A program made the position numbers and the translations under genes. The notes beneath the pieces were generated by a model that was given only the letters and a program-made list of their open reading frames with translations, made no database searches and was not told where the DNA came from. A stretch of DNA of 64,000 nt from Nesterenkonia populi (GTDB taxonomy: Bacteria; Actinomycetota; Actinomycetes; Actinomycetales; Micrococcaceae), in assembly GCF_007994735.1 (NCBI RefSeq), contig NZ_VOIL01000001.1, positions 124,001 to 188,000 of the forward strand, in the 5' to 3' direction. This document shows positions 1-64,000 of this stretch, piece after piece; positions within the stretch are counted from its first letter, which is position 1, and every line of letters begins with the position of its first letter.

Positions 1-1
1 G

Positions 2-277
2 TGCGGCCGGAACTCGATCGTCATCTATGCGGCGCACTTCCCGGTGATCATCCTTGTCCACCGACTGATGCGTGAGCTGGACGCGGAGCCGCTGGTCTAC
101 GTGACCGTCTGCACCCTGGCAGGCATGGCCATCACCCTGCTGATCGCCGCCGCCCGCCCGTGGACCCCCTGGCTGTATGTGGCGCCGCGGGCCGGCAGGG
201 TCCAGGCCCGGCTGTCCCAGCGCGCCGCCGGGAAGGCCGCTGAGGCCCACCTGCCCGAACCTGCCCGGCGCGTCTGA
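2..277 (+). CDS. Acyltransferase 3 family protein, C-terminal part (5' end outside window)
   Basis: An open frame runs from the window edge to the TGA at 275-277. Its first residues (CGRNSIVIYAAHFPV) match the C-terminal region of the next gene (AGRNSIVIYVVHMPA), followed in both by a hydrophobic stretch and a RPWT.WLYV ending. It is therefore the tail of a second, tandem member of the same membrane acyltransferase family (PF01757-type), including its last two or so membrane segments and a basic cytoplasmic tail of about 30 residues. The stop overlaps the next start (TGATG), which implies translational coupling. The substrate is unknown; members of the family O-acylate cell-wall or exopolysaccharide sugars. 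Confidence 0.8.
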   Translation, partial: CGRNSIVIYAAHFPVIILVHRLMRELDAEPLVYVTVCTLAGMAITLLIAAARPWTPWLYVAPRAGRVQARLSQRAAGKAAEAHLPEPARRV

Positions 278-1278
278 TGAGCACGACGTCGGCCCCTCCC
301 CAGTCCGCCCGCGGCACCGACGCCCGCATGCGGTGGATGGATATGCTGCGCGGACTGGCCGTGCTGCTGGTGGTAGTGCTGCACGCCGCGGACATCCCCA
401 TGTCCAACGGCAGCGGAAGCCAGGAGTGGTCCCATTTCAACCGGTACTTCGAACCGTTCCGGATGCCGCTGCTGATGCTCCTCTCCGGGATGCTGCTTCC
501 GCGGGCGCTCTCCAAGCCGGCGGCCTACTACATCCGCGGCAAGCTGGCCGCCGTGGTGTGGCCATGGCTGCTGTGGATGGTCGGCTACGGGTTCCTGGTC
601 CACCACGCCGGCCCCGGGAACCTCAACTACTGGCTGACCGGCGGCAGCTACCTGTGGTTCCTGGGCGTGCTCACCATGTGCTACGCCGTCGGTCTTGCCT
701 TCCGCCCCGGAGCCTCCCGGCCGCTGGTGCTGCTGGTCGGCTGTCCGGCACTGGCGGCGGCGATGCTGGCGACCCGGCACTTCACCGACTGGGACCTCAC
801 GCTGATCAACCGGTTCCTCTACTACGGGGCCTTCTTCTTCCTCGGCGCGGCCGTGGTGCACTTCGCGGGCCGCTGGGTGCGCGCCCCCTGGCCGCTGATC
901 CTGCTGCTGGCAGCGCCGGCCGCCGTGCTGTCCCACTATGGGGTGTCCAATGTGGAGCTGCGCTTCGGCACCCTCTGCTCGGCCGGCACCGCGGTGCTGG
1001 GCCTGGCGGTGCTGCTGTGGGCCGCACCCCGGATCTATGAGCTGCGGCTGGCCCCCAGGCCGCTGCTGCGCCTGCTGGAGTGGGCCGGACGGAACTCAAT
1101 CGTGATCTACGTGGTGCACATGCCCGCCGTCGTCCTGGTTCACCGGCAGCTCAGCGGCCTTGACCTGGGAGCTTTCGCGCACGTCTCCCTGGTGACCGCC
1201 GCGGCGCTGGGAATCTCCCTGCTGGCAGCCCGTCTGCGCCCGTGGACGGGATGGCTCTACGTGTTCCCGCGCAGGTAA
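277..1278 (+). CDS. Acyltransferase 3 family membrane protein
   Basis: 333-residue integral membrane protein. The N-terminal segment has the family arrangement of an Arg followed by a membrane helix and a His (R25 in LRGLAVLL, H36 in VVVLHA), which is the likely catalytic motif of OatA/NodX-type acyltransferases. About ten hydrophobic segments follow, with no extra extracytoplasmic SGNH domain, so it is the minimal membrane-only form. The ATG overlaps the upstream stop by one base (TGATG), so it is cotranslated with its paralogue. Such proteins move acyl groups, often acetyl, from cytoplasmic acyl-CoA to sugars at or outside the membrane. The specific substrate cannot be read from sequence. 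Confidence 0.85.
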   Translation: MSTTSAPPQSARGTDARMRWMDMLRGLAVLLVVVLHAADIPMSNGSGSQEWSHFNRYFEPFRMPLLMLLSGMLLPRALSKPAAYYIRGKLAAVVWPWLLWMVGYGFLVHHAGPGNLNYWLTGGSYLWFLGVLTMCYAVGLAFRPGASRPLVLLVGCPALAAAMLATRHFTDWDLTLINRFLYYGAFFFLGAAVVHFAGRWVRAPWPLILLLAAPAAVLSHYGVSNVELRFGTLCSAGTAVLGLAVLLWAAPRIYELRLAPRPLLRLLEWAGRNSIVIYVVHMPAVVLVHRQLSGLDLGAFAHVSLVTAAALGISLLAARLRPWTGWLYVFPRR

Positions 1279-1288
1279 GGTCTTCGTC

Positions 1289-3901
1289 GTGACCACTGCC
1301 CTGTACCGCCGCTACCGGCCCGACACCTTCGCCGACGTCATCGGGCAGGAGCACGTCACTGCCCCGCTGGTCACCGCCCTCGGCAAGGACGCGGTCTCCC
1401 ACGCGTACCTGTTCTCGGGGCCGCGCGGCTGCGGCAAGACCACCTCAGCCCGCATCCTCGCCCGATGCCTGAACTGTGCGCAGGGCCCCACCGGGAACCC
1501 CTGCGGACAGTGCGATTCCTGCCGGGAGCTCGCCACCGGAGGCTCCGGCTCCCTGGACGTCATCGAGATCGACGCCGCCTCCCACGGCGGTGTCGACGAC
1601 GCCCGCGACCTCCGCGAGCGGGCCACCTTCGCGCCGGTGCGGGACCGGTACAAGATCTTCATCATCGATGAGGCCCATATGGTCACCGCGGCCGGCTTCA
1701 ATGCGCTGCTGAAGATCGTCGAAGAGCCGCCCGAGCACATCAAGTTCATCTTCGCGACGACCGAGCCGGACAAGGTCATCGGAACCATCCGCTCCCGCAC
1801 CCACCACTACCCGTTCCGCCTGGTGCCGCCGGAGCCCCTGCTGGACTACCTGGAGCGGCTCTGCGCCTCCGAGAGCGTGGCTGCGGCACCCGGGGTGCTG
1901 CAGCTGGTGCTGCGGGCCGGCGGCGGCTCGGTGCGCGACACGCTCTCCGTGCTGGACCAGCTGATCGCAGGGTCAGACGCCGACGGGATCGCCTACGACC
2001 GGGCAGTGGCGCTGCTGGGCTTCACCCACGCCGCCCTGCTGGACCAGGTGATCGACGCCGCGGCAGATCTTGACGGGGCCAAAGCCTTCGAGGTGGTGGA
2101 CCAGGTGGTCCAATCCGGCCAGGACCCTCGCCGATTCGTCGAAGACCTCCTGGAGCGGCTGCGGGACCTGATCGTGGTCAAGTCCGTGCCGGAGAATCCC
2201 GGCGCCATCCTGCGCGGAGTCCCGGAGGACCAGATCCGCGTGATGGTCGCCCAGGCGGGCAGAGTCGGCCCCGCTGAGCTCTCCCGGGCAGCGGACACCA
2301 CCGCTGCCGCACTGACCGAGATGGTGGGGGCAACCTCACCGCGCCTGCACCTGGAGCTGCTGATGGCCCGCCTGCTGCTCCCCCACGCCGAGTCCGGGCA
2401 CTCCTCCCTGGCGGCTCGGCTAGAGCGTCTCGAGCGCCGCATGGACTTCACCTCCGGCGCCGGCTCCACACCCCCGGCCGAGGCCCCCGCCCCGGCAGCG
2501 CAGCCGGAGTCGGAGCCTGCCCCGCAGCCGGCTGCCCCCACGCCGCCTGAGACCGTGCCTGCCCCAGAGTCCCAGCCCCAGGCATCACCTGCTGGAGCAG
2601 ATCTCCCCGATCCGGAGGCCGAATCCTCCGCCCAGAGTGGTGAAGACCCCCCAAGCAGCTCCGGTGATCGGGCTCCCCAGGAGCCGACGCAGCAGCACGA
2701 CGACGGCTGGGCCGCTCCAGGGGTCAGCTGGGGCCCTCCGCCCGACCCAGAGCCCTCTCCTTCTGCGCAGCCCGAGGCACCTCATCAGCCGCAGCAGGAG
2801 GCGCCGACTTCGCCTTCTGCTCCTCAGCAGCAGCGGCCCCAGCACTCGGAGCAGCCGAGTGAGCCTCCTGCTGCCGCACCCACCCCGGCCTCGGCCCCTG
2901 AGCAGGCCCCGCCCGCACCCAGCGACGGCGGGTCGAGCTCTCATCAGATGATGCAGCGGGCCTGGCCGGACATCGTGGAGGCGATGAAGTCCCGGTCCCG
3001 AATGCTGTGGATGCTGGTGAAGGGCAACGTGACCGTCGGCGGGTTCGACGGTCAGACTCTGACCCTGAACTTCGCCAACGACGGCGCCCGAAGCACGTTC
3101 ACCAACCGGGGCGGCAAGGATGCCCTGGCTGAGGCGATCCACCAGGTGCTCGGCATGCAGGTGTCCTTGGACCTGGCCATAGGCGGTGGAGCGCCCCCAA
3201 AAGCTGAGGGCCGGCGCCCTCAGCAGCCGGCCGACCCGCAGCAGCCGACTGACTCCGCGCCCCCGGCCGACGTCGAGCCGGCACGCCCCTCCCCGGGCGG
3301 GGACGCGCCCCGTTCGCCCGGCGCGCCCCCTGAGGGTGAGGAGAACTGGCTGTCCGACCCGGAGGACTGGGCAGGCCCGGACACCTGGCAGCCGGGCCCT
3401 GAAGAGGCTCAGGCCCTCCAGCGGGCCGCAGTCAACAACCGCTCAGCCGCGGCTGAGCCCGCTGTCGGCACTGCGCCGGACCAGCCGGCGCCTCAGCGCT
3501 CGCAGGTGCCGGAGAAGCCGGTGGTTCCGATCTTCGCCCGTAAGTCCAAGAATGCTCCGGTGGCTGTGCCCGCCCCCTCCTCGGACGGCCTGGATGACGT
3601 GGACGAGACGCCGCCCCCGGAGCCGCCCGCGCCGGCCCCTCACCCTGAGGAGCCGGAGGACCCGAGCGCTCCCCCGCCGGACTGGGCGGAGACTGCACCC
3701 CCGTCCCCGCCAGCCGCACCCGCCCGGTCGCACTCCTCCCCGCCTGCCCAGCACCAACAGGGCCCCGGAGATTCTGAGGACGTCCCGAGCGAGGACGACG
3801 TCGAGATCACCCACTCCGGGGTGTTCGGACGGCGTGCCATTGAGCGGATCCTCGGCGGCGCGCTCATCGAGGAGCGGCGTCTGGACGAGCAGGCGCACTA
3901 A
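1289..3901 (+). CDS. dnaX: DNA polymerase III subunit gamma/tau
   Basis: Clamp-loader AAA+ ATPase of the replicative polymerase. Residues 1-180 contain the typical start (TALYRRYRPDTFADVIGQ), Walker A GPRGCGKT (44-51), a zinc-binding cysteine set (C60, C63, C72, C75, C78), Walker B/DEAH at 127-130 and the SRT motif near 170. The GTG start gives exactly the family N-terminus. After the ATPase and collar domains (to about 370), the protein continues for some 500 residues rich in Pro, Ala, Glu and Gln, with one globular block around 550-635 (MMQRAWPDIVEAMKSRSRML onward) resembling a tau-type polymerase-binding domain. At 870 residues it is longer than the E. coli protein (643). recR follows after 11 bases. 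Confidence 0.97.
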   Translation: MTTALYRRYRPDTFADVIGQEHVTAPLVTALGKDAVSHAYLFSGPRGCGKTTSARILARCLNCAQGPTGNPCGQCDSCRELATGGSGSLDVIEIDAASHGGVDDARDLRERATFAPVRDRYKIFIIDEAHMVTAAGFNALLKIVEEPPEHIKFIFATTEPDKVIGTIRSRTHHYPFRLVPPEPLLDYLERLCASESVAAAPGVLQLVLRAGGGSVRDTLSVLDQLIAGSDADGIAYDRAVALLGFTHAALLDQVIDAAADLDGAKAFEVVDQVVQSGQDPRRFVEDLLERLRDLIVVKSVPENPGAILRGVPEDQIRVMVAQAGRVGPAELSRAADTTAAALTEMVGATSPRLHLELLMARLLLPHAESGHSSLAARLERLERRMDFTSGAGSTPPAEAPAPAAQPESEPAPQPAAPTPPETVPAPESQPQASPAGADLPDPEAESSAQSGEDPPSSSGDRAPQEPTQQHDDGWAAPGVSWGPPPDPEPSPSAQPEAPHQPQQEAPTSPSAPQQQRPQHSEQPSEPPAAAPTPASAPEQAPPAPSDGGSSSHQMMQRAWPDIVEAMKSRSRMLWMLVKGNVTVGGFDGQTLTLNFANDGARSTFTNRGGKDALAEAIHQVLGMQVSLDLAIGGGAPPKAEGRRPQQPADPQQPTDSAPPADVEPARPSPGGDAPRSPGAPPEGEENWLSDPEDWAGPDTWQPGPEEAQALQRAAVNNRSAAAEPAVGTAPDQPAPQRSQVPEKPVVPIFARKSKNAPVAVPAPSSDGLDDVDETPPPEPPAPAPHPEEPEDPSAPPPDWAETAPPSPPAAPARSHSSPPAQHQQGPGDSEDVPSEDDVEITHSGVFGRRAIERILGGALIEERRLDEQAH

Positions 3902-3912
3902 GGTGATCTGCT

Positions 3913-4509
3913 GTGTATGAAGGCGCGGTCCAGGACCTGATCGACGAGCTCGGCCGGCTGCCCGGCATCGGGCCCAAATCCGCCCAGCGGGTGGCGTTCC
4001 ACATCCTCGAGGCTGACGCGGAGGACATGAAGCGTCTGGCCGCGGCGATCAGCACGGTCAAGGACAAGGTCCAGTTCTGCGAGATCTGCTTCAACGTCTC
4101 CGAAGAGTCGAAGTGCCGAATCTGCCGGGACGAGCGGCGCGACGGTTCGGTGATCTGCGTGGTCGAGGAGTCCAAGGACGTCATGGCGATCGAGCGGACC
4201 CGCAGCTTCCGCGGCCTCTATCACGTGCTCGGCGGGTCCATCAACCCGATCGCGGGTGTCGGCCCCGACCAGCTGCATATCCGCGAGCTGCTCACCCGCC
4301 TCTCCGACGACGAGGTGCAGGAAGTCATCATCGCCACCGACCCCAACCTCGAGGGTGAGGCGACCGCCACCTACCTGGTGCGGATGCTCGGCGCCGTCGG
4401 AATCAGGATCACCCGGCTCGCCTCCGGCCTCCCGGTGGGCGGGGACCTCGAGTACGCCGACGACGTCACCCTCGGCCGCGCCTTCGAAGGCCGCCGCAGC
4501 GTGAGCTGA
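3913..4509 (+). CDS. recR: Recombination mediator protein RecR
   Basis: 198 residues, the normal family length. It has the helix-hairpin-helix [13 protein letters not shown] near the N-terminus, a four-cysteine zinc finger (C56, C59, C68, C71) and a Toprim domain from about 80 (VCVVEES-type start, [15 protein letters not shown]). RecR works with RecO and RecF to load RecA at gapped DNA. The start is GTG, preceded by AAGGTGAT, and gives [10 protein letters not shown], the canonical beginning. The ybaB/ebfC gene, often found between dnaX and recR in bacteria, is not present between them here. Confidence 0.97.
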
Positions 4510-4536
4510 TCCCTCCCCTTTTCCCAAAAAGCTCAC
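4501..4536 (+). terminator. Weak stem after recR
   Basis: GTGAGCT (4501-4507, overlapping the last recR codons) can pair with AGCTCAC (4530-4536) across a 22-base pyrimidine-rich loop. A run of five A precedes the right arm; there is no clear T-tract. It may slow or end recR transcription but the stem is short. Confidence 0.3.
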
Positions 4537-4548
4537 CCCTGAAGGACT

Positions 4549-4631
4549 GTTCTCCAAGAACTTGTTCACATCCCTGTAACACCACCTCATTCTGGCGTAA
4601 TGAGTCCTGCGTACGGTGAAGAACGCTTCAC
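4549..4631. promoter_or_regulatory. Two perfect dyads in the ABC-operon leader
   Basis: Upstream of the solute-binding protein start at 4694 are two short perfect inverted repeats: GTTCT-CCA-AGAAC at 4549-4561 and GTGAAG-AACG-CTTCAC at 4616-4631. Both lie in the 184-base non-coding leader and have operator-like geometry. The regulator is not encoded next to them, and I cannot place a convincing -35/-10 pair. Confidence 0.4.
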
Positions 4632-4693
4632 CTGCTTGAAGGAGAGGCACCTCGCACGTACGCACAACCAAAGAGAACTGAGGTTACAAGTCG

Positions 4694-5662
4694 ATGGACT
4701 CCAAGACTCCCCTGATGCGCGGCGTCGCACTCTCCGCAGCCGCCCTGCTGGTTCTGACCGCCTGCGGCGACAACGGCGATGACGACGCTGACGTCGACGA
4801 GGACAATGGCGCCGACGTCGAGACCGAGGACAACGGCGACGACGTCGACACCGATGATGAGGACGCCGACGGTGATGACGACGCTGAGGCCGGTGCCGAC
4901 GACGACGAGCTGACCATCGCGCTCTTCGGCGAAGAGCCCTACTCCTGGATCGGAGATGACGGCGAGCCCACCGGTGCGACCATCGCCGTGGCTGAGGAGA
5001 TCTTCGAGAACCGCCTCGGCTACGAGGTCACCATTGAGGAGGAGCCCAACTGGGACAACCTCATCCCCGGCATGAGCGCCGGACACTGGGACGTCGTCTC
5101 TGCGGGCATGTCCATCACGGAGGACCGCTGCGCTGAGGCCGCCTTCGGCGAGCCGGAGCTGGTCTACACCACCGCCTTCCTCGTGGAGGAGGGCAACCCT
5201 GAGGGCCTGGAGACGTTCGAGGACCTGCAGGACGCTGACCTTGACGTCGTGGCCCTGTCCGGTGCTGTCGAATCCGGCTGGATGGAGGACGAAGGCATCG
5301 ACCACGACACCGTGGACAGCGCCGATGACGGCATCGACTTCGTCGACGGCGGCCGCGCTGACGTGTTCGCCCTGACCGCCATCTCCCTGGAGGCCATGGC
5401 CGGCGACATGGACGGCCTGGAGGTCACCGACTCCTTCGCGCACGAGCTCTCCGTGGGCGCCCACGCCTTCCACCCGGAGGACGACGAGCTCCTTGAGGAG
5501 TTCAACGCCGAGCTGGAGGACCTCATGGAGTCCGGCGAGTACCTCGAGCTGGTCGAGGAGTTCGGCTTCACCGAGGACGAGATGCCCCCGAGCGGCCTGA
5601 CTGCCCAGGAGCTCTGCGAGGAGGACCCCGCTGAGCTGACCGAGGAGTACATCGAGGACTGA
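4694..5662 (+). CDS. ehuB: Polar-solute ABC transporter binding lipoprotein, probably ectoine/hydroxyectoine type (EhuB-like)
   Basis: 322 residues with a lipoprotein signal ending LTAC (C24). Residues about 25-71 form a linker made almost wholly of Asp, Glu, Gly and Asn, then a family-3 periplasmic-binding domain (ELTIALFGEEPYSW) reaches the end. The pattern LIPGM..G.WDVVSAGMSIT.DRC, a VEEGNPEGL block and a C-terminal TAQELC resemble EhuB of ectoine uptake systems rather than glutamate or cystine binding proteins; this rests on remembered family patterns, not an alignment. First gene of a four-gene operon, separated from the permease by a strong hairpin. The acidic linker fits a protein exposed to high salt. 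Confidence 0.65.
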   Translation: MDSKTPLMRGVALSAAALLVLTACGDNGDDDADVDEDNGADVETEDNGDDVDTDDEDADGDDDAEAGADDDELTIALFGEEPYSWIGDDGEPTGATIAVAEEIFENRLGYEVTIEEEPNWDNLIPGMSAGHWDVVSAGMSITEDRCAEAAFGEPELVYTTAFLVEEGNPEGLETFEDLQDADLDVVALSGAVESGWMEDEGIDHDTVDSADDGIDFVDGGRADVFALTAISLEAMAGDMDGLEVTDSFAHELSVGAHAFHPEDDELLEEFNAELEDLMESGEYLELVEEFGFTEDEMPPSGLTAQELCEEDPAELTEEYIED

Positions 5663-5683
5663 TCCTCGCCCGCTGAACGATCC

Positions 5684-5716
5684 CTGCGGCCGGCCTCATA
5701 CAGGGGCCGGCCGCAG
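5684..5716 (+). promoter_or_regulatory. Intercistronic hairpin between binding protein and permease
   Basis: CTGCGGCCGGCC (5684-5695) pairs perfectly with GGCCGGCCGCAG (5705-5716) around a 9-base loop, 90 bases inside the operon. There is no T-tract, so it looks like a 3' stabiliser or attenuator that would let the binding protein be made in excess over the membrane subunits. Confidence 0.6.
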
Positions 5717-5752
5717 ATCGTCTCACCGAACCTGAACTTCTGAGGGGTGTCC

Positions 5753-6649
5753 ATGGAATTCTTCGAAGACTGGCCCGAGTACTTCGAAGTCGTAGGCAAC
5801 TGGTCGGACCGCCTGCTCGAGGGGCTGTGGACCACCGTCCAGCTGACCATCTACGGCGGGCTGCTGGCCTTCGTCGTCGCCGTCGTGCTGGGTCTGATCG
5901 CAGGCAGCCCGAACGCCTGGCTGCGCGTTCCGGCGCGCATTGTCATCGAGCTGTTCCGCGGCGTCTCCCTGGTGGTGCTGCTGTTCTGGCTGATGTTCGT
6001 GCTGCCGCAGATCTGGATGCGCGCCGACGGTCTGCCCTTCGAGGACCTGGTCTACAACACGTTCCTGCTCGGCGTGATCGCCTTGGGCGTCAACTATGGC
6101 GCCTACGGCGCCGAGGCGGTCCGAGCGTCCTTGACCACAGTGGCCAAGGGCCAGTGGGAGGCAACGACGGCGCTCTCGATGTCCTGGCCGCACAAGATGC
6201 GCCGGGTCATCTTCCCCCAGGCCTGGGCGCTGATGCTCCCGTCTCTGACCAACTTGTGGGTGCACCTGCTCAAGGGCAGCGCGATCGCCTACATCATGCC
6301 GTTCGTCAGCGACTTCACCGCCGAGCTGAACCAGCTCCGTCGGCCCACCGACATCTGGTTCTCCCACGCGTTCATCGGCCTGGTGGTCTACTTCTTCCTC
6401 GCACTGATCATCACCCTGTTCATGCAGGTGCTCGAGGCGCGAGCCAAGCACAGGCTGGGCCGCGGACCCTCTCTTCGAGAGATCCTCTCCCCCGATCCGA
6501 AAACCGCACCCCCGGATGCCGCAGCCCCTGATCCGAAGGACATGACCGGACCGGGCGGAGGGCCCAAGCAGCCGGCGTCGGGGGCCGGCGCCCACCCCTC
6601 GAACCCCGGATCCGGCGGCTTTATGGGCACAGGAGGAGGCTACCGATGA
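5753..6649 (+). CDS. ehuC: Ectoine-type ABC transporter permease (EhuC-like)
   Basis: 298-residue amino-acid-type inner membrane permease (BPD_transp_1). The ATG at 5753 is chosen over the in-frame GTG at 5747 because GAGGGG lies 6 bases before the ATG but touches the GTG. It has about five membrane helices and the EAA loop (GQWEATTALSMSWPHKMRRV), which contacts the ATPase. An unusual tail of about 60 residues rich in Pro, Gly and Asp follows the last helix. It ends in the ATGA overlap that starts the partner permease. With the partner it should form the heterodimeric channel for the solute delivered by the upstream lipoprotein. Confidence 0.7.
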   Translation: MEFFEDWPEYFEVVGNWSDRLLEGLWTTVQLTIYGGLLAFVVAVVLGLIAGSPNAWLRVPARIVIELFRGVSLVVLLFWLMFVLPQIWMRADGLPFEDLVYNTFLLGVIALGVNYGAYGAEAVRASLTTVAKGQWEATTALSMSWPHKMRRVIFPQAWALMLPSLTNLWVHLLKGSAIAYIMPFVSDFTAELNQLRRPTDIWFSHAFIGLVVYFFLALIITLFMQVLEARAKHRLGRGPSLREILSPDPKTAPPDAAAPDPKDMTGPGGGPKQPASGAGAHPSNPGSGGFMGTGGGYR

Positions 6650-7368
6650 TTCTCAGCAGCATTCGTGCCGTCGAAGTCGATGACCCCACCATGGTGGATG
6701 AGGAGGAGGTCGAGGGCAGCCCGTTCTGGGACTGGGAGTTCGCCTTCGAGGCCTTCCCTGAGATGTTCATGGCGTTCCTGGAGGTCACTGTCCTGGTGAC
6801 GGTGGTGGGCACTCTGATCGCAGCGGTGCTCGGCCTGGTCATCGCGATCCTCATCATGGTGCTCCCGAGACCATTGGCGTGGGTCGTCCGGTGGGCGGCG
6901 AACTTCATCCGGATGACGCCGATTGTGGTCCAGCTGATCTTCGTGTTCTGGGCCTTCCTGTGGATGGAGCCCCTGACTATCGGCATCATTGTCTTCGGCG
7001 TGCACTACGCGACCTATATGTCGGAGGTGTACCGGGCCGGAATCGAGTCGGTGCCGAAGGGGCAGTGGGAGGCGACGACGGCACTGTCGATGTCCGCAGT
7101 CCGCACCTGGCGCAAGGTGGTCATCCCGCAGGCGCTGCGCTCCACCGTCCCGTCCTTGGGCAACTACGCGATCTCAATGTTCAAGGACACCCCGTTCCTG
7201 CTGGTCATCGGCGTGGCCGAGATGGTCACCGTGGCCGGCGAGATCGGCGCCCCGACCTTCCGCTACACCGAGGTGTACACCATTGCCGGGCTGCTGTTCC
7301 TGGCCGCCAGCTACCCCACCGCCGTTCTGGTCAACCGATTGGAGAAGCGTCTTGCCTACGCCCACTGA
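6646..7368 (+). CDS. ehuD: Ectoine-type ABC transporter permease (EhuD-like)
   Basis: 240 residues, second permease of the pair. A charged cytoplasmic N-terminus of about 45 residues precedes five membrane helices. The EAA loop (GQWEATTALSMSAVRTWRKV) is nearly the same as in the upstream permease, indicating an ancient duplication and docking to the same ATPase. The ATG overlaps the upstream stop by four bases (ATGA). The ATPase gene begins inside its last codons. Confidence 0.7.
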   Translation: MILSSIRAVEVDDPTMVDEEEVEGSPFWDWEFAFEAFPEMFMAFLEVTVLVTVVGTLIAAVLGLVIAILIMVLPRPLAWVVRWAANFIRMTPIVVQLIFVFWAFLWMEPLTIGIIVFGVHYATYMSEVYRAGIESVPKGQWEATTALSMSAVRTWRKVVIPQALRSTVPSLGNYAISMFKDTPFLLVIGVAEMVTVAGEIGAPTFRYTEVYTIAGLLFLAASYPTAVLVNRLEKRLAYAH

Positions 7369-8173
7369 GACCCCCGCCCCCGCTTCGGGAAGCGCCGGAG
7401 CGTCCCCGGTCATCGAATTCGTCGACGTCGAGAAGCGCTTCGGCGACAATGTGGTCCTCAAGGACCTCAACTTCTCGGTGGCCCGCGGCGAACGCGTCAC
7501 CCTGATCGGCCCCTCCGGCTCGGGGAAGACCACCATCCTGCGGCTGGTGATGACCCTGGAGGAGCTCACCGGCGGGTACATCTACGTGGACGGCGAGCCG
7601 CTCACCCACGAGAACCGCGACGGCAAACGGACTCCGGTCTCCAAGAAGCAGCAGAAGAAGCTGCGCACCCGCATCGGGATGGTGTTCCAGCAGTTCAACC
7701 TCTTCCCGAACATGACGGTGATGGAGAACATCATCGAGGCCCCGGTGCACGTGCTGGGCCGCTCCAAGAAGGAGGCCACTGAGAAGGCGCACCGGCTGCT
7801 GGAGCAGGTCGGCCTGCCGGACAAGGCCGACGCCCACCCCACCTCGCTCTCCGGCGGCCAGCAGCAGCGTGTGGCGATCGCCCGCGCGCTGGCCATGGAC
7901 CCGGAGATCCTGCTGCTGGATGAGGTCACCTCCGCCCTGGACCCCGAGGTGGTCTCTGATGTGCTGAACATCCTGCGCGATGTCGCCGACGCCACCGACG
8001 TGACCATGCTGATCGTCACCCACGAGATGGGCTTCGCCCGGGACGTCTCCCACAAGGTGATGATGTTCGACGGCGGGCATGTGGTGGAGGAGGGGCACCC
8101 GGAGAAGATCTTCACGAATCCGGAGCACGAGCGCACCCAGCGGTTCCTCTCCGCAGTCCTCGGCGACAACTGA
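7352..8173 (+). CDS. ehuA: Ectoine-type ABC transporter ATP-binding protein (EhuA-like)
   Basis: 273-residue ABC ATPase with Walker A GPSGSGKT, Q-loop in MVFQQFNLFPNMTV, signature LSGGQQQR, Walker B LLLDE and switch THEMGFA. A 20-residue charged insertion after YVDGEPL (THENRDGKRTPVSKKQQKKL) and TTILRLVMTLE after Walker A are features I associate with EhuA rather than GlnQ-type ATPases. The start proposed is TTG at 7352, with GGAG 7 bases upstream, overlapping the permease gene by 17 bases; no ATG or GTG exists before the conserved core. It energises uptake by the EhuCD-like pair. Confidence 0.7.
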   Translation: MPTPTETPAPASGSAGASPVIEFVDVEKRFGDNVVLKDLNFSVARGERVTLIGPSGSGKTTILRLVMTLEELTGGYIYVDGEPLTHENRDGKRTPVSKKQQKKLRTRIGMVFQQFNLFPNMTVMENIIEAPVHVLGRSKKEATEKAHRLLEQVGLPDKADAHPTSLSGGQQQRVAIARALAMDPEILLLDEVTSALDPEVVSDVLNILRDVADATDVTMLIVTHEMGFARDVSHKVMMFDGGHVVEEGHPEKIFTNPEHERTQRFLSAVLGDN

Positions 8174-8236
8174 GCGGCCAATAACATGTTCCGGACCGCC
8201 GCGCACAGCACCCCGTGGGCATCCGTGCGGAATCGC

Positions 8237-8242
8237 TAGACT
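8237..8242 (+). promoter_or_regulatory. -10 element of a probable leaderless lysC transcript
   Basis: TAGACT ends 8 bases before the lysC ATG at 8251, and no Shine-Dalgarno sequence lies between. Transcription would start at or next to the A of the ATG, the common actinobacterial leaderless arrangement. No matching -35 is evident. Confidence 0.5.
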
Positions 8243-8250
8243 GCAGTGCT

Positions 8251-9534
8251 ATGAGTCTTATCGTTCAGAAATACGGCGGCTCCTCCGTCCAGGACGCGGA
8301 GTCCATCAAACGGGTGGCCCGACGGATCGTGGACACCAAGAACGCCGGCCACCAGGTCGTCGTCGTGGTCTCCGCCATGGGCGACACCACCGATGACCTG
8401 CTGGACCTTGCCGCGGACATCTCCGAGCAGCCCCCGCTGCGCGAGATGGACATCCTGCTCTCCTCAGGCGAGCGCATGTCCATGGCGCTGCTGGCGATGG
8501 CGATCCATGAGCTCGGCGAACCGGCCCAGTCCTTCACCGGATCCCAGGCCGGCATGATCACCGAGCCGCACCACGGCAGGGCCCGCATCATCGAGGTCTC
8601 CCCCACTCGCATCAAGGAGTCGGTGGACGCCGGGCACATCAGCATCGTGGCCGGGTTCCAGGGCATGTCCAGGGAGTCCAAGGACATCACCACCATGGGT
8701 CGCGGCGGCTCCGACACCACTGCGGTGGCGCTGGCCGCCGCCCTGGACGCAGCCGTATGCGAGATCTACTCCGACGTTGACGGCGTCTTCACCGCCGACC
8801 CGCGCGTGGTGAAGTCCGCCCGCAAGCTCGACGTCGTCTCCAGCGAGGACATGCTGGAGATGGCGGCCGCCGGGACCAAGGTGCTGCACCTGCGCAGCGT
8901 GGAGTATGCCCGCCGCTTCGGCGTGAAGCTGCACGTGCGCTCCTCCTTCTCCGACACGGAGGGCACCTGGGTCATCCCGGATGAGAAAGACAAAGTCACC
9001 CTCAAGGAAGGCGATCCCTTGGAACAGCCCATCATCACCGGCGTCTCCCATGACGCGTCCGAAGGCAAGCTGACCATCACCGGCGTTCCGGACGTGCCGG
9101 GCAAGGCCGCGGAGATCTTCAACCACATCGCCGGGGCGGGCATCAACATCGACATGATCGTCCAGGACGTCTCGGTGGAGCATCAGACCACCAACATCTC
9201 CTTCACTCTGCCCGGCTCCGACGGCGACAAGGCTCAGCGGATCCTCTTGGAGAACAAAGAGGCCATCGGCTTCCAGGAGCTGAGCTTCGTCCCGCAGGTC
9301 GGCAAGGTCTCTCTGGTGGGCGGCGGTATGCGCAACCACCCCGGCGTCTCCGCGAAGTTCTTCACCGCGCTGCGCGACGCCGGCATCAACATCGGCCTGA
9401 TCTCCACCTCCGAGATCCGCGTCTCGGTCATCACTGACATCGAGCTGCTCGACAAGGCTGTGGCCGCCATCCACACCGCCTTCGGCCTGGACTCGGACGA
9501 GGAGGCCAAGGTCTACGCAGGGACCGGGCGCTGA
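8251..9534 (+). CDS. lysC: Aspartate kinase
   Basis: 427 residues. It phosphorylates aspartate, the first step to lysine, threonine, methionine and diaminopimelate. The N-terminus VQKYGGSSV is the substrate-binding signature. [19 protein letters not shown] and the [15 protein letters not shown] segment belong to the kinase domain, and the region after about 260 holds two ACT domains that would bind lysine/threonine for feedback control. The ATG at 8251 gives the canonical N-terminus. In many actinobacteria an internal start yields a separate beta subunit; I did not fix one here. The usual partner asd is not next to it; a strong terminator follows instead. Confidence 0.95.
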
Positions 9535-9556
9535 GTCGGAGAGAACCGTGAGCACG

Positions 9557-9594
9557 ACGAAGGGCCGGGAGGTTGTCCTCCCGGCCCTTCGTTT
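9557..9594 (+). terminator. Strong intrinsic terminator of lysC
   Basis: A 15-base perfect stem, CGAAGGGCCGGGAGG (9558-9572) with its complement at 9577-9591, closes on a TTGT loop and is followed by TTT. An extra A-T pair extends it at 9557/9592. It lies 24 bases after the lysC stop. Confidence 0.85.
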
Positions 9595-9690
9595 CGGGCG
9601 CGATGTGATTGAGCCCCAGCATAGCGAGCAACCAGCCCGCTGTCAGCAACTGGGCCTTTTCTGGACGAACACCGGGCACGAGGGAGGATC

Positions 9691-10722
9691 ATGAGCAAGG
9701 TGGGGGACGCAAGTCGCCGACCGGTGCTGTGGGGCATTTCCTGCGCGGGGCTGCTGGTTCTCGGACCGCTCCTCGCCCTGCTGCTGGGATGGCTGTGGTT
9801 CATGTTCGGCGACGGCGTGCGCTGGCAGGCCTGGCAGTTGGAGCGTGCCTCAGATGATGACCTCCTCGCGGATGTCGAGGTCACCGTGGAGCGCCGCGGG
9901 GACGGCCCCTTCCCTCCCCGGACGATCACTGCCTTCGAAGCGACCGTACATTCGGATGCTGACCTCCATGAGGTGGGAGCGCATATGGAGGAGCTGCAGG
10001 AGCGTTATGGCCGCACCCCTGATCTTGAACTGGAGAACGGCACAGAGATCCGAGACCTCGAAAGGCGGGGCACTGCTGGTGAGCTCCCGGCTGAAGGCTG
10101 GACCGACGTTCTGTCCCACGCTCACCAGGACCACGTGGATGAGATCTTCATCTTCGGCAGCGACGACGGCAGCACCGGTGTCACACTGCGCAGGCTCACC
10201 GATGAGGAGGATGAGTCCGCCCCCAGCTCTGCGGACACGCTCCTGTCCTGGGCCGAGCTGACCGCGCCTGCGGGCGCGGACCGCTTCAGCTTCGGCGTGG
10301 AGGGAGGCTATCTGCGGCAGCGAACCGTTCATGAGGATGATGGGACGATGAATTTCGGAGAGAGCAGCCTGCACCCGGACTATGGCATCTTCGTGCTGGA
10401 CTTCTCCGTGGAGGTCGAATATGCCGAGCTCGCCGTCTCCCTTCTTGAGGCCGCGCAGGAGGAGGATCGCTGGGATGGTGTGCAGGAGTTCGAACTGTCT
10501 CTGGGCAGCGACTACGGGAAGCTGAACGTTGCCGCGAATGACGAAGACCAGCGCAGCGGCGTCCCCAGCAGTGAGGTGGAGCCCACGCAGGAGATGATCG
10601 AGGCGGCAGAGGACTACGCAGAATTGGCCCAGAGCGCCACGGAGCAGCAGCTGGAGATCCGGATCGGGCTCTTCGACACTCAGCCCAGCAGCCTGATGGC
10701 TGAGCACGAGAGTGAGGACTGA
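9691..10722 (+). CDS. Membrane-anchored acidic protein of unknown function
   Basis: 343 residues that I do not recognise. A short basic N-terminus is followed by one membrane helix at about 12-35 (VLWGISCAGLLVLGPLLALL), then a 300-residue acidic, probably extracytoplasmic part rich in Glu and Asp with no cysteine after the membrane segment. Two repeated-looking sheet-rich regions (around 60-150 and 215-330) suggest one or two small alpha/beta domains. GGGAGGATC gives a good ribosome site before the ATG. It sits alone behind the lysC terminator, with its 3' end 8 bases from the convergent reductase gene. No catalytic motif is evident. Confidence 0.75.
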   Translation: MSKVGDASRRPVLWGISCAGLLVLGPLLALLLGWLWFMFGDGVRWQAWQLERASDDDLLADVEVTVERRGDGPFPPRTITAFEATVHSDADLHEVGAHMEELQERYGRTPDLELENGTEIRDLERRGTAGELPAEGWTDVLSHAHQDHVDEIFIFGSDDGSTGVTLRRLTDEEDESAPSSADTLLSWAELTAPAGADRFSFGVEGGYLRQRTVHEDDGTMNFGESSLHPDYGIFVLDFSVEVEYAELAVSLLEAAQEEDRWDGVQEFELSLGSDYGKLNVAANDEDQRSGVPSSEVEPTQEMIEAAEDYAELAQSATEQQLEIRIGLFDTQPSSLMAEHESED

Positions 10723-10730
10723 GCCTCAGC

Positions 10731-11384
10731 TTAGGCGTTGGTCAGGACTTTCTGGCACTGGTCGAGCAGCGCCTCCATCTGATCCCGGCTGTGGCGGCCG
10801 TTGAAGATGTCGGTGCCGTTCTCAAAGGCCTTGCCGGCGCTGAGGGGGCCCGCGTCCACCGGGTCATAGCCCAGGGTCTCGATCAGTCCTGAGACCAGCT
10901 CCTTCGCCTCCGGGTCGTCACCGGCGAGGGCCAGGGCACGACGGTTGGGGTCACCGGCTGGGTGGGAGTCGACCTCCAGGTCTCCGTATCCGATGTGGTT
11001 GAGAGTCTTGACCAGACGCACATCGCCGAAGAAGTCGCCGATCACCTCGGAGGTGGAGGCTTCGCCCTCGAACTCGTCCATGAGCCCGTCCACCGGGGCC
11101 CAGTAGTTCATGGTGTCGATGACCACGTGGCCCTGGAGCACAGAGGTGTCGACGTCCTTGTACTTGTGCAGCGGCACGGCGGTAATGATGATGTCGGAGC
11201 CGCGCAGCTCCTCCTTGTCCACGGCCGTGGCGCCCGGGACGATCACCTCGGTGAGCAGCCTGATCTCCTCGGCTGGCTTGGAGGTCGCGATCTTCACGCT
11301 GTGGCCGCCGCGGATCGCCTGCCGGGCCACGGCGGTTCCGACACGGCCGGCGCCGAGGATGCCGATGCTCAGTGCTTCTGCCAT
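10731..11384 (-). CDS. NADPH-dependent F420 reductase-like protein
   Basis: 217-residue Rossmann protein. The N-terminus ALSIGILGAGRVGTAVARQA is a GxGxxG dinucleotide site, followed by IATSKP, a phosphate-binding loop typical for NADP, and VVIDTMNYWAP near 100. The overall plan matches the F420H2:NADP oxidoreductase / pyrroline-carboxylate-reductase-like family (PF03807). The ATG at 11384 is preceded by GGAGGGG; earlier in-frame starts lack a ribosome site. Whether F420 is really the partner is uncertain, because many actinobacterial members act on unknown substrates. It is a single-gene unit convergent with the upstream hypothetical gene. Confidence 0.75.
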   Translation of the reverse strand: MAEALSIGILGAGRVGTAVARQAIRGGHSVKIATSKPAEEIRLLTEVIVPGATAVDKEELRGSDIIITAVPLHKYKDVDTSVLQGHVVIDTMNYWAPVDGLMDEFEGEASTSEVIGDFFGDVRLVKTLNHIGYGDLEVDSHPAGDPNRRALALAGDDPEAKELVSGLIETLGYDPVDAGPLSAGKAFENGTDIFNGRHSRDQMEALLDQCQKVLTNA

Positions 11385-11653
11385 TGGGGATCCCCTCCAC
11401 GGGTAGCTCTTCAAAATTTGAACTGTCTCAGGGCTTACCAACACCCTACGGCCGCTGACTGTTCCCGCCCCAACCTCGGCACCGCTCTCCAACAGATGGC
11501 GAATGTGCAAACTGATGCTCTGCTGCGAAGTGTCGAACAGCTCCGCTCAGCAATCAGTGGCAGACCTGCCCTGCCCCCGTGGGGAATAGGCTGCGCGCCG
11601 GGTGTGACCAGCGCTCTGCCCCACAGGCTCAACTCATAGAGCCTGAAGGAGCA

Positions 11654-12286
11654 TCACGCGGCTTCGCGGACGGCGTCGGCCGCTACCCGTACGCCCAGTC
11701 CCCCGAGAATCACGCCGGTGATCGCATCGAGGCTGCGGCGCACAGCCCGGCGTTCCAGCCAGCCCGTGGCTTTGCGCATCAGCAGCACCGCTGCCAGCAG
11801 CAGGGCGGTGCCGATGACGGGCAGGGTCATCGCCCACAGCAGGAGCATTCCGATTCCGGTGTCGGGGGAGATGAACTGCGGCAGCAGCGCCAGATAGAAG
11901 AGAAGAACCTGCGGGTTGGTGGCATTGGCGAGAAAGCCCTGGAGGAAGCCCCGACGGGCCGCGGCTCCAGCATCTTGAGCGACTCGTCCATACTCGCCTC
12001 CAACTGCCGAGCGCACCGATTGGAAGGCCAGCCACAGCAGGTAGGCCGCACCGACCCACCGGATAACCTGCAGCAGGGTCTGGGACTGGGCAATGAGAAT
12101 GCCTAACCCGATGGCGACCAGCACCGCCTGCATTGCAGAGGCCGCAAAAACCCCGCCCGCCGCGGCGACTCCACCCCGCCGACCGCCAGTCACCACATTC
12201 TTCAGCACCACCGCGGTGTCTGCACCAGGCGTGATGGCGATGACGAGCACCACCGCCAAGAAGCTCATATAGAGACCCCATTCCAT
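11654..12286 (-). CDS. LysE family translocator (amino-acid exporter)
   Basis: 210 residues, the usual family size, with about six membrane helices. The motif [21 protein letters not shown] after the first helix is the LysE/RhtB family signature (TPGP/TPGA). It exports basic or neutral amino acids or related solutes; the substrate is not predictable. The ATG at 12286 puts the first helix directly at the N-terminus. It is divergent from purS across 145 bases, which must hold both promoters. The 269 bases downstream (11385-11653) hold only the reductase promoter and no further gene that I can support. Confidence 0.85.
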
Positions 12287-12431
12287 CTGACGAGTCTCGC
12301 ACCATTCATCGCCTCCGGGAACCCTGAGCGGCGGGTAGGATTGACGGGCAAGCTCGCGGAGCGTTCGGTCTCGAGCGTGAGACGGCACTTTCGCGGGCGC
12401 TCACCCGTATCCTTCTCACGCAGGAGATTCC

Positions 12432-12689
12432 ATGCCGCGCATTATCGTCGAGGTCATGCCCAAACCCGAGATCCTCGACCCGCAGGGCAAAGCGATCGTC
12501 AGCGCTATGCCCCACCTGGGCTTCACCAGCTTCAGCACGGTGCGGCAGGGCAAGCGGTTCGAGCTGGCCGTGGACGGCGAGGTGACCGAGGAGACCCTCG
12601 AGTCCGCCCGCAGCGCCGCCGCGGAGATGCTCTCCAACCCGGTCATCGAGGACGTGGTCTCCGTCCGCGTGGAGGAGGATCCCTCTTGA
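12432..12689 (+). CDS. purS: Phosphoribosylformylglycinamidine synthase subunit PurS
   Basis: 85-residue small subunit of FGAM synthase, which bridges PurQ and PurL in organisms with the three-part enzyme. The sequence begins with a beta strand ([19 protein letters not shown]) and has the GK.FEL and [10 protein letters not shown] segments of the family. The ribosome site is CAGGAG. Its TGA overlaps the TTG start of purQ. Confidence 0.95.
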
Positions 12690-13468
12690 GCTCAGCGGTT
12701 CCGCTGATCGGCGACTTCAGCGCCCAGCCCGCCGAGTCCCTGGACGGTGCGCGCATCGGCGTGGTCACCTTTCCCGGCACCCTCGACGACGGCGACGCCG
12801 CCCGCGCAGTCCGTCTCGGCGGCGGCACCCCTGTCTCCCTGTGGCACGCCGACCAGTCCCTGCACGGGGTCGACGCCGTGGTGCTGCCCGGCGGCTTCTC
12901 CTACGGCGACTACCTGCGCGCCGGGGCCATCGCCCGCTTCGCTCCCGTGATGGAGACCCTCATCAAGGAGGCCGGCGCAGCCGCGACATCGTCGGCCCCT
13001 CTGCCGGTGCTGGGCATCTGCAACGGCTTTCAGATCCTCACCGAGGCGCACCTGCTGCCCGGCTCGATGATCAAGAACGACCACCTCAAGTTCATCTGCG
13101 CCGAGCAGGCCCTGCGCGTGGAGAACACCCAGACCGCGTGGACCTCCCAGTTCACCCAGGACGAGATCATCGCGATCCCGCTCAAGAACCAGGACGGGCA
13201 GTACGTGGCCTCCGCCGAGGAGCTCGAGCGCCTCGAGGGCGAGGGCCGGGTGGTGTTCCGCTACATGGGCGCCAACCCCAACGGCTCCCGCAACAACATC
13301 GCCGGCATCAGCAACGAGGCCGGCAACGTGGTGGGGCTGATGCCTCACCCTGAGCACGCCATTGAGGCCGGCTACGGCCCCGACGACGCAACCGGGATGC
13401 GCAGCGGCACCGACGGGCTGACCCTGTTCACCTCCGTCATCTCATCCCTGGCAGGAGGATCCCAGTGA
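12686..13468 (+). CDS. purQ: Phosphoribosylformylglycinamidine synthase subunit PurQ (glutaminase)
   Basis: Class I glutamine amidotransferase that feeds ammonia to PurL in the fourth step of purine synthesis. The TTG at 12686 is preceded by GGAGGAGG and overlaps the purS stop; it gives 260 residues with about 20 more than typical at the N-terminus before [16 protein letters not shown]. The oxyanion region [11 protein letters not shown], the nucleophile C112 in GICNGFQ and the His/Glu pair in MPHPEHAIE are all present. No better start exists closer to the core. Confidence 0.95.
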
Positions 13469-15840
13469 CTGACCAGAGCGTGAGCGAGCAGACCTTCAAC
13501 ATCGACACCGTCGAGGACGCCGCCTCAAGCCCGGACACCGAGCTTCCCTGGGCCGAGCTGGGCCTGAAGGAGAACGAGTACCGGCGGATCACAGAGATCC
13601 TCGGTCGACGCCCGACGGCCGCCGAGCTGGCCATGTACTCCGTCATGTGGTCTGAGCACTGCAGCTACAAGTCCTCCAAGGTGCACCTGCGCCAGTTCGG
13701 CGAGAAGGTCACCAAGGAGATGAGGAAGGACCTGATGGTCGGCATCGGCGAGAACGCCGGCGTGACCGACCTGGGCGACGGCTGGGCCGTGACCTTCAAG
13801 ATCGAGTCCCACAACCACCCCTCCTACGTGGAGCCCTACCAGGGCGCGGCCACCGGCATCGGCGGCATCGTCCGGGACATCATCTCCATGGGCGCCCGGC
13901 CCATCGGCGTGATGGACCCGCTGCGCTTCGGCGCCATTGACCACCCAGACACCCAGCGGGTGCTGCCCGGGGTGGTCTCCGGCATCGGCGGCTACGGCAA
14001 CTCCCTCGGCCTGCCCAATGTGGGCGGCGAGGTCGTCTTCGATGAGGTCTACCAGCAGAATCCGCTGGTCAACGCCCTGGCAGTGGGCGTGATGCGGCAC
14101 GAGGACCTGCGCCTGGCCAACGCCTCAGGCGTGGGCAACAAGGTGGTGCTCTTCGGTGCCCGCACCGGCGGCGACGGCATCGGCGGCGCCTCCGTGCTGG
14201 CCTCCGAATCCTTCGACGACACCAAGCCCTCCAAGCGTCCGGCCGTGCAGGTGGGCGACCCTTTCGCGGAGAAGGTCCTCATCGAGTGCTGCCTGGAGCT
14301 GTTCAAGGGCGAGCTGGTGGAGGGCATCCAGGACCTGGGCGCGGCCGGGATCAGCTGCGCCACCAGCGAGCTGGCCTCCAACGGCGACGGCGGCATGCAC
14401 GTGGAGCTGACCGACGTGCTGCTGCGCGACCCCACCCTGACCCCCGGCGAGATCCTGATGTCTGAGTCCCAGGAACGGATGATGGCCGTGGTCACCCCGG
14501 AGAATGCGGACAGGTTCGAGGCAGTGCTGGGCAAATGGGGCGTGGAGCACTCCTGGCTGGGCGAGGTCACCGACACCGGCCGGCTGGTCATTGAGTGGGA
14601 CGGCGAGACGATCGTCGACGTCGACCCCCGCACTGTGGCCCACGACGGCCCCGTCTATGAGCGGCCATACCATCGTCCCGCCTGGCAGGACGATCTGCAG
14701 GCCGACACTTTCCGCTCCTCCGAGGCCTCCGCTGGCCTGCCGGCATCGGCTGAGCAGCTCGGTGAGGCCCTGATGGAGCTGATGTGCCAGCCGAACATGG
14801 CTGACGCCTCCTGGATCACTGACCAGTACGACCGGTTCGTCCGCGGCAGCACCGCGCTGTCCCAGCCCGACGACGCCGGTGTGATCCGCGTGGACGAGGA
14901 GACCGGCCTGGGCGTGGCCCTGGCCACTGACTGCAACGGCCGCTACGCCTACCTGGACCCCTATACGGGTGCCCAGCTGGCCCTGGCTGAGGCCTACCGC
15001 AACGTGGCCACCTCGGGCGCGATCCCGATGGCCGTCTCAGACTGCCTGAACTTCGGCTCCCCGGAGGACCCGGAGGTCATGTGGCAGTTCGCCGAGGCCG
15101 TCCGCGGCCTCGCGGACGGCTGCATGGAGCTGGGCATCCCGGTGACCGGCGGCAACGTCAGCCTCTACAACCAGACCGCCGGCCGGGCCATCCACCCGAC
15201 CCCTGTGGTGGGAGTGATGGGTAAATTCGACGACGTCGGACGACGCACCCCCTCCGGCCATCAGCGCTGGGCGGACGGGCAGGCGATCTATCTGCTGGGC
15301 ACCACCCGGGACGAGCTGGACGGCTCGGAGTTCGCCCGCATGCGCGGCCACCTGGGGGGCACCCCTCCGCAGGCGGACCTCGCCGCCGAGAAGACTCTGG
15401 GCGAGCTGCTGATCAACGCGTCCCGGGACGGGATGATCGACGCCGCCCATGACCTCTCTGAGGGCGGCTTGGCGGCCGGCCTGGCGGAGATGAGCCTGCG
15501 CTTCGGCGTCGGCGCCCGGGCGGCGCTCGACGGCGTGTGCGAGCGCGACGGCGTGGACGCGTTCACCGCCCTGTTCAGCGAGTCTCAGGCGCGGGCGGTC
15601 GTCGCACTCCCCCGTTCGGAGGAGCTGCGCTTCACCGATATGACCAGCGCTCGCGGCTTCCCCGCAATCCGCCTGGGTGTGGTCGACGCGGAGTCCGGCG
15701 GCCTGGAGGTGTCCGGCCCCTTCGCGGGCGGCAGCTTCGGGATCGCCCTGGACGAGCTGAAAGAGGCCTGGAGCAGCGTGCTCCCTGGCCGCTTCGACAC
15801 CCTGCAGAAGGCTGAGGCTGCCGTCCGCTCGGAGCAGTAG
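13465..15840 (+). CDS. purL: Phosphoribosylformylglycinamidine synthase subunit PurL
   Basis: 791-residue small-type PurL of the PurSQL complex. It uses ATP and ammonia from PurQ to convert FGAR to [20 protein letters not shown] and the ATP-binding stretch [20 protein letters not shown] near residue 110 are diagnostic, and a second half ([31 protein letters not shown]) repeats the fold. The GTG start overlaps the purQ stop (GTGA), so the three genes are translationally coupled. The ldh gene ends 11 bases away on the other strand. Confidence 0.97.
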
Positions 15841-15851
15841 GCAACGCGTCT

Positions 15852-16805
15852 TCAGAGCCCCAAGGAAGCTTGTGCCTTCTGCAGCGCCTCCGCCGAGGCG
15901 TGAAGCCTGGCATACTCGACGCCGTCGAACGGGGTGGACGTGACCGGCCGGGCTCCGCCGGCAGACACGATGCTCGGCACCGAGAGCGCCACGCCCTCCA
16001 CCCCGAAGGCTCCGTCCAGAACCGTGCTCACCGGAAGCACCGCATGCTGGTCATTCAGCACCGCCTCCACGATCCGGGCGGCGCTGAGGCCGATGGCATA
16101 GTTGGTGGCCCCCTTGCCCTCAATCACGCGGTACGCGGCAGTGCGCACATCCTCCGCCACACTCTCCAGCTCCTGCTGGGTGAAGGCCGAGGCGCCGTCA
16201 CGCTGCCAGTCCAGCAGCGGGGTGGCGCCGATGGTGGCGGTGGACCAGAGCGGGAACTCGGTATCGCCGTGCTCACCGACGATGTGGGCGTGCACGCTCT
16301 GCTGCGCGACCCCGGCACGCTCAGCCAACAGCCAGCGCAGCCGGGCGGTGTCGAGCACCGTGCCGGAGGAGAACACCCGATGGCCCGGAAGCCCGGAGAT
16401 CTGCCGGGCGGCCACGGTGAGCACATCGCAGGGATTGGTGACCAGGATGAGGATCGCATGGGGCGCCGCCTCGAGGATCTTGGGCACCAGGCTGCGCAGA
16501 ATCTCCACATTGGTAGCAGCCAGATCCAGCCGCGACTGACCGGGGGTCTGCTTAGCCCCAGCAGTGATGACGACCACGTCGCAGCCGGTCAGATGCTTGA
16601 TGTCAGCTCCGCCGTCGATGTCGCTGGCGCCGGTGAACTGACTGCCGTGGGCGAGGTCCAGCACTTCGGCCTCCGCGCGGGCCGCGTCGATGTCGTAGAG
16701 GCGGACGTGGCGGGCAGACCCGCGGATCATGGCGGCGTAGGCGGTGCTGGTGCCCACGCTCCCAGCGCCGACGATTCCCAGCTTGGAGTTCTCGATGGCA
16801 ACCAT
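15852..16805 (-). CDS. ldh: L-lactate dehydrogenase
   Basis: 317 residues, NAD-dependent pyruvate/lactate interconversion. GAGSVGTSTAYA is the NAD site. The substrate-specificity loop reads AGAKQTPGQSR with Gln at the position that separates lactate from malate dehydrogenases. The catalytic His lies in GEHGDTEFPLW, with TNPCDVLT before it. No Shine-Dalgarno sequence is visible before the ATG; CAGAAT six bases upstream suggests a leaderless message. A large nested hairpin lies upstream, at the end of the AGCS gene. Confidence 0.93.
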   Translation of the reverse strand: MVAIENSKLGIVGAGSVGTSTAYAAMIRGSARHVRLYDIDAARAEAEVLDLAHGSQFTGASDIDGGADIKHLTGCDVVVITAGAKQTPGQSRLDLAATNVEILRSLVPKILEAAPHAILILVTNPCDVLTVAARQISGLPGHRVFSSGTVLDTARLRWLLAERAGVAQQSVHAHIVGEHGDTEFPLWSTATIGATPLLDWQRDGASAFTQQELESVAEDVRTAAYRVIEGKGATNYAIGLSAARIVEAVLNDQHAVLPVSTVLDGAFGVEGVALSVPSIVSAGGARPVTSTPFDGVEYARLHASAEALQKAQASLGL

Positions 16806-16940
16806 GGGCTGATTCTGTCAGCCTGCACCCCGGGGATGAAGAGAGCCAGATCACACCTCAGGCTCAGGCCGGTTCTGCATCCTCACGACGAATGGAGAAG
16901 TCAGATGAACGCATGCGATGACCGCTTCCCCCAGACACGC

Positions 16941-17013
16941 CAATGGGCGGTGAGCTCCTGACTCTTCTCCCCTGGTCGGCCAGGGGGTTCCGGTCAGAGC
17001 TCACCGCCCATTG
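16941..17013. terminator. Large nested palindrome between the AGCS symporter gene and ldh
   Basis: Perfect 17-base arms CAATGGGCGGTGAGCTC (16941-16957) and its complement (16997-17013) enclose a second hairpin CCCCTGG-TCGG-CCAGGGG (16969-16986), and TGAC/GTCA can extend the outer stem. It starts 16 bases past the symporter stop on the minus strand. No T-tract. Terminator or RNA-stability element. Confidence 0.6.
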
Positions 17014-17028
17014 CGGTGGAGGCTGGGG

Positions 17029-18654
17029 TCAGACGCGGGCGTCGTCGTCCAGCGGGGCCGGGTCCTCCATGAGACGGCCGGCCTTGCGGTCAGCAACGTA
17101 CTGCTGCACCTCGGCCTTCACCCTCGGAGCCAGGATGACCAGGCCGATCACGTTGATGAAGATGCAGAGGAACAGTGCCGCGTCGGCGAACTCAAGGATG
17201 GAGCCGAAGCTGGTCAGGCAGCCCAGCACCACGAAGACCAGCACGATCGCGCGGAAGATGTTGTCCTTCACCGGCGACTTGCCGAAGACATGGCGCCATG
17301 CCTGAGTGCCGTAGTAGGCCCAGGTGACGATGGAGGAGAACGCGAACAGCGCCACGCAGAGCAGCAGCACGATCGGGAACCAGCCCATCACGGTGGCGAA
17401 GGCGGCCGACGTGTCAGCCACAGTGCCGACCTGCTCACCGTCAGCGTGCAGGTCGGCGAAGGCCGGGTTCTGCATACCGATGATGATCACCAGGGCGGTC
17501 ATGGTGCAGACCACCACGGTGTCGATGAACGGCTCCAGCGAAGCCACAAAGCCCTCAGAGGCAGGGCGGCGAGTCTTCGCCGCAGAGTGGGCGATCGGAG
17601 CGGAGCCGATGCCGGCCTCGTTGGAGAACGCCGCACGCTGAGCACCCATGATGATCACACCAAGGATGCCGCCTGCGATGCCCTCAGGGTTGAACGCACC
17701 GGAGATGATGATGCCGAATGCGTCAGGCACCTCAGTGATGTTCACCAGGATGACGATCAGAGCGCCGACCACGTAGATGATGGCCATGGCAGGCACGAGC
17801 TTGGAGGTCACGCTGCCGATGGACTTGATGCCGCCGATGATCACCAGGCCCACCAGGAACGCGAAGATGATGCCGAAGATGAACGCGCCTGCGGTGGAGT
17901 TGAAGAAGTCCTCAAGAGCGGTGCCGCTGAAGTACTGGGTGGAGACCGCCTGGGCCTGAGACATCGTCTGGTTGGTCTGGTACATGCCGCCGCCGCCGAC
18001 GCCGAAGGCGATGATCGCGAAGGCGAAGACACCGGTGATGACAGCGACCAGGGGCTGCGGCAGCCTGCCGAAGGCGATCTTCAGGTACTGGAAGGGTCCG
18101 CCGTGGACCACACCGTCCTCGTCGATGTAGCGGTACTTCACACCGAGGGTGGCCTCCACGAATTTGGTGGCCATGCCGCACAGACCGATCAGGATCATCC
18201 AGAAGGTGGCACCAGGTCCGCCCATGGAGATCGCCGCGGCGACACCGGCGATGTTTCCGAGTCCGACGGTGGCGGACAGTGCAGAGGTCAGTGCCTGGAA
18301 GTGGCTGACCTCACCGGGGTCATCAGCCCGGGAGTACTTGCCGCGGACCACCTCGAGGGCGGTCTTGAAGCCGGTGAACTGCACACCCTTGAAATAGATG
18401 GTGAAGCCGATCGCGGCGATCACGGACCACAGGACGACCAGCAGGATGCTCTGGCCGTCATACTCGGGGCCCCAGAAAATGATGCTTCCGAACCAGTCGG
18501 CGACCACGCCGAAGTTGCTGTCAATCTGGCAGGCGACGTCGTCGAGGAACGTCTCCCGCACTGCCGGGTCACACGATTCCGGGTCAGTCTCAGGGTCGAA
18601 GCCGGCTCCGTTGGCCGCTTCAGCCTCTTCCGCAAGGAGTACTCCTGCGCTCAT
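17029..18654 (-). CDS. Sodium:alanine/glycine symporter (AGCS family)
   Basis: 541-residue membrane transporter that takes up alanine or glycine with sodium. The family core is clear: FKGVQFTGFKTALEVVRGKY, SALSATVGLGNIAGVAAAIS (sodium/substrate helix), GLCGMATKFVEATLGVKYR and SNEAGIGSAPIAHSAAKT. About 60 residues precede the first helix, including an acidic stretch with two Cys; this is longer than usual and no membrane signal is visible in it. The length and about ten to eleven helices fit AlsT/DagA-type proteins. A sodium-coupled carrier suits a saline habitat. The next gene upstream on this strand is gatB, 173 bases away. Confidence 0.92.
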   Translation of the reverse strand: MSAGVLLAEEAEAANGAGFDPETDPESCDPAVRETFLDDVACQIDSNFGVVADWFGSIIFWGPEYDGQSILLVVLWSVIAAIGFTIYFKGVQFTGFKTALEVVRGKYSRADDPGEVSHFQALTSALSATVGLGNIAGVAAAISMGGPGATFWMILIGLCGMATKFVEATLGVKYRYIDEDGVVHGGPFQYLKIAFGRLPQPLVAVITGVFAFAIIAFGVGGGGMYQTNQTMSQAQAVSTQYFSGTALEDFFNSTAGAFIFGIIFAFLVGLVIIGGIKSIGSVTSKLVPAMAIIYVVGALIVILVNITEVPDAFGIIISGAFNPEGIAGGILGVIIMGAQRAAFSNEAGIGSAPIAHSAAKTRRPASEGFVASLEPFIDTVVVCTMTALVIIIGMQNPAFADLHADGEQVGTVADTSAAFATVMGWFPIVLLLCVALFAFSSIVTWAYYGTQAWRHVFGKSPVKDNIFRAIVLVFVVLGCLTSFGSILEFADAALFLCIFINVIGLVILAPRVKAEVQQYVADRKAGRLMEDPAPLDDDARV

Positions 18655-18734
18655 AGTGTTCTCATCCCCTCGGATGTTGGTGGGCGAGGTGCAGCTGGAG
18701 GGGGTTCCCCCCAGCGTTGCGCCAAACGCTACCC

Positions 18735-18746
18735 AAACAGCTGTTT
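18735..18746. promoter_or_regulatory. Palindrome upstream of the AGCS symporter
   Basis: AAACAGCTGTTT is a perfect 12-base palindrome 81 bases before the symporter start. Operator-like; the regulator is unknown, and it does not match the LexA consensus. Confidence 0.3.
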
Positions 18747-18827
18747 CGACCGCGTTAAGAAAAAGACAAACTCCAGGTCACCCTCATGGGCGGCCCTGGA
18801 GCCTCTCTCAGCGGCGGCACCGGCGGG

Positions 18828-20344
18828 TCAGTCCTCGATGCCGAGCTTCTCCAGCACGATCTCGCGGACCCTGCCGGCGTCGGCCTGACCCTTGGTCTCC
18901 TTCATCACCGGACCGATGAGCGCGCCGATCGCCTTGAGCTTGCCGCCTTGGACCTTCTCCACCACGTCCGGGTTCTCCTCCATGGCCTTCTCCACCGCGG
19001 CGGTCAGGGCGCCGTCGTCGGAGACGACCTCCAGCCCGCGGTCGGAGACGATCTCGGCCGGGGAGCCCTGACCGTCGAGATGGTGCTCGAGCACCTGGCG
19101 GGCGATCTTGTCATTGATCCTGCCGTCCTCGATCAGCTGGTTGAGCTCCACGATGGTGGCAGGCTGCACGCCGAGCTCCACGGGCTCGGCGCCACGGGCG
19201 TTGGCGAGGCGAGAGATCTCGCCCATCCACCACTTGCGGGCGACGGCGGGGCTGGCGCCCTGTGCGACGGTCTCCTCGATCTCATCGAGCAGGTCCGCGG
19301 CGACGACGTCACGGAACTCCTTGTCCGCATAGTCCCAGGCGGTACGCAGGCGGCGGCGGCGCTCCGCCGGGGGCTCCGGCAGTGTGCCCTTGAGCTGGTC
19401 GATCCACTCCGGGGTGGTGACCATGGGAACCAGATCCGGCTCCGGGAAGTACCGGTAGTCGTCAGCATCCGACTTCGGACGCCCCGAAGAGGTGGTCCGG
19501 GAGGTCTCCTGCCAGTGGCGGGTCTCCTGGACGATGCTGCCGCCGGCCTCGAGCACCGCCGCGTGGCGGCGGATCTCATAGTTCACGGCGTGCTCGACGG
19601 CGCGCATCGAGTTGACGTTCTTGGTCTCGGAACGGGTGCCGAACGTCTCTGCGCCCCGAGGCATCAGGGAGACGTTGGCATCGCAGCGGACGTTGCCGTG
19701 CTCCATCTTCGCGTCCGAGATGTCCAGGGCCTTCACGAGATCCCGGACGGCCGCCACGTAGGCCCGGGCAATCTCCGGGGCACGTCCGGCGGCGCCGGTG
19801 ATCGGCTTGGTGACGATCTCGATCAGCGGCACACCGGTGCGGTTGTAGTCCACCAGGGAGTAGTCCGCCCCCTGGATGCGGCCCGAGGCGCCGGCGTGGG
19901 TGAGCTTGCCGGCGTCCTCCTCCATGTGGGCGCGCTCGATCTCCACCCGGAAGATCTCCCCGTCGTCCAGCTCCACGTCCAGCCAGCCGTCGAAGGCGAT
20001 GGGCTCGTCATACTGGGAGGTCTGCCAGTTCTTCGGCAGGTCCGGGTAGAAGTACTGCTTGCGGGCGAACCGGCAGTATTCGGCGATCGAGCAGTTCAGC
20101 GCCAGACCCAGGCGGATGGCGGACTCCACGGCTTTGCCGTTGACCACCGGCAGCGTGCCGGGAAGCCCGAGGTCCACCTCGTTGACGTTGGTGTTCGCCT
20201 CATCGCCGAACGCGTTGGGGGCGGAGGAGAACATCTTGGACTTGGTATTGAGCTCCACGTGCACCTCGAAGCCCAGCACCGGCTCGTACTTCTCCAGGGC
20301 CTCGTCGAAGCCGAGGGGCGCGACGTCGTTCATAGGCTCCGTCA

Positions 20345-20345
<1 letters not shown>
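18828..20345 (-). CDS. gatB: Asp-tRNA(Asn)/Glu-tRNA(Gln) amidotransferase subunit B
   Basis: 505 residues. GatB binds the mischarged tRNA and phosphorylates the carboxylate before amidation. LGFEVHVELNTKSKMF, GLPGTLPVVNGKAVE, YPDLPKNWQTSQYDEPI and the YRYFPEPDLVP segment are diagnostic, and the C-terminal GatB/YqeY domain is complete (GALIGPVMKETKGQADAGRV). The ATG at 20345 is preferred over a GTG one codon earlier, because it overlaps the gatA stop as TGATG and sits 7 bases after AGGAGG. Last gene of gatC-gatA-gatB. Confidence 0.97.
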
Positions 20346-21871
<1,526 letters not shown>

Positions 21872-21881
21872 GGGTAGAAGA

Positions 21882-22181
21882 TCACTCCTCGTCCAGGATG
21901 GCCGGGACCTTGAAGCGGCCGTCCTCGGCGTCGGGGGCGTTGGCCAGGGACTGCTCGGGCGTGAAGGTGTGCCCGATGAGGTCCTCGCGGAACACGTTGG
22001 TCAGCGGCAGCGGGTGGCTGGTCGCCTGCACGTCCTCCCCGGCCGCCTCCTGGACGGTCTTCACCGCGTCCACGATCTCGGCGAGCTCCCCGACAGTGCG
22101 GTCGATCTCCTCCTCGGTCATGGCGATATGTGCCAGCTTGGCAAGATGCTCGACGTCGGCGCGCGAGATCTCCTCAGACAT
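21882..22181 (-). CDS. gatC: Asp-tRNA(Asn)/Glu-tRNA(Gln) amidotransferase subunit C
   Basis: 99-residue subunit that wraps and stabilises GatA-GatB. It begins [20 protein letters not shown] and has the VMRED-like [11 protein letters not shown] segment, both typical. Its ATG follows the phosphatase stop directly, with no spacer (TGAATG), which ties amidotransferase expression to the phosphatase. Confidence 0.95.
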
Positions 22182-22952
22182 TCAGTTCCCTTCTTTGACG
22201 TCCACGAGTACGACCGTGACATTATCCCGGCCGCCGAAGCGCAGGGACTGGTGGATCAGCCAGTCCACGGTCTCCTGGGCGCTGTGGCCGGCGTTGAGAA
22301 TAGTGGCGATCTGCTGGTCCGTGAGCTCACCGGTGAGCCCGTCGGAGCAGATCAGCAGCCGCTGCCCGGTGGTGACGGTGGCAGTGGAGAAGTCCGCGCC
22401 CCATACGTCCCCGGCGCCCAGGGCTCGGGTGATGACGTTGCGCTGCGGGTGGGTGTGCATCTCTTCGGCAGTGATCATTCCGGAGTCCACCAGGTCCTGG
22501 ACCTGGGAGTGGTCGCGGGTGAGCCGGATGAACGCGCCGTCATTGAGCAGGTAGGTGCGGGAGTCGCCGATGTTGAACACCAGCCACTGCCACTGGGACG
22601 AGCTGTCCTCGGTGGGGGTCTCCACCACGACGGCGCCGGAGAGAGTGGTCCCGGCTTTGGAGTCGGTGGCCTCACGGATGCGGCGATCGGCGTCGTCGAG
22701 GAACTCCTGGATCTCGGCCTCGCCGACGTCGCCCCCGGTGCGCTCCCATCCCTCAGCCAGCGCCTGGACCGCCAGGGACGAGGCGACCTCGCCGGCCTCG
22801 TGGCCGCCCATGCCGTCGGCGACCGCGAAGAGCCCGTCGGTCACCACGTAGGAGTCCTCGTTGAGCTCGCGGCGCAGCCCCACATGAGAGCCGTAGCCGT
22901 AGTCGACGTAAGGCCCCTGCAGGGCGTCGGTGCTGTCGTCGCTCAGAGTCAC
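22182..22952 (-). CDS. PP2C-family serine/threonine protein phosphatase
   Basis: 256-residue metal-dependent phosphatase (PstP/PrpC type) without a membrane anchor. Metal-ligand motifs are present in order: RRELNEDSYVV, FAVADGMGGHEAG, LICSDGLTGEL and GGRDNVTVVLVDV. GTG start at 22952 with GGGAGA upstream. Its kinase partner is not in the window. Translation is coupled to gatC, and it follows the cyclase gene by 53 bases, so a cAMP and a phosphoprotein signalling gene lie together. Confidence 0.92.
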   Translation of the reverse strand: MTLSDDSTDALQGPYVDYGYGSHVGLRRELNEDSYVVTDGLFAVADGMGGHEAGEVASSLAVQALAEGWERTGGDVGEAEIQEFLDDADRRIREATDSKAGTTLSGAVVVETPTEDSSSQWQWLVFNIGDSRTYLLNDGAFIRLTRDHSQVQDLVDSGMITAEEMHTHPQRNVITRALGAGDVWGADFSTATVTTGQRLLICSDGLTGELTDQQIATILNAGHSAQETVDWLIHQSLRFGGRDNVTVVLVDVKEGN

Positions 22953-23005
22953 TCTCCCATCTTGTCACGGATCGTTGCTGGGCCGTGATGCTCGCGTCCC
23001 CAGTG

Positions 23006-24409
23006 TTACCCGGCTGTGATCTCCGCCTCATCAAGCATGATTCCGCCGCCCCCGGAGCGAAGCAGCATCGACGGCGCCACCTCCCCGAACCCGCGCACCA
23101 CCCGGGGGTGCTGCGGCACCATCAGATAGGACTCGTTGTCCTCCAGGGCCTCGGCGGTGGCGGTGTCCACCAGCACCGTGCCGGGATCGGCGAGCGCAGT
23201 GAGCCGGGCGGCGAGGTTCACAGAGGGCCCGTAGATGTCGCCCATGCGGGAGAGCACCCTGCCCCACACCACGGAGACCCGAGCCTGGGGCAGAACGTCA
23301 TCGGCGGCGATGGTCTCCGCCAGGGCGAGGGCGATCTCCGCGCCGGCCTCCGGGGTCTCTGCGTTGTAGAAGACCTCGTCCCCGACGGTCTTGACCAGCC
23401 GGCCGCCGCCGATGCTGATGATCTCCGCGCATTTGGACTCGAACCGCTGGACCATCTGGGCCAGGGTGCGCTCGCTCATCTGGCGGGACAGGGAGGTGTA
23501 GGAGACCAGGTCGGCGAATCCGACGGCGCGGGCCAGCGGCAGCGGCGCATCGGGCGCCTGCTGGGTGCCCCGCCCGCGCTTCACGGCCGCGAGCCCTGAC
23601 TCCACCCGCACGGTGAGCCGCTGCAGCCCGGCGGAGAGCTGCCGGCGCCAGGCGTAGGCCATGAGCCGCTGCAGCGGCTCGATGAGCTCCGGGAGGCTCT
23701 CGACCACGTGGGTGCGGGCCTCGGCGTCGTCGTACCCCTCGTTGGTGATCTTGTCCTCCACCAGCGCTTCGATCTGCCAGACGACCATCCGATCAGTCAT
23801 CTGCCCCACCGACCGGGTGAGGCTGATGGCGGTCTCCTCGTTCAGCAGTCCCTGCCGGACGAGATCAACCATGGTGGCGAGCGCCTCAGCGTCCGCGGCG
23901 GTGAAGGCGCGGGCATCCTCCTCCAGGTTGGGAAAGCCCAGGGCCCGCCAGAGCTTGCGGGCCGAGCGGGTGGAGACCCCCATGTGCTGGGCCATCTCCC
24001 GGTAGGTCAAGGTGCGTTCAGCTCCCAGGAGCCGGGTCTCCAGGTCTTTGATGCGCCGGTGCCAGGCCCGCTGGACGGTGTCGGCCTCCACCTGCAGGGG
24101 CGTGGGGACGGGGATCGCGGCGGTCTCCGGGTGGCGGGAGTAATCGTCGTCCTCATCCTCGTCGTCGAGGGCGTCTCCGCGGAAGGCTGCGGCGTCCTCA
24201 GTCTGGGAGACGGTGGGATTCGACGATGCCGCCTGGGCTGCGATCTCAGCAGCCCCCTTCTGCTTGGGGGCGGGGAAGTCTGACCAGTCCGCGCGGGCGG
24301 CCTCCAGCTCCTCATCCGTGAAGGATCCCGGGGTTGCCGCCTCTATGGCCCCGGTCTCCCCGGCCATGTAGTCGGGCCGTGCGGTGCGGTCCGGCTGCTC
24401 AGTAGCCAT
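23006..24409 (-). CDS. Class III adenylate cyclase with N-terminal regulatory domain (Rv1264-like)
   Basis: 467 residues, soluble. Residues 1-110 are acidic and probably disordered. About 125-280 forms a helical region with a helix-turn-helix-like piece (LTYREMAQHMGVSTRSARKL), resembling the regulatory domain of the pH-responsive mycobacterial cyclase Rv1264. The catalytic domain spans about 292-440: metal Asp D300 and D344 (VGDEVFY), adenine-specifying K340 and D391, and transition-state residues N398 and R402 (NLAARL). All residues for a working homodimeric adenylate, not guanylate, cyclase are present. The ATG overlaps the end of the PH-domain gene by 11 bases. It would supply cAMP for a GlxR/CRP regulator. 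Confidence 0.88.
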   Translation of the reverse strand: MATEQPDRTARPDYMAGETGAIEAATPGSFTDEELEAARADWSDFPAPKQKGAAEIAAQAASSNPTVSQTEDAAAFRGDALDDEDEDDDYSRHPETAAIPVPTPLQVEADTVQRAWHRRIKDLETRLLGAERTLTYREMAQHMGVSTRSARKLWRALGFPNLEEDARAFTAADAEALATMVDLVRQGLLNEETAISLTRSVGQMTDRMVVWQIEALVEDKITNEGYDDAEARTHVVESLPELIEPLQRLMAYAWRRQLSAGLQRLTVRVESGLAAVKRGRGTQQAPDAPLPLARAVGFADLVSYTSLSRQMSERTLAQMVQRFESKCAEIISIGGGRLVKTVGDEVFYNAETPEAGAEIALALAETIAADDVLPQARVSVVWGRVLSRMGDIYGPSVNLAARLTALADPGTVLVDTATAEALEDNESYLMVPQHPRVVRGFGEVAPSMLLRSGGGGIMLDEAEITAG

Positions 24410-25043
24410 GGCCCGCCGCGTAGGGGTGGGCGTTCACCTGGGCCGGAGACATCTGCCCAGGATGGGGACGTCCGGGCGGCGGCCCCCCGTACCCGCCGAA
24501 CTGCTGCTGGGCGGCCAGGTGCTGCTGGGCGGCCTGCCGGCGGTACTCCTGCAGCTGCCGGCTGAGCAGGCTGTGCATCTGTCCGGCGTCGGGCATGTCC
24601 TTCAGCCGGGTGCGCTGGTACTGGTCGTAGGCGCCGTGTGCGAGGACGATGTCACCGGCGTCGAACATCTCCTGAGCCTTGGACTGCCGCCAGTCCGCGC
24701 CGGTCACCAGCCCCAGGGGCACGACGACCGCGTTCGCGGCGCCGACCACGTTCTTCTGCACCACCCGGTGGGTGGTCAGATACGTGTACCGGTTCAGCCA
24801 GCCCAGCATCGGCTTCGCCGTGCCGAAGAGCAGCACGAGGCCGCCGACGGCCCACACGATGAAGATCCCGATGTGGCTGTAGTGCTGGATGAACGCCGGC
24901 TGGGAGGGCCGGCCCAGGTATCCGATGAGGAACATCATGATCGCGATGGTGACGAGCAGATTGATCACCGGCGGGATCAGTGCGCGGAAGTGCGCGCGGG
25001 TGCGCACGATCACCTGCTCCTCATCCACAAGCTTCAGCAGCAC
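24399..25043 (-). CDS. PH-domain-like membrane protein
   Basis: 214 residues. Two adjacent membrane helices lie at about 24-42 and 55-75, followed by a bacterial PH-like domain (TYLTTHRVVQKNVVGAANAVVV, residues about 87-130), and the last 60 residues are rich in Gln, Gly and Pro. The start is GTG, with a near-perfect AAGGAGGT site 6 bases away. The function is unknown; such proteins are usually inner-membrane scaffolds. Its overlap with the cyclase gene suggests the two products are made together and may act together, for example by bringing the cyclase to the membrane. Confidence 0.8.
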   Translation of the reverse strand: MLLKLVDEEQVIVRTRAHFRALIPPVINLLVTIAIMMFLIGYLGRPSQPAFIQHYSHIGIFIVWAVGGLVLLFGTAKPMLGWLNRYTYLTTHRVVQKNVVGAANAVVVPLGLVTGADWRQSKAQEMFDAGDIVLAHGAYDQYQRTRLKDMPDAGQMHSLLSRQLQEYRRQAAQQHLAAQQQFGGYGGPPPGRPHPGQMSPAQVNAHPYAAGHGY

Positions 25044-25081
25044 AGCGCACCTCCTTCACGAGTTTCAGCTCTGAGATCAGT

Positions 25082-25924
25082 CTACGGGTCGCGTCTGAGG
25101 TGGACGACGTCGCCTGCGCGGAAGGTCCGGGAGCCGTGGGGGGTCTCGACCGTGAGGCCGCCGTCCTCCTCGACGGCGACGGCAGATCCGGTGACCTGCT
25201 CCTCGCCGGGGAGGTGCACCCGGACCTGCTGGCCGATGGTGCTGACCTGCTCCACCACCAGCGGCCGGACGGGGGCGATGTCCCCCTCGCCGTGCGCCAT
25301 CAGGTACAGGGCGCGGAACCGGCGCAGCCAGCTGATGAGCAGGTCGGTGCGCGGGTCCTCCCCCAGGGGCTCACTCGTCTCCAGGAGCAGGGAGGTCGAG
25401 GTCGGGGTGGGCAGCTCCTCGGCGGTCTGCAGCACGTTGATGCCGCAGCCGAGGATGACCGCCTGCGGGTCGCCGGGCGGGATCATCGCCGCGCTGCCTG
25501 CGATCTTGCGGCCCGAGGCGTCCTCGCCGACACCTATCAGCACGTCATTCGGCCACTTCAGCGAGGCGTCGACATCGTGCTCCTCCCGGAGAGCCTGCAC
25601 CAGGGCCAGCCCTGAGACCAGGCTCAGCCAATGCCGCTGCTCCGGGGGCAGGGCCGGGCGGAGCACCAACGAGGTGGAGAGGCTCGTGCACCGCGGCGAG
25701 GACCATGACCGTCCCGTGCGGCCCGTGCCCGCGGTCTGCTTCTCCGCGGTCAGCGCCGAGAAGTCCGGCCACACCTCAGCGAAGCCGGACTGCTGGGCGG
25801 CCTTCGCGAGGTCCGCGGTGGTCGAGGCCGTGGACTCCGTGCGCACCAGGCGGCCGCACACCCCGGCGTCCACCAGCTCTCGCCTCAGCCGGGCCTCATC
25901 CAGGGTGCGCGCTTGAGTCTCCAT
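25082..25924 (-). CDS. birA: Biotin--[acetyl-CoA-carboxylase] ligase
   Basis: 280-residue enzyme that attaches biotin to the BCCP domain encoded 4 kb away in accC. The biotinyl-AMP site reads TGRTGRSWSS and the KWPNDVLIG motif follows, then a C-terminal SH3-like domain. It lacks the N-terminal DNA-binding domain of E. coli BirA, so it is a ligase only. The ATG at 25924 is preceded by TAATGT seven bases upstream and no ribosome site, which suggests leaderless translation. It is divergent from accD, a usual actinobacterial arrangement. Confidence 0.93.
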   Translation of the reverse strand: METQARTLDEARLRRELVDAGVCGRLVRTESTASTTADLAKAAQQSGFAEVWPDFSALTAEKQTAGTGRTGRSWSSPRCTSLSTSLVLRPALPPEQRHWLSLVSGLALVQALREEHDVDASLKWPNDVLIGVGEDASGRKIAGSAAMIPPGDPQAVILGCGINVLQTAEELPTPTSTSLLLETSEPLGEDPRTDLLISWLRRFRALYLMAHGEGDIAPVRPLVVEQVSTIGQQVRVHLPGEEQVTGSAVAVEEDGGLTVETPHGSRTFRAGDVVHLRRDP

Positions 25925-25931
25925 GGCGGCC

Positions 25932-25937
25932 ACATTA
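25932..25937 (-). promoter_or_regulatory. -10 element of birA (leaderless)
   Basis: On the minus strand TAATGT ends seven bases before the birA ATG, with no Shine-Dalgarno between. Confidence 0.45.
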
Positions 25938-25991
25938 GACGAGCCCCAGGATTTGTAGGGGCTCCACAAAGGTGCACTGTGACCCGGTGCA

Positions 25992-25997
25992 TAGACT
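25992..25997 (+). promoter_or_regulatory. -10 element of the acyl-CoA carboxylase operon
   Basis: TAGACT lies 43 bases before the accD ATG at 26040. Transcription would begin near 26004, giving a leader of about 35 bases. The same hexamer serves lysC. No clear -35. Confidence 0.45.
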
Positions 25998-26039
25998 GGC
26001 CTCAGTTTTGTGGATTTCCGACGAAAGTGCGTGCCGAAT

Positions 26040-27644
26040 ATGACCTCTGAGCCCGACTTGAAGACGACTGCTGGGAAGCTGGCCGAGTTCCGGCGTCGTC
26101 GTGATGAGTCCCTGGCCCCGGCCGGTCAGGCCGCCGTGGAGAAGCAGCACAACCGCGGCAAGCACACCGCCCGGGAACGCGTGGAGATGCTGCTGGACGA
26201 AGGCAGCTTCGTAGAGCTCGACGCGCTGGCCGTCCACCGCTCCACCGCCTTCGGGATGGACAGCAAGCACCCCATCGGCGACGGGCTGGTCTCCGGGTAC
26301 GGCACCGTCGACGACCGGCTGGTGGCCGTCTACGCCCAGGACTTCACCGTCTTCGGCGGCTCCCTCTCCAAGGTCAACGGCGAGAAGATCGTCAAGGTTC
26401 AGGAGTTCGCCGCCCGCAACGGCTGCCCGGTGATCGGGATCAACGACGGCGGCGGGGCCCGCATCCAGGAGGGCGTCGCCTCCCTGGCGATGTTCGCCGA
26501 CATCTTCCGGAACAACGTGCGCTCCTCCGGCGTCGTCCCCCAGATCACCCTCATCATGGGGCCCTCCGCCGGCGGGGCTGCCTACTCCCCGGCGCTGAAC
26601 GACTTCATCATCATGGTCGACAAGACCAGCCACATGTTCATCACCGGCCCCGACGTCATCAAATCCGTCACCGGCGAGGACGTGGACATGGAGAGCCTCG
26701 GCGGGGCCCGGTCCCACTCCACCACCACCGGCACAGCCGCCTACATGGCCCAGGACGAGGAGGACGCGATCGAGTTCGCCAAGGAGCTCCTCGAGTTCCT
26801 GCCGCTGAACAACCTCGCCGAGGCCCCCGTGGAGGAGGACACCGCAGACGCCGCAGAGGCACGCCCCAAGGTGGAGCCGGAGGACGAGGCGCTCAACGAG
26901 CTCATCCCCGACTCGGCCTCCACCCCCTACGACATGACGGCTCTGATCGAGCAGATCCTCGACGACGGGCACTTCCTGCAGCTGCAGGCGATGTACGCGC
27001 CCAACATCATCATCGGCTTCGGCCGGGTGGAGGGCCGCAGCGTCGGAGTCGTCGCCAACCAGCCCTCCCAGTTCGCCGGCACCCTGGACATCTCCGCCTC
27101 CGAGAAGGCCGCCCGGTTCGTCCGCTTCTGCGACGCGTTCAACATCCCCGTGCTCACCCTGGTGGACGTGCCCGGGTTCCTGCCCGGCACCGACCAGGAG
27201 TGGAACGGCATCATCCGCCGCGGCGCGAAGCTGCTCTACGCCTACGCGGAGGCCACCGTCCCCAAGATCACCGTGATCACCCGGAAGGCCTTCGGCGGCG
27301 CCTACATCGTGATGGGCTCCAAGAAGCTCGGCGCTGACGTGAACCTCGCCTGGCCCACCGCCCAGATCGGCGTGATGGGCGCCCAGGGTGCGGTCAACAT
27401 TCTCTACCGCCGGGACCTCGCCGAGACCGAGAAGGACGGAGGCGACGTCGAGGCCAGGCGCACCGAGCTCATCGACGACTACGAGGCCCAGCTGCTCAAC
27501 CCCTACCAGGCCGCCGAGCTGGGCTACATCGACGTCGTCATCGAGCCCGCCGAGACCCGCTGGCAGATCGCCAAGGCCCTGCGCGCCACGTTCCACAAGC
27601 GTGAGTCCCTGCCCGCCAAGAAGCACGGGAACATCCCGCTGTGA
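26040..27644 (+). CDS. accD: Acyl-CoA carboxylase, carboxyltransferase (beta) subunit
   Basis: 534-residue PccB/AccD5-type carboxyltransferase that moves carboxyl from biotin to acetyl- or propionyl-CoA, giving malonyl- or methylmalonyl-CoA. Both crotonase-like halves are present: [20 protein letters not shown] and [13 protein letters not shown] in the first, and [20 protein letters not shown] and [14 protein letters not shown] in the second. ATG at 26040 is chosen; an in-frame GTG at 26010 would add ten residues absent from homologues. There is no zinc finger, as expected for this type. The stop overlaps the epsilon-subunit start (GTGA). Confidence 0.95.
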
Positions 27645-27970
27645 GCGCCCTCGACCCAGGAACCGAAGCTCAGGCGGGCACGCTGCGTCGCCCCGAAGCC
27701 GATGAGGCGCCGCCGGGCGACGCGAACCGCACCGCTGACGGCCCCGAGCTGAGCATGCGTGGAGCGGAGCTCTCCGCTGAGGAGACCGCCGCCGTCGTCA
27801 CCGTGATCTCCGCGCTGGCCGGCGCCAAGAGCGGGGAGCACGACGACGCCGGGCAGACCGGGCCACGGGACCGTCGCCTGCAGCGCCGCCGCAGCCTGAC
27901 CTTCAGCCGGATAGGCCTCTGGGGCCGCCCCGGAACCGACTCCTGGAAGAACGCAGGAGGTCTGCGATGA
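27641..27970 (+). CDS. accE: Acyl-CoA carboxylase epsilon subunit
   Basis: 109 residues. The first 40 are low-complexity; the core [18 protein letters not shown] followed by a C-terminal [16 protein letters not shown] matches the small epsilon subunit that stabilises actinobacterial acyl-CoA carboxylases. GTG start overlapping accD, and its stop overlaps maf (ATGA). Small size and position are the main evidence besides these two motifs. Confidence 0.88.
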
Positions 27971-28689
27971 GCGCCCAGCCCCGCCTGATCCTCGCCTCAG
28001 CCTCGCCCAGCAGGCGCCAGATCCTCCTCGACGCCGGGATCGAGTTCGACATCGTCGTCTCCGAGGTGGACGAGCGCGCCGCCGTCGAGGCCGCCCGTGA
28101 GGCCGGTCAGCAGGTCGGCCCCGCCGAGGAGGCGCTGCTGCTCGCCCAGACCAAGGCAGAGAATGTGGCTTCCCGCCCGGAGGCCCGCGGCGCGTTCGTG
28201 CTGGGCTGCGACTCCGTCTTCGAGCTGGACGGCACCGCCTACGGCAAGCCCTACGAGGTCGACGTCGCCGTGGCCCGCTGGCAGCAGATGCGCGGCCGCA
28301 CCGGAGCCCTGCACACGGGCCACTTCCTGGTGGCGGCCGGGTCGGCGACGTCCACCGCGCAGCATTCCTGGCTGGGCTCCGCCGCCCTGACCTCCGGACC
28401 CTTGGGCGTGCCCGAGGGCTCTCTGGCCTCCGCGGAGGAGACCGTCTCCTCCGACATCACCTTCGGTCAGCCCTCTGACGAGCAGATCCGGGCCTACTGC
28501 GCCTCCGGGGAGCCGCTGCACTGCGCCGGCGCGTTCACCCTGGAGGGCGGGGCCGCCGAGTTCATCGACCGCGTGGACGGCGACCGTGATGCCGTCATCG
28601 GGGTCTCGCCCGCCGCCCTGGGCCGGCTCCTGGAGCGCCTGGGCAGCACCATCAAAGACTTCCGCACCAACACCACGAAGGACGCCTGA
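27967..28689 (+). CDS. maf: Maf-family nucleotide pyrophosphatase
   Basis: 240 residues. [19 protein letters not shown] is the Maf signature, with [12 protein letters not shown] carrying the catalytic Asp and [13 protein letters not shown] the substrate loop. Such enzymes hydrolyse non-canonical or methylated nucleoside triphosphates to monophosphates. It is somewhat longer than E. coli YhdE (197) because of an insertion around 135-160. Coupled on both sides by overlap or one-base spacing within the carboxylase operon, an arrangement common in actinobacteria. Confidence 0.93.
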
Positions 28690-28690
28690 G

Positions 28691-30478
28691 ATGACCGAGT
28701 TCTCCAAAGTACTGATCGCCAACCGCGGGGAGATCGCGGTCCGCATCATCCGCGCCGCCCACGACGAGGGCCTTTCCGCGGTAGCCGTCTACGCGGAGCC
28801 GGACCGCGACGCCGTGCACGTCCGCCTGGCCGACGAGGCATATGCCCTCGGCGGCGAGTCCGCCGCCGACTCCTACCTGGTGATCGAGAAGCTCGTCGAC
28901 GCCGCGAAGACCACCGGCGCCGACGCCGTGCACCCCGGCTACGGGTTCCTCTCCGAGAACGCCGACTTCGCCCAGGCGGTGCTCGATGCAGGGCTGGTGT
29001 GGATCGGCCCCTCCCCCGCGGCGATCCGCACGCTGGGCGACAAGGTCATCGCCCGGCAGATCGCCGAGAAGGTCGGCGCCCCCCTGGCACCGGGCACCAA
29101 GCAGCCGGTCAAAGACGTCCAGGAGGTCCTGAAGTTCGCCGACAAGCAGGGCCTGCCGATCGCCATCAAGGCAGCCCACGGCGGCGGCGGACGCGGCATC
29201 AAAGTGGTCCGCGAGCGTGACGAGATCGTGGAGCTCTACGAGTCCGCGGTGCGTGAGGCCACCGCCGCCTTCGGCCGCGGGGAGTGCTTCATCGAGAAGT
29301 TCCTGGACAGGCCCCGCCACGTGGAGACCCAGTGCCTGGCGGACGCCCACGGCGACATCGTCGTGGTCTCCACCCGCGACTGCTCCCTGCAGCGCCGCAA
29401 CCAGAAGCTGGTCGAAGAGGCCCCCGCCCCCTACCTCTCCCGGCAGCAGACCCGGCAGCTGTACCGGTCCTCCAAGGCGATCCTGAAGGAGGCCGGCTAC
29501 ACCGGGGCCGGCACCTGCGAGTTTCTGATCGGGCAGGACGGCACCATCAGCTTCCTCGAGGTCAACACCCGTCTGCAGGTGGAGCACCCGGTCACCGAGG
29601 AGGTCACCGGCATCGACCTGGTCCGCGAGCAGTTCCGGATCGCCCGGGGGGAGAAGCTCGGCTACGAGGACCCGGAGGTCCGAGGGCACAGCTTCGAGTT
29701 CCGCATCAACGGGGAGGACGCCGGCCGCAGCTTCATGCCGGCCCCCGGCACCCTGGAGCGCTTCGAGACCCCAGCCGGGCCCGGCGTGCGCGTGGACTCC
29801 GGGGTGAGGGCCGGGGAGAGCATCTCCGGGGCCTTCGACTCCATGGTGGCGAAGCTGATCGTCACCGGCGCAGACCGCAGGCAGGCTCTGCAGCGAGCCT
29901 CCCGGGCCTTGGATGAGATGCAGGTCGACGGCATGCCGACCGTCCTGCCCTTCCACCGGATCGTGGTCGCCGACGAGGCGTTCGCTCCCGAGCTGACCCA
30001 GAAGTCGCCGTCATCCTTCACGGTTCACACCCGCTGGATCGAGACTGAGTTCGAAGGGAAGATCACCCCCTACAACGCCCTGACCGCTCACACCGGGGGG
30101 GCTGAGGCCGAGCCCCGTGAAGACGTGGTGGTGGAGGTCAACGGAAAGCGGGTCACCGTCTCAGTGCCCGGCGGCCTCGCCAACGGCAAGCTGGGCGCCG
30201 GCAAGGCCGCCGCGCCCAAGAAGGCCCGCCGCAAGCGCACGACGACGGTCGCGGCAGCCAGCGGTGAGGCACTCACGTCCCCCATGCAGGGGACAGTGGT
30301 GAAGGTCGCCGCGAAGGACGGCGACAAGGTGGCCGAGGGCGACCTTGTCGTGGTGCTGGAGGCCATGAAGATGGAGCAGCCCATCACCGCCCACAAGTCC
30401 GGCAAGATCAAGGGCCTGAAGGTCAAGCCCGGCACCGGCGTCAAGGGCGGCGACACCATCGCCGGCATCGAAGGCTGA
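28691..30478 (+). CDS. accC: Acyl-CoA carboxylase alpha chain (biotin carboxylase plus biotin carrier domain)
   Basis: 595 residues in AccA3-type layout. Biotin carboxylase domain to about 450 ([21 protein letters not shown]-grasp loop [13 protein letters not shown], catalytic [16 protein letters not shown]), a linker, and a BCCP domain whose biotinylated Lys lies in EAMKMEQPI about 35 residues from the end. It carboxylates its own biotin with bicarbonate and ATP and passes the group to the AccD subunit. BirA, encoded divergently upstream, should modify it. The ATG is one base after the maf stop. It is convergent with the catabolic cluster that begins 117 bases on. Confidence 0.96.
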
Positions 30479-30595
30479 GTCGCTCTTCACTCCAAGATGG
30501 GGCCGTCCTCAGTAAGGGACAATGGGCCGCACGCCGAAAACGTGGACCGAGAGGAACCCAAGACTGAGCGTCGAGGCCGGCCTGGCCGAGGCCCC

Positions 30596-31978
30596 TCAGG
30601 ACCAGTCGACGCTGAGGTACTGGATTTCGGTGAACTCCTCGATGCCGAAGGAACCGCCCTCACGGCCAATTCCGGCCTGCTTGACTCCACCGAAGGGTGC
30701 GGAGGGGTCCGAGACGATCCCTCGGTTGACGCCTACCATTCCCGCCTCCAGACGTTCACCGATGTGCATCGCCCGGCGGAGGCTGCCTGCATAGACGTAG
30801 GAGGCCAGCCCTACCTCAGCTGCGTTGGCCTCAGCGATGACCTCATCCTCCTCGCTCCAGGTGGCCACTGGTGCCACCGGCCCGAAGATCTCCTCGGAGA
30901 GGATCTCCGCGCGCGAAGGGACTCCGGTCAGCAGGGTAGGCGCGAGGAAAGCTTTCCCCGCCCCCTGCGGCAGCTGGGCCCGAGCCGCAATGCTGCCGCC
31001 CTGCTCCAGCGCCTTGTCTATCAGCGCCTGTATCTCCTGTGCTGCCTCAGCGTGAATGACGGGGCCGATCTGGTATCCCTCGACGGGGTTGCCCACTGTG
31101 AGAGCGCTGATCCGCTGGCCGAATTTGTCGGCGAACTCTTCGGCAACGGCATCGTGGACATAGAACCGGTTAGCGGCAGTGCAGGCCTGACCACCGTTGC
31201 GGAACTTGGCGAGCATCGCCCCTTGCACGGCCGCGTCAATGTCGGCGTCAGCGGTGATGATGAAGGGCGCGTTACCGCCCAGCTCCATGGATGTGTTGAC
31301 CACTCTCTCCGAGCACTGCGCAAGCAGCCGCCGGCCCACTCCGGTGGACCCGGTGAAGGAGAGTTTGCGCACCCGTTCATCCTGCAACCACGCAGTGACC
31401 ACTCGACTAGCCTTGGATGTGGCCGCGACCTGGACCACCCCGTCAGGCACTCCCGCCTTGGCGAGGATCTCGGCGATGGCGAAGGCTGTCAGCGGGGTTT
31501 CACTCGCCGGCTTCAGCAGCACCGAGCATCCGGCGGCCAGCGCCGGGCCGATCTTGCGGGTGGCCATGGCCGCGGGGAAATTCCAGGGAGTAATGAGCAC
31601 GGCCACGCCCACCGGGTGGCGGGTGACGACGTTGCGCACTCCCCCGGCAGGAGCTTCCCCGTAGTATCCGGGGGCGCGCACTGCTTCCTCGGCGTACCAG
31701 CGGAAGAACTCGGAGGCGTAAGCGACCTCCGCTGCAGCGTCGGACCGTGATTTGCCGTTCTCGGCGACAATGAGATCGCGCAGCCGCTCCGCATCGTCAT
31801 TCATCCTCTGATAAGCATCAATGAGCACTTCGGACCGGTGCCGCGGGGAGGTCCTCCACCACTGCTCGAAGGCAGCTTGGGCGGTGTTCACCAGAGCGGC
31901 GGCCTCTTCACCTGTGAAGTCGTGGACTTCATCGATGGGCTCCCCGGTGGCTGGGTTGAAAACTGTCAGCGTGCTCAT
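30596..31978 (-). CDS. gabD: Succinate-semialdehyde dehydrogenase, NAD(P)-dependent
   Basis: 460-residue aldehyde dehydrogenase. The general base E232 lies in MELGGNAPF and the nucleophile C266 in FRNGGQACTAANRFYV, a pattern close to succinate-semialdehyde dehydrogenases (FRN.GQ.C..ANR). In this operon it would oxidise the succinate semialdehyde released by the HpaI aldolase, giving succinate for the TCA cycle. It is the last gene of the minus-strand array, coupled by an ATGA overlap to the flavoprotein hydroxylase. Substrate assignment rests on motif and context. Confidence 0.85.
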   Translation of the reverse strand: MSTLTVFNPATGEPIDEVHDFTGEEAAALVNTAQAAFEQWWRTSPRHRSEVLIDAYQRMNDDAERLRDLIVAENGKSRSDAAAEVAYASEFFRWYAEEAVRAPGYYGEAPAGGVRNVVTRHPVGVAVLITPWNFPAAMATRKIGPALAAGCSVLLKPASETPLTAFAIAEILAKAGVPDGVVQVAATSKASRVVTAWLQDERVRKLSFTGSTGVGRRLLAQCSERVVNTSMELGGNAPFIITADADIDAAVQGAMLAKFRNGGQACTAANRFYVHDAVAEEFADKFGQRISALTVGNPVEGYQIGPVIHAEAAQEIQALIDKALEQGGSIAARAQLPQGAGKAFLAPTLLTGVPSRAEILSEEIFGPVAPVATWSEEDEVIAEANAAEVGLASYVYAGSLRRAMHIGERLEAGMVGVNRGIVSDPSAPFGGVKQAGIGREGGSFGIEEFTEIQYLSVDWS

Positions 31979-33870
31979 GCGGAGGGCTCCGAGAAGATCG
32001 CGGAGAAGAAGTCGGCCAGCGCAGCAGTGTCCTCAAGCGGAAGCACATGCGCCACGTACTGGTCAGGGCGGACGATGACGACGGCTCCGTCACGGCTGAC
32101 GCTGCGTTCGGAGAAAATGTCTTCGCCGTGTCCTGTGGCGAAGACCTTCTCTCGATAGTTCAGCTCGAAGGGCCCCACCTGCGGCAGGAAGGCCTCAGGG
32201 ACCTGGGGGATCTCGATCTCTCGGTAGTTCTGCTGATAGATGACTTTGACATCAAAGATGACGTCGCCGTCGCTCTCCTCGGGGGTATAGCGGATCACCG
32301 GGGAATCCGGGGATGTGCTTGCCCACTCCGCCCAGCCGTTGAGCGCGGAATCCTGTCCGGCTGCCGGGGAGTCGGCGAATACGTAGATCCGCCAGCGGCC
32401 ATCGGCGGTGGCGTGGTGCCCCAAGTGCATTGGGTTGCTGTCGCATACGCGGGAGACAATCGCCGATTTGAACCGTTTGCCCACCATGAAACCCTCGGCC
32501 AGCGCCTGGTGCTCGGATGTTGAGGTGATCATCGACGGCTCGTACTGAGTCATGAACCCCGCGGGGAATTCGATGGTCTTGACGTAGAACTCTTCGACGG
32601 CGGCGGGGTCGTCCAGCTCCTCCGGCTTCTTCGCCATGAGAGCGGACCACTCCTTGTCGAACTCGATGAGGTTCTGAGCGATGGTCTGCCGCTCTGCGGA
32701 GTAGGTGCTCAGCAGGGACTCCGGGCTGCGGCCGGTGAGCACCTGGCCGAGCTTCCAGGCCAGGTTGAACCCGTCCTGCATGGAGACGTTCATCCCCTGC
32801 CCGGCCTTGGCGCTGTGGGTATGGCAGGCGTCCCCGGCGATGAATACCCGCGGGGCCCGGGTTCCGGCGGCCTCCTCTGGCACGTCGTCGAACTTGTCGG
32901 TCATCCGATGCCCCACCTCGTAGACGCTGTGCCAGGCGACGTGCTTCACGTCCAGGGTGTAGGGGTGCAGGATCGAGTTTGCCTTGGCGATGACCTCGTC
33001 CAAGCTGGTCTCGCGGACCTTACCACCGTCGTTGGGGGCGACCTCGCCCAGGTCCACGTACATGCGAAAGAGGTGCCCGCCCTCCCGGGGGATGTGGAGG
33101 ATGTTGCCGCCGGAACGGGACTGGATGGCGCATTTGAGGCGGATGTCGGGGAAGTCGGTGGTGGCCAGCACGTCCATCACACCCCAGGCGTGGTTGGCCT
33201 GGTCGCCTTTGAGCTTGCGCCCGATGGCTGCGCGAACCCCGCTGCGGGCCCCGTCGGCGCCCAGCACGTACTTGGCCCGGACGGTGCGCTCCTGGCCTTC
33301 ATGTGTTCCGGTGAGATGCCTGACCCGCACGCTGACGGGATGCTCGTGGTCAGCCTCGAGCGCCAGACCGAGGAATTCGACGCCGTAGTCAGGGCTCATC
33401 CGGGACGGCGAGCGCTGCATGTGCTCGGCGAAGTAGTCCAGCACCCTCGCCTGGTTGACGATCAGGTGCGGGAACTCGCTGATGCCGTGCTCGTCGTCGA
33501 GGGGCCGGGCTGTGCGGACGATGTGGTCCGGGTTCTCAGGGTCCGGCTTCCAGAACGTCATCTCGGAGATCCGGTAGGCCTCGTTGATGATCTCGTCGGC
33601 GAACCCGAACGCCTGGAACGTCTCGACGCTGCGGGCCTGGATCCCGTCGGCCTGCCCGACCTCGAGCCGACCGGGGCGGCGTTCGATGATTCGGGTGTGG
33701 ATCTCGGGGAACTGCGCCAGCTGTGCTGCGGCGATCATCCCGGCCGGACCGCTGCCGACGATCAGGACGTCCATCTCGTCGGGGAGCTCCTGGGGCCGGT
33801 CGAGTCCGATCCCGGCAGGTGCCTGGACGCGGGGGTCTGCTGAGACGTAGCCGTGGTGGTGGAAGTGCAC
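31975..33870 (-). CDS. FAD-dependent aromatic hydroxylase, phenol 2-monooxygenase / MobA type
   Basis: 631 residues in three parts: an FAD domain with GSGPAG at 39-44, the DG motif in VLGADGARSGVR and the GD motif in FIAGDACHTHSAKAGQGMN; a substrate domain; and a C-terminal thioredoxin-like domain (last about 170 residues) as in phenol hydroxylase and 3-hydroxybenzoate 4-hydroxylase (MobA). It would use NAD(P)H and O2 to add a hydroxyl ortho to a phenolic OH, producing a catechol. In this operon the likely product is homoprotocatechuate from a hydroxyphenylacetate, taking the place of the absent HpaBC pair. GTG start with a weak ribosome site. Exact substrate unproven. Confidence 0.8.
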   Translation of the reverse strand: MHFHHHGYVSADPRVQAPAGIGLDRPQELPDEMDVLIVGSGPAGMIAAAQLAQFPEIHTRIIERRPGRLEVGQADGIQARSVETFQAFGFADEIINEAYRISEMTFWKPDPENPDHIVRTARPLDDEHGISEFPHLIVNQARVLDYFAEHMQRSPSRMSPDYGVEFLGLALEADHEHPVSVRVRHLTGTHEGQERTVRAKYVLGADGARSGVRAAIGRKLKGDQANHAWGVMDVLATTDFPDIRLKCAIQSRSGGNILHIPREGGHLFRMYVDLGEVAPNDGGKVRETSLDEVIAKANSILHPYTLDVKHVAWHSVYEVGHRMTDKFDDVPEEAAGTRAPRVFIAGDACHTHSAKAGQGMNVSMQDGFNLAWKLGQVLTGRSPESLLSTYSAERQTIAQNLIEFDKEWSALMAKKPEELDDPAAVEEFYVKTIEFPAGFMTQYEPSMITSTSEHQALAEGFMVGKRFKSAIVSRVCDSNPMHLGHHATADGRWRIYVFADSPAAGQDSALNGWAEWASTSPDSPVIRYTPEESDGDVIFDVKVIYQQNYREIEIPQVPEAFLPQVGPFELNYREKVFATGHGEDIFSERSVSRDGAVVIVRPDQYVAHVLPLEDTAALADFFSAIFSEPSA

Positions 33871-33903
33871 GGAAGCTGAACCTTTCGTCTGGCGCAGGCC
33901 GGC

Positions 33904-34695
33904 TCAGTCGCCGGATGCGCGGGGCGGGATGAAGTCGGCGGCGAGCTTCTCGGAGCCGCGGGCGAGCAGGGCCACGTCGGCGCCGACCAACATCCAGGAG
34001 GCTCCTGCCTCGGCGTATTCGCGCGCCACGGCGGGGTCGAAGGCGTTGACGCCGACGGGCTTGCCTGCCGCGGCGATCTCCTCAAAGGCTCCCTTCACGG
34101 CGCTGACGACGTCGGGGTGGGCCTGCTGCCCGATGAGTCCCATGGAGGCGGCCAGGTCGCTAGGGCCGAGGAAGATCCCGGCAATGCCTTCGACCTCTGC
34201 GATCGTCCGGGCGTTGCGGATGCCCTCGAGGGTTTCGACCTGCACGAAGACCGAGACGTGTTCGGCTGCGTTCTGCAGGTAGTTCTCCACCCGGTTCCAG
34301 CGTGCGGAGCGGGCCAGGGCGCTGCCCACGCCTCGGATGCCCGCCGGCGGGTAGTGCGCCGCGGAGGCGACTTCCCGTGCCTGCTCTGCGGTGGAGACCA
34401 TCGGCACCAGGATGTTCTGGGGGCCGAGGTCCAGCACCTGCTTGATGGTGACCGGGTCCCCCCAGGGCACCCGGACCACCGGGGTGGACGCGTATCCGGA
34501 GACGGCATGCAGCTGGGCGAGCACCGAATCCAGCCCGTTGGGGGCGTGCTCCATGTCGATGAGCAGCCAGTCCAGGCCCGAGCCTGCCATGATCTCGGCG
34601 ACCACCGGTGAGCCGGAGCAGATCCATCCGCCGAAGAGGGTCCGTGGGGACTGGGAGATCTGCTCCCCAAGTGTCGGCGTCAGTCGAATCGGCAC
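33904..34695 (-). CDS. hpaI: 4-hydroxy-2-oxoheptanedioate aldolase (HpaI)
   Basis: 263 residues, class II HpcH/HpaI aldolase cleaving 4-hydroxy-2-oxoheptane-1,7-dioate into pyruvate and succinate semialdehyde. H50, R75, metal ligands E154 (VQVETLEG) and D180 (LGPSDLAASMG) fall exactly five positions after H45, R70, E149 and D175 of the E. coli enzyme as I recall it. The start chosen is GTG at 34695, overlapping the hydratase gene by 16 bases; it gives the family length. Confidence 0.93.
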   Translation of the reverse strand: MPIRLTPTLGEQISQSPRTLFGGWICSGSPVVAEIMAGSGLDWLLIDMEHAPNGLDSVLAQLHAVSGYASTPVVRVPWGDPVTIKQVLDLGPQNILVPMVSTAEQAREVASAAHYPPAGIRGVGSALARSARWNRVENYLQNAAEHVSVFVQVETLEGIRNARTIAEVEGIAGIFLGPSDLAASMGLIGQQAHPDVVSAVKGAFEEIAAAGKPVGVNAFDPAVAREYAEAGASWMLVGADVALLARGSEKLAADFIPPRASGD

Positions 34696-35465
34696 GTCAC
34701 GGTTCCCATCTGCCCGTAGTCGCACAGCACCGTGTCGCCGGGCTGGACCCACATCGGACGGGTGAAGGACCCGGCAAGGACGATCTCCCCGGCGGAGAGG
34801 GAGTCTCCGTGCTGGGCAAGCTTATTGGCCAGCCACGCCACCCCGTTCGCGGGGTGGTTCAGCACGGCCGCAGCGACTCCGGACTCCTCGATGGTCTCGT
34901 TGCGGTACAGCAGCGCCGAGACCCACCGGAGGTCGACGTCGTGGGGCTTGGTCGGGTTACCTCCGTAGACCATCGCACCCATGGCGGCATTGTCACTGAC
35001 GGTGTCGACGATGGTGCGGCCCTGCATCTCGATGCGGCTGGAGAGGATCTCCAGCGCCGGGATGACGTATTCGGTGGCGCGCATCACGTCGAAGACCGTG
35101 ACCTCGGGACCGGCGAGGCCCTCACTGAGCACGAAGGCCAGCTCCACTTCGATCCGGACGTTGGAGAACCGGCTGTGCTCGATCACTGCGCCATTCTCAT
35201 AGACCATGTCGGCGAAGACCGCCCCGTAGTCCGGCTCAGTGATGCCCGTGGCCGCCTGCATCACTTTGGAGGTCAACCCGATCTTGCGCCCGACCGGACG
35301 ACGACCGGCCTCGATGCGTCGCCTGCGCCATTCGTTCTGCACGGCATAGGAATCCTCGACCGTCATCTCCGGGTAGCGTGCGGTGAGGAGCTTGATGGTG
35401 CTGCGACTCTGCTCGGCCTCAGCGAGTTCGTCGGCGATGGCGGTGATCTTCTCAGATGTCAGCAT
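34680..35465 (-). CDS. hpaH: 2-oxo-hept-4-ene-1,7-dioate hydratase (HpaH)
   Basis: 261 residues of the FAH-fold hydratase family (MhpD/HpaH). [17 protein letters not shown] and the acidic metal pair in [11 protein letters not shown] are characteristic. It adds water to 2-oxohept-4-enedioate to make the substrate of HpaI, whose gene overlaps its 3' end. The ribosome site GGAAGGA is good. MhpD-like enzymes for other side chains share the fold, but adjacency to hpaD and hpaI fixes the likely role. Confidence 0.9.
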
Positions 35466-35480
35466 GGGTCCGTCCTTCCT

Positions 35481-36596
35481 CTACAGCTGGTGTCCCAGCT
35501 TGTACTCGCCGAGTTTCCAATGAGGCATGGAGTCTTCATCGCCTTTACGGGTGTAGGAGAACCCGTCGGCGCCGATGGTGACCTCCATCTCAGAGTCATC
35601 AGTCCGCACCTGGGCCGGCACGGGGTTCCCCTCGAGGTCCAGCACGGTGGATGCCTCGGTGTACCAGGAGGGGACCACCGGGGTCCCCCACCAATCGCGG
35701 CGCTGGTTGTCGTGAACGTCCCAGGTCACCACCGGGTTGTCCGGATCCCCGGTGTAGTAGTCCTGGGTGTAGATCTCCACCCGATGGCCGTCAGGGTCGC
35801 GCAGGTAGAGATAGAAAGCGTTGGAGACCCCGTGCCGGCCGGGGCCGCGCTCAATGTGGTCGGACAGCCGCAGGGCGCCGAGCTTGTCGCAGATCGCCAG
35901 GATGTTGTGCTTCTCGTGGGTGGCGAAGGCGACGTGGTGCATCCGCGGGCCGGCCCCGCCGGTCATGGCGGTGTCGTGGACGGTCGGCTTGCGCCGCATC
36001 CAGGCGGCGTAGGTGGTGCCTTCATCGTCCTGGATGTCCTCGGTGACCCGGAACCCGAGGTCCTCCATGTGCCGCACGGCCTTGGGAACGTCCGGGTAGA
36101 CCTGGTTGAAGTGGTCCAGGCGAACCAGCGCCCCGGGGGTGTAGAGGTCGTAGCGCCAGGCCAGCCGCTCCACGTGGTCAACTTCATAGAAGAACTCCAG
36201 CGGGAAGCCCAGCGGGTCCTGGACCCTGACGGCCTCACCGATGCCCTTGAGGAACCCATCCTTGCTGCGCTTCACCGGGCAGCCGAGCTCCTCGTAGAAG
36301 GCCACGGCCTTGTCCAGCTCCTCGGGACTGCGGACCCGGTAGGAGAACACGGCGACAGCGGGCTGCTCGCCCTGGCGCAGCACCAGGTTGTGGTGGATGA
36401 ACTCCTCCATGGAGCGCAGGTAGATGGTGGTGTCGTCCTCGTGGGTGACCACCAGGTTCAGCACATCCACGTAGAAGTCCCGGGAGCGCTTCAGGTCGGT
36501 GACCACCAACTCCATGTACGCGCAGCGCACCACGTCAGGTGCAGGCGAAGAGGGGGTGGGGACGACGTCGTCGGATGCGGTGGGGTTCTGGGTCAT
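35481..36596 (-). CDS. hpaD: Homoprotocatechuate (3,4-dihydroxyphenylacetate) 2,3-dioxygenase
   Basis: 371 residues of two vicinal-oxygen-chelate modules, an extradiol ring-cleaving enzyme. Against Brevibacterium fuscum HPCD (from memory, offset 7) all key residues are kept: metal ligands H162, H221, E274; second-sphere N164, catalytic H207, Y264 and R250. Long stretches such as IYLRS.EEFIHHNLVLRQG and GPRMHHVAFATHEKHNI are almost the same. It opens homoprotocatechuate next to the hydroxyls, giving 5-carboxymethyl-2-hydroxymuconate semialdehyde. Fe(II) or Mn(II) cannot be told apart from sequence, because HPCD and MndD share ligands. The best-supported anchor for the pathway. Confidence 0.96.
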   Translation of the reverse strand: MTQNPTASDDVVPTPSSPAPDVVRCAYMELVVTDLKRSRDFYVDVLNLVVTHEDDTTIYLRSMEEFIHHNLVLRQGEQPAVAVFSYRVRSPEELDKAVAFYEELGCPVKRSKDGFLKGIGEAVRVQDPLGFPLEFFYEVDHVERLAWRYDLYTPGALVRLDHFNQVYPDVPKAVRHMEDLGFRVTEDIQDDEGTTYAAWMRRKPTVHDTAMTGGAGPRMHHVAFATHEKHNILAICDKLGALRLSDHIERGPGRHGVSNAFYLYLRDPDGHRVEIYTQDYYTGDPDNPVVTWDVHDNQRRDWWGTPVVPSWYTEASTVLDLEGNPVPAQVRTDDSEMEVTIGADGFSYTRKGDEDSMPHWKLGEYKLGHQL

Positions 36597-36629
36597 GTCA
36601 GGGCGTCCTTGCTCTGGTGCGTGCAGGGG

Positions 36630-38135
36630 TCAGTCGGCTTTGCCGAACACGGGGTTGTGAACTTCGCCGAGGTTGATGTGTACGGCCTGCTGATCGGTGT
36701 AGAAGTCGATCGAGCGGTAGCCGCCCTCGTGCCCGAGGCCGGAAGCTTTGACTCCGCCGAAGGGAGTGCGCAGGTCACGCACGTTGTTGGAGTTCAGCCA
36801 CACCATTCCGGCCTCGACGTTCTGGGCGAAGTTGTGGGAGCGCTTCAGGTCGTTGGTCCAGATGTAGGCAGCCAGCCCGTACTTGGTGTCGTTGGCCAGC
36901 TCTAGCGCTTCTTCGTCGGTGTCGAAGGGGGTGATGGCGACCACGGGCCCGAAGATCTCCTCCTGGAAGATCCGGGCGTCACGGGGCACGTCGGCGAATA
37001 CGGTGGGGTTGACGAAGTTTCCGGACTCCAGGCCCTCGGGACGGTCGCCACCTGCGACGAGCCGGCCCTCGGTCTTGCCCAGCTCGACGTAGCTCATCAC
37101 CTTCTCGAAGTGCTCGGGGTGGACCAGCGCGCCGACCTCGGTGGCGGGCTCGTGAGGCAGTCCAACCTTGACCCTCTTGGCCTGGGCGGCGTAGCGCTCC
37201 ACGAACTCGTCGTAGATGCTGCGCTGGACCAGGATGCGCGAGCCCGCGGTGCAGCGCTCGCCGTTGAGCGAGAAGACGCCGAAAATGGTGGCGTTGATGG
37301 CGGCTTCCAGGTCCGCGTCCTCGAACACCACGGCCGGCGACTTCCCGCCCAGCTCCATGGAGAGACCCTTCAGGTGCGGGGCAGCGTTGCCGAAGATGAT
37401 CTGGCCGGTCCGGGACTCACCGGTGAAGGAGATCAGCGGCACGTCAAGGTGCTTGACCAGCGCGTCGCCGGCCTCCTCGCCGATGCCGTTGACCAGGTTG
37501 AACACACCCTTGGGCAGTCCGGCCTCCTCGAAGATCCCGGCCCACAGGCCTGCTGAGAGCGGGGTGAACTCCGCCGGCTTGAGCACCACGGAGTTACCGG
37601 TGGCCAGAGCGGGTGCCAGTTTCCAGCTCGAAAGCATGAACGGGGTGTTCCAGGGAGTGATGAGCCCGGCCACGCCGATCGGCTTGCGGTTGACGTAGTT
37701 GGCCTGGCGCCCGGGGACTTTGAAGGCGTCGTCGTGCTGGGCGACGATGAGATCGGCGAAGAAGCGGAAGTTCTCGGCCGCGCGCTTGCCCTGGCTGCGG
37801 GCCTGAGTAATGGGCAGACCGGTGTCGAAGGTCTCCAGCTCAGCCAGCCGGGCGCCGCGCTCCTCGACGATGTCGGCAATGCGGTGCAGGACCCGGGAGC
37901 GCTCCCTGGGCAGGGCGTTGGCCCAGGCGCCCTCGTCGAAGGCTCGCTGGGCGGCGACCACGGCCCGGTCGATGTCTTCTTTCTGGCCGGCAGCCCCCTG
38001 GATGTAGACCTCGTTGGTAACGGGGTTGAGGACATCGAAGGTGGCGCCGCCGGCGGAGTCGACATACTCGCCGCCAATGTAGTGCTGGATCCGCTCGGGC
38101 AGCTCAGCGGGGACGGGGGAGTTGAACGAGCTCAT
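36630..38135 (-). CDS. hpaE: 5-carboxymethyl-2-hydroxymuconate semialdehyde dehydrogenase (HpaE)
   Basis: 501-residue NAD-dependent aldehyde dehydrogenase. General base E261 in MELGGKSPAVVFEDAD and nucleophile C295 in FSLNGERCTAGSR; the NGERC variant is typical of HpaE-type enzymes. It oxidises the semialdehyde made by HpaD. The ATG at 38135 has GAGGAGA upstream and overlaps the preceding stop (ATGA); a longer in-frame extension has no ribosome site. Gene order next to hpaD supports the assignment. Confidence 0.92.
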   Translation of the reverse strand: MSSFNSPVPAELPERIQHYIGGEYVDSAGGATFDVLNPVTNEVYIQGAAGQKEDIDRAVVAAQRAFDEGAWANALPRERSRVLHRIADIVEERGARLAELETFDTGLPITQARSQGKRAAENFRFFADLIVAQHDDAFKVPGRQANYVNRKPIGVAGLITPWNTPFMLSSWKLAPALATGNSVVLKPAEFTPLSAGLWAGIFEEAGLPKGVFNLVNGIGEEAGDALVKHLDVPLISFTGESRTGQIIFGNAAPHLKGLSMELGGKSPAVVFEDADLEAAINATIFGVFSLNGERCTAGSRILVQRSIYDEFVERYAAQAKRVKVGLPHEPATEVGALVHPEHFEKVMSYVELGKTEGRLVAGGDRPEGLESGNFVNPTVFADVPRDARIFQEEIFGPVVAITPFDTDEEALELANDTKYGLAAYIWTNDLKRSHNFAQNVEAGMVWLNSNNVRDLRTPFGGVKASGLGHEGGYRSIDFYTDQQAVHINLGEVHNPVFGKAD

Positions 38136-39586
38136 CGGTTGGTCTCCTCTGCGTAGCGTGCACGCCATTCGGCGTTCATGGGGAAAAGCTGGTCGACAGG
38201 GTGGCCGGCCTTGATCTGCTCGGCCACCCACGCGTCTTCGGCCTCCTTGGCCAGTGCGGCATCAGCCACGTCCTCGGCGATCTCCGGAGGGATGACGACA
38301 ACGCCGTCGTTGTCCCCGACGATCACGTCACCGGGCTGCACGGCTGCGCCTCCGCAACCAATGGTGATGTCGGTGTCCCAGGGAACGTGCTTGCGGCCCA
38401 GCACCGCGGGGTGGGGCCCCTGACTGAAGACGGGCAGGTCGATCTCTGCAACGGTGCTGTAGTCGCGGACTCCGCCGTCGGTCACCACCCCGGCGGCCGC
38501 GCGGGCGACTGCGCGCAGGGCGAGGATGTCTCCCAGAGTGCCGGAGCCGCGCTCCCCGCGCGCCTCTATCACGATGACCTCACCCTCGCCGACCGCGTCG
38601 AAGGCACGCTTCTGGGCGTTGCCTCCACCGCCGTGGGACTTGAAGAGGTCCTCGCGGTTGGGGATGAAGCGCAGAGTCTTCGCGGTTCCGACCAGCTTGG
38701 TGCCGGGACGGGTGGGCCGCACTCCGTCGATGGAGACGCTGTTGAACCCACGCTTGCGCAGCTCCTGAGAGAGTCCTGCAACCGGCACCTCTTGCAACTT
38801 GGCCTTCAGCTCAGGGCTGAGCCCTGTGCGCGGCTGCGGCAGTCCGGCCGCCTCGCGGCTTCCCCAAGCCTCTTCACGCTGCTTGTCGTCCACTGCTGGG
38901 GTGAAGCCCAATGCAGGGTCGAAGGTGTCGGGCCCTTCCTCGACGCGGGAGACCAGGCGACCGCTGCTTAACCCCGCTTGGGGGACGTCGACCTCCACCT
39001 CGACCACGTCTTCGGGCTGGGCGACGGAGGCTCCCGCCGGGGTTCCGGTGAGGATGACATCCCCTTCCTCCAGGGTGAGGTGCTGGGATAGATCCGCGAC
39101 GAACTGCGCCAGCGGGAAGATCATCCCGGCAGTGATGTCCTCCTGGACGATCTGACCGTTGACCCAGGTGCGCAGCCGCAGGTCCTCCGGCCTGACCTTG
39201 CGGGCGTCTATCAGCTCCGGCCCCAGAGGGGTGTAGCCGTCACGCCCCTTGTTCCTGACGTTGGAGCCTTTGTCGGCGCCGCGCAGGTCATAGAGGCCCC
39301 AGTCGTTCGCGGCGGTGACCCACTGCACGTGATCCCAGGCCCGTTCGACCGAGACCTGTCGCGCGGGAGTTCCGACCACCAGGGCGACCTCCCCCTCGAA
39401 GGCCAGCAGCTCCGTGCCTGCCGGACGGTGGACTGCTGCGCCGGATGGGGAGATAGAGCTGGTGGGCTTGAGGAAATAGGAGGGAGCGTCCGGCTCACGG
39501 CCGCGCTGGGCGGCCCTGGAGGCATAGCTGAGATGAACGGCGATGATCTTCGAGGGTCGGGGGATGGTTTGCTCAGGGTTGGGCAT
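38132..39586 (-). CDS. FAH-family decarboxylase/isomerase (HpaG-like) fused to an RraA-like domain
   Basis: 484 residues in two unlike domains. Residues about 12-215 are a fumarylacetoacetate-hydrolase fold with metal ligands E64, E66 and D95, plus FPLAQFVADLSQHLTLEEGD and GTPAG (181-185), as in HpaG. Residues about 265-470 are RraA/HMG-aldolase-like, with GDILALRAVARAAAGVVTDG and DGGVRD (370-375), the metal and substrate motifs of that family. E. coli HpaG instead has two FAH halves for decarboxylation and isomerisation. No HpaF isomerase is present, so this fusion may cover these steps. Overlaps the GMC gene by 14 bases. Confidence 0.85.
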   Translation of the reverse strand: MPNPEQTIPRPSKIIAVHLSYASRAAQRGREPDAPSYFLKPTSSISPSGAAVHRPAGTELLAFEGEVALVVGTPARQVSVERAWDHVQWVTAANDWGLYDLRGADKGSNVRNKGRDGYTPLGPELIDARKVRPEDLRLRTWVNGQIVQEDITAGMIFPLAQFVADLSQHLTLEEGDVILTGTPAGASVAQPEDVVEVEVDVPQAGLSSGRLVSRVEEGPDTFDPALGFTPAVDDKQREEAWGSREAAGLPQPRTGLSPELKAKLQEVPVAGLSQELRKRGFNSVSIDGVRPTRPGTKLVGTAKTLRFIPNREDLFKSHGGGGNAQKRAFDAVGEGEVIVIEARGERGSGTLGDILALRAVARAAAGVVTDGGVRDYSTVAEIDLPVFSQGPHPAVLGRKHVPWDTDITIGCGGAAVQPGDVIVGDNDGVVVIPPEIAEDVADAALAKEAEDAWVAEQIKAGHPVDQLFPMNAEWRARYAEETNR

Positions 39587-41150
39587 GGACAGCTTCTTTC
39601 TCCGCGCCGATGATGTCCTTGCCGGTCAGGAAGGCGGCGGCGCGCTCGGCGATCATGATGGTGGGGGCGTTGGTGTTGCCGGTGGGGACCAGCGGCATGA
39701 TGGAAGCGTCAGCCACGCGTAGGTCTTTCAGTCCACGCACCGCAAAAGTGCGGGGGTCGACGACGGCGAGCACGTCGAGTCCCATCCGGCAGGTGCCGAC
39801 CTGGTGGTGGTAGGTCACTGCGGTGCTGCGGACGTACTCTTCGAGGTCCTCCTCGGAGTCGGAGACATCCTGCCCGGGGTAAAGCTCCTCTGGACCCCAG
39901 CTGGCCAGCGCCTGGGTGCACCCCAGCTCCCGACATTGCCGGACGGATGCGACCAGGGAGTCGACGTCGGCCTGTTCGGTCAGGGCGCCCAGATCGATCC
40001 GAACTTGATCCTCAGGATCGGGTCCGGTCAGGGTCAGTTCGCCGCGGCTGAGCGGCCGGACCAGGCCTCCCATAAGGGAGAATCCGTTTTCTGGCCCAGA
40101 CATGGAGTCCACAGAGTACATCGGCAGCGCGAAGTGGATGGGCTGGGTATCCGGCACGGCCAGATCGGGGCGGCTCTTCCAGAACAAGTGCGTCTCGGCC
40201 GCCCCGGTCTGCGGGGCGGGAACCTCGCGGGCAGTAGTGGTGTAGATGACGGGAGCGAGCAGGTGGTCATGGAGATTCTTGCCGACCCCCGGGAGGTCGT
40301 GAACTGGGGCGACGCCCGCTTCGCGCAGCTCCTCGGCCGGCCCGATGCCGGAGCGCAGCAGGATCTCGGCTGATCCAATGACACCGGCGGTGAGCATGGT
40401 CTCCCCGGCGCGGAAGGTCTTCTCCTCTCCTTCATGAGTGAAGACGACGCCGGTCACCTGACCCTCCTCAACCATCAGGCGCCGCACATGGGCTTCGGTG
40501 AGGATGGTGAGGTTGGGGTGCTGGGCCACAGGCTTCAGGTAGGCGCTCCAGGTATTGAAGCGTTTGCCGTCGCGGATGGTCAGCTGCATCTTAGAGACGC
40601 CTTCGACATCGCCGGAGTTGTAGTCCTCGTTGCGCGGGATGCCCATCTCCTCGGCACCGGTGAGGATGGAGTCCTGGATGGGATTCATCGGGTAGTCCTT
40701 CACGACGTCGAGCAGACCCGATCCTCCTCGTGTGGAGGAGGCCCCGCCGTCGTACTTCTCGATGGCCATGTAGACCGGGAGCACCTCCTCCCAGCCCCAG
40801 CCGGGGCATCCGAGGTAGTTCCAGGTGTCGAAGTCCTGTTTGGCTCCGCGCATCCAGATAGCGGCGTTGAGGGCGTGGGAACCGCCCATCACCTTGCCGC
40901 GGGGCAGATGCAGCCGACGCCCCTGGCAGCCGGGCTGCTCCGTGGTCCAGTGCTGCCAGTCTTCTGGGCCGAACCACAGCGCCCCGGCGGAGGAGACGTC
41001 TTGGATGGTGGGATTGCTGTCGGGGCCGCCCGCTTCCAGCAGACCCACAGTTAAGCCGTGGTCCAGCAGACGGCGGGCGATGACGTTCCCGGCCGAGCCC
41101 GCGCCGATGATGAGCACATCAAAATCTGCGGTCTGGATAGATTGCCTCAT
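39573..41150 (-). CDS. GMC-family FAD oxidoreductase (alcohol dehydrogenase/oxidase type)
   Basis: 525 residues. FAD-binding GAGSAG at 16-21, GMC signature PRGKVMGGSHALNAAIWMRG at 83-102, and the C-terminal catalytic pair: His in TYHHQVGTCRMG and Asn in GNTNAPTIMIAERAA. Members oxidise primary alcohols such as choline, aryl or alkyl alcohols. In this cluster an aryl or phenylethanol-type alcohol is a plausible substrate, to be completed to the acid by an aldehyde dehydrogenase. ATG at 41150 with AAAGG 8 bases before. Placed between the TRAP genes and the ring-cleavage genes. Confidence 0.88.
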   Translation of the reverse strand: MRQSIQTADFDVLIIGAGSAGNVIARRLLDHGLTVGLLEAGGPDSNPTIQDVSSAGALWFGPEDWQHWTTEQPGCQGRRLHLPRGKVMGGSHALNAAIWMRGAKQDFDTWNYLGCPGWGWEEVLPVYMAIEKYDGGASSTRGGSGLLDVVKDYPMNPIQDSILTGAEEMGIPRNEDYNSGDVEGVSKMQLTIRDGKRFNTWSAYLKPVAQHPNLTILTEAHVRRLMVEEGQVTGVVFTHEGEEKTFRAGETMLTAGVIGSAEILLRSGIGPAEELREAGVAPVHDLPGVGKNLHDHLLAPVIYTTTAREVPAPQTGAAETHLFWKSRPDLAVPDTQPIHFALPMYSVDSMSGPENGFSLMGGLVRPLSRGELTLTGPDPEDQVRIDLGALTEQADVDSLVASVRQCRELGCTQALASWGPEELYPGQDVSDSEEDLEEYVRSTAVTYHHQVGTCRMGLDVLAVVDPRTFAVRGLKDLRVADASIMPLVPTGNTNAPTIMIAERAAAFLTGKDIIGAEKEAVHAQP

Positions 41151-41161
41151 GGTCTGGCCTT

Positions 41162-42322
41162 TCAATTCGCTGCTTGCCATTCGTCCACGCAGGAGATCCC
41201 GGCGTCGACGGGGTTGTCGTCGCTTTCGTGAGCGGCGTAGGCGGACTTGTACTCCTCGAGGTAGGCCTCGGCGTCCTCGTAGCCGTAGTCGTCCATGATC
41301 TCCAGCCACAGGTCCTCAGCCTCGTCGCCGACCAGGTCGTGCCATTCGGCGGTGGCGTCCTCGTCCCAGCGGGTGAAGGACTCGACGTCGGGGGATTCGA
41401 GCATCCCGTCGCAGACGTCGCGCATCGCCTCGTTGTAGGTCTCGATGGCCTCGCCGTAGTTCATTTCCTCGGTAACCTCGCCGACGATCTCGCGCAGATC
41501 CTCAGGGAGCGACTCGTAAGCCTCCTTGGACCACCACATGCCGTAGGCGGTGTACTGGCCCAACCCGGGGTCGGTCCAGTAGGGCAGCTGCTCGATGATC
41601 TGGTAGTTCACACCGAAGTCCAATGCCGCGGCGACGGAGTCGATGACCCCGCGCTGGACGGACTCGTAAGTCTCAGGCGCGGTGATCGCGTTGACATTGA
41701 TGTCGGCCGACTCCAGGGTCAGCTGGGTGACCGGGCCGGCGGCGCGGGCCCGCAGCCCGTTGAGGTCGTCGATTTTCTCAACCGGGCCGGCCGAGCCGAG
41801 GAACATGGTGCCCACCGGCCAGGTGGCCACGTACTGCAGGTTGTTCTGCTCGAGCTGCTCGCGGGCCGGCTCGTAGTCGGTGTGCATGTCGTAGAGTGCG
41901 GCAGCTGTGGCCTGGATGTCGGTGTTGAGGAAGGAGATGCTGACTACTGAGAGGGTCGGCAGCATATGCGGGGTGTAGTCGGTGACGGTGGTGCCGATGT
42001 CGGCGCGCCCGTCGCGCAGGCAGTTGATGACCTCGTCGACGGCGCAGAGGGCCTCGAAGGAGGTGCGCTCGAACTCGATGCGCCCGTCGGTGCGCTCCTC
42101 GACGAGGTCGAGGTAGTGCTGCTCGATGGCAGAGTGCGGGGTGCCTTCCAGGGCACCGGCGGCCAGAGTGAAGGTGTAGGTCTCACCATCGTCAGCGCCG
42201 TCGCCTCCGGTGGGCTCGCCCTCACCGTTGCCGCAGGCGGTCAGCCCCAAGGCGGCGACGGCGATCAGGCCAGTGACCTGGGCCAGGCGGCGGGGGGCAG
42301 AGGTGCGGGGGTGCAGTGTCAT
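41162..42322 (-). CDS. TRAP transporter substrate-binding lipoprotein (DctP type), copy 1
   Basis: 386 residues. Signal with lipobox LTAC (C30), a short acidic linker, then a DctP-fold domain. The central TRAP motif region VATWPVGTMFLGSAGPVEK and RARAAGPVTQLTLES would contact the carboxylate of the ligand. A Cys pair (ALCAVDEVINCLRDGRADIG) and a C-terminal Cys are shared with the second copy at 47607, and disulfides are likely. DctM and DctQ lie just upstream, so this is the main binding protein of the system. Ligand unknown; an aromatic acid is inferred from context. Confidence 0.9.
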   Translation of the reverse strand: MTLHPRTSAPRRLAQVTGLIAVAALGLTACGNGEGEPTGGDGADDGETYTFTLAAGALEGTPHSAIEQHYLDLVEERTDGRIEFERTSFEALCAVDEVINCLRDGRADIGTTVTDYTPHMLPTLSVVSISFLNTDIQATAAALYDMHTDYEPAREQLEQNNLQYVATWPVGTMFLGSAGPVEKIDDLNGLRARAAGPVTQLTLESADINVNAITAPETYESVQRGVIDSVAAALDFGVNYQIIEQLPYWTDPGLGQYTAYGMWWSKEAYESLPEDLREIVGEVTEEMNYGEAIETYNEAMRDVCDGMLESPDVESFTRWDEDATAEWHDLVGDEAEDLWLEIMDDYGYEDAEAYLEEYKSAYAAHESDDNPVDAGISCVDEWQAAN

Positions 42323-42385
42323 AGTGTTTCTCCCTCGATGGTGTGGATGCGGGTGCAATGGACCAGGCAGGTGACGGGTTCCGGG

Positions 42386-43885
42386 CTAGCCGGCGCCTTC
42401 GGCGACGTAGCTGGGCAGCAGCAGCACCAGGTCGGGCCAGAAGAAGAACAGAGCGATCAGCGCCAGGTCGACCACGAAGAACGGCACGATGCCGCGGAAG
42501 ACGGTCTCGCTCGGCAGCCCGGTGGTTCCGGCGACGACGAAGGCGTTGATCCCCACCGGCGGGGTGACCATGCCGATTTCGATGAGCTTGACGATGAGGA
42601 TGCCCAGCCAGATGGCGTCGAAGCCGAATTCGGTGGCGATGGGCAGCAGCAGCGGCACGGAGATGACGAGGATCGAGAGGGACTCCAGCATCATGCCCAG
42701 CGGGATGAGCGCCAGCAGCAGCAGAGCCATGACCACCATGGGCGGCAGATTCACGCTCATCACCGCGTCGGTGATCATCTGCGGCACCCGGGCGGCGACG
42801 AAGAAGGCGGTGAGGATGCCTGAACCGATGACGATGAAGAAAACCATCGCCGTGGTCGAGGCGGTGTCCCGCAGCGCTCCGGCAATGCCGGCGGAAATGC
42901 CGCGCAGCCCGGTCTTGCGCAGCTCGAAGAGCAGGATGAGCACCGCGGCGATGGCACCGAAGGCTGCCGACTCGGTGGCGGTGAAGTAGCCGGAGTACAT
43001 GCCGCCGAGCACGATGCAGAACAGCGCGGCGATGTAGAAGAGGCCGCGCCAGGGCAGCTCTTTCAGCGGGGTCGGCTTGCGCGAGGCGGCACCCTGCGGC
43101 GGTACTGCCTCGACAGACTCCGGCCCGGCGGGCGGCTCCTCAGTGGCGATGGCGGCCGCGGCCACCGTCGCCGGCTCTTCCGCACTGCCCGCCGTCGTCG
43201 TCTTGGCGGTCTTGGCGGCCGCGACGTGCTCGCTGACGGCGTGACGCAGATGCGGGGGGCGGATGACGCCTTTGCGCTTAAGTCGCTGCCCGGCGATGAC
43301 AAGGTAGGCAGAGTAGGCGATGGCGGTCAGCACGCCGGGCACGATGCCCGCGGCGAGCATCTGGCCCACCGACTGCTGGGCGAGGATCGCGTAGAGAACC
43401 AGGAAGGTGCTCGGCGGGATCATTGAGCCCAGCGTCCCGGCCACGGCCACCAGTGCGGTCGCCAGGGAGGCTGGGTACCCGGCGGCGCGCATCTCTGCCA
43501 CCGACAGCCGGGCCATCGTCGCCGCGGTGCCGATGCTCGAGCCCGAGACAGCGGAGAACCCGGCGCTGGCGGCGACGGTGGCCACGCCGAGGCCGCCGGG
43601 GAAGCGGCCGAGGACGCTGTCGGCGATCCGGAAGACGTACTCGGCGACGTGGGCGCGCACCGCGAACATGCCCATGAGGATGAACATCGGGATGATCGTC
43701 AGCCCGAAGCTGGCGGTCTGACCGAAAGGTTCGGAGCCCAGCAGGTTGGTGGTGTAGTCGAAGCTGTGCAGCAGCAGGAGCCCGACCGCGCCGGAGCCGC
43801 CCAGGGCGATGGCCACCGGGACCCGGAACAGCAGCAGGGCCACCAGCAGCACGAGCACGGCGGTGATAATCATTCCGGTGGTCAT
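42386..43885 (-). CDS. dctM: TRAP transporter large permease (DctM type)
   Basis: 499 residues with about twelve helices, sodium-coupled importer subunit. GSSIGTAATMARLSVAEMRAAGYP and a second hairpin-type repeat (GMVTPPVGINAFVVAG) are DctM hallmarks. A cytoplasmic insertion of about 60 residues rich in Ala, Thr, Pro and Glu (from about 200 to 270) separates the two halves and is longer than in typical DctM proteins of about 430. Coupled by ATGA overlap to DctQ. Confidence 0.92.
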   Translation of the reverse strand: MTTGMIITAVLVLLVALLLFRVPVAIALGGSGAVGLLLLHSFDYTTNLLGSEPFGQTASFGLTIIPMFILMGMFAVRAHVAEYVFRIADSVLGRFPGGLGVATVAASAGFSAVSGSSIGTAATMARLSVAEMRAAGYPASLATALVAVAGTLGSMIPPSTFLVLYAILAQQSVGQMLAAGIVPGVLTAIAYSAYLVIAGQRLKRKGVIRPPHLRHAVSEHVAAAKTAKTTTAGSAEEPATVAAAAIATEEPPAGPESVEAVPPQGAASRKPTPLKELPWRGLFYIAALFCIVLGGMYSGYFTATESAAFGAIAAVLILLFELRKTGLRGISAGIAGALRDTASTTAMVFFIVIGSGILTAFFVAARVPQMITDAVMSVNLPPMVVMALLLLALIPLGMMLESLSILVISVPLLLPIATEFGFDAIWLGILIVKLIEIGMVTPPVGINAFVVAGTTGLPSETVFRGIVPFFVVDLALIALFFFWPDLVLLLPSYVAEGAG

Positions 43886-44511
43886 CGGGTGCCTCCCGCG
43901 GGGATCGTCTCGGCCGCCGAGGCGCCGGGGACCTGCTTGTCGAGGGCCTCGAGGCTCTCCTCAGTCTGGGCCGCGACCCTCTCCTGCTGGACCAGCACGG
44001 CCTGAAGCTCGCTCTCCGGCCCCATGGGGAGGCGTCCGGCCACCGAACGCGCCAGATTGAGCAGCGCCACCAGCAGCAGGGCGACGAGCCCGGCGACGAT
44101 GACCCAGCGCATCGGATAGATGGGCCAGCGCACCAGGCCGAACCGCTCCTCGCGCATCGTGGTCGAATCGATGGCGCGCAGCACAGTGGCGTAGAGCAGC
44201 CAGCTGATGAACACCGTCGAGAGCGCCCAGACCACGATCTGCACCAAACGGGTGGCGGCCTCGTGGAAGCGGTCGACGAGCAGAGTCACGCAGACGTGCT
44301 CGCCTTTGACCCCGGCCCAGGCGAGGCCGAAGAACACACTGATGACCAGGCTGGTCTCCGCAAGTTCGAGCATGCCGCGCACGCTGGCTCCGGTGGTGTT
44401 GCGCACGATGACATCGCAGGCGATGGCGACGACCATCACCACGATGGCGCCGGCGGAGAGCACGGCGAGCACGCGGGCTATCTGGCGGACTGCGGTCTCA
44501 AGGATCGTCAT
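43882..44511 (-). CDS. dctQ: TRAP transporter small permease (DctQ type)
   Basis: 209 residues, four membrane helices in the middle 150 residues, VFFGLAWAGVKGEHVCVTLLVD being the conserved DctQ segment. A C-terminal tail of about 45 Glu/Gln-rich residues follows, somewhat long for the family. Ribosome site GAGGAA six bases before the ATG. It pairs with DctM to form the membrane part of the importer. Confidence 0.88.
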   Translation of the reverse strand: MTILETAVRQIARVLAVLSAGAIVVMVVAIACDVIVRNTTGASVRGMLELAETSLVISVFFGLAWAGVKGEHVCVTLLVDRFHEAATRLVQIVVWALSTVFISWLLYATVLRAIDSTTMREERFGLVRWPIYPMRWVIVAGLVALLLVALLNLARSVAGRLPMGPESELQAVLVQQERVAAQTEESLEALDKQVPGASAAETIPAGGTR

Positions 44512-44521
44512 CGTCAGTTCC

Positions 44522-45784
44522 TCATTTCACGGCGGCGAACGCGCGCAGATCCAACTCTGGGTCGGCCAGCTGCTCGCGGGTGGGTGGGACGGGGGCCGAG
44601 AGAAGGGCCCGGGCGGCCCGGTGGTCACGAGGGGAGTTGATGGATTCGACGGCGGCGAGCACGCCGTCGCGGAAGGCCAGCACGGAGAACTTCCCGCTGG
44701 CGGGGTCACCGTGGAGGACGGTCTCGTCCCCGGGGATGATGAGGCCGGCGATCTGAATGCGGACGGGACCCTGGTTGGACCAGAACCACGGCAGGCTGCA
44801 GTAGTCGCCGGGGTCTTCGGCGCTTGCGGCGGTGAGCGCCGTCGCCAGGTATCGGGCCTGGTCGGTGGCGTTCTGCACCGATTCCAGGCGAGTCATCGAG
44901 CGACTGTGGGCGTTGGGATAGTTCGCGCAGTCGCCGATGGCCCAGATGCGCGGGTCCTCGGTACGCAGCCGGGCGTCGACGAGGATGCCGTTGTCCACGG
45001 CCAGTCCTGCCGCCTCGGCGAGCTCGGTGTTAGGGGCCACGCCCACGCCGATGAGCACTGTGTCGGCCGGGTACCGGGTCCCGGAGCTGCCGAGGGCGAC
45101 GGCGACCGAGCCGGCTTCGCCCTCGATACGCTCGATCCCTTCGCCGAGCCGCAGGTCGATGCCGGCGGTCCGGTGAGTCTCGGCTATGTGCCCGCTGCTC
45201 AGCGGTGACAGCGCCCGGCCCATGGGGCGTTCGGCGAACTCGAGGACGGTGACGTTCTTCCCCAGTCCGTTAGCGCAGGCGGCGACTTCCAGCCCGATGA
45301 ATCCGGCGCCGACGATGACGACGTTCTCCGCGTGGCTCAGTGCGGTCTGCAGGACTGCGGCGTCGTCGAAGGTTCGCAGGGCCTGCACTCCGATGAGCTC
45401 GGCACCAACGACGGGCAGGCTGCGGTTGCGGGCCCCGGTGGCCAGCACCATGTGGGTGTAGTCGAGGTCGCTGCCGTCGGAGAGCCGCACCCGACGAGCG
45501 GCCCGATCGATGTGCTCGGCGGTGACCCCGAAGCGGGCATCGACGTCGTTGGCCTCGAAGAAGCCGGGCCCGCGCAGGGGCAGGACTTCGAGGACGGCGT
45601 CGGTGAGCTTCAGGTCCTTCGACAGCGGGGGCCGCTGGTAGGGCGCGTGGGTCTCGGCGCAGACCAGGGTGAGGCGGCCGGGATAGCCCTGCTGGCGCAG
45701 TGCGTCGGCCAGTTCGACGCTGGCCAGGCCTCCGCCAATGATGACGACGTGGTCCTCGCCGGTCAGCGGTGTCGTGGTGTCCAT
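44522..45784 (-). CDS. Ferredoxin reductase, FAD-dependent, rhodocoxin-reductase type
   Basis: 420 residues. FAD site VVIIGGGLASVELADALRQQ at the N-terminus, NADH site VVIVGAGFIGLEVAA near 150, WAIGDCANYPN before the C-terminal reductase domain. This is the partner class of P450-type [2Fe-2S] ferredoxins (PdR, ThcD). It would pass electrons from NAD(P)H to the adjacent ferredoxin and on to the P450. ATG at 45784 lies one base after the ferredoxin stop; upstream extension in the same frame overlaps the ferredoxin and is not used. Confidence 0.92.
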   Translation of the reverse strand: MDTTTPLTGEDHVVIIGGGLASVELADALRQQGYPGRLTLVCAETHAPYQRPPLSKDLKLTDAVLEVLPLRGPGFFEANDVDARFGVTAEHIDRAARRVRLSDGSDLDYTHMVLATGARNRSLPVVGAELIGVQALRTFDDAAVLQTALSHAENVVIVGAGFIGLEVAACANGLGKNVTVLEFAERPMGRALSPLSSGHIAETHRTAGIDLRLGEGIERIEGEAGSVAVALGSSGTRYPADTVLIGVGVAPNTELAEAAGLAVDNGILVDARLRTEDPRIWAIGDCANYPNAHSRSMTRLESVQNATDQARYLATALTAASAEDPGDYCSLPWFWSNQGPVRIQIAGLIIPGDETVLHGDPASGKFSVLAFRDGVLAAVESINSPRDHRAARALLSAPVPPTREQLADPELDLRAFAAVK

Positions 45785-45785
45785 C

Positions 45786-46112
45786 TCAGACCTGTCTTTC
45801 GGGGATATCGACGGCGATCTCGTCGAGGTTTTCGCCGATGGTGATCTGGCAGCCCAGCCGGGAGCGTTCTTCGTCGAGCTCGGCGGCTGCCTCTTCCAGC
45901 ATCTCTTCCTCCTCCTCAGACTTCTCCGGCAGCTGGTCGAGGTACTCGTTGCGGACGTAGACGTGGCAGGTGGCGCACATCGCCTGGCCGCCGCATTCGC
46001 CGACGATGCCGGGTACGCCGTTGCGCAGCGCGGTCTGCATGATGGGGGCAGGTGTCTCGAGCTCAACGGTCTGGCTGCTGCCACCGGGCTGGTGGTAGGT
46101 GATGCGGGGCAC
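45786..46112 (-). CDS. [2Fe-2S] ferredoxin, putidaredoxin/rhodocoxin type
   Basis: 108 residues. Cluster cysteines C40, C46, C49 and C88 in the C-x5-C-x2-C-x38-C spacing of adrenodoxin-type ferredoxins (GECGGQAMCATCHVYV, RLGCQI). An unusually acidic stretch (EKSEEEEEMLEEAAAELDEE) in 63-82 lies at the helix that docks to reductase and P450. GTG start with GGAGACCCC before it. Direct electron donor for the P450 encoded 45 bases upstream. Confidence 0.94.
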   Translation of the reverse strand: MPRITYHQPGGSSQTVELETPAPIMQTALRNGVPGIVGECGGQAMCATCHVYVRNEYLDQLPEKSEEEEEMLEEAAAELDEERSRLGCQITIGENLDEIAVDIPERQV

Positions 46113-46157
46113 GGGGTCTCCTGGTGGTGGTGGGTGCTTGCCGGGGCCGTCTGGCGG

Positions 46158-47405
46158 TCAGTCCGTGTCCCAGACCACCGGCAGCGAGAGCATGCCGCGG
46201 AAGACCCATCCGCCAGCGACGCCGGGGCGTTCAGGGTCGCGGCGCAGGCCGGGCAGGCGCTGGTCGATCTGGGGCAGGGCTACGCGGGACACCTGGGCGC
46301 GGGCCGCCCAGGCTCCGGCGCAGTAGTGGGTGCCGGCGCCGAAGGCCAGGTGGGGCTTCTGCTCGCGGTTGGTGTCGAAGGCTTCGGGGTCCTCGAACTG
46401 GGCAGGGTCGCGGTTGGCGGCGCCGACGTTGACGCCGAGTTTGGCTCCGGCAGGAAGCCGCACGTCCTCCAGGACGGTCTCGCGGGTGGTCTGGCGGGAG
46501 TACATGCCGATGGGCGCGACCCAGCGAACAGCTTCGTCGAAGGCCCGTTCCCAGCCGGACGGGCCGGCCTCGCGGACCTGGACGAGCTGGCCGGGACGTT
46601 CGAGCAGGGCCCAGAGCAGCGTCCCCATCGCGTCGCGGGGCTCATTGAATCCGCCACCGATGGTCATTTTCACGTTAGCCCGGATGGATTGCAGCGGCAT
46701 GCCGGACTCGGCGAGTTGGGCCAGCAGGGTGTGGCCTTCGCCGGTGGGGAGAACCTCGTCGATGGCGTCGTCGACTTCGTCGAAGGCTTTCTCGCCAAGC
46801 CGCCAAATCTCAGGGTCGTCGGCGTAGTTTCCGGTGGCGTTGATCATATCCTGGCTCCATCGGCGGATGTCCTGCCAGGTGGCGTTGCGGAGCCCAAGGA
46901 TCTCGCGGAGGTTCTCGGCGGTGTAAGGCTCGGCGAATCCGGTGTGGAAGTCGGCGCGCCTCACCGGGCGGCCATCGATGGTGTCCTCCTCGGCGGAGGC
47001 GATGAACTCGGCGAGGTAGTGCTCGTAGTTGCGCTGGAACACCTCGTTCCACACGGTCTTGATGGCTTTGGGCTTGAGCACTCCGCCCAGGGCGGCGCGC
47101 TCGACGGCGTGCTCGGGGTCGTCTTTGCGGAGCATCGAATGTCCCATGGCCCGCTTCATCAGCGAGCCCTCTTCGTCGGCGGTGTAAGTCTCGGGGTCGT
47201 GGTCGATGGTGTGAATGGCGCTGAAACCCACGACGAGGTAGCGGTCGATGGCGGGCACCCAGTGGACCGGCGCGATCTCGCGCAGCCGGCGGTAGATGGG
47301 ATACGGGTCGGCGTAGAGCTGGTCGATGGCGACGCCGTCGGCCACCGGCGCCTCGATGGGGGCGGTGTTCGCGGCCCAGGTCTCGGGGGTGGGTGTGATC
47401 GTCAT
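46158..47405 (-). CDS. Cytochrome P450, GcoA/CYP255-like
   Basis: 415 residues. Heme loop FGAGTHYCAG (355-364, axial C362), ExxR at E291-R294. In helix I the usual acid-threonine pair is absent: the sequence is GGGFNEPRDAM (250-260), so Asn-Glu replaces Asp-Thr. The same region of GcoA, the aromatic O-demethylase, is also QE followed by Pro as I recall it, and both share a FRG..SL..VW ending. O-dealkylation of an aromatic ether is the leading guess. ATG at 47405 with AGGAGG six bases upstream; a longer in-frame start lacks a ribosome site. A CRP/GlxR-like site lies 23 bases upstream. Confidence 0.9.
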   Translation of the reverse strand: MTITPTPETWAANTAPIEAPVADGVAIDQLYADPYPIYRRLREIAPVHWVPAIDRYLVVGFSAIHTIDHDPETYTADEEGSLMKRAMGHSMLRKDDPEHAVERAALGGVLKPKAIKTVWNEVFQRNYEHYLAEFIASAEEDTIDGRPVRRADFHTGFAEPYTAENLREILGLRNATWQDIRRWSQDMINATGNYADDPEIWRLGEKAFDEVDDAIDEVLPTGEGHTLLAQLAESGMPLQSIRANVKMTIGGGFNEPRDAMGTLLWALLERPGQLVQVREAGPSGWERAFDEAVRWVAPIGMYSRQTTRETVLEDVRLPAGAKLGVNVGAANRDPAQFEDPEAFDTNREQKPHLAFGAGTHYCAGAWAARAQVSRVALPQIDQRLPGLRRDPERPGVAGGWVFRGMLSLPVVWDTD

Positions 47406-47427
47406 CGTGAGCCTCCTCGCTCTAAAA

Positions 47428-47445
47428 TGTGATTCACAGCACATT
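47428..47445. promoter_or_regulatory. CRP/GlxR-like site upstream of the P450 operon
   Basis: TGTGATTCACAGCACATT fits TGTGA-N6-(T/G)CACA. It shares 17 of 20 positions with the site upstream of the AraC-type gene when read with flanks. ATGTG also recurs in the same minus-strand orientation at 47474-47478 and 47454-47458, 20 bases apart, as in AraC-type half-sites. Confidence 0.65.
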
Positions 47446-47606
47446 CGTGCGCTCACATCAGTATGGCGTGGATCACATAACCGGGTAAAACGGTTTGATT
47501 CGGGGTATATCCGCGGTAGAACCGTGATTGTCAGCAAGGTCCGCAGATGCGCCTGCCCGGGCCGCTGGCGCGGTCCCGGGCAGACGGTCTCAGCAGCTGC
47601 AGCCGA

Positions 47607-48743
47607 TCACTGGGCGGCCTGGTCAATGCAGCTGCTCGTGGCGTCTTCGGCGTCGGGGTCGGTGTGCTCCTCGAGGCTAGCCAGGTAGTCCTCGAGGACC
47701 TGGTCGGCGTTCTCCAGCCCCTGGTCGGCGGCCAGCGCGACCCACTCCTCCTGGAGACTGTCGCCGGTCCCCTCGGCCCAGGCGTTGGAAGCATCCTCGT
47801 CCCAGCGGGTAAAGCTCTCGAGGTTCTCAGCCTCGAGCATCTGGGGGCACTGTTCGATGGCCTGCTCGTAGAAGATCCCAGCTCCGGCGCCGCTGGAGAG
47901 GTCGGCGGCGACGTCGTCGACCACCTGCTTGAGCTCGTCGTCGAGCTCCTCGTAGGCGTCGAGGTTCATCCACATGCCGAAGGCTGAGTACTCGCCGACA
48001 CCCGGGTCGGTCCAGTGGGGCAGCAGCTCATTGAGCTGGTAGTTGACAGGGAAGTCGATGCTGGCGGCCACAGAGTCGATGACGCCGCGCTCGATGCCTT
48101 CGAAGACTTCGTTGGCGGCCAGGGAGATGACGTTGACCCCCTGGTTCTCGTAGAGGGAGATGGCCAGGGGCCCGGAGGCGCGCAGGGAGAGTCCCGCCAG
48201 GTCTTCGGGCGTTTCCACAGGTTCGTGGGTACCGATGAGCATCCGTCCGACCGGCCAGGTGGCCAGGTGGTGGATATTGTTGCCGGTCATCACTGCCTGG
48301 GCGTCCTCGTTGGTGACGTGCAGCTCGTGCAGGGCCTGGGTGATGGCCTGCCAGTCCTGGCCGATGAAGGGGATTGAGACCATCGACGTCGAGGGGAAGT
48401 AGGCCGGGGTGTAGTCGGGGATGCTCACCCCGAGCTGGGCGCGGCCGTCGCGGACGCAGTCAATGACTTCGACGGCGTCGCAGAGTGAATAAGCCTCGGT
48501 GCGCTCAATCTCGATGCGTCCCTCGCTGCGGGATTCGAGCTCATCGGCGTACCACTCCTGGACCTCGGCACTCGGGGTGCCTTCGGCGGCGGAGGTGACC
48601 AGGGTGAGAGTGACCTCGGGGGCAGCGTCACCTCCGTTGCCCTCCCCACTGTCGTTGCCTTCAACCTCCCCGCCGCAGGCGGCCAGCAGCCCGAGGGCGG
48701 CCACGGCGGTCAGGGACCGGCGGTGCGATGTGCGTGTGACCAT
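47607..48743 (-). CDS. TRAP transporter substrate-binding lipoprotein (DctP type), copy 2
   Basis: 378 residues. Lipobox LAAC (C23), then a DctP-fold domain clearly paralogous to the protein at 41162-42322: shared LATWPVGRM, RGVIDSVAAS, VNYQLNELLPHWTDPG and ESFTRWDEDA, plus the Cys pair (SLCDAVEVIDCVRDGRAQLG). No second DctQM pair accompanies it, so it probably feeds the same permease with another ligand or affinity, or acts as a sensor. Good AAAGGA site. Separated from the P450 gene by 201 bases containing that operon's regulatory region. Confidence 0.88.
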   Translation of the reverse strand: MVTRTSHRRSLTAVAALGLLAACGGEVEGNDSGEGNGGDAAPEVTLTLVTSAAEGTPSAEVQEWYADELESRSEGRIEIERTEAYSLCDAVEVIDCVRDGRAQLGVSIPDYTPAYFPSTSMVSIPFIGQDWQAITQALHELHVTNEDAQAVMTGNNIHHLATWPVGRMLIGTHEPVETPEDLAGLSLRASGPLAISLYENQGVNVISLAANEVFEGIERGVIDSVAASIDFPVNYQLNELLPHWTDPGVGEYSAFGMWMNLDAYEELDDELKQVVDDVAADLSSGAGAGIFYEQAIEQCPQMLEAENLESFTRWDEDASNAWAEGTGDSLQEEWVALAADQGLENADQVLEDYLASLEEHTDPDAEDATSSCIDQAAQ

Positions 48744-48807
48744 GTCGTTGTTCCTTTCGTGGAGCCCGGCACGGCATGCCGGGCGTGGGCGCCTCGGGGC
48801 TAGGCGG

Positions 48808-49761
48808 TCAGCCCTCTCCCCAGAAGCGGTAGACCTCGGTGTGGTCGGTGTTTCCCAGTGCGGCTTCAGCGGCGCCGAACTGGGCGGAGACGGCCTGGCA
48901 GACCGGGGCGTGGTGGCCGACGGTGCGCTGCAGATTCTCGGCGATCCGCACGTCCTTGGCTATCAGCGGCAGGGCGAATCCACTGGCGTAGCGTCCTTCG
49001 ACCACGTGGGGACCCAGCACGTGGGTGGTGATGAAGCTCTGTCCGGTGGAGTCGTTGAGGACATCGACCATCACGGCGGGATCGAGGCCGAAGCGACCGC
49101 CGGCAGTGAGGGCCTCGGAGGTCGCAGCGACGGAGGAGGCGGCGACAAAGTTGTTCAATGCTTTCATCGCGTGCCCGGTGCCGAGCCGGCCGGTGCGGTA
49201 GATGGCCCGGCTCATCGCTTCGATAACAGGGGCGGACCGTTCGGCGGCTGCCTCCTCGTCGGCGCCCATCATGATGGCCAGGGTTCCGGCGATGGCCCGT
49301 TCCCGGGCGCCGGAGACCGGTGCGTCGACCATCGGGATGCCGTGGGCGGCCAGCTGCTTGCCGGTGGCAACGGTCTCGGTGGGGTCGGAGGAACTCATAT
49401 CGACCACCACGGCGCCGGAGCGCAAGGGAATCTTCAGCTGGCCGTCCTCGTCGAGCAGCGCGGCGCGGACGATGGCACTGGTGGGCAGCATGAGCACGAT
49501 GACGTCGCGGTCGGCGAGATCGTCGGCATCTGAAGCGGGGTGGACGCGGGCGGGGGTTTCCTCTGGACGGCTGCTGAGCCTCTCAGCGACTTCGCGGGTG
49601 CGGTCGGGGTCGACGTCGTGGACCCGCAGGTCGTACCCGGCGGCAACGATATTTGCCGCCATCGGCTCACCCATGGTGCCCAGGCCGATGAAACCGACAG
49701 CCAGGGTCTTCTGCTGATCCGTGCCGTCCTGGCGGGCGGCTTCCTGCTCGGCGGCGCTCAT
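48808..49761 (-). CDS. NAD(P)-dependent beta-hydroxyacid dehydrogenase (HIBADH/GarR family)
   Basis: 317 residues. N-terminal dinucleotide site VGFIGLGTMGEPMAANIV, substrate loop VDAPVSGARERAIAGTLAIM, and the catalytic Lys in GTGHAMKALNNFVAA, in the standard order of 3-hydroxyisobutyrate and tartronate-semialdehyde dehydrogenases. Residues 1-20 form a polar extension. The substrate here is unknown; a beta-hydroxy acid from side-chain handling would fit. Its ATG overlaps the stop of the carboxymuconolactone-decarboxylase-like gene (ATGA). Confidence 0.85.
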   Translation of the reverse strand: MSAAEQEAARQDGTDQQKTLAVGFIGLGTMGEPMAANIVAAGYDLRVHDVDPDRTREVAERLSSRPEETPARVHPASDADDLADRDVIVLMLPTSAIVRAALLDEDGQLKIPLRSGAVVVDMSSSDPTETVATGKQLAAHGIPMVDAPVSGARERAIAGTLAIMMGADEEAAAERSAPVIEAMSRAIYRTGRLGTGHAMKALNNFVAASSVAATSEALTAGGRFGLDPAVMVDVLNDSTGQSFITTHVLGPHVVEGRYASGFALPLIAKDVRIAENLQRTVGHHAPVCQAVSAQFGAAEAALGNTDHTEVYRFWGEG

Positions 49762-50174
49762 TTCTGCTGCCCTTCCCCGTCGAGATGCAGGTCGATGCCC
49801 TTCTCGGCGAAGACCTCCTCGAGGGCGCGCAGGCCCTCGACGGCAGCGGGGATGCCGGCATAGAGCGTGGCGTGCACAGCGATCTCGCGCAGCTGGACAG
49901 GGGTGACCCCGTTGGCGAGGGCGCCGCGAGCGTGGATGCGGGTCTCGTGGGCTTTGCCGGTGGCGACCATCATGGCGAAGGTGATCTTGCTGCGGTCGAG
50001 GGTCTCCAGACCGGGGCGCTGCCAGATGTCGCCGAAGCAGTAGCGGGTGACAAAGTCCTGGATCTTGTCGTTGAGGCCGGTGGTGTGCTCAGTCTGGTCT
50101 TCGGCTCCCTCGTGGCCGAACATGTGGCGGCGCTGGGCGATGCCGACCTCATAGAGCTCGTCTTTGGTGACCAT
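49758..50174 (-). CDS. Carboxymuconolactone decarboxylase family protein
   Basis: 138 residues, all-alpha CMD fold. The motif region KAHETRIHARGALANGVTPV and REIAVHATLYAGIPAAVEGL matches PcaC-type proteins, lacking the CxxC of the AhpD peroxidase branch. True PcaC acts in the beta-ketoadipate pathway, but no pcaGHB genes are here, so another lactone or oxo-acid decarboxylation is more likely. First gene of the long minus-strand array; AAAGGAGT precedes the ATG at 50174. Divergent from the aldehyde dehydrogenase across 268 regulatory bases. Confidence 0.82.
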   Translation of the reverse strand: MVTKDELYEVGIAQRRHMFGHEGAEDQTEHTTGLNDKIQDFVTRYCFGDIWQRPGLETLDRSKITFAMMVATGKAHETRIHARGALANGVTPVQLREIAVHATLYAGIPAAVEGLRALEEVFAEKGIDLHLDGEGQQK

Positions 50175-50244
50175 GGTGGTACTCCTTTCCCGGGCGCGGG
50201 ACGCCCCGTCGCGGGGTGTCGGGATCTGCGCAACGCCTGCGTGT

Positions 50245-50277
50245 TTTGCATCACAGTGAAGCGTTTGCATCTCAGTG
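50245..50277. promoter_or_regulatory. Direct repeat, AraC-type half-sites
   Basis: TTTGCATCACAGTG (50245-50258) and TTTGCATCTCAGTG (50264-50277) differ at one base and are offset by 19 bases, about two helical turns, on the same face. They are 71 bases upstream of the decarboxylase-like gene. This is the spacing expected for an AraC-family regulator, and one is encoded 1.6 kb away. Confidence 0.6.
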
Positions 50278-50298
50278 CACCACGGAGCCCTCCAGATT

Positions 50299-50316
50299 TG
50301 TGACCTAGAACACATT
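50299..50316. promoter_or_regulatory. CRP/GlxR-like site in the divergent region
   Basis: TGTGACCTAGAACACATT, matching TGTGA-N6-TCACA with one mismatch. It lies between the decarboxylase-like and aldehyde dehydrogenase genes and shares its core with the next site at 50403. Confidence 0.6.
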
Positions 50317-50402
50317 CAGTTCGCCTCAGGCACAGCGGAGTGCGCCAGCAGTCAACGACACCAGCGGCGCAATGACGGAGTCTTGTCATGACCGGGTCCG
50401 GA

Positions 50403-50418
50403 AGTGACCTAGATCACT
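50403..50418. promoter_or_regulatory. CRP/GlxR-like site at the aldehyde dehydrogenase start
   Basis: AGTGACCTAGATCACT, a fully symmetric GTGA-N6-TCAC element 24 bases before the ATG at 50443 and close to its AAGGAG ribosome site. Binding so near the start would probably block transcription. Confidence 0.55.
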
Positions 50419-50442
50419 GATAATCACCTGAAGGAGAAACTC

Positions 50443-51861
50443 ATGACCGTCACCGACGCTCCCACCTCCTCCCTGCTGGAGCGCATCCAGCCCGCCGAAG
50501 GCGGCCGGGAGATCCACGACCCTGCCACCGGAGAGCTCGTCGGCCGGACCCGGCAAACCACGGTCGCCGACCTCGACGCCGCCGTCGCCCGCGCCAAGGC
50601 AACCCAGCCGCAGTGGGCAGCCGTCAGCAGCCAGGAGCGCGCTGAGGCGCTCAACGCTGCGGCTGAAGCCCTCGAAGCCCACGCCGAAGAGCTGGCCATC
50701 CTGCTCTCCCGGGAACAAGGCAAGCCGCTCAACGGCCCGAACGCCCGCTTCGAAGTCAGCGCCTGCGTCTCATGGCTGCGGGCCACCGCCAGCTTCACCC
50801 TCGAGCCTGAAGTCATCGTCGACGAGGAATCCGGCCGCTCCGTGCTGCACTGGCGGCCCCTCGGCGTCGTCGGCGCCATCGGACCGTGGAACTGGCCGAT
50901 GATGATATCCATCTGGCAGATCGCCCCCTCCCTGCGCCAAGGCAACACCGTGGTCGTCAAGCCCTCCGGCTACACGCCGCTGAGCGTGCTGGCGCTCATC
51001 GAGGTGCTCAACACCGCCCTGCCCGCCGACGTCCTCATCGCCGTGCCCGGCCGCGGCGATGTCGGCGAGCGCCTCTCTGCCCACCCCGATGTCGCGAAGA
51101 TCATGTTCACTGGCTCCACCGAGACCGGCAAGAGCATCATCAAGACCGCCGCGGACACCGTGAAGCGCATGACCATGGAGCTTGGCGGCAACGACGCCGG
51201 CATCGTCCTCGACGACGCCGACCCGAAGGCGCTGGCCGACGACATCTTCTGGGGAGCCTTTATCAACACCGGGCAGACCTGCGCGGCCCTGAAACGCCTC
51301 TACGTGCCTGAGTCGCTCTACGATCAGGTCTGCGAGGCGCTCGTCGAGGTCGCCCAGCAGTCCCCCATGGGCGTGGGACTCGAGGAGCAGAACGTGCTCG
51401 GGCCGGTGCAGAACAAGCCGCAGTGGCAGATCGTGGCCGACCTGGTCGCCTCGGCGAAGGAATCCGGGGCCCGCATCCTCATCGGCGGAGACCCGGACGA
51501 GAACGCCACCGGCTACTTCTACCCCACCACGCTGGTCGCCGACATCGACCCCCATCAGCGGCTGGTCACCGAGGAGCAGTTCGGCCCTGCGCTGCCGATT
51601 GTGAAGTACACCGACCTGGACCAAGCCATCGAGTGGGCCAACGAGCTCGACGTTGCCCTCGGCTCCTCCGTCTGGGGCACCGACCCGGACCGGACCGAGG
51701 ACGTCGCTGCCCGGCTGGTGGCCGGCAGCACATGGATCAACAAGCACGGCGCCATCGACCCGCGAGTCCCCTTCGGCGGGGCGAAAGAGTCGGGCTTCGG
51801 CGTCGAGTTCGGCATCCACGGACTGAAGGAAGTCAGCCAACCCCACGTCATCACCCGCTGA
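50443..51861 (+). CDS. Aldehyde dehydrogenase family protein
   Basis: 472 residues. General base E246 in MTMELGGNDAG and nucleophile C280 in FINTGQTCAALKRLYV. PWNWPMMI (148-154) forms part of the NAD site. The GQTCAALKRLYV variant differs from the gabD and hpaE copies in this cluster, so it has its own substrate; an aryl or arylacetaldehyde from the GMC enzyme is plausible. It is the only plus-strand enzyme gene of the cluster and sits beside an AraC-type gene, a pairing like feaB-feaR of phenylacetaldehyde oxidation. Confidence 0.85.
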   Translation: MTVTDAPTSSLLERIQPAEGGREIHDPATGELVGRTRQTTVADLDAAVARAKATQPQWAAVSSQERAEALNAAAEALEAHAEELAILLSREQGKPLNGPNARFEVSACVSWLRATASFTLEPEVIVDEESGRSVLHWRPLGVVGAIGPWNWPMMISIWQIAPSLRQGNTVVVKPSGYTPLSVLALIEVLNTALPADVLIAVPGRGDVGERLSAHPDVAKIMFTGSTETGKSIIKTAADTVKRMTMELGGNDAGIVLDDADPKALADDIFWGAFINTGQTCAALKRLYVPESLYDQVCEALVEVAQQSPMGVGLEEQNVLGPVQNKPQWQIVADLVASAKESGARILIGGDPDENATGYFYPTTLVADIDPHQRLVTEEQFGPALPIVKYTDLDQAIEWANELDVALGSSVWGTDPDRTEDVAARLVAGSTWINKHGAIDPRVPFGGAKESGFGVEFGIHGLKEVSQPHVITR

Positions 51862-51918
51862 GCGGATTGCTCGGCGTGCAACCTGCTTCTGAGGCGGAGC
51901 GCGGCGAGGACGCCGACT

Positions 51919-52953
51919 TCATGGTCTAAAGGCCCTGGCCACCACACGCGGCTGTGTAGTGGCCACGACATGTTCGCGGCCACCGGGACCAGCACTGCTT
52001 CGGTACTGGGAGGGGGTCATGCCGTACTGCTGGCGGAAGGCCCGGGAGAAGCTCGAGGCGTCGATGAATCCCCAGGAAGCAGCGACAGCGGCCACCGGGC
52101 GGGTCGCCGACGCCGGGTCGATGAGCTCCACCCGGCAGCCTTCGAGCCGTCGCTCCCGTATGAGGTCGCTGACCGTGGTGCCGCTGGCGGCGAAGAGCTT
52201 CTGCAGATATCGCACTGAGACGTGCAGCGCCGGGGCGATCGTGCTCACCGACAGTCCCGGGTCCGAGATCCGCTCGCCGATGAACCGCAGCGCCTGCAGA
52301 TGCAGGACCTCCGCCGCGGGCGTCTCGGCGGACTCGGGCCGCATCTGCTGGCGCAGCGTCGCCTGGATGAGCTGGACCGCTCCGGCGGCGGCCCGCGGCT
52401 CTGCAGTCAGTTCGCCGTCGCGCAGCTGCTGGTCCATCCCCGCCAGCAGCGAGGAGGTCAGAGCAGCCAGCCCCGAACCGCCCGGGATCCGCTCGGCGGT
52501 GAGCTGACGCGTCTGGTCCTCATGCAGACCGAGCTCGTGGCGCGGAATCTGCATGACGAACATCCGGTAGGGAACCTCACAGTCCAGGTCATAGGGCCGC
52601 GCGGTGTCATAGACGGCGAGATCCCCGGGCTGCAGCGCAGCCTCCCGGCCCTCCTGGCGCACCAGACAGCGGCCGGTGATCTGGAGGGCGAATTTGTAGA
52701 TCCCCGGGTCGGAGGCCATGATGGTCCGCCGAGTCCGGCGGATCCGCACCGGGTCCCCGCCGACTTCCGTCGCCTCCACAGAGCCAATGTGCTGGCCCAC
52801 CAGGTGGGCGCTGTAGGCCTCAGGATGCCGGGCGGCGGCCTCGAGGGGGACGAAGGCACTGTTGACGGTATACCGCCACGCGTCGAAACGCTCCCCGGGA
52901 GCGAACGCCTCGGGGTTGAACGTGTGATGTGCCTCAGCGGTCATAGTGCTCAC
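51919..52953 (-). CDS. AraC-family transcriptional regulator (FeaR-like layout)
   Basis: 344 residues. The N-terminal part to about 215 is a ligand-sensing domain of the AraC_binding_2 type (FAPGERFDAWRYTVNSAFVP, LQPGDLAVYDTARPYDL); the C-terminal 100 residues contain two helix-turn-helix units (LSVSTIAPALHVSVRYLQKL and AAVAASWGFIDASSFSRAFR) ending in YGMTPSQYR. GTG at 52953 is used; an ATG three codons later is possible. A CRP/GlxR-like site and a 6-base dyad lie 32-60 bases upstream. It probably activates the neighbouring aldehyde dehydrogenase or the P450 operon. Confidence 0.9.
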   Translation of the reverse strand: MSTMTAEAHHTFNPEAFAPGERFDAWRYTVNSAFVPLEAAARHPEAYSAHLVGQHIGSVEATEVGGDPVRIRRTRRTIMASDPGIYKFALQITGRCLVRQEGREAALQPGDLAVYDTARPYDLDCEVPYRMFVMQIPRHELGLHEDQTRQLTAERIPGGSGLAALTSSLLAGMDQQLRDGELTAEPRAAAGAVQLIQATLRQQMRPESAETPAAEVLHLQALRFIGERISDPGLSVSTIAPALHVSVRYLQKLFAASGTTVSDLIRERRLEGCRVELIDPASATRPVAAVAASWGFIDASSFSRAFRQQYGMTPSQYRSSAGPGGREHVVATTQPRVVARAFRP

Positions 52954-52984
52954 GTCTTTCTGTTGCTCCCCCCGCTGATCATTC

Positions 52985-53013
52985 TCACACTGTAGTGTGA
53001 TTCACGCCACATT
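52985..53013. promoter_or_regulatory. Overlapping dyad and CRP/GlxR-like site upstream of the AraC-type gene
   Basis: TCACAC-TGTA-GTGTGA (52985-53000) is a perfect dyad that shares TGTGA with TGTGATTCACGCCACATT (52996-53013). The latter is nearly the same as the site upstream of the P450 gene. Two regulators could compete here. Confidence 0.6.
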
Positions 53014-53134
53014 TATGCGTGTTCTGCACGTTTCCGTACACCTGGTGCACAGAATCGACAGCGCACAGCACGGAAAGCTGAAGGAGACGAGGTCGTGCAT
53101 CCCCGTCCGCACTCCGGCCAGACAGGAGCCAACG

Positions 53135-53188
53135 ATGAACCCAGCAGGACAGTCCCACGAGCCGTGGGCAATGAGGAGCCGTGAGTGA
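53135..53188 (+). CDS. Short upstream open reading frame of the LysR-type gene
   Basis: 17 codons (MNPAGQSHEPWAMRSRE) with AGGAG seven bases before the ATG. The TGA overlaps the ATG of the LysR-type gene as TGATG, so it could serve as a coupled leader that sets regulator translation. No similarity recognised; whether it is translated is unknown. Confidence 0.35.
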   Translation: MNPAGQSHEPWAMRSRE

Positions 53189-54159
53189 TGCCGCAGTTCA
53201 CCTTGCGCCAGCTCGAGGTGTTCGACGCCGTCGCCCGGGAGGGAACGATCAACGCGGCGGCGAAGGCACTGATGGCCAGCCCCTCGGCGGTGGCCGGAGC
53301 GCTCACCGAGCTGGAGCGCTCAGTGGGAGTGCAGCTGACGGTGCGGCGCCGGGCGCACGGGGTACGGCTCACCGCGGCGGGCCGCCGATTCGCCCGGGGA
53401 GCCACGGCACTGCTGCACGAGGCCCGGGGTTTGCAACTGGCCGCCGAGGCCCAGGCCGACGACGACATCTCCGGGGAGGTGACGATCGGCTGCTACATCC
53501 CGCTGGCCGCCGGTGTGCTGCCGGCTCTGCTTCAGGGACTCGAGCGGCGCTACCCGAATATCCAGCCGCGCTTTGTCACCGGGGACCAGAACGAATTGCA
53601 CACCGCGGCGTGGAACGGGGAGATCGACGTCGCGCTGCTCTACGACACCACCCTGCACGAGAGGATGGAGTCCATTCCGGTGGTGACTCGCTATGCCTAT
53701 ATCATCGTCCCCGAAGGCCAGGCTCCGGATACGAGGGAGGAGGACCCGCCGGGGACCGTCCGACTCGAGGATCTGGTGGACAGGCCGCTGGTGTTGCTGG
53801 ACCTGCCGCCGAGCCGGGAGCATATTCTGCAGGTTTTCGCCTCCCGGGGACTGCGGCCTCAGGTGCGGTTCCGCACCCGGGACGTAGAGCTGACCCGGTC
53901 GCTAGTAGGCCGCGGGATGGGCTACGGGGTGCTCGCCCAGCGGTTCCAGCACGGACTGACCAACGAGGGACTGCGGGTCGAGACCCTCGATATCCATCCG
54001 CCGACGCCGCCGGTGCGGCTTCACATCGCCTGGCCCTCGGACGTGAAGCCGCGACCTGCGGCCAGGGCGCTCATCGATCTTGCGGTCGGGGAGCTGAGCG
54101 GGGCACCGCAGGTCTCCGATGCTGTTAACCCGGATCCCTCCGGGCAGCTCTCCCCTTAG
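53188..54159 (+). CDS. LysR-family transcriptional regulator
   Basis: 323 residues. Winged helix-turn-helix at about 3-62 (FTLRQLEVFDAVAREGTINAAAKAL), effector domain from about 90 (VTIGCYIPLAAGVLPALLQG). ATG at 53188 has GAGGAG nine bases upstream; the GTG one codon before is also possible. The effector domain would bind an aromatic or pathway intermediate. It is the outermost gene of the cluster and divergent from the AraC-type gene, sharing a 230-base control region with it. Confidence 0.9.
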   Translation: MPQFTLRQLEVFDAVAREGTINAAAKALMASPSAVAGALTELERSVGVQLTVRRRAHGVRLTAAGRRFARGATALLHEARGLQLAAEAQADDDISGEVTIGCYIPLAAGVLPALLQGLERRYPNIQPRFVTGDQNELHTAAWNGEIDVALLYDTTLHERMESIPVVTRYAYIIVPEGQAPDTREEDPPGTVRLEDLVDRPLVLLDLPPSREHILQVFASRGLRPQVRFRTRDVELTRSLVGRGMGYGVLAQRFQHGLTNEGLRVETLDIHPPTPPVRLHIAWPSDVKPRPAARALIDLAVGELSGAPQVSDAVNPDPSGQLSP

Positions 54160-54216
54160 TGACTGCGCCGACCTTTCAAAGACACATTCTGGTCCGGAGA
54201 GGTTGTCGGGCCGACG

Positions 54217-54522
54217 CTACCCGTTCAGCTTCTCCTCGACCCGCTGGACCTTTCCGCTGAGCTGGCCGGTGTATCCGGGCCGGATGTCTGCCTTGATCAC
54301 CAGGCTGACGCGCGGGGAGACGGCCACGACGGCGTCGGTCGCCTGCTTGATCACCGCGAAGACCTCGTCCCATTCACCCTCGACGGTGGTGAACATCGAG
54401 GTCAGCTCGTAGGGCAGGCCGGAGTCCTTCACCGCTCGCACGGCAGCGGTGACGGCTTCGCTCACGGAGCCGTCCTCAGCAGCGGAGGCGGAATCGGGTG
54501 CAACAGAGAATGCAGTCAGCAT
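54217..54522 (-). CDS. Thiamine-binding / MTH1187-family small protein
   Basis: 101 residues. It starts LTAFSVAPDSA and continues with SEAVTAAVRAVKDSGLPYEL and TTVEGEWDEVFAVIKQATD, the MTH1187/YkoF-like fold (DUF77) that binds thiamine or its precursors. Cytosolic, probably tetrameric in known structures. No thiamine genes are beside it. It is read away from the MFS transporter terminator. Confidence 0.85.
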   Translation of the reverse strand: MLTAFSVAPDSASAAEDGSVSEAVTAAVRAVKDSGLPYELTSMFTTVEGEWDEVFAVIKQATDAVVAVSPRVSLVIKADIRPGYTGQLSGKVQRVEEKLNG

Positions 54523-54550
54523 GGCCTCAGGCTACTCCCGCGCCCCCGGA

Positions 54551-54591
54551 CGGCGGAAGGCCCCCGTCCGCAGACAGGAGGCCTTCCGCCG
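54551..54591 (-). terminator. Terminator-like hairpin after the MFS gene
   Basis: CGGCGGAAGGCC (54551-54562) and its perfect complement (54580-54591) with a 17-base loop, 25 bases past the MFS stop on the minus strand. No T-tract. Confidence 0.6.
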
Positions 54592-54615
54592 CCGGCGTTC
54601 ACCGTGCGGGCGGGG

Positions 54616-56064
54616 TCAGACGGATGCCTTCTCCGCCGTGTAGAGCGACTTGTGGTTGGTCTCCGGGCTCAGGACCAAGCTGATCAGGGTCAGGCTGGCC
54701 AGGAAGACCAGGTAGAAGCCGACGGCGTGCACGCCGTGGTTCTGCACCAGGTAGCTGGCCACCGGAGGGGTCGCAGCCGCGCCCAGGATGGAGGACATGT
54801 TGTAGGCCACGCCTGAGCCGGTGTACCGGGTGTTGGTGGGGAAGAGCTCCGGCAGGTAGGCCGACATCGGCCCGAAGGTCAGGCCCATCAGCGCCATGCC
54901 CACGCAGAGGAAGGCGAACATCTGCCAGACGTTCATGTCGGCACCGGTGCCCAGCACGTCCGGGCCGATGAACATGCCGAAGCTGAGGCCGAAGACGATG
55001 ATCCCTGCGGTAGTGGTCAGGAGCATCTTCTTGCGGCCGAAGGCGTCGGCGAGCCGGCCGGCGATCGGAATGAACACGGCGAACAGGATGATGGAGACCA
55101 CCTGCAGCGCCAGGAAGGACTGGTAGTCGTAGCCGAGGGAGCCGACGGTCTCGGGCTGCACCGCGTAGGTCACGATCCAGGTGGTCATGATGTAGAAGAG
55201 CCCGTAGGTGGCCAGCATGATGAAGGTGCCGAGAATGATCTCCCACCAGTTCTTCCTGAACACCTCACCGATGGGCGCCTTGACCTTCTCATTGTTCTTC
55301 AGCGCTTTGGCGAAGACGGGCGTCTCCTCGATGCGCAGCCGGATGTAGAGCCCGACGGCGACCATGATCAGGGAGAGGATGAACGGCACGCGCCAGCCCC
55401 ATACCAGGAACGGGTCATCCAGGGCGCCGGTGCCGGCCGCGGCGGCGTCGGCCAGGTTGAAGTTGAAGCCGACCGCGAGGGCCAGGAACAGGCCGTTGGC
55501 CAGAATGAAGCCGAAGGGAGCGCCCAGCTGGGGCCACATGGCCGCCTGCGCACGCTTGCCGGGGCGGGCCGTCTCGGACGCCAGCAGCGCTGCGCCGGAC
55601 CATTCGCCGCCCAGGCCCAGGCCCTGGCAGAAGCGCAGGACCGTCAGCATCGCCGGGGCCCAGAGACCCACCTGATGGACGGTTGGCAGCAGGCCGATCA
55701 GGAACGTAGCGATGCCCATCACGAGCAGTGCGCCGACCAGGGTCGCTTTGCGGCCGACCTTGTCGCCGTAGTGGCCGAAGATCACCGCGCCCAGGGGGCG
55801 GGCGAGGAACGCGACGCCGAAGGTGGTCAGTGACAGGAGCACTGCGGTGCCCTCGTCGTCGCCGTAGAAGAACAGCAGCGGGAAGATGGATGCTGCCGCG
55901 GTGGCGAAGATGTAGAAGTCGTAGAACTCGATCGTGGTGCCGATGAGCGAGGCCGCGATGATGCGGTGCCGCGGGGTCTTCAGGTTCTCATCAGCGATCT
56001 GATCGTGCTGGTTGGGATTGGCCTCAGCCTGTGCGCTGGGGGCCGTCTCGGCAGTGTTGGGCAT
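54616..56064 (-). CDS. MFS transporter, metabolite:H+ symporter (MHS) family
   Basis: 482 residues, twelve helices. TIEFYDFYIFATAAASIFPLLFF in helix 1, GDKVGRKATL between helices 2 and 3, ARPLGAVIFGHYGDK and GGEWSGAALLASE are MHS-family (ShiA/ProP/KgtP) features. It imports an organic acid or osmolyte with protons; the substrate is unknown. A polar N-terminus of about 30 residues precedes helix 1. The ATG at 56064 is the first sensible start. A symmetric operator-like element lies 46 bases upstream in the region shared with the divergent phospholipase D gene. Confidence 0.88.
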   Translation of the reverse strand: MPNTAETAPSAQAEANPNQHDQIADENLKTPRHRIIAASLIGTTIEFYDFYIFATAAASIFPLLFFYGDDEGTAVLLSLTTFGVAFLARPLGAVIFGHYGDKVGRKATLVGALLVMGIATFLIGLLPTVHQVGLWAPAMLTVLRFCQGLGLGGEWSGAALLASETARPGKRAQAAMWPQLGAPFGFILANGLFLALAVGFNFNLADAAAAGTGALDDPFLVWGWRVPFILSLIMVAVGLYIRLRIEETPVFAKALKNNEKVKAPIGEVFRKNWWEIILGTFIMLATYGLFYIMTTWIVTYAVQPETVGSLGYDYQSFLALQVVSIILFAVFIPIAGRLADAFGRKKMLLTTTAGIIVFGLSFGMFIGPDVLGTGADMNVWQMFAFLCVGMALMGLTFGPMSAYLPELFPTNTRYTGSGVAYNMSSILGAAATPPVASYLVQNHGVHAVGFYLVFLASLTLISLVLSPETNHKSLYTAEKASV

Positions 56065-56109
56065 AGCGGCGATGACTCGTTCATTAGGGACAATGGAAAA
56101 CTGATAGAT

Positions 56110-56125
56110 CGTAACGCCTGTTACG
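56110..56125. promoter_or_regulatory. Operator-like dyad between the MFS and cardiolipin-synthase-like genes
   Basis: CGTAAC-GCCT-GTTACG, a perfect dyad with 6-base arms, 46 bases from the MFS start and 77 from the divergent gene. Geometry suits a TetR- or GntR-type regulator; none is encoded beside it. Confidence 0.45.
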
Positions 56126-56201
56126 CGAAGATCACACGGTTCCCCCAAGAAGTCCGCCTGCTGGACTCTGCCGCGATGAAGCGCTCGATAGGCTGTCGGA
56201 C

Positions 56202-57431
56202 ATGGCAGTAAAGGTGCTGAAGGCAGCCGCAGTCGGGGCTGGTGCCCTCGCGGGCGCCCAGGCCGCCATTGTGGGCGGAGTGATGGTGTGGGACAAGGTC
56301 CGTCAGAAGGAGCGGGGGAGGCGGCAGCCTCCCAATCCGGGAATCTTCGGCGCCGAGGTCGAGGATTCCCAGATGACCATATACACGGCGGGAGACGTCC
56401 TCTTCGAGGACATGATCGCCGCGATCGACGGCGCTGAACGGTCGGTGATGCTGCAGGCCTACATCTGGCAGAGCGACGGGACCGGCCAGCGGGTCGTGGA
56501 CGCGCTGAACGCGGCGGCAGCCCGTGGGGTGCGGGTCTACGTCATCTACGACGTCTACGCGAACCACAACGTGCCCCGGTCCTTCTTCAAGCAGCTGGAT
56601 CCGCGGATACTGGTCCACCGGATGTTCCCCATCGGCGCCAGGTTCTGGCGGGGCCCGGTCCGCTACACCGGGCTCAGCCACTCGAAGATCTTGGTAGTGG
56701 ATGACGACACGGGCTTCGTCGGCGGCTTCAACATCGGTGATGAGTTCGCCCGCGAATGGCGTGACACCCACGTCCGCGAAGTCGGCCCTGCCGTGTGGGG
56801 TCTCCGGCAGGCCTTCGCGAACGCGTGGAACGAGGGGCACGCCCTCGAGGCCCGCATTGACTGGATACCGCCGCAGTCCTGGAACCCGAAGGTGGCCGTG
56901 GCCTCCAACCTGCCCGTGCAGCTGGTCTACCCCATCCGGCACATGTACCTGACTGCGATCGAACGGGCGCAGGACATGATCTGGCTCACCACCCCTTATT
57001 TTGTGCCGGACCAGCAGGTGCTCAAGCCGCTCATCCACGCAGCCGAGCGCGGCGTGGACGTGCGGATCATGCTGCCCAAAGAGTCCAACCACGTCGTCGC
57101 AGACTGGGTCACCCGGGGCTTCTACCGGGACATGCTTGAGGCGGGCGTGAAGGTCCTGCTCTACACCCCGGCGATGATCCACTCCAAGACCGCGACCATC
57201 GACGGCATCTGGTCCACGGTCGGCACCGCCAACATCGACCGGCTCTCCCTGGGCCTGAACTACGAGACCAATTTGGAAATCATCGACGCCGGCTTCGCCG
57301 CTGAGATGGAGAAGGTCTTTGAGGCCGACGCCGAGCACTGCGAGCTGCTCACCGCCTCCGACTGGCACCGCCGCCCCCATTCAGTGCGCGCCGTGGAGAC
57401 CGCCCTCATCCCACTGCGCGGCATCCTCTGA
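56202..57431 (+). CDS. Cardiolipin-synthase-like phospholipase D family protein
   Basis: 409 residues. One N-terminal membrane helix (about 7-30), then two PLD domains, each with an HKD motif: H160-K162-D167 (HSKILVVDD) and H327-K329-D334 (HSKTATIDG). FVGGFNIGDEFAREWRDTHV is typical of bacterial cardiolipin synthases. It would join phosphatidylglycerol molecules at the membrane; most Cls proteins have two helices, this one only one. Cardiolipin increase is a common salt response, in line with the inferred habitat. Confidence 0.87.
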   Translation: MAVKVLKAAAVGAGALAGAQAAIVGGVMVWDKVRQKERGRRQPPNPGIFGAEVEDSQMTIYTAGDVLFEDMIAAIDGAERSVMLQAYIWQSDGTGQRVVDALNAAAARGVRVYVIYDVYANHNVPRSFFKQLDPRILVHRMFPIGARFWRGPVRYTGLSHSKILVVDDDTGFVGGFNIGDEFAREWRDTHVREVGPAVWGLRQAFANAWNEGHALEARIDWIPPQSWNPKVAVASNLPVQLVYPIRHMYLTAIERAQDMIWLTTPYFVPDQQVLKPLIHAAERGVDVRIMLPKESNHVVADWVTRGFYRDMLEAGVKVLLYTPAMIHSKTATIDGIWSTVGTANIDRLSLGLNYETNLEIIDAGFAAEMEKVFEADAEHCELLTASDWHRRPHSVRAVETALIPLRGIL

Positions 57432-57497
57432 TGCGGTCCATAGGTCGCCCCTAGACACCACGTCGGACACGTTTGCGGGTGAACCGCTCTTATGACG

Positions 57498-57549
57498 CGG
57501 AGGCGAACAGAGGCTCCAAGCGTGAAGGCTGGCGCCTCCGCAGCCAGCC
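57498..57549. terminator. Two alternative hairpins between convergent genes
   Basis: CGGAGGCG (57498-57505) pairs with CGCCTCCG (57533-57540), while GGCTGGC (57527-57533) pairs with GCCAGCC (57543-57549). The two stems share bases and cannot both form. Either could end transcription of the flanking genes. Confidence 0.4.
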
Positions 57550-57588
57550 GAGAGCCGCGGACTCGCTCCGCGCTGGGACGAAAACTGC

Positions 57589-58347
57589 TCAGTAGTAGAC
57601 GGCGAGGGGGCCGTTGGGGCCATCGATGACGTTGACCTCGGTGTTGAAGATTTCGGAGAGGACGTCGTTCTGCATGATCTCGGCCGGGGTGCCGTGCTTG
57701 ACCACCTGGCCGTTCTTCATCGCGAGGATCTTGTCCGAGTAGTGGCCGGCGAAGTTGATGTCGTGCAGGACGATCACAATAGTGCGGCCGAGTTCGTCTG
57801 CGGCCCGGCGCAGCTGCTTCATCATCGCCACGGCGTGCTGCATGTCCAGATTGTTCAGCGGCTCGTCCAGCAGCACATAGTCGGTGTTCTGCGCGAGCAC
57901 CATCGCCACGTAGGCGCGCTGACGCTGCCCGCCTGAGAGCTGGTCGAGGTAACGGTTCTCCAGGTCGGTGAGGTCGAGGAAATCGATGGCCTCGGAGATG
58001 TACTTCTCGTCCCCGATGGTCAGCCGGCCTCGGGAGTGGGGGAACCGGCCGAAGCCCACGAGCTGCCGAACGGTCAGCCGGGTGACGAAGTGGTTCTCCT
58101 GCCGCAGCACCGAGAGTATCTTGGCGATGGTCTTGGAGGGGGTGTTGACGACGTCGTGCCCCGCCACGGTGATCTCCCCCTGGTCCACGTCCAGCAGGCG
58201 CCCGATCATGGTGAGGATGGTGGACTTGCCCGCACCGTTGGGTCCCACCAAGGCAGTCACGCCCCCGGGCTGAATCTCCGTGGTGACCGGCCCGATCCTG
58301 ACCTTCTCGGAGTAGTCCTTGACGACGTCGGTCAGCGTGATGCTCAC
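57589..58347 (-). CDS. Iron-siderophore ABC transporter ATP-binding protein
   Basis: 252 residues, FecE/YclP type. Walker A GPNGAGKS, Q-loop LRQENHF, signature LSGGQRQR, Walker B YVLLDEP and switch HDINFA. The segments GRFPHSRGRLT and LNNLDMQHAVAMMKQLRRAA recall ATPases of petrobactin or anguibactin-type importers (YclP, FatE). The GTG at 58347 overlaps the permease stop and has AAAGGGG upstream; longer extensions in the frame belong to the permease gene region. Last gene of the iron operon. Confidence 0.92.
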   Translation of the reverse strand: MSITLTDVVKDYSEKVRIGPVTTEIQPGGVTALVGPNGAGKSTILTMIGRLLDVDQGEITVAGHDVVNTPSKTIAKILSVLRQENHFVTRLTVRQLVGFGRFPHSRGRLTIGDEKYISEAIDFLDLTDLENRYLDQLSGGQRQRAYVAMVLAQNTDYVLLDEPLNNLDMQHAVAMMKQLRRAADELGRTIVIVLHDINFAGHYSDKILAMKNGQVVKHGTPAEIMQNDVLSEIFNTEVNVIDGPNGPLAVYY

Positions 58348-59420
58348 AGGCGCCCCTTTCTCATCAGAACGATCAGGAAGACCAGTCCGCCGATCAGCTC
58401 GACAATGATGGTCACGGCTCCCCCGGCGTCCCAGATGTGACGGAGGACGAAGTAGCTGCCGGCCAGGATGGTGTAGGCGAACAGCACCGCCAGCGGGAAC
58501 AGCATCCGGTGCGAGTAGGTGTCTCCGAACTGGTAGGCGAGGGTCGCGGCGAGGAATCCGAGGAACATCATCGGGCCCGTCAGCGCGGTGGCGGTTGCGA
58601 CGAGCAGAGACACCAGCGCCATGATGATGATCAGCTCCCGCTTGTAGCTGATGCCGAGGTTCAGGGCATTCGTCTTGCCCAGAGCGATCACGTTGAGCGT
58701 ATTGGAACGGACCCACAGCAGCGCGACGACGGCGACCACGATCGGGATCGCGTAGGGCAGATAGTCGACCCGGGCGTTGGAGATGTTGCCGAAGAGCCGG
58801 GCCTGCAGCACGTCGAACTCGCTGGGGGTCAGCATCCGCTGCATGAAGTTCGACAGGGAGCCCAGCACCCCGCCGATGACCACGCCCACCAGCAGCATGA
58901 TGTGGATGTTGGAGAACTTCCCGCCGAGCAGCCACGTGTAGAGGACGGTGGCGAACACCACCATCGCCGCCATCTGCAGCAGGAAGGGGCCGACGCCGAC
59001 CAGCGCGCTCGCCCCGCCCACGCCCAGGAGGAACACCGCGGACGTCTGGATGACTGTGTAGAGGGAGCCGAAGCCCATGATTCCGGGCGTGAGGATCCGG
59101 TTGTTCACAGCGGTCTGGAACGCCACCGTGGAGACTGCGTGGCAGACCGCGACCACCGCGATGGTGATCAGCGAGTCCCGCCGCATCTCCACGATCAGCC
59201 ACCAGGGCCTCGATCCGGTATCGGCAGGGTTGTTCCAGGTCATGATGCCGAAGGTGACTCCCACGGCCAGGGCGATCAGCACCCCCACCACCAGGATGTA
59301 GCGGCGCATGTGCTTGGGCTCGGTGATCGGCCCGGAGCGGCGGGCGGCCTCATCCGGGGTCCTGCCGCCCGCGTCGTGCTGCTCGGTGCGCCGTCTGCTC
59401 TCCGCGGTCTTGAGCATCAT
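58344..59420 (-). CDS. Iron-siderophore ABC transporter permease (FecCD family), second
   Basis: 358 residues, about nine to ten helices. NNRILTPGIMGFGSLYTVIQ and GKTNALNLGISYKRELIIIM are FecCD-type segments, and the C-terminal LRHIWDAGGAVTIIVELIGG closes the domain as in FatC/YclO. A charged cytoplasmic N-terminus of about 38 residues is unusual. ATG at 59420 overlaps the previous permease stop. Forms the channel with the upstream permease. Confidence 0.9.
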   Translation of the reverse strand: MMLKTAESRRRTEQHDAGGRTPDEAARRSGPITEPKHMRRYILVVGVLIALAVGVTFGIMTWNNPADTGSRPWWLIVEMRRDSLITIAVVAVCHAVSTVAFQTAVNNRILTPGIMGFGSLYTVIQTSAVFLLGVGGASALVGVGPFLLQMAAMVVFATVLYTWLLGGKFSNIHIMLLVGVVIGGVLGSLSNFMQRMLTPSEFDVLQARLFGNISNARVDYLPYAIPIVVAVVALLWVRSNTLNVIALGKTNALNLGISYKRELIIIMALVSLLVATATALTGPMMFLGFLAATLAYQFGDTYSHRMLFPLAVLFAYTILAGSYFVLRHIWDAGGAVTIIVELIGGLVFLIVLMRKGRL

Positions 59421-60460
59421 GAGACCAGGCCGCCCTTCCTCCGCTGGCGCAGCAGCAGGCCGAGGAAGACCACGCCGCCGACCAGGCCGAGGACCATGCC
59501 GACCGGAATCTCGAAGGGTGCGATGATCAGCCGGCCGATCAGATCGCAGATGGTGACCGTGCAGATGCCCACCAGCACCACCCAGGGCAGGTTGGTGCGC
59601 AGATCGTCGCCGCGGAAGAGCGCCACAATGTTGGGCACCACCAGCCCGAGGAAGGGCAGCGCGCCGACTACGGTCGCGGTCACACCGGTGGCGACGGCGA
59701 CCATCGCGGTTCCCATGAAGAGGACGAACGCGTAGTTCAGCCCGACGTTGGTGGCCATGTCCCGGCCGAGCCCGGCCACGGTGAACTGGTCGGCGACGAT
59801 GAAGACCAGCACGGTCACGCCCAGCACGATCCACAGCAGCTCGTACCGGCCCTGGATCACCCCGGTGAAGGAGCCCTGGAACCAGATGCCGAGGGTCTGC
59901 AGCCGGTCGGTCATCAGCGCCAGGTAGGTGGTGGCGGAGGAGACGACCGCGCCCAGCATGATGCCGATGATCGGGACGATCAGGCTGGACTTCAGGGAGA
60001 CCCGGCGCAGGAACGCGAAGAACACCATGGTGCCCACGAAGGACATGATGACCGCGCCGACCATCCGCTCGAAGAGGGTGGCGCTGGGCACCAGCCACAT
60101 CACCAGGATCAGGCCCAGGCCTGCCCATTCGGTGGTGCCCATGGTGGAGGGCTCCACGAAACGGTTCTGGGTGAGCAGCTGCATGATCACCCCGCACATG
60201 GCCATGGCCGCGCCGGCGAGGACCAGCGCGACGGTGCGCGGCACCCGGGTGATGCTGAACATCCAGAAGTTCTCCCAGTCCTCGCCCCCGAAGACGTCGA
60301 ACTGGCCGGTCAGCAGGGAGACCACGAGGAGCCCGAGGGTCACCAGGATCGCGACGAGGAAGGCAGGGGTCCACAGGCGCCGGTGACGGCGGGTGCGGGG
60401 GTCCTCCACGAGGATGTCTCGGCTGGTCTGCGAGACGTCCTGCCGCAGGGTGGTGGTCAT
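59417..60460 (-). CDS. Iron-siderophore ABC transporter permease (FecCD family), first
   Basis: 347 residues. RVPRTVALVLAGAAMAMCGV and NRFVEPSTMGTTEWAGLG are the conserved early FecCD motif with the siderophore-permease signature, and the end reads EIPVGMVLGLVGGVVFLGLL. A basic stretch RTRRHRRLW precedes helix 1. It follows the binding-protein gene after 175 bases that contain a weaker iron-box-like sequence, so it may have its own promoter. Confidence 0.9.
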   Translation of the reverse strand: MTTTLRQDVSQTSRDILVEDPRTRRHRRLWTPAFLVAILVTLGLLVVSLLTGQFDVFGGEDWENFWMFSITRVPRTVALVLAGAAMAMCGVIMQLLTQNRFVEPSTMGTTEWAGLGLILVMWLVPSATLFERMVGAVIMSFVGTMVFFAFLRRVSLKSSLIVPIIGIMLGAVVSSATTYLALMTDRLQTLGIWFQGSFTGVIQGRYELLWIVLGVTVLVFIVADQFTVAGLGRDMATNVGLNYAFVLFMGTAMVAVATGVTATVVGALPFLGLVVPNIVALFRGDDLRTNLPWVVLVGICTVTICDLIGRLIIAPFEIPVGMVLGLVGGVVFLGLLLRQRRKGGLVS

Positions 60461-60502
60461 AGGGGCTTCCGGATTCGATGGACAACGTGCGAGTGCTCGA
60501 AA

Positions 60503-60521
60503 GTCAGTGAGGCAATGCTAA
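60503..60521 (-). promoter_or_regulatory. Possible second DtxR/IdeR box
   Basis: Minus-strand TTAGCATTGCCTCACTGAC agrees with the 19-base DtxR consensus at about 12 positions, 43 bases upstream of the first permease. Weaker than the box at 61721. Confidence 0.35.
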
Positions 60522-60635
60522 ACGCGTTAGGGAACGCAGGTCGAATGCACCGGTGATGCCCTCATGCCGGCGCCCCGCCCCTGAGCCGGAGCGGGGCGCC
60601 GTGATCAGGCCACCGCTAGGTGCCCTGAAGGCTCA

Positions 60636-61694
60636 TCACTCGGCAGCCTCCAGGGCGTCGGCGAAGTCGTTGAGGAACTCGGTGTAGGCCTGGATGTCCT
60701 CGGTGATGTACATGCTCTGCGGCATGTAGATGATCTGATCCTGCTCGATCGCGGCGGTCTCCTGCAGGGCCGGGGAGTCAGCGATGAGCTCCTCGGCCGC
60801 GGTGTACTCAGGGTCATTGGGGTTCATGCCGTCGCGGTCCAGAACAATGATCCACTCGGGGTCGGCGTCGGCGATGGCCTCCACAGAGATGTCGTCGCCC
60901 TCGTGGTCGCTGGACTCGTCATCGACCTCCAGGGCCGGCTCCAGATCGAACTCCTGGAAGATCTCGGCCACGGCACGGCCTTCGTTGGGGCCGGCGTAGT
61001 TGATGTCACCGCCGGAGGTCAGCAGTCCCATCACGGTGTCCTCGCCGTTGTACGCGGCCTCGACCCGCTCGATGGCCTCGTCGAGGTCAGCGATGAGGTC
61101 ATCGGCCTCCTCCTCGGCGCCGAAGATGAGGCCGACGTTCTCGGCCTGCTCCCGCAGCCCGTCGAAGAAGGTCTCAGGGTCGGAGACGGACTCGTTCCAC
61201 TCGAGGATGGTGCCGCCCTCAGGCATCAGGTCAGCCATCTCATCGTAGTACTGGGAGTAGCGCTGGCCGGTGATGACCAGATCAGGCTCTGCTGCGGCGA
61301 AGACCTCGAAGTCGGGCTCCTGGTGGTTGCCGGTGTCAAGGATGTCCTCGTCCTCGGCGTAGATCTCGTGCACGTGGGGCTGCATCAGGCCGCGGGCGGC
61401 GACGTCCAGCTCCACACCGAGGTCCTCCAGGAGACGGAAGGTGCGGTTGTCGAATGCTCCGATGGAGTCCACCTCGTCGAGGTTGATCTCGTGGGTGCCG
61501 TGATCATCCTCGATCTCCACGGTGCCGCCGGCCTCGCCGTTCTCCTCAGCGCCGCTGTCGACGTCGTCGTCGGCCGCGCTGTCATCGCCGCTGTCGCCGC
61601 AGGCGGTCAGTGCCAGCGCTGCGACGGCCCCCACGGAGAGCAGCTTGGCCAGCGGGTTCTTCTCGCCCTCGGGTGCTGTGAGTGAGAGAGTCAT
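60636..61694 (-). CDS. Iron-siderophore ABC transporter binding lipoprotein
   Basis: 352 residues. Lipobox LTAC (C32), an Asp/Glu/Gly-rich linker to about 55, then a FepB/FatB-type two-lobe domain: EVDSIGAFDNRTFRLLEDLG, EPDLVITGQRYSQYYDEMAD and NWILVLDRD-like DPEWIIVLDRDGMNP. Ligand probably a ferric siderophore of catecholate or mixed type, to judge from its ATPase partner. A DtxR-like box lies 27 bases upstream of the ATG. First gene of the operon. Confidence 0.9.
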   Translation of the reverse strand: MTLSLTAPEGEKNPLAKLLSVGAVAALALTACGDSGDDSAADDDVDSGAEENGEAGGTVEIEDDHGTHEINLDEVDSIGAFDNRTFRLLEDLGVELDVAARGLMQPHVHEIYAEDEDILDTGNHQEPDFEVFAAAEPDLVITGQRYSQYYDEMADLMPEGGTILEWNESVSDPETFFDGLREQAENVGLIFGAEEEADDLIADLDEAIERVEAAYNGEDTVMGLLTSGGDINYAGPNEGRAVAEIFQEFDLEPALEVDDESSDHEGDDISVEAIADADPEWIIVLDRDGMNPNDPEYTAAEELIADSPALQETAAIEQDQIIYMPQSMYITEDIQAYTEFLNDFADALEAAE

Positions 61695-61720
61695 GGAATG
61701 ACTACCTTCCTTATCGTTAT

Positions 61721-61739
61721 TCGACTTAGCCTATCCTAA
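61721..61739 (-). promoter_or_regulatory. DtxR/IdeR-like iron box
   Basis: Minus-strand TTAGGATAGGCTAAGTCGA fits TTAGGTTAGSCTAACCTAA at about 13-14 positions and contains the dyad CTTAG-CCTATC-CTAAG (61725-61740, plus strand). It lies directly upstream of the siderophore-binding lipoprotein gene, so iron repression is expected. Confidence 0.7.
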
Positions 61740-61842
61740 GCTTTGAGTAGCTTAAGGTGCCCGCAGACGGTGAGCAACACACCTCACATTTCGTTACACG
61801 AATGTTGCGGAATGTCCGACGAGGGGCTCCAGCCACGCCCGA

Positions 61843-61848
61843 TAACGT
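61843..61848 (+). promoter_or_regulatory. -10 element of the methyltransferase gene (leaderless)
   Basis: TAACGT ends six bases before the GTG at 61855; transcription would begin at the start codon. Confidence 0.4.
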
Positions 61849-61854
61849 GGAGCA

Positions 61855-63114
61855 GTGTCCTTCACCGCGCTCAAGCCCGTCCTCACACCCGAAGGGTGGG
61901 AGCTGCTGAACTCACTTCCTCCCTACGACGCCTCCGCTTCGGCCGAGCTGAACAAGCGCCTGCGCAAGGAGGGCTGGGACCCGGAGACCACGGCGGCGGC
62001 ACTCACCCAGTCCCAGCTGCGCGCCGAGGCCCGAGGAAAATTCGGGGAGTTTGCGGACCGAATGCTGCTGACCCGCGAAGGCCTGCAGCAGTCCACCCGG
62101 CTGCCGGCGGCCGCGCGGCACGCCAGCCGCTTCCGCGACGCCGGGGCCAAGCACGTGGCGGACCTGGGCTGCGGCCTCGGCGGGGACTCCATGGCGTTCG
62201 CAGCCGCCGAACTGGCCGTTACCGCGGTGGAGGCCGATGAGACCACCGCCGCAGCCGCCACCATCAACCTGCGCCCCTTCCCGGAGGCCCAGGTGGTCCA
62301 GGCGACCGCTGAGGCGTTTCTCGAGACCGCCTCCCGGGTCCGTGGCGTCTGGCTGGACCCTGCCCGGCGGGATGAGAGGCGCGGCCGCTCAGGCGGTTCC
62401 GCTGCGCGCCTCTGGGACCCGGAGGAATTCTCGCCCCCGCTGAGCTTCGTCACGGACCTGGCCGCCACCGGTGTGCCCCTGGGGGTGAAGCTGGGCCCAG
62501 GCATCCCCCACGAGCTGATCCCTGACGGCTGTGAGGCCGAATGGGTGAGCATCGACGGGGAGCTGGTCGAAGTGGTGCTCTGGTTCAACGACCTCGCCCG
62601 CCCCGGCGTCCGCCGGGCCGCGACAGCCCTCAGCACCGGGAATGGAGCCGTGCGGACGGCAGAGCTGACGGCGTCGAGCAGCTTCGGGAAGGGCATTGAC
62701 CCTGAACCTGCTGGACGGGAGGGCTTCAGCGGGATCCTCTGGGAACCGGACCCGGCGGTGATCCGGGCAGGACTGGTGGCCGAGCTCGCCGAGAAGCTGG
62801 GCGCCCATCTGCTGGATGAGCACATCGCCTACCTCTGTGGCAGCGGGGCGCACAACGACGGCGCGCAGCAGCTGGCCCGCGGGCACCGGATACTTGATGT
62901 GCAGGAGTTCAAGCCGAAGGCGCTGAAGCGCTGGGCGAGCCAGGAGGGCGTGACCTCCCTGGAGATCAGGAAGCGAGGCGTCGACGTCGTGCCCGAGCAG
63001 CTCCGCCGCCAGCTGCTCACCGGAAGGAGGAGGACCAAGGCCCCGGTGCACCGAGACCTGGTCATCACTCGGATCGGCGAGGAGCGGCTGGTCGCCGTCG
63101 TCGAGCCCCTCTGA
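61855..63114 (+). CDS. Class I SAM-dependent methyltransferase with THUMP-like C-terminal domain
   Basis: 419 residues. Motif I HVADLGCGLGGDSMAFAAA begins near residue 100, followed by an acidic end of strand 2 (VTAVEADETTAAAATINL) and VWLDPARRDERRGR in place of the usual DPPY. The last 100 residues (LDVQEFKPKALKRWASQEG, LEIRKRGVDVVPEQLRRQL) form a THUMP-like domain seen in a group of actinobacterial methyltransferases. The target is probably RNA but not known. GTG start with no ribosome site. Divergent from the iron operon. Confidence 0.87.
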   Translation: MSFTALKPVLTPEGWELLNSLPPYDASASAELNKRLRKEGWDPETTAAALTQSQLRAEARGKFGEFADRMLLTREGLQQSTRLPAAARHASRFRDAGAKHVADLGCGLGGDSMAFAAAELAVTAVEADETTAAAATINLRPFPEAQVVQATAEAFLETASRVRGVWLDPARRDERRGRSGGSAARLWDPEEFSPPLSFVTDLAATGVPLGVKLGPGIPHELIPDGCEAEWVSIDGELVEVVLWFNDLARPGVRRAATALSTGNGAVRTAELTASSSFGKGIDPEPAGREGFSGILWEPDPAVIRAGLVAELAEKLGAHLLDEHIAYLCGSGAHNDGAQQLARGHRILDVQEFKPKALKRWASQEGVTSLEIRKRGVDVVPEQLRRQLLTGRRRTKAPVHRDLVITRIGEERLVAVVEPL

Positions 63115-63132
63115 GCCTCGACCGGGTGCACA

Positions 63133-63162
63133 GGCGGCGAGTTCGGCAGAGAACTCGCCGCC
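63133..63162. terminator. Bidirectional terminator-like hairpin
   Basis: GGCGGCGAGTTC (63133-63144) pairs perfectly with GAACTCGCCGCC (63151-63162) around a 6-base loop, between the convergent methyltransferase and CopC-type genes. No T-tract. Confidence 0.7.
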
Positions 63163-63180
63163 CGGCCCCGGGTCAGGGGG

Positions 63181-63843
63181 CTACTTCGTGGACGTCCGGT
63201 CGCCGGCCTTTAGCTTCTGCCGGATCACCAGTCCAGCACCCACGAGCACGATGAGGACGACCGCTCCGATGATCAGCACGACCGATGCGGCGAGCCCGTC
63301 CTCGTCACCGGTCTGCTCGGCGCCATCGGTCTCATCCTCCAGGGCGGGATCGGCCTCCTCAGCCGCGCCCCCGGCCCCGGGCTCTTCCGCCTCGTCGTCG
63401 GCCGCAGGCTCATCCTCCCCAGCCGCGTCCTCCTCGGCGTCGACCTCGAAGGTGAAGCCGGCCTCCTCGTCATGGCCGTCGGAGTAGACGACCCGGTAGA
63501 CGACCTCGTAGTCCCCGTCGGGCAGTCCCTCAGGGAGCTCAGTGCTCATCGTGGAGCCGTCGACCTCAGCGGGCTCCTCGGATGCCCAGTTCTCATCGTC
63601 CTCGTCCAGGACCCAGATGTCGTTGGTGACGGTGTCGCCGACGGTCAGCCCGGCCCCGGAGAATTCCAGGATGATCTCCCCGGGCGGCTCCTCCAGCACC
63701 TCACCCTCTTCCGGGGTGGAGCCGATGAGGCTGTCATGCGCGTATGCGGGGACTGCGGTCAGCCCGCCGAGGGTCAGCGCTGCCGCGCCGGAGAGCGCAA
63801 TGAGAGCGGGCAGGCGGGCAGGGGTGTGTGCAGCGGTGCTCAT
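63181..63843 (-). CDS. CopC-domain copper resistance-type protein
   Basis: 220 residues. Sec signal peptide, cleavage after VPAYA, exposing AHDSL with the N-terminal His that ligates Cu(II) in CopC. The domain to about 132 has the usual SLIGSTPEEGEVLEEPP start and ends YSDGHDEEAGFTFEV with the Asp/His ligands. An acidic linker (about 133-180) and one C-terminal helix (VLIIGAVVLIVLVGAGLVI) anchor it outside the membrane. No CopD is fused or adjacent within the window. AAGGA lies 8-12 bases before the ATG. Confidence 0.9.
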   Translation of the reverse strand: MSTAAHTPARLPALIALSGAAALTLGGLTAVPAYAHDSLIGSTPEEGEVLEEPPGEIILEFSGAGLTVGDTVTNDIWVLDEDDENWASEEPAEVDGSTMSTELPEGLPDGDYEVVYRVVYSDGHDEEAGFTFEVDAEEDAAGEDEPAADDEAEEPGAGGAAEEADPALEDETDGAEQTGDEDGLAASVVLIIGAVVLIVLVGAGLVIRQKLKAGDRTSTK

Positions 63844-64000
63844 ATGAAGAATCCTTAGTCTCGTGAAGTGGTGCCCCAGCGCGCCGCACGAGGGCGCGCG
63901 AGGCAGCGGCAGTGGTGCTTGCTACTTCACGGGAGCGGGCGGGCCCCGCACGGTACAGGGCCCCTCCCCGCACCACAGGTCAGCGCGCAGCTGCGGGGCC
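63844..64000. other. Leader of the CopC-type gene with nested inverted repeats
   Basis: No gene seen. CGTGAAGT (63862-63869) is complementary to ACTTCACG (63924-63931), enclosing GCGCGCC (63879-63885) and GGCGCGC (63893-63899). AGTGGTGC occurs twice in direct orientation. It could be a structured 5' leader, or the end of a gene beyond the window. Confidence 0.35.

Follow-up and report, generated by a model that had tools for sequence, protein, structure and literature searches.

Arthrobacter sp. Rue61a grows on 4-hydroxyphenylacetate, homoprotocatechuate (HPC, 3,4-dihydroxyphenylacetate) and tyrosine, and a route via HPC meta cleavage is proposed in the available part of its description (PMC3534580). 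Two Arthrobacter cytochromes P450, CYP1232A24 and CYP1232F1, have been studied in connection with papaverine breakdown, according to the accessible portion of that work (Klenk 2019, doi 10.1093/jb/mvz010). With regard to methoxylated substrates, the available sections of a Rhodococcus study report that the Rieske vanillate O-demethylase of R. ruber R1 converted neither homovanillate nor 3-methoxyphenylacetate, and that none of the Rhodococcus strains tested grew on these compounds (PMC9867520); knowledge of the genes that degrade homovanillate seems scant.

Our analysis concerns a 64,000-nt stretch of a Nesterenkonia populi contig (NZ_VOIL01000001.1), hereafter the window. As a preliminary description had stated, seventeen genes lie on one strand within 30596..50174: the ORF list holds 17 intact reading frames free of internal stops, running on the minus strand from 50174 to 30596, with overlaps at 6 of the 16 junctions. 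We lean towards a reading in which the locus funnels arylacetate-type phenolics into the HPC meta pathway, a P450 demethylating, a GMC oxidoreductase and an aldehyde dehydrogenase (ALDH) oxidising and a TRAP system importing, the substrates being predicted from gene content, order and conservation. To the HPC operon usual in the genus, this genome adds a P450 set, an alcohol oxidiser and an importer, all parts of known kinds, and these additions may, as read from the sequence, feed in methoxylated or alcohol forms, e.g., homovanillate and tyrosol.

The homoprotocatechuate core

The lower part of the locus comprises the following genes:

38132..39586, minus strand: FAH-RraA fusion, HpaG equivalent (NF009399, 822.8 bits, over cut-off; PF01557 and PF03737)
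36630..38135, minus strand: HpaE, CHMS dehydrogenase (TIGR02299, 651.6 bits, over the cut-off of 638.35)
35481..36596, minus strand: HpaD, homoprotocatechuate 2,3-dioxygenase (TIGR02295, 432.5 bits, over the cut-off of 321.4)
34680..35465, minus strand: HpaH, OHED hydratase (TIGR02312, 359.7 bits, over the cut-off of 351.5)
33904..34695, minus strand: HpaI-type aldolase (best family TIGR02311, 308.1 bits, below the cut-off of 368.8)
31975..33870, minus strand: single-component flavin phenol hydroxylase (FADOH), MobA-like, candidate hydroxyphenylacetate hydroxylase (NF006144, 1042.2 bits, over cut-off)
30596..31978, minus strand: GabD, succinic semialdehyde dehydrogenase-like (best family TIGR01780 (SSADH), below cut-off)

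HpaD, HpaE and HpaH were scored against NCBIfam equivalog cut-offs and exceed them, which upholds the earlier view of the lower half as an HPC meta pathway. The HpaG equivalent consists of one FAH and one RraA domain and corresponds neither to two-lobed HpaG (two FAH domains) nor to split HpaG1/G2; its residues 7-215 match residues 217-422 of 1gtt. A widespread HpaG in which an RraA domain replaces one lobe is indicated. No HpaBC or CHM isomerase was seen among the 17 genes.

The order FAH_RraA-HpaE-HpaD-HpaH-HpaI-FADOH, including the HpaI position, is retained in all 21 other Nesterenkonia hpaD loci examined (from 24 other genomes with hpaD of at least 82%, G001, G021 and G008 being left out). 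FAH/RraA-HpaE-HpaD-HpaH-HpaI plus the flavin hydroxylase is thus a core of the genus. The flavin hydroxylase had been assigned to an upper half of the locus, an assignment we reject, since it follows HpaI in 21/21 loci and here lies between HpaI and GabD.

The best PDB match of this enzyme is 2dkh (E=4e-193), a 3-hydroxybenzoate hydroxylase. It carries FAD_binding_3 and Phe_hydrox_dim domains, and the alignment shows conservation of D75, H135, K247 and Y271 of 2dkh, which we take to be active-site residues of MobA-type 3-hydroxybenzoate 4-hydroxylase. Its place in the HPC operon suggests that the substrate is a hydroxyphenylacetate and not 3-hydroxybenzoate, and either the 3-hydroxy or the 4-hydroxy acid could be preferred. 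HpaB (PF03241) had no match in this genome and is present in 4 of 30 genus genomes (control positive in 4 of 14 genomes); the flavin enzyme therefore likely serves as the hydroxyphenylacetate hydroxylase.

Companions of the hpa core seen among species so far are amine oxidase, alcohol oxidiser, P450, TRAP, ABC and MFS, with a copper amine oxidase beside the core in genome G004. In the genome under study no copper amine oxidase was found (control positive in 1 of 14 genomes), and a tyramine route was set aside here.

The P450 trio

Upstream in the array are a P450 and its redox partners:

46158..47405, minus strand: cytochrome P450, CYP1232-like (PF00067; 6g71, E=7e-120)
45786..46112, minus strand: [2Fe-2S] ferredoxin (PF00111; C-x5-C-x2-C...C)
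44522..45784, minus strand: FAD ferredoxin reductase, FdR (PF07992 and PF14759)

The heme Cys motif (FGAGTHYCAG), ExxR and separate ferredoxin and FAD reductase genes are those of a class I bacterial P450. The helix I acid-alcohol pair [AG]Gx[DE]T is absent, with GGGFNEPRD in its place, and N254-D258 shows no variation across an alignment of 41 sequences (the window P450 and 40 of the 119 other listed proteins). By far the best PDB match is 6g71, at 50.4% identity; lesser ones are 8u09 (an unnamed P450, 1e-44), 9ia1 (1e-40), GcoA (1e-37) and CYP199A4 (1e-29). By convention, a P450 that shares more than about 40% of its residues with a named enzyme is placed in the same family. We take 6g71 to be CYP1232A24, a homovanillate O-demethylase of papaverine degradation, and if so the match accords with the O-dealkylase-like character proposed earlier. 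The Arthrobacter enzymes CYP1232A24 and CYP1232F1 reportedly act on methoxyphenylacetates, i.e., on arylacetate substrates.

Phylogenetically, the window P450 and that of N. sedimenti form their own clade (support 100/100), while 6g71 is not an orthologue and groups with fusion-type P450s (89/79); L006, L010, L011, L165 and also 6g71 sit on long branches in this tree. N. sedimenti carries an 81% P450 trio 5-9 kb from FAH_RraA, HpaE and HpaD, so both closest P450s sit at hpa loci. Outside this pair, hpa genes were near P450 relatives of 56-63% identity in 0 of 19 loci, near long-frame (fusion-type) P450s in 0 of 5 (L199 left out, having no readable P450 gene) and near 42-48% relatives in 0 of 4. 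A phylum sample of 396 genomes, with 4 candidates scored per genome, gave at least 2 P450 matches at E<=1e-90, one being the window itself. Related P450s occur in 56 plasmid records, all below 60% identity, and no hpa genes were found in the three inspected, whose annotation is incomplete. An R. opacus plasmid holds a related trio together with a gene annotated as protocatechuate 3,4-dioxygenase, and an R. pyridinivorans plasmid a cluster of similar order.

The two Rhodococcus plasmids and the count of 0 in 19 would suit a locus for hydroxyphenylacetates and tyrosol only, into which the P450 trio was inserted with a substrate unrelated to HPC. This we judge quite improbable, given that the two closest P450s of the tree both sit at hpa loci and that only 10 bp separate the trio from the TRAP genes within the operon.

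Predicted alcohol oxidation and regulators

The genes considered here lie both inside and beyond the array:

39573..41150, minus strand: GMC oxidoreductase, probable 2-arylethanol-oxidising enzyme (PRK02106 and betA matches, both below cut-off)
50443..51861, plus strand: divergent ALDH, arylacetaldehyde dehydrogenase-like (PRK13473 and StyD best, below cut-off)
51919..52953, minus strand: AraC regulator, FeaR-like (PRK09685 FeaR, 157 bits, cut-off 199)
53185..54159, plus strand: LysR regulator (profile match)

The aldehyde dehydrogenase of the upper half had been placed within 30596..50174; the fitting gene is instead the divergent one, outside these limits. Of 12 genomes with a GMC relative of at least 42% identity, 9 have it no more than about 10 kb from PaaA (3/6 at 55-60% identity, 6/6 at 42-43%); in the other three, G021, G008 and G013, the two genes are on separate contigs. 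This proximity fits a 2-arylethanol side chain, in line with the alcohol-side-chain substrate suggested previously. In G014 and G017, relatives of the window ALDH (78% and 76%) and of AraC (57% and 53%) stand beside GMC and paa genes. AraC relatives at 53-57% also adjoin GMC at loci L156, L157 and L158, ALDH at 73-81% occurs in 8 of 21 hpa loci, and a 65% LysR relative adjoins the HPC operon at L091. GMC and hpa are on separate contigs in N. sedimenti.

A second reading makes the P450 a phenylacetate ring hydroxylase: 2-phenylethanol would be oxidised to phenylacetate by GMC and ALDH, hydroxylated to 3- or 4-hydroxyphenylacetate by the P450 and converted to HPC by the flavin enzyme, the locus replacing the phenylacetyl-CoA (paa) pathway. 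PaaA was not found in this genome, while 23 of the 30 genomes of the genus carry it; P450 and GMC belong to the same operon here; and the company kept by GMC, ALDH and AraC in G014 and G017 indicates that their usual product may be phenylacetate. However, N. sedimenti has PaaA and yet carries the P450 near hpa, and the nearest solved relative is taken to be a methoxyphenylacetate O-demethylase. We regard this reading as unlikely. It also appears fairly improbable that a paa-less genome joined a 2-phenylethanol feeder (GMC, ALDH, AraC) to a phenylacetate-hydroxylating P450 leading to HPC ring cleavage, as a CoA-free aerobic phenylacetate pathway in place of Paa.

TRAP genes and probable transcription units

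The remaining genes and the signals between them are:

49758..50174, minus strand: CMD-family protein of 138 aa, opening the accessory unit (PF02627; start by SD)
48808..49761, minus strand: 3-hydroxyisobutyrate dehydrogenase-like protein, HIBADH (PF03446 and PF14833; below listed NCBIfam cut-offs)
47607..48743, minus strand: TRAP solute-binding protein DctP1 (PF03480; NF037995 over cut-off)
47550..47586, minus strand: GC-rich strong hairpin, possible terminator, no U tract (21 nt past the DctP1 stop; 12-nt arms, 92% complementary)
47427..47478, no strand: inverted repeat ATGTGATTCAC/GTGGATCACAT, candidate operator upstream of the P450
43882..44511, minus strand: TRAP small permease DctQ (weak NCBIfam match and position)
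42386..43885, minus strand: TRAP large permease DctM (TIGR00786, 268.3 bits, cut-off 268.45)
41162..42322, minus strand: TRAP solute-binding protein DctP2 (NF037995 over cut-off)

Codon-position GC of the longest frames alone picks 16 of the 17 genes (GC3 0.77-0.92), the ferredoxin frame being masked by an over-long reductase frame and visible in the ORF list. CMD starts with ATG at 50174 (Shine-Dalgarno, 5/6 matches) and the GabD stop codon is at 30596. With the FdR, GMC, DctP2 and HpaI starts chosen by us, overlaps are of 4 bp (CMD/HIBADH, DctQ/DctM, FAH/HpaE, FADOH/GabD), 14 bp (GMC/FAH) and 16 bp (HpaH/HpaI), and the remaining 10 of 16 junctions are gaps of 1-64 bp, save 201 bp between DctP1 and P450. 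The 14 genes from P450 to GabD have 5 overlaps among 13 junctions and a maximum gap of 63 bp; they look like a single operon, with limits that we infer. The accessory genes do not stand out by GC content (0.65-0.69 vs 0.67).

The 201-nt gap has a folding z of -4.1, and TGTGATTCACA, at no more than one mismatch, has 3 matches in the window (the 47427..47478 site counted on both strands) against a mean of 0.34 in shuffles. Scanning of 46000-52000 gave one promoter-like site (0.4 expected) and three terminator-like sites (2.0 expected), all on the opposite strand and none on the coding strand, and neither supports nor excludes a two-unit view.

CMD-HIBADH recurs alone elsewhere, behind an AraC regulator and with other transporters. 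It occurs without P450 in 20-kb stretches of G020 contig 5, G007 and G030 (with TRAP in the stretch) and of G160, G095 and G174; in G072 CMD is not labelled beside HIBADH. An MFS transporter follows CMD-HIBADH in G160. As for the TRAP genes, these are near hpa in 1 of 21 loci, G025, where DctP2/Q/M and ALDH adjoin the hpa operon.

The whole of the roughly 20 kb had been presented as one cluster, and a single pathway for one alkoxylated substrate, CMD-HIBADH-DctP1 included, would agree with the shared strand of all 17 genes, with a G012 P450 trio that is also near CMD-HIBADH-TRAP, and with the consensus terminator scan, which gave nothing on the minus strand of the 201-bp gap and did not flag its hairpin. 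Against it stand the strong hairpin and inverted repeat in that gap, the recurrence of CMD-HIBADH without P450, and the tree, in which the G012 P450 belongs to another clade; such a pathway is very improbable. There are probably two transcription units, and in the best explanation CMD-HIBADH-DctP1 is a unit apart from P450-to-GabD. The search for the array in related genomes, advised in the preliminary description, recovered the core order throughout and not the array as a whole. A lack of co-conservation of the upper and lower halves had been named there as a refuting result, and as a whole the halves are indeed not co-conserved: the core is found in 21/21 loci, with the P450 trio nearby in 1/21 and GMC in 0/21.

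Proposed pathway

In the funnelling reading that we favour, DctQM-DctP2 would import 2-arylethanols and methoxyphenylacetates. GMC and the divergent ALDH would oxidise a 2-arylethanol of the tyrosol or homovanillyl alcohol type to the arylacetate. The three-component CYP1232-like P450 would remove the O-methyl group of methoxyphenylacetates, turning homovanillate into HPC or, alternatively, 3-methoxyphenylacetate into 3-hydroxyphenylacetate, and the MobA-like hydroxylase would convert monohydroxyphenylacetate to HPC. Ring opening by HpaD, semialdehyde oxidation by HpaE, isomerisation and decarboxylation by the FAH-RraA fusion, hydration by HpaH and cleavage by HpaI would then yield pyruvate and succinic semialdehyde, the latter presumably oxidised to succinate by GabD. 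If true, the operon is a compact gene set from import through to pyruvate and succinate, and one ring-cleavage core carries different feeders and importers, species by species; the non-core parts look like exchangeable feeders.

Comparison with known systems

The claim that no such pathway had been described holds in part: none of the open-licence papers listed was recognised as describing the 17-gene set, but the chemistry is not wholly undescribed, as the accessible portion of the papaverine P450 study indicates (Klenk 2019). The hpa operons of E. coli and Acinetobacter baumannii TH, as given in the available part of the source, likewise contain HpaD, HpaE, HpaH, an HpaI-type aldolase and an SSADH gene; unlike them, the present locus has a single flavin hydroxylase and no visible HpaBC or CHM isomerase, a FAH-RraA fusion replaces HpaG, and P450, TRAP and GMC are added (PMC12718150). 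For Arthrobacter sp. Rue61a, the available text describes no P450 or GMC feeder, unlike here (PMC3534580).

The five long-frame relatives read have no adjoining hpa core, unlike the window P450. By identity (50.4% to 6g71, taken as CYP1232A24), the latter would belong to the same family as CYP1232A24 and CYP1232F1, in a separate clade. It is paired with a [2Fe-2S] ferredoxin plus an FAD reductase, whereas a review citing the Arthrobacter P450 study (doi 10.1093/jb/mvz010) names flavodoxin and flavodoxin reductase.

Profile searches gave no Rieske family match among the 17 genes. With the R. ruber R1 Rieske system, as far as its available sections go, the common ground would be an actinobacterial enzyme that takes O-methyl groups off methoxylated aromatic acids (PMC9867520). 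The guaiacol P450 O-demethylase GcoAB shares the predicted O-demethylase chemistry at distant homology, its match being far weaker (E about 1e-37). Its reductase, GcoB, is a fused protein, whereas the present locus encodes ferredoxin and reductase separately.

Gene set and proposed transcription units

The 17 genes of the cluster are all on the minus strand and none contains an internal stop. Its start and end agree with the preliminary description, as does the presence of overlaps, which are found at 6 of the 16 junctions. The host genome is 2.55 Mb in size and 99.3% complete. The features referred to below are the following:

50174 to 30596, minus strand: the 17 genes, from a good start of the first gene to the end of the last
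52996-53006: TGTGATTCACA-like site in the gap between the AraC and LysR genes
47550-47586: stem-loop 21 nt beyond the end of DctP1, its stem being 12 bp long
47428-47438: TGTGATTCACA-like site ahead of the P450 gene
46632-46658, minus strand: GGGFNEPRD, P450 residues 250-258 (helix I)
38132-39586, minus strand: FAH-RraA fusion

The cluster had been regarded as a single unit. This probably holds for the 14 genes from P450 to GabD, which have 13 junctions, five of them overlapping, and no gap above 63 bp, but the CMD, HIBADH and DctP1 genes are set apart by a 201-bp gap with a hairpin. We thus infer two transcription units, split between DctP1 and P450. Folded as RNA, the gap is more stable than its shuffled versions by 4.1 standard deviations; a repeat search of it revealed the stem-loop, and an 11-bp inverted repeat (30 nt between arms) lies just upstream of the P450 start. 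The hairpin is likely a terminator, albeit not a proven one, since it has no U tract and is absent from the list of a consensus terminator scan. Allowing at most one mismatch, TGTGATTCACA gave 3 matches versus 0.34 expected, one site being counted on both strands.

The homoprotocatechuate core

The lower half had been described as a route for homoprotocatechuate (HPC). HpaD, HpaE and HpaH bear this out by passing curated cut-offs, while the HpaI gene has HpaI as its closest family with a score below the HpaI cut-off. Gene inventory and conservation were observed directly. hpaD occurs at a minimum of 82% identity in 25 of 30 genus genomes, the host included, and the hpa loci of 21 of the 24 others were compared. 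The order FAH_RraA, HpaE, HpaD, HpaH, HpaI, flavin hydroxylase is kept in all 21, with 1.8 kb separating HpaE from HpaD in one (L097), and GabD directly follows in eight. The flavin hydroxylase, previously placed in the upper half, is therefore a core gene. HpaB, the usual 4-hydroxyphenylacetate hydroxylase, is present in 4 of the 30 genus genomes and was not found in the host by the same search. The nearest solved relative of the flavin hydroxylase is the 3-hydroxybenzoate hydroxylase MobA, and four putative active-site residues are conserved; the enzyme probably makes HPC from 3- or 4-hydroxyphenylacetate. In genome G004, FAH_RraA and HpaE are separated by a gene for a GntR/FCD regulator (L095:8383-9045), whereas no gene occupies this place in the window.

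The FAH-RraA fusion occupies the HpaG position in 21/21 other hpa loci compared and would take the isomerase/decarboxylase step. Its FAH part aligns to residues 217-422 of E. coli HpcE, which is the lobe with the decarboxylase assignment (PMC12718150); the other HpaG lobe is replaced by an RraA-like domain. Neither "RraA" nor "actinobacter" occurs in the main text of that paper. No CHM isomerase was found among the matches listed for the 17 genes (Pfam for 10 genes, NCBIfam for 16). Relatives of the fusion numbered 6,878 at E<=1e-100 among 7,996 scored, and the best 120 of these all carry both domains. Going by name, many of these 120 (P0121-P0240) are from Actinobacteria.

The P450 trio

The window P450 carries the heme motif and ExxR, with GGGFNEPRD in place of the usual acid-alcohol motif [AG]Gx[DE]T; N254 to D258 are invariant across 41 aligned sequences. 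Its best PDB match is 6g71 (E=7e-120), presumably CYP1232A24 from Arthrobacter, followed by 8u09 (1e-44) and 9ia1 (1e-40), both titled just Cytochrome P450, and, more weakly, by GcoA (about 1e-37) and CYP199A4 (about 1e-29). In the breakdown of papaverine, CYP1232A24 and CYP1232F1 reportedly demethylate 3,4-dimethoxyphenylacetate and homovanillate. A literature search for the code 6g71 returned nothing relevant; a study of CYP1232 P450s in papaverine degradation is cited in PMC9687028. Phylogenetically, the P450s of the window and of N. sedimenti form their own clade (100/100), apart from the 6g71 group. The P450, with its ferredoxin and FAD reductase, would perform O-demethylation; chief among the rival explanations is that it hydroxylates phenylacetate.

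Related P450s (at least 57% identity) occur in 3 of the 30 genus genomes: the host, N. sedimenti (81%, close to hpa) and G012 (57%), where the P450 belongs to a different clade and hpaD lies elsewhere on the chromosome. The two halves had been expected to be co-conserved, and for the halves as a whole this was contradicted: the core recurs in every hpa locus compared, GMC is absent from all 21 hpa stretches, and no hpa core lies within about 10 kb of a related P450 at 19 other loci, where the sole partial echo is an R. koreensis aldehyde dehydrogenase 37% like HpaE. The core is likewise absent at 5/5 loci with P450s in long frames and at 4/4 loci with 42-48% P450 relatives.

In Micrococcaceae, the closest relatives of 6g71 (59-63%) are P450s embedded in long open frames that extend over about 1000-1380 aa. 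In both frames tested (L198:7793-10921, L065:7083-10517) the P450 domain precedes a flavodoxin domain, and in L198 the two are separated by a pyridine-nucleotide reductase domain. On two Rhodococcus plasmids (L206, L207), related P450-ferredoxin-reductase trios and a LysR gene head clusters with a FAH-type hydrolase and CMD, and the R. opacus plasmid cluster also has an annotated protocatechuate 3,4-dioxygenase.

GMC oxidoreductase, importers and the CMD-HIBADH module

GMC was found at 42% identity or more in 12 other genus genomes, and distances worked out from the coordinates in two match tables place it up to about 10 kb from PaaA of the phenylacetyl-CoA pathway in nine. These comprise all six genomes with 42-43% identity and three of the six with 55-60% (G020, i.e. 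N. sedimenti, G014 and G017), PaaA being on another contig in the remaining three. In G014 and G017 GMC adjoins relatives of the window aldehyde dehydrogenase (78 and 76%) and AraC (57 and 53%), and in G020 an AraC relative (53%). HMMs confirmed PaaA in G014 and G017, and PaaC, PaaE and PaaZ in G014. This placement suggests that GMC and the aldehyde dehydrogenase convert 2-arylethanol via arylacetaldehyde to arylacetate. In G014, GMC and hpaD share a contig, 16 kb apart; in the window GMC is a member of the HPC operon and shares 14 bp with FAH_RraA. Neither PaaA nor copper amine oxidase was found in the host genome. Beside the hpa core of G004 (L095:10800-18368) are a copper amine oxidase, AraC, TetR, an amino-acid permease and an aldehyde dehydrogenase 78% identical to the window's, likely a tyramine/phenethylamine feeder.

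Relatives of DctP2/M/Q (77, 74 and 66%) adjoin the hpa operon of G025, a genome without a P450 match. PF04392 ABC substrate-binding proteins lie near the core in G020 and G025 (L047:7900-8946, L088:17372-18445), and an MFS transporter in G014 (L086:13520-15004). CMD-HIBADH behind an AraC regulator recurs in G020 (contig 5), G012, G007 and G030, with TRAP genes in the stretch, and also in G160, G095 and G174; in G160 an MFS transporter follows. Near CMD-HIBADH in G007 (L149:3510-13858) are TRAP genes, an aldehyde dehydrogenase, a FAH-type gene and a gene whose product is 28% like HpaD; together they may form a further ring-cleavage cluster linked to this module.

Proposed pathway and comparison with known systems

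In the proposed model the TRAP importer would take up the substrate, GMC and aldehyde dehydrogenase would oxidize alcohol to acid, the P450 trio would remove O-methyl groups, releasing formaldehyde, the flavin hydroxylase would turn monohydroxy acids into HPC, and the core would yield pyruvate and succinate; we infer every substrate from the genes. The original observation is sound and its interpretation was a good guess, with the unit boundaries now changed. Literature searches turned up no match to the gene combination. Its parts are known, and it is their modular layout that is worth testing.
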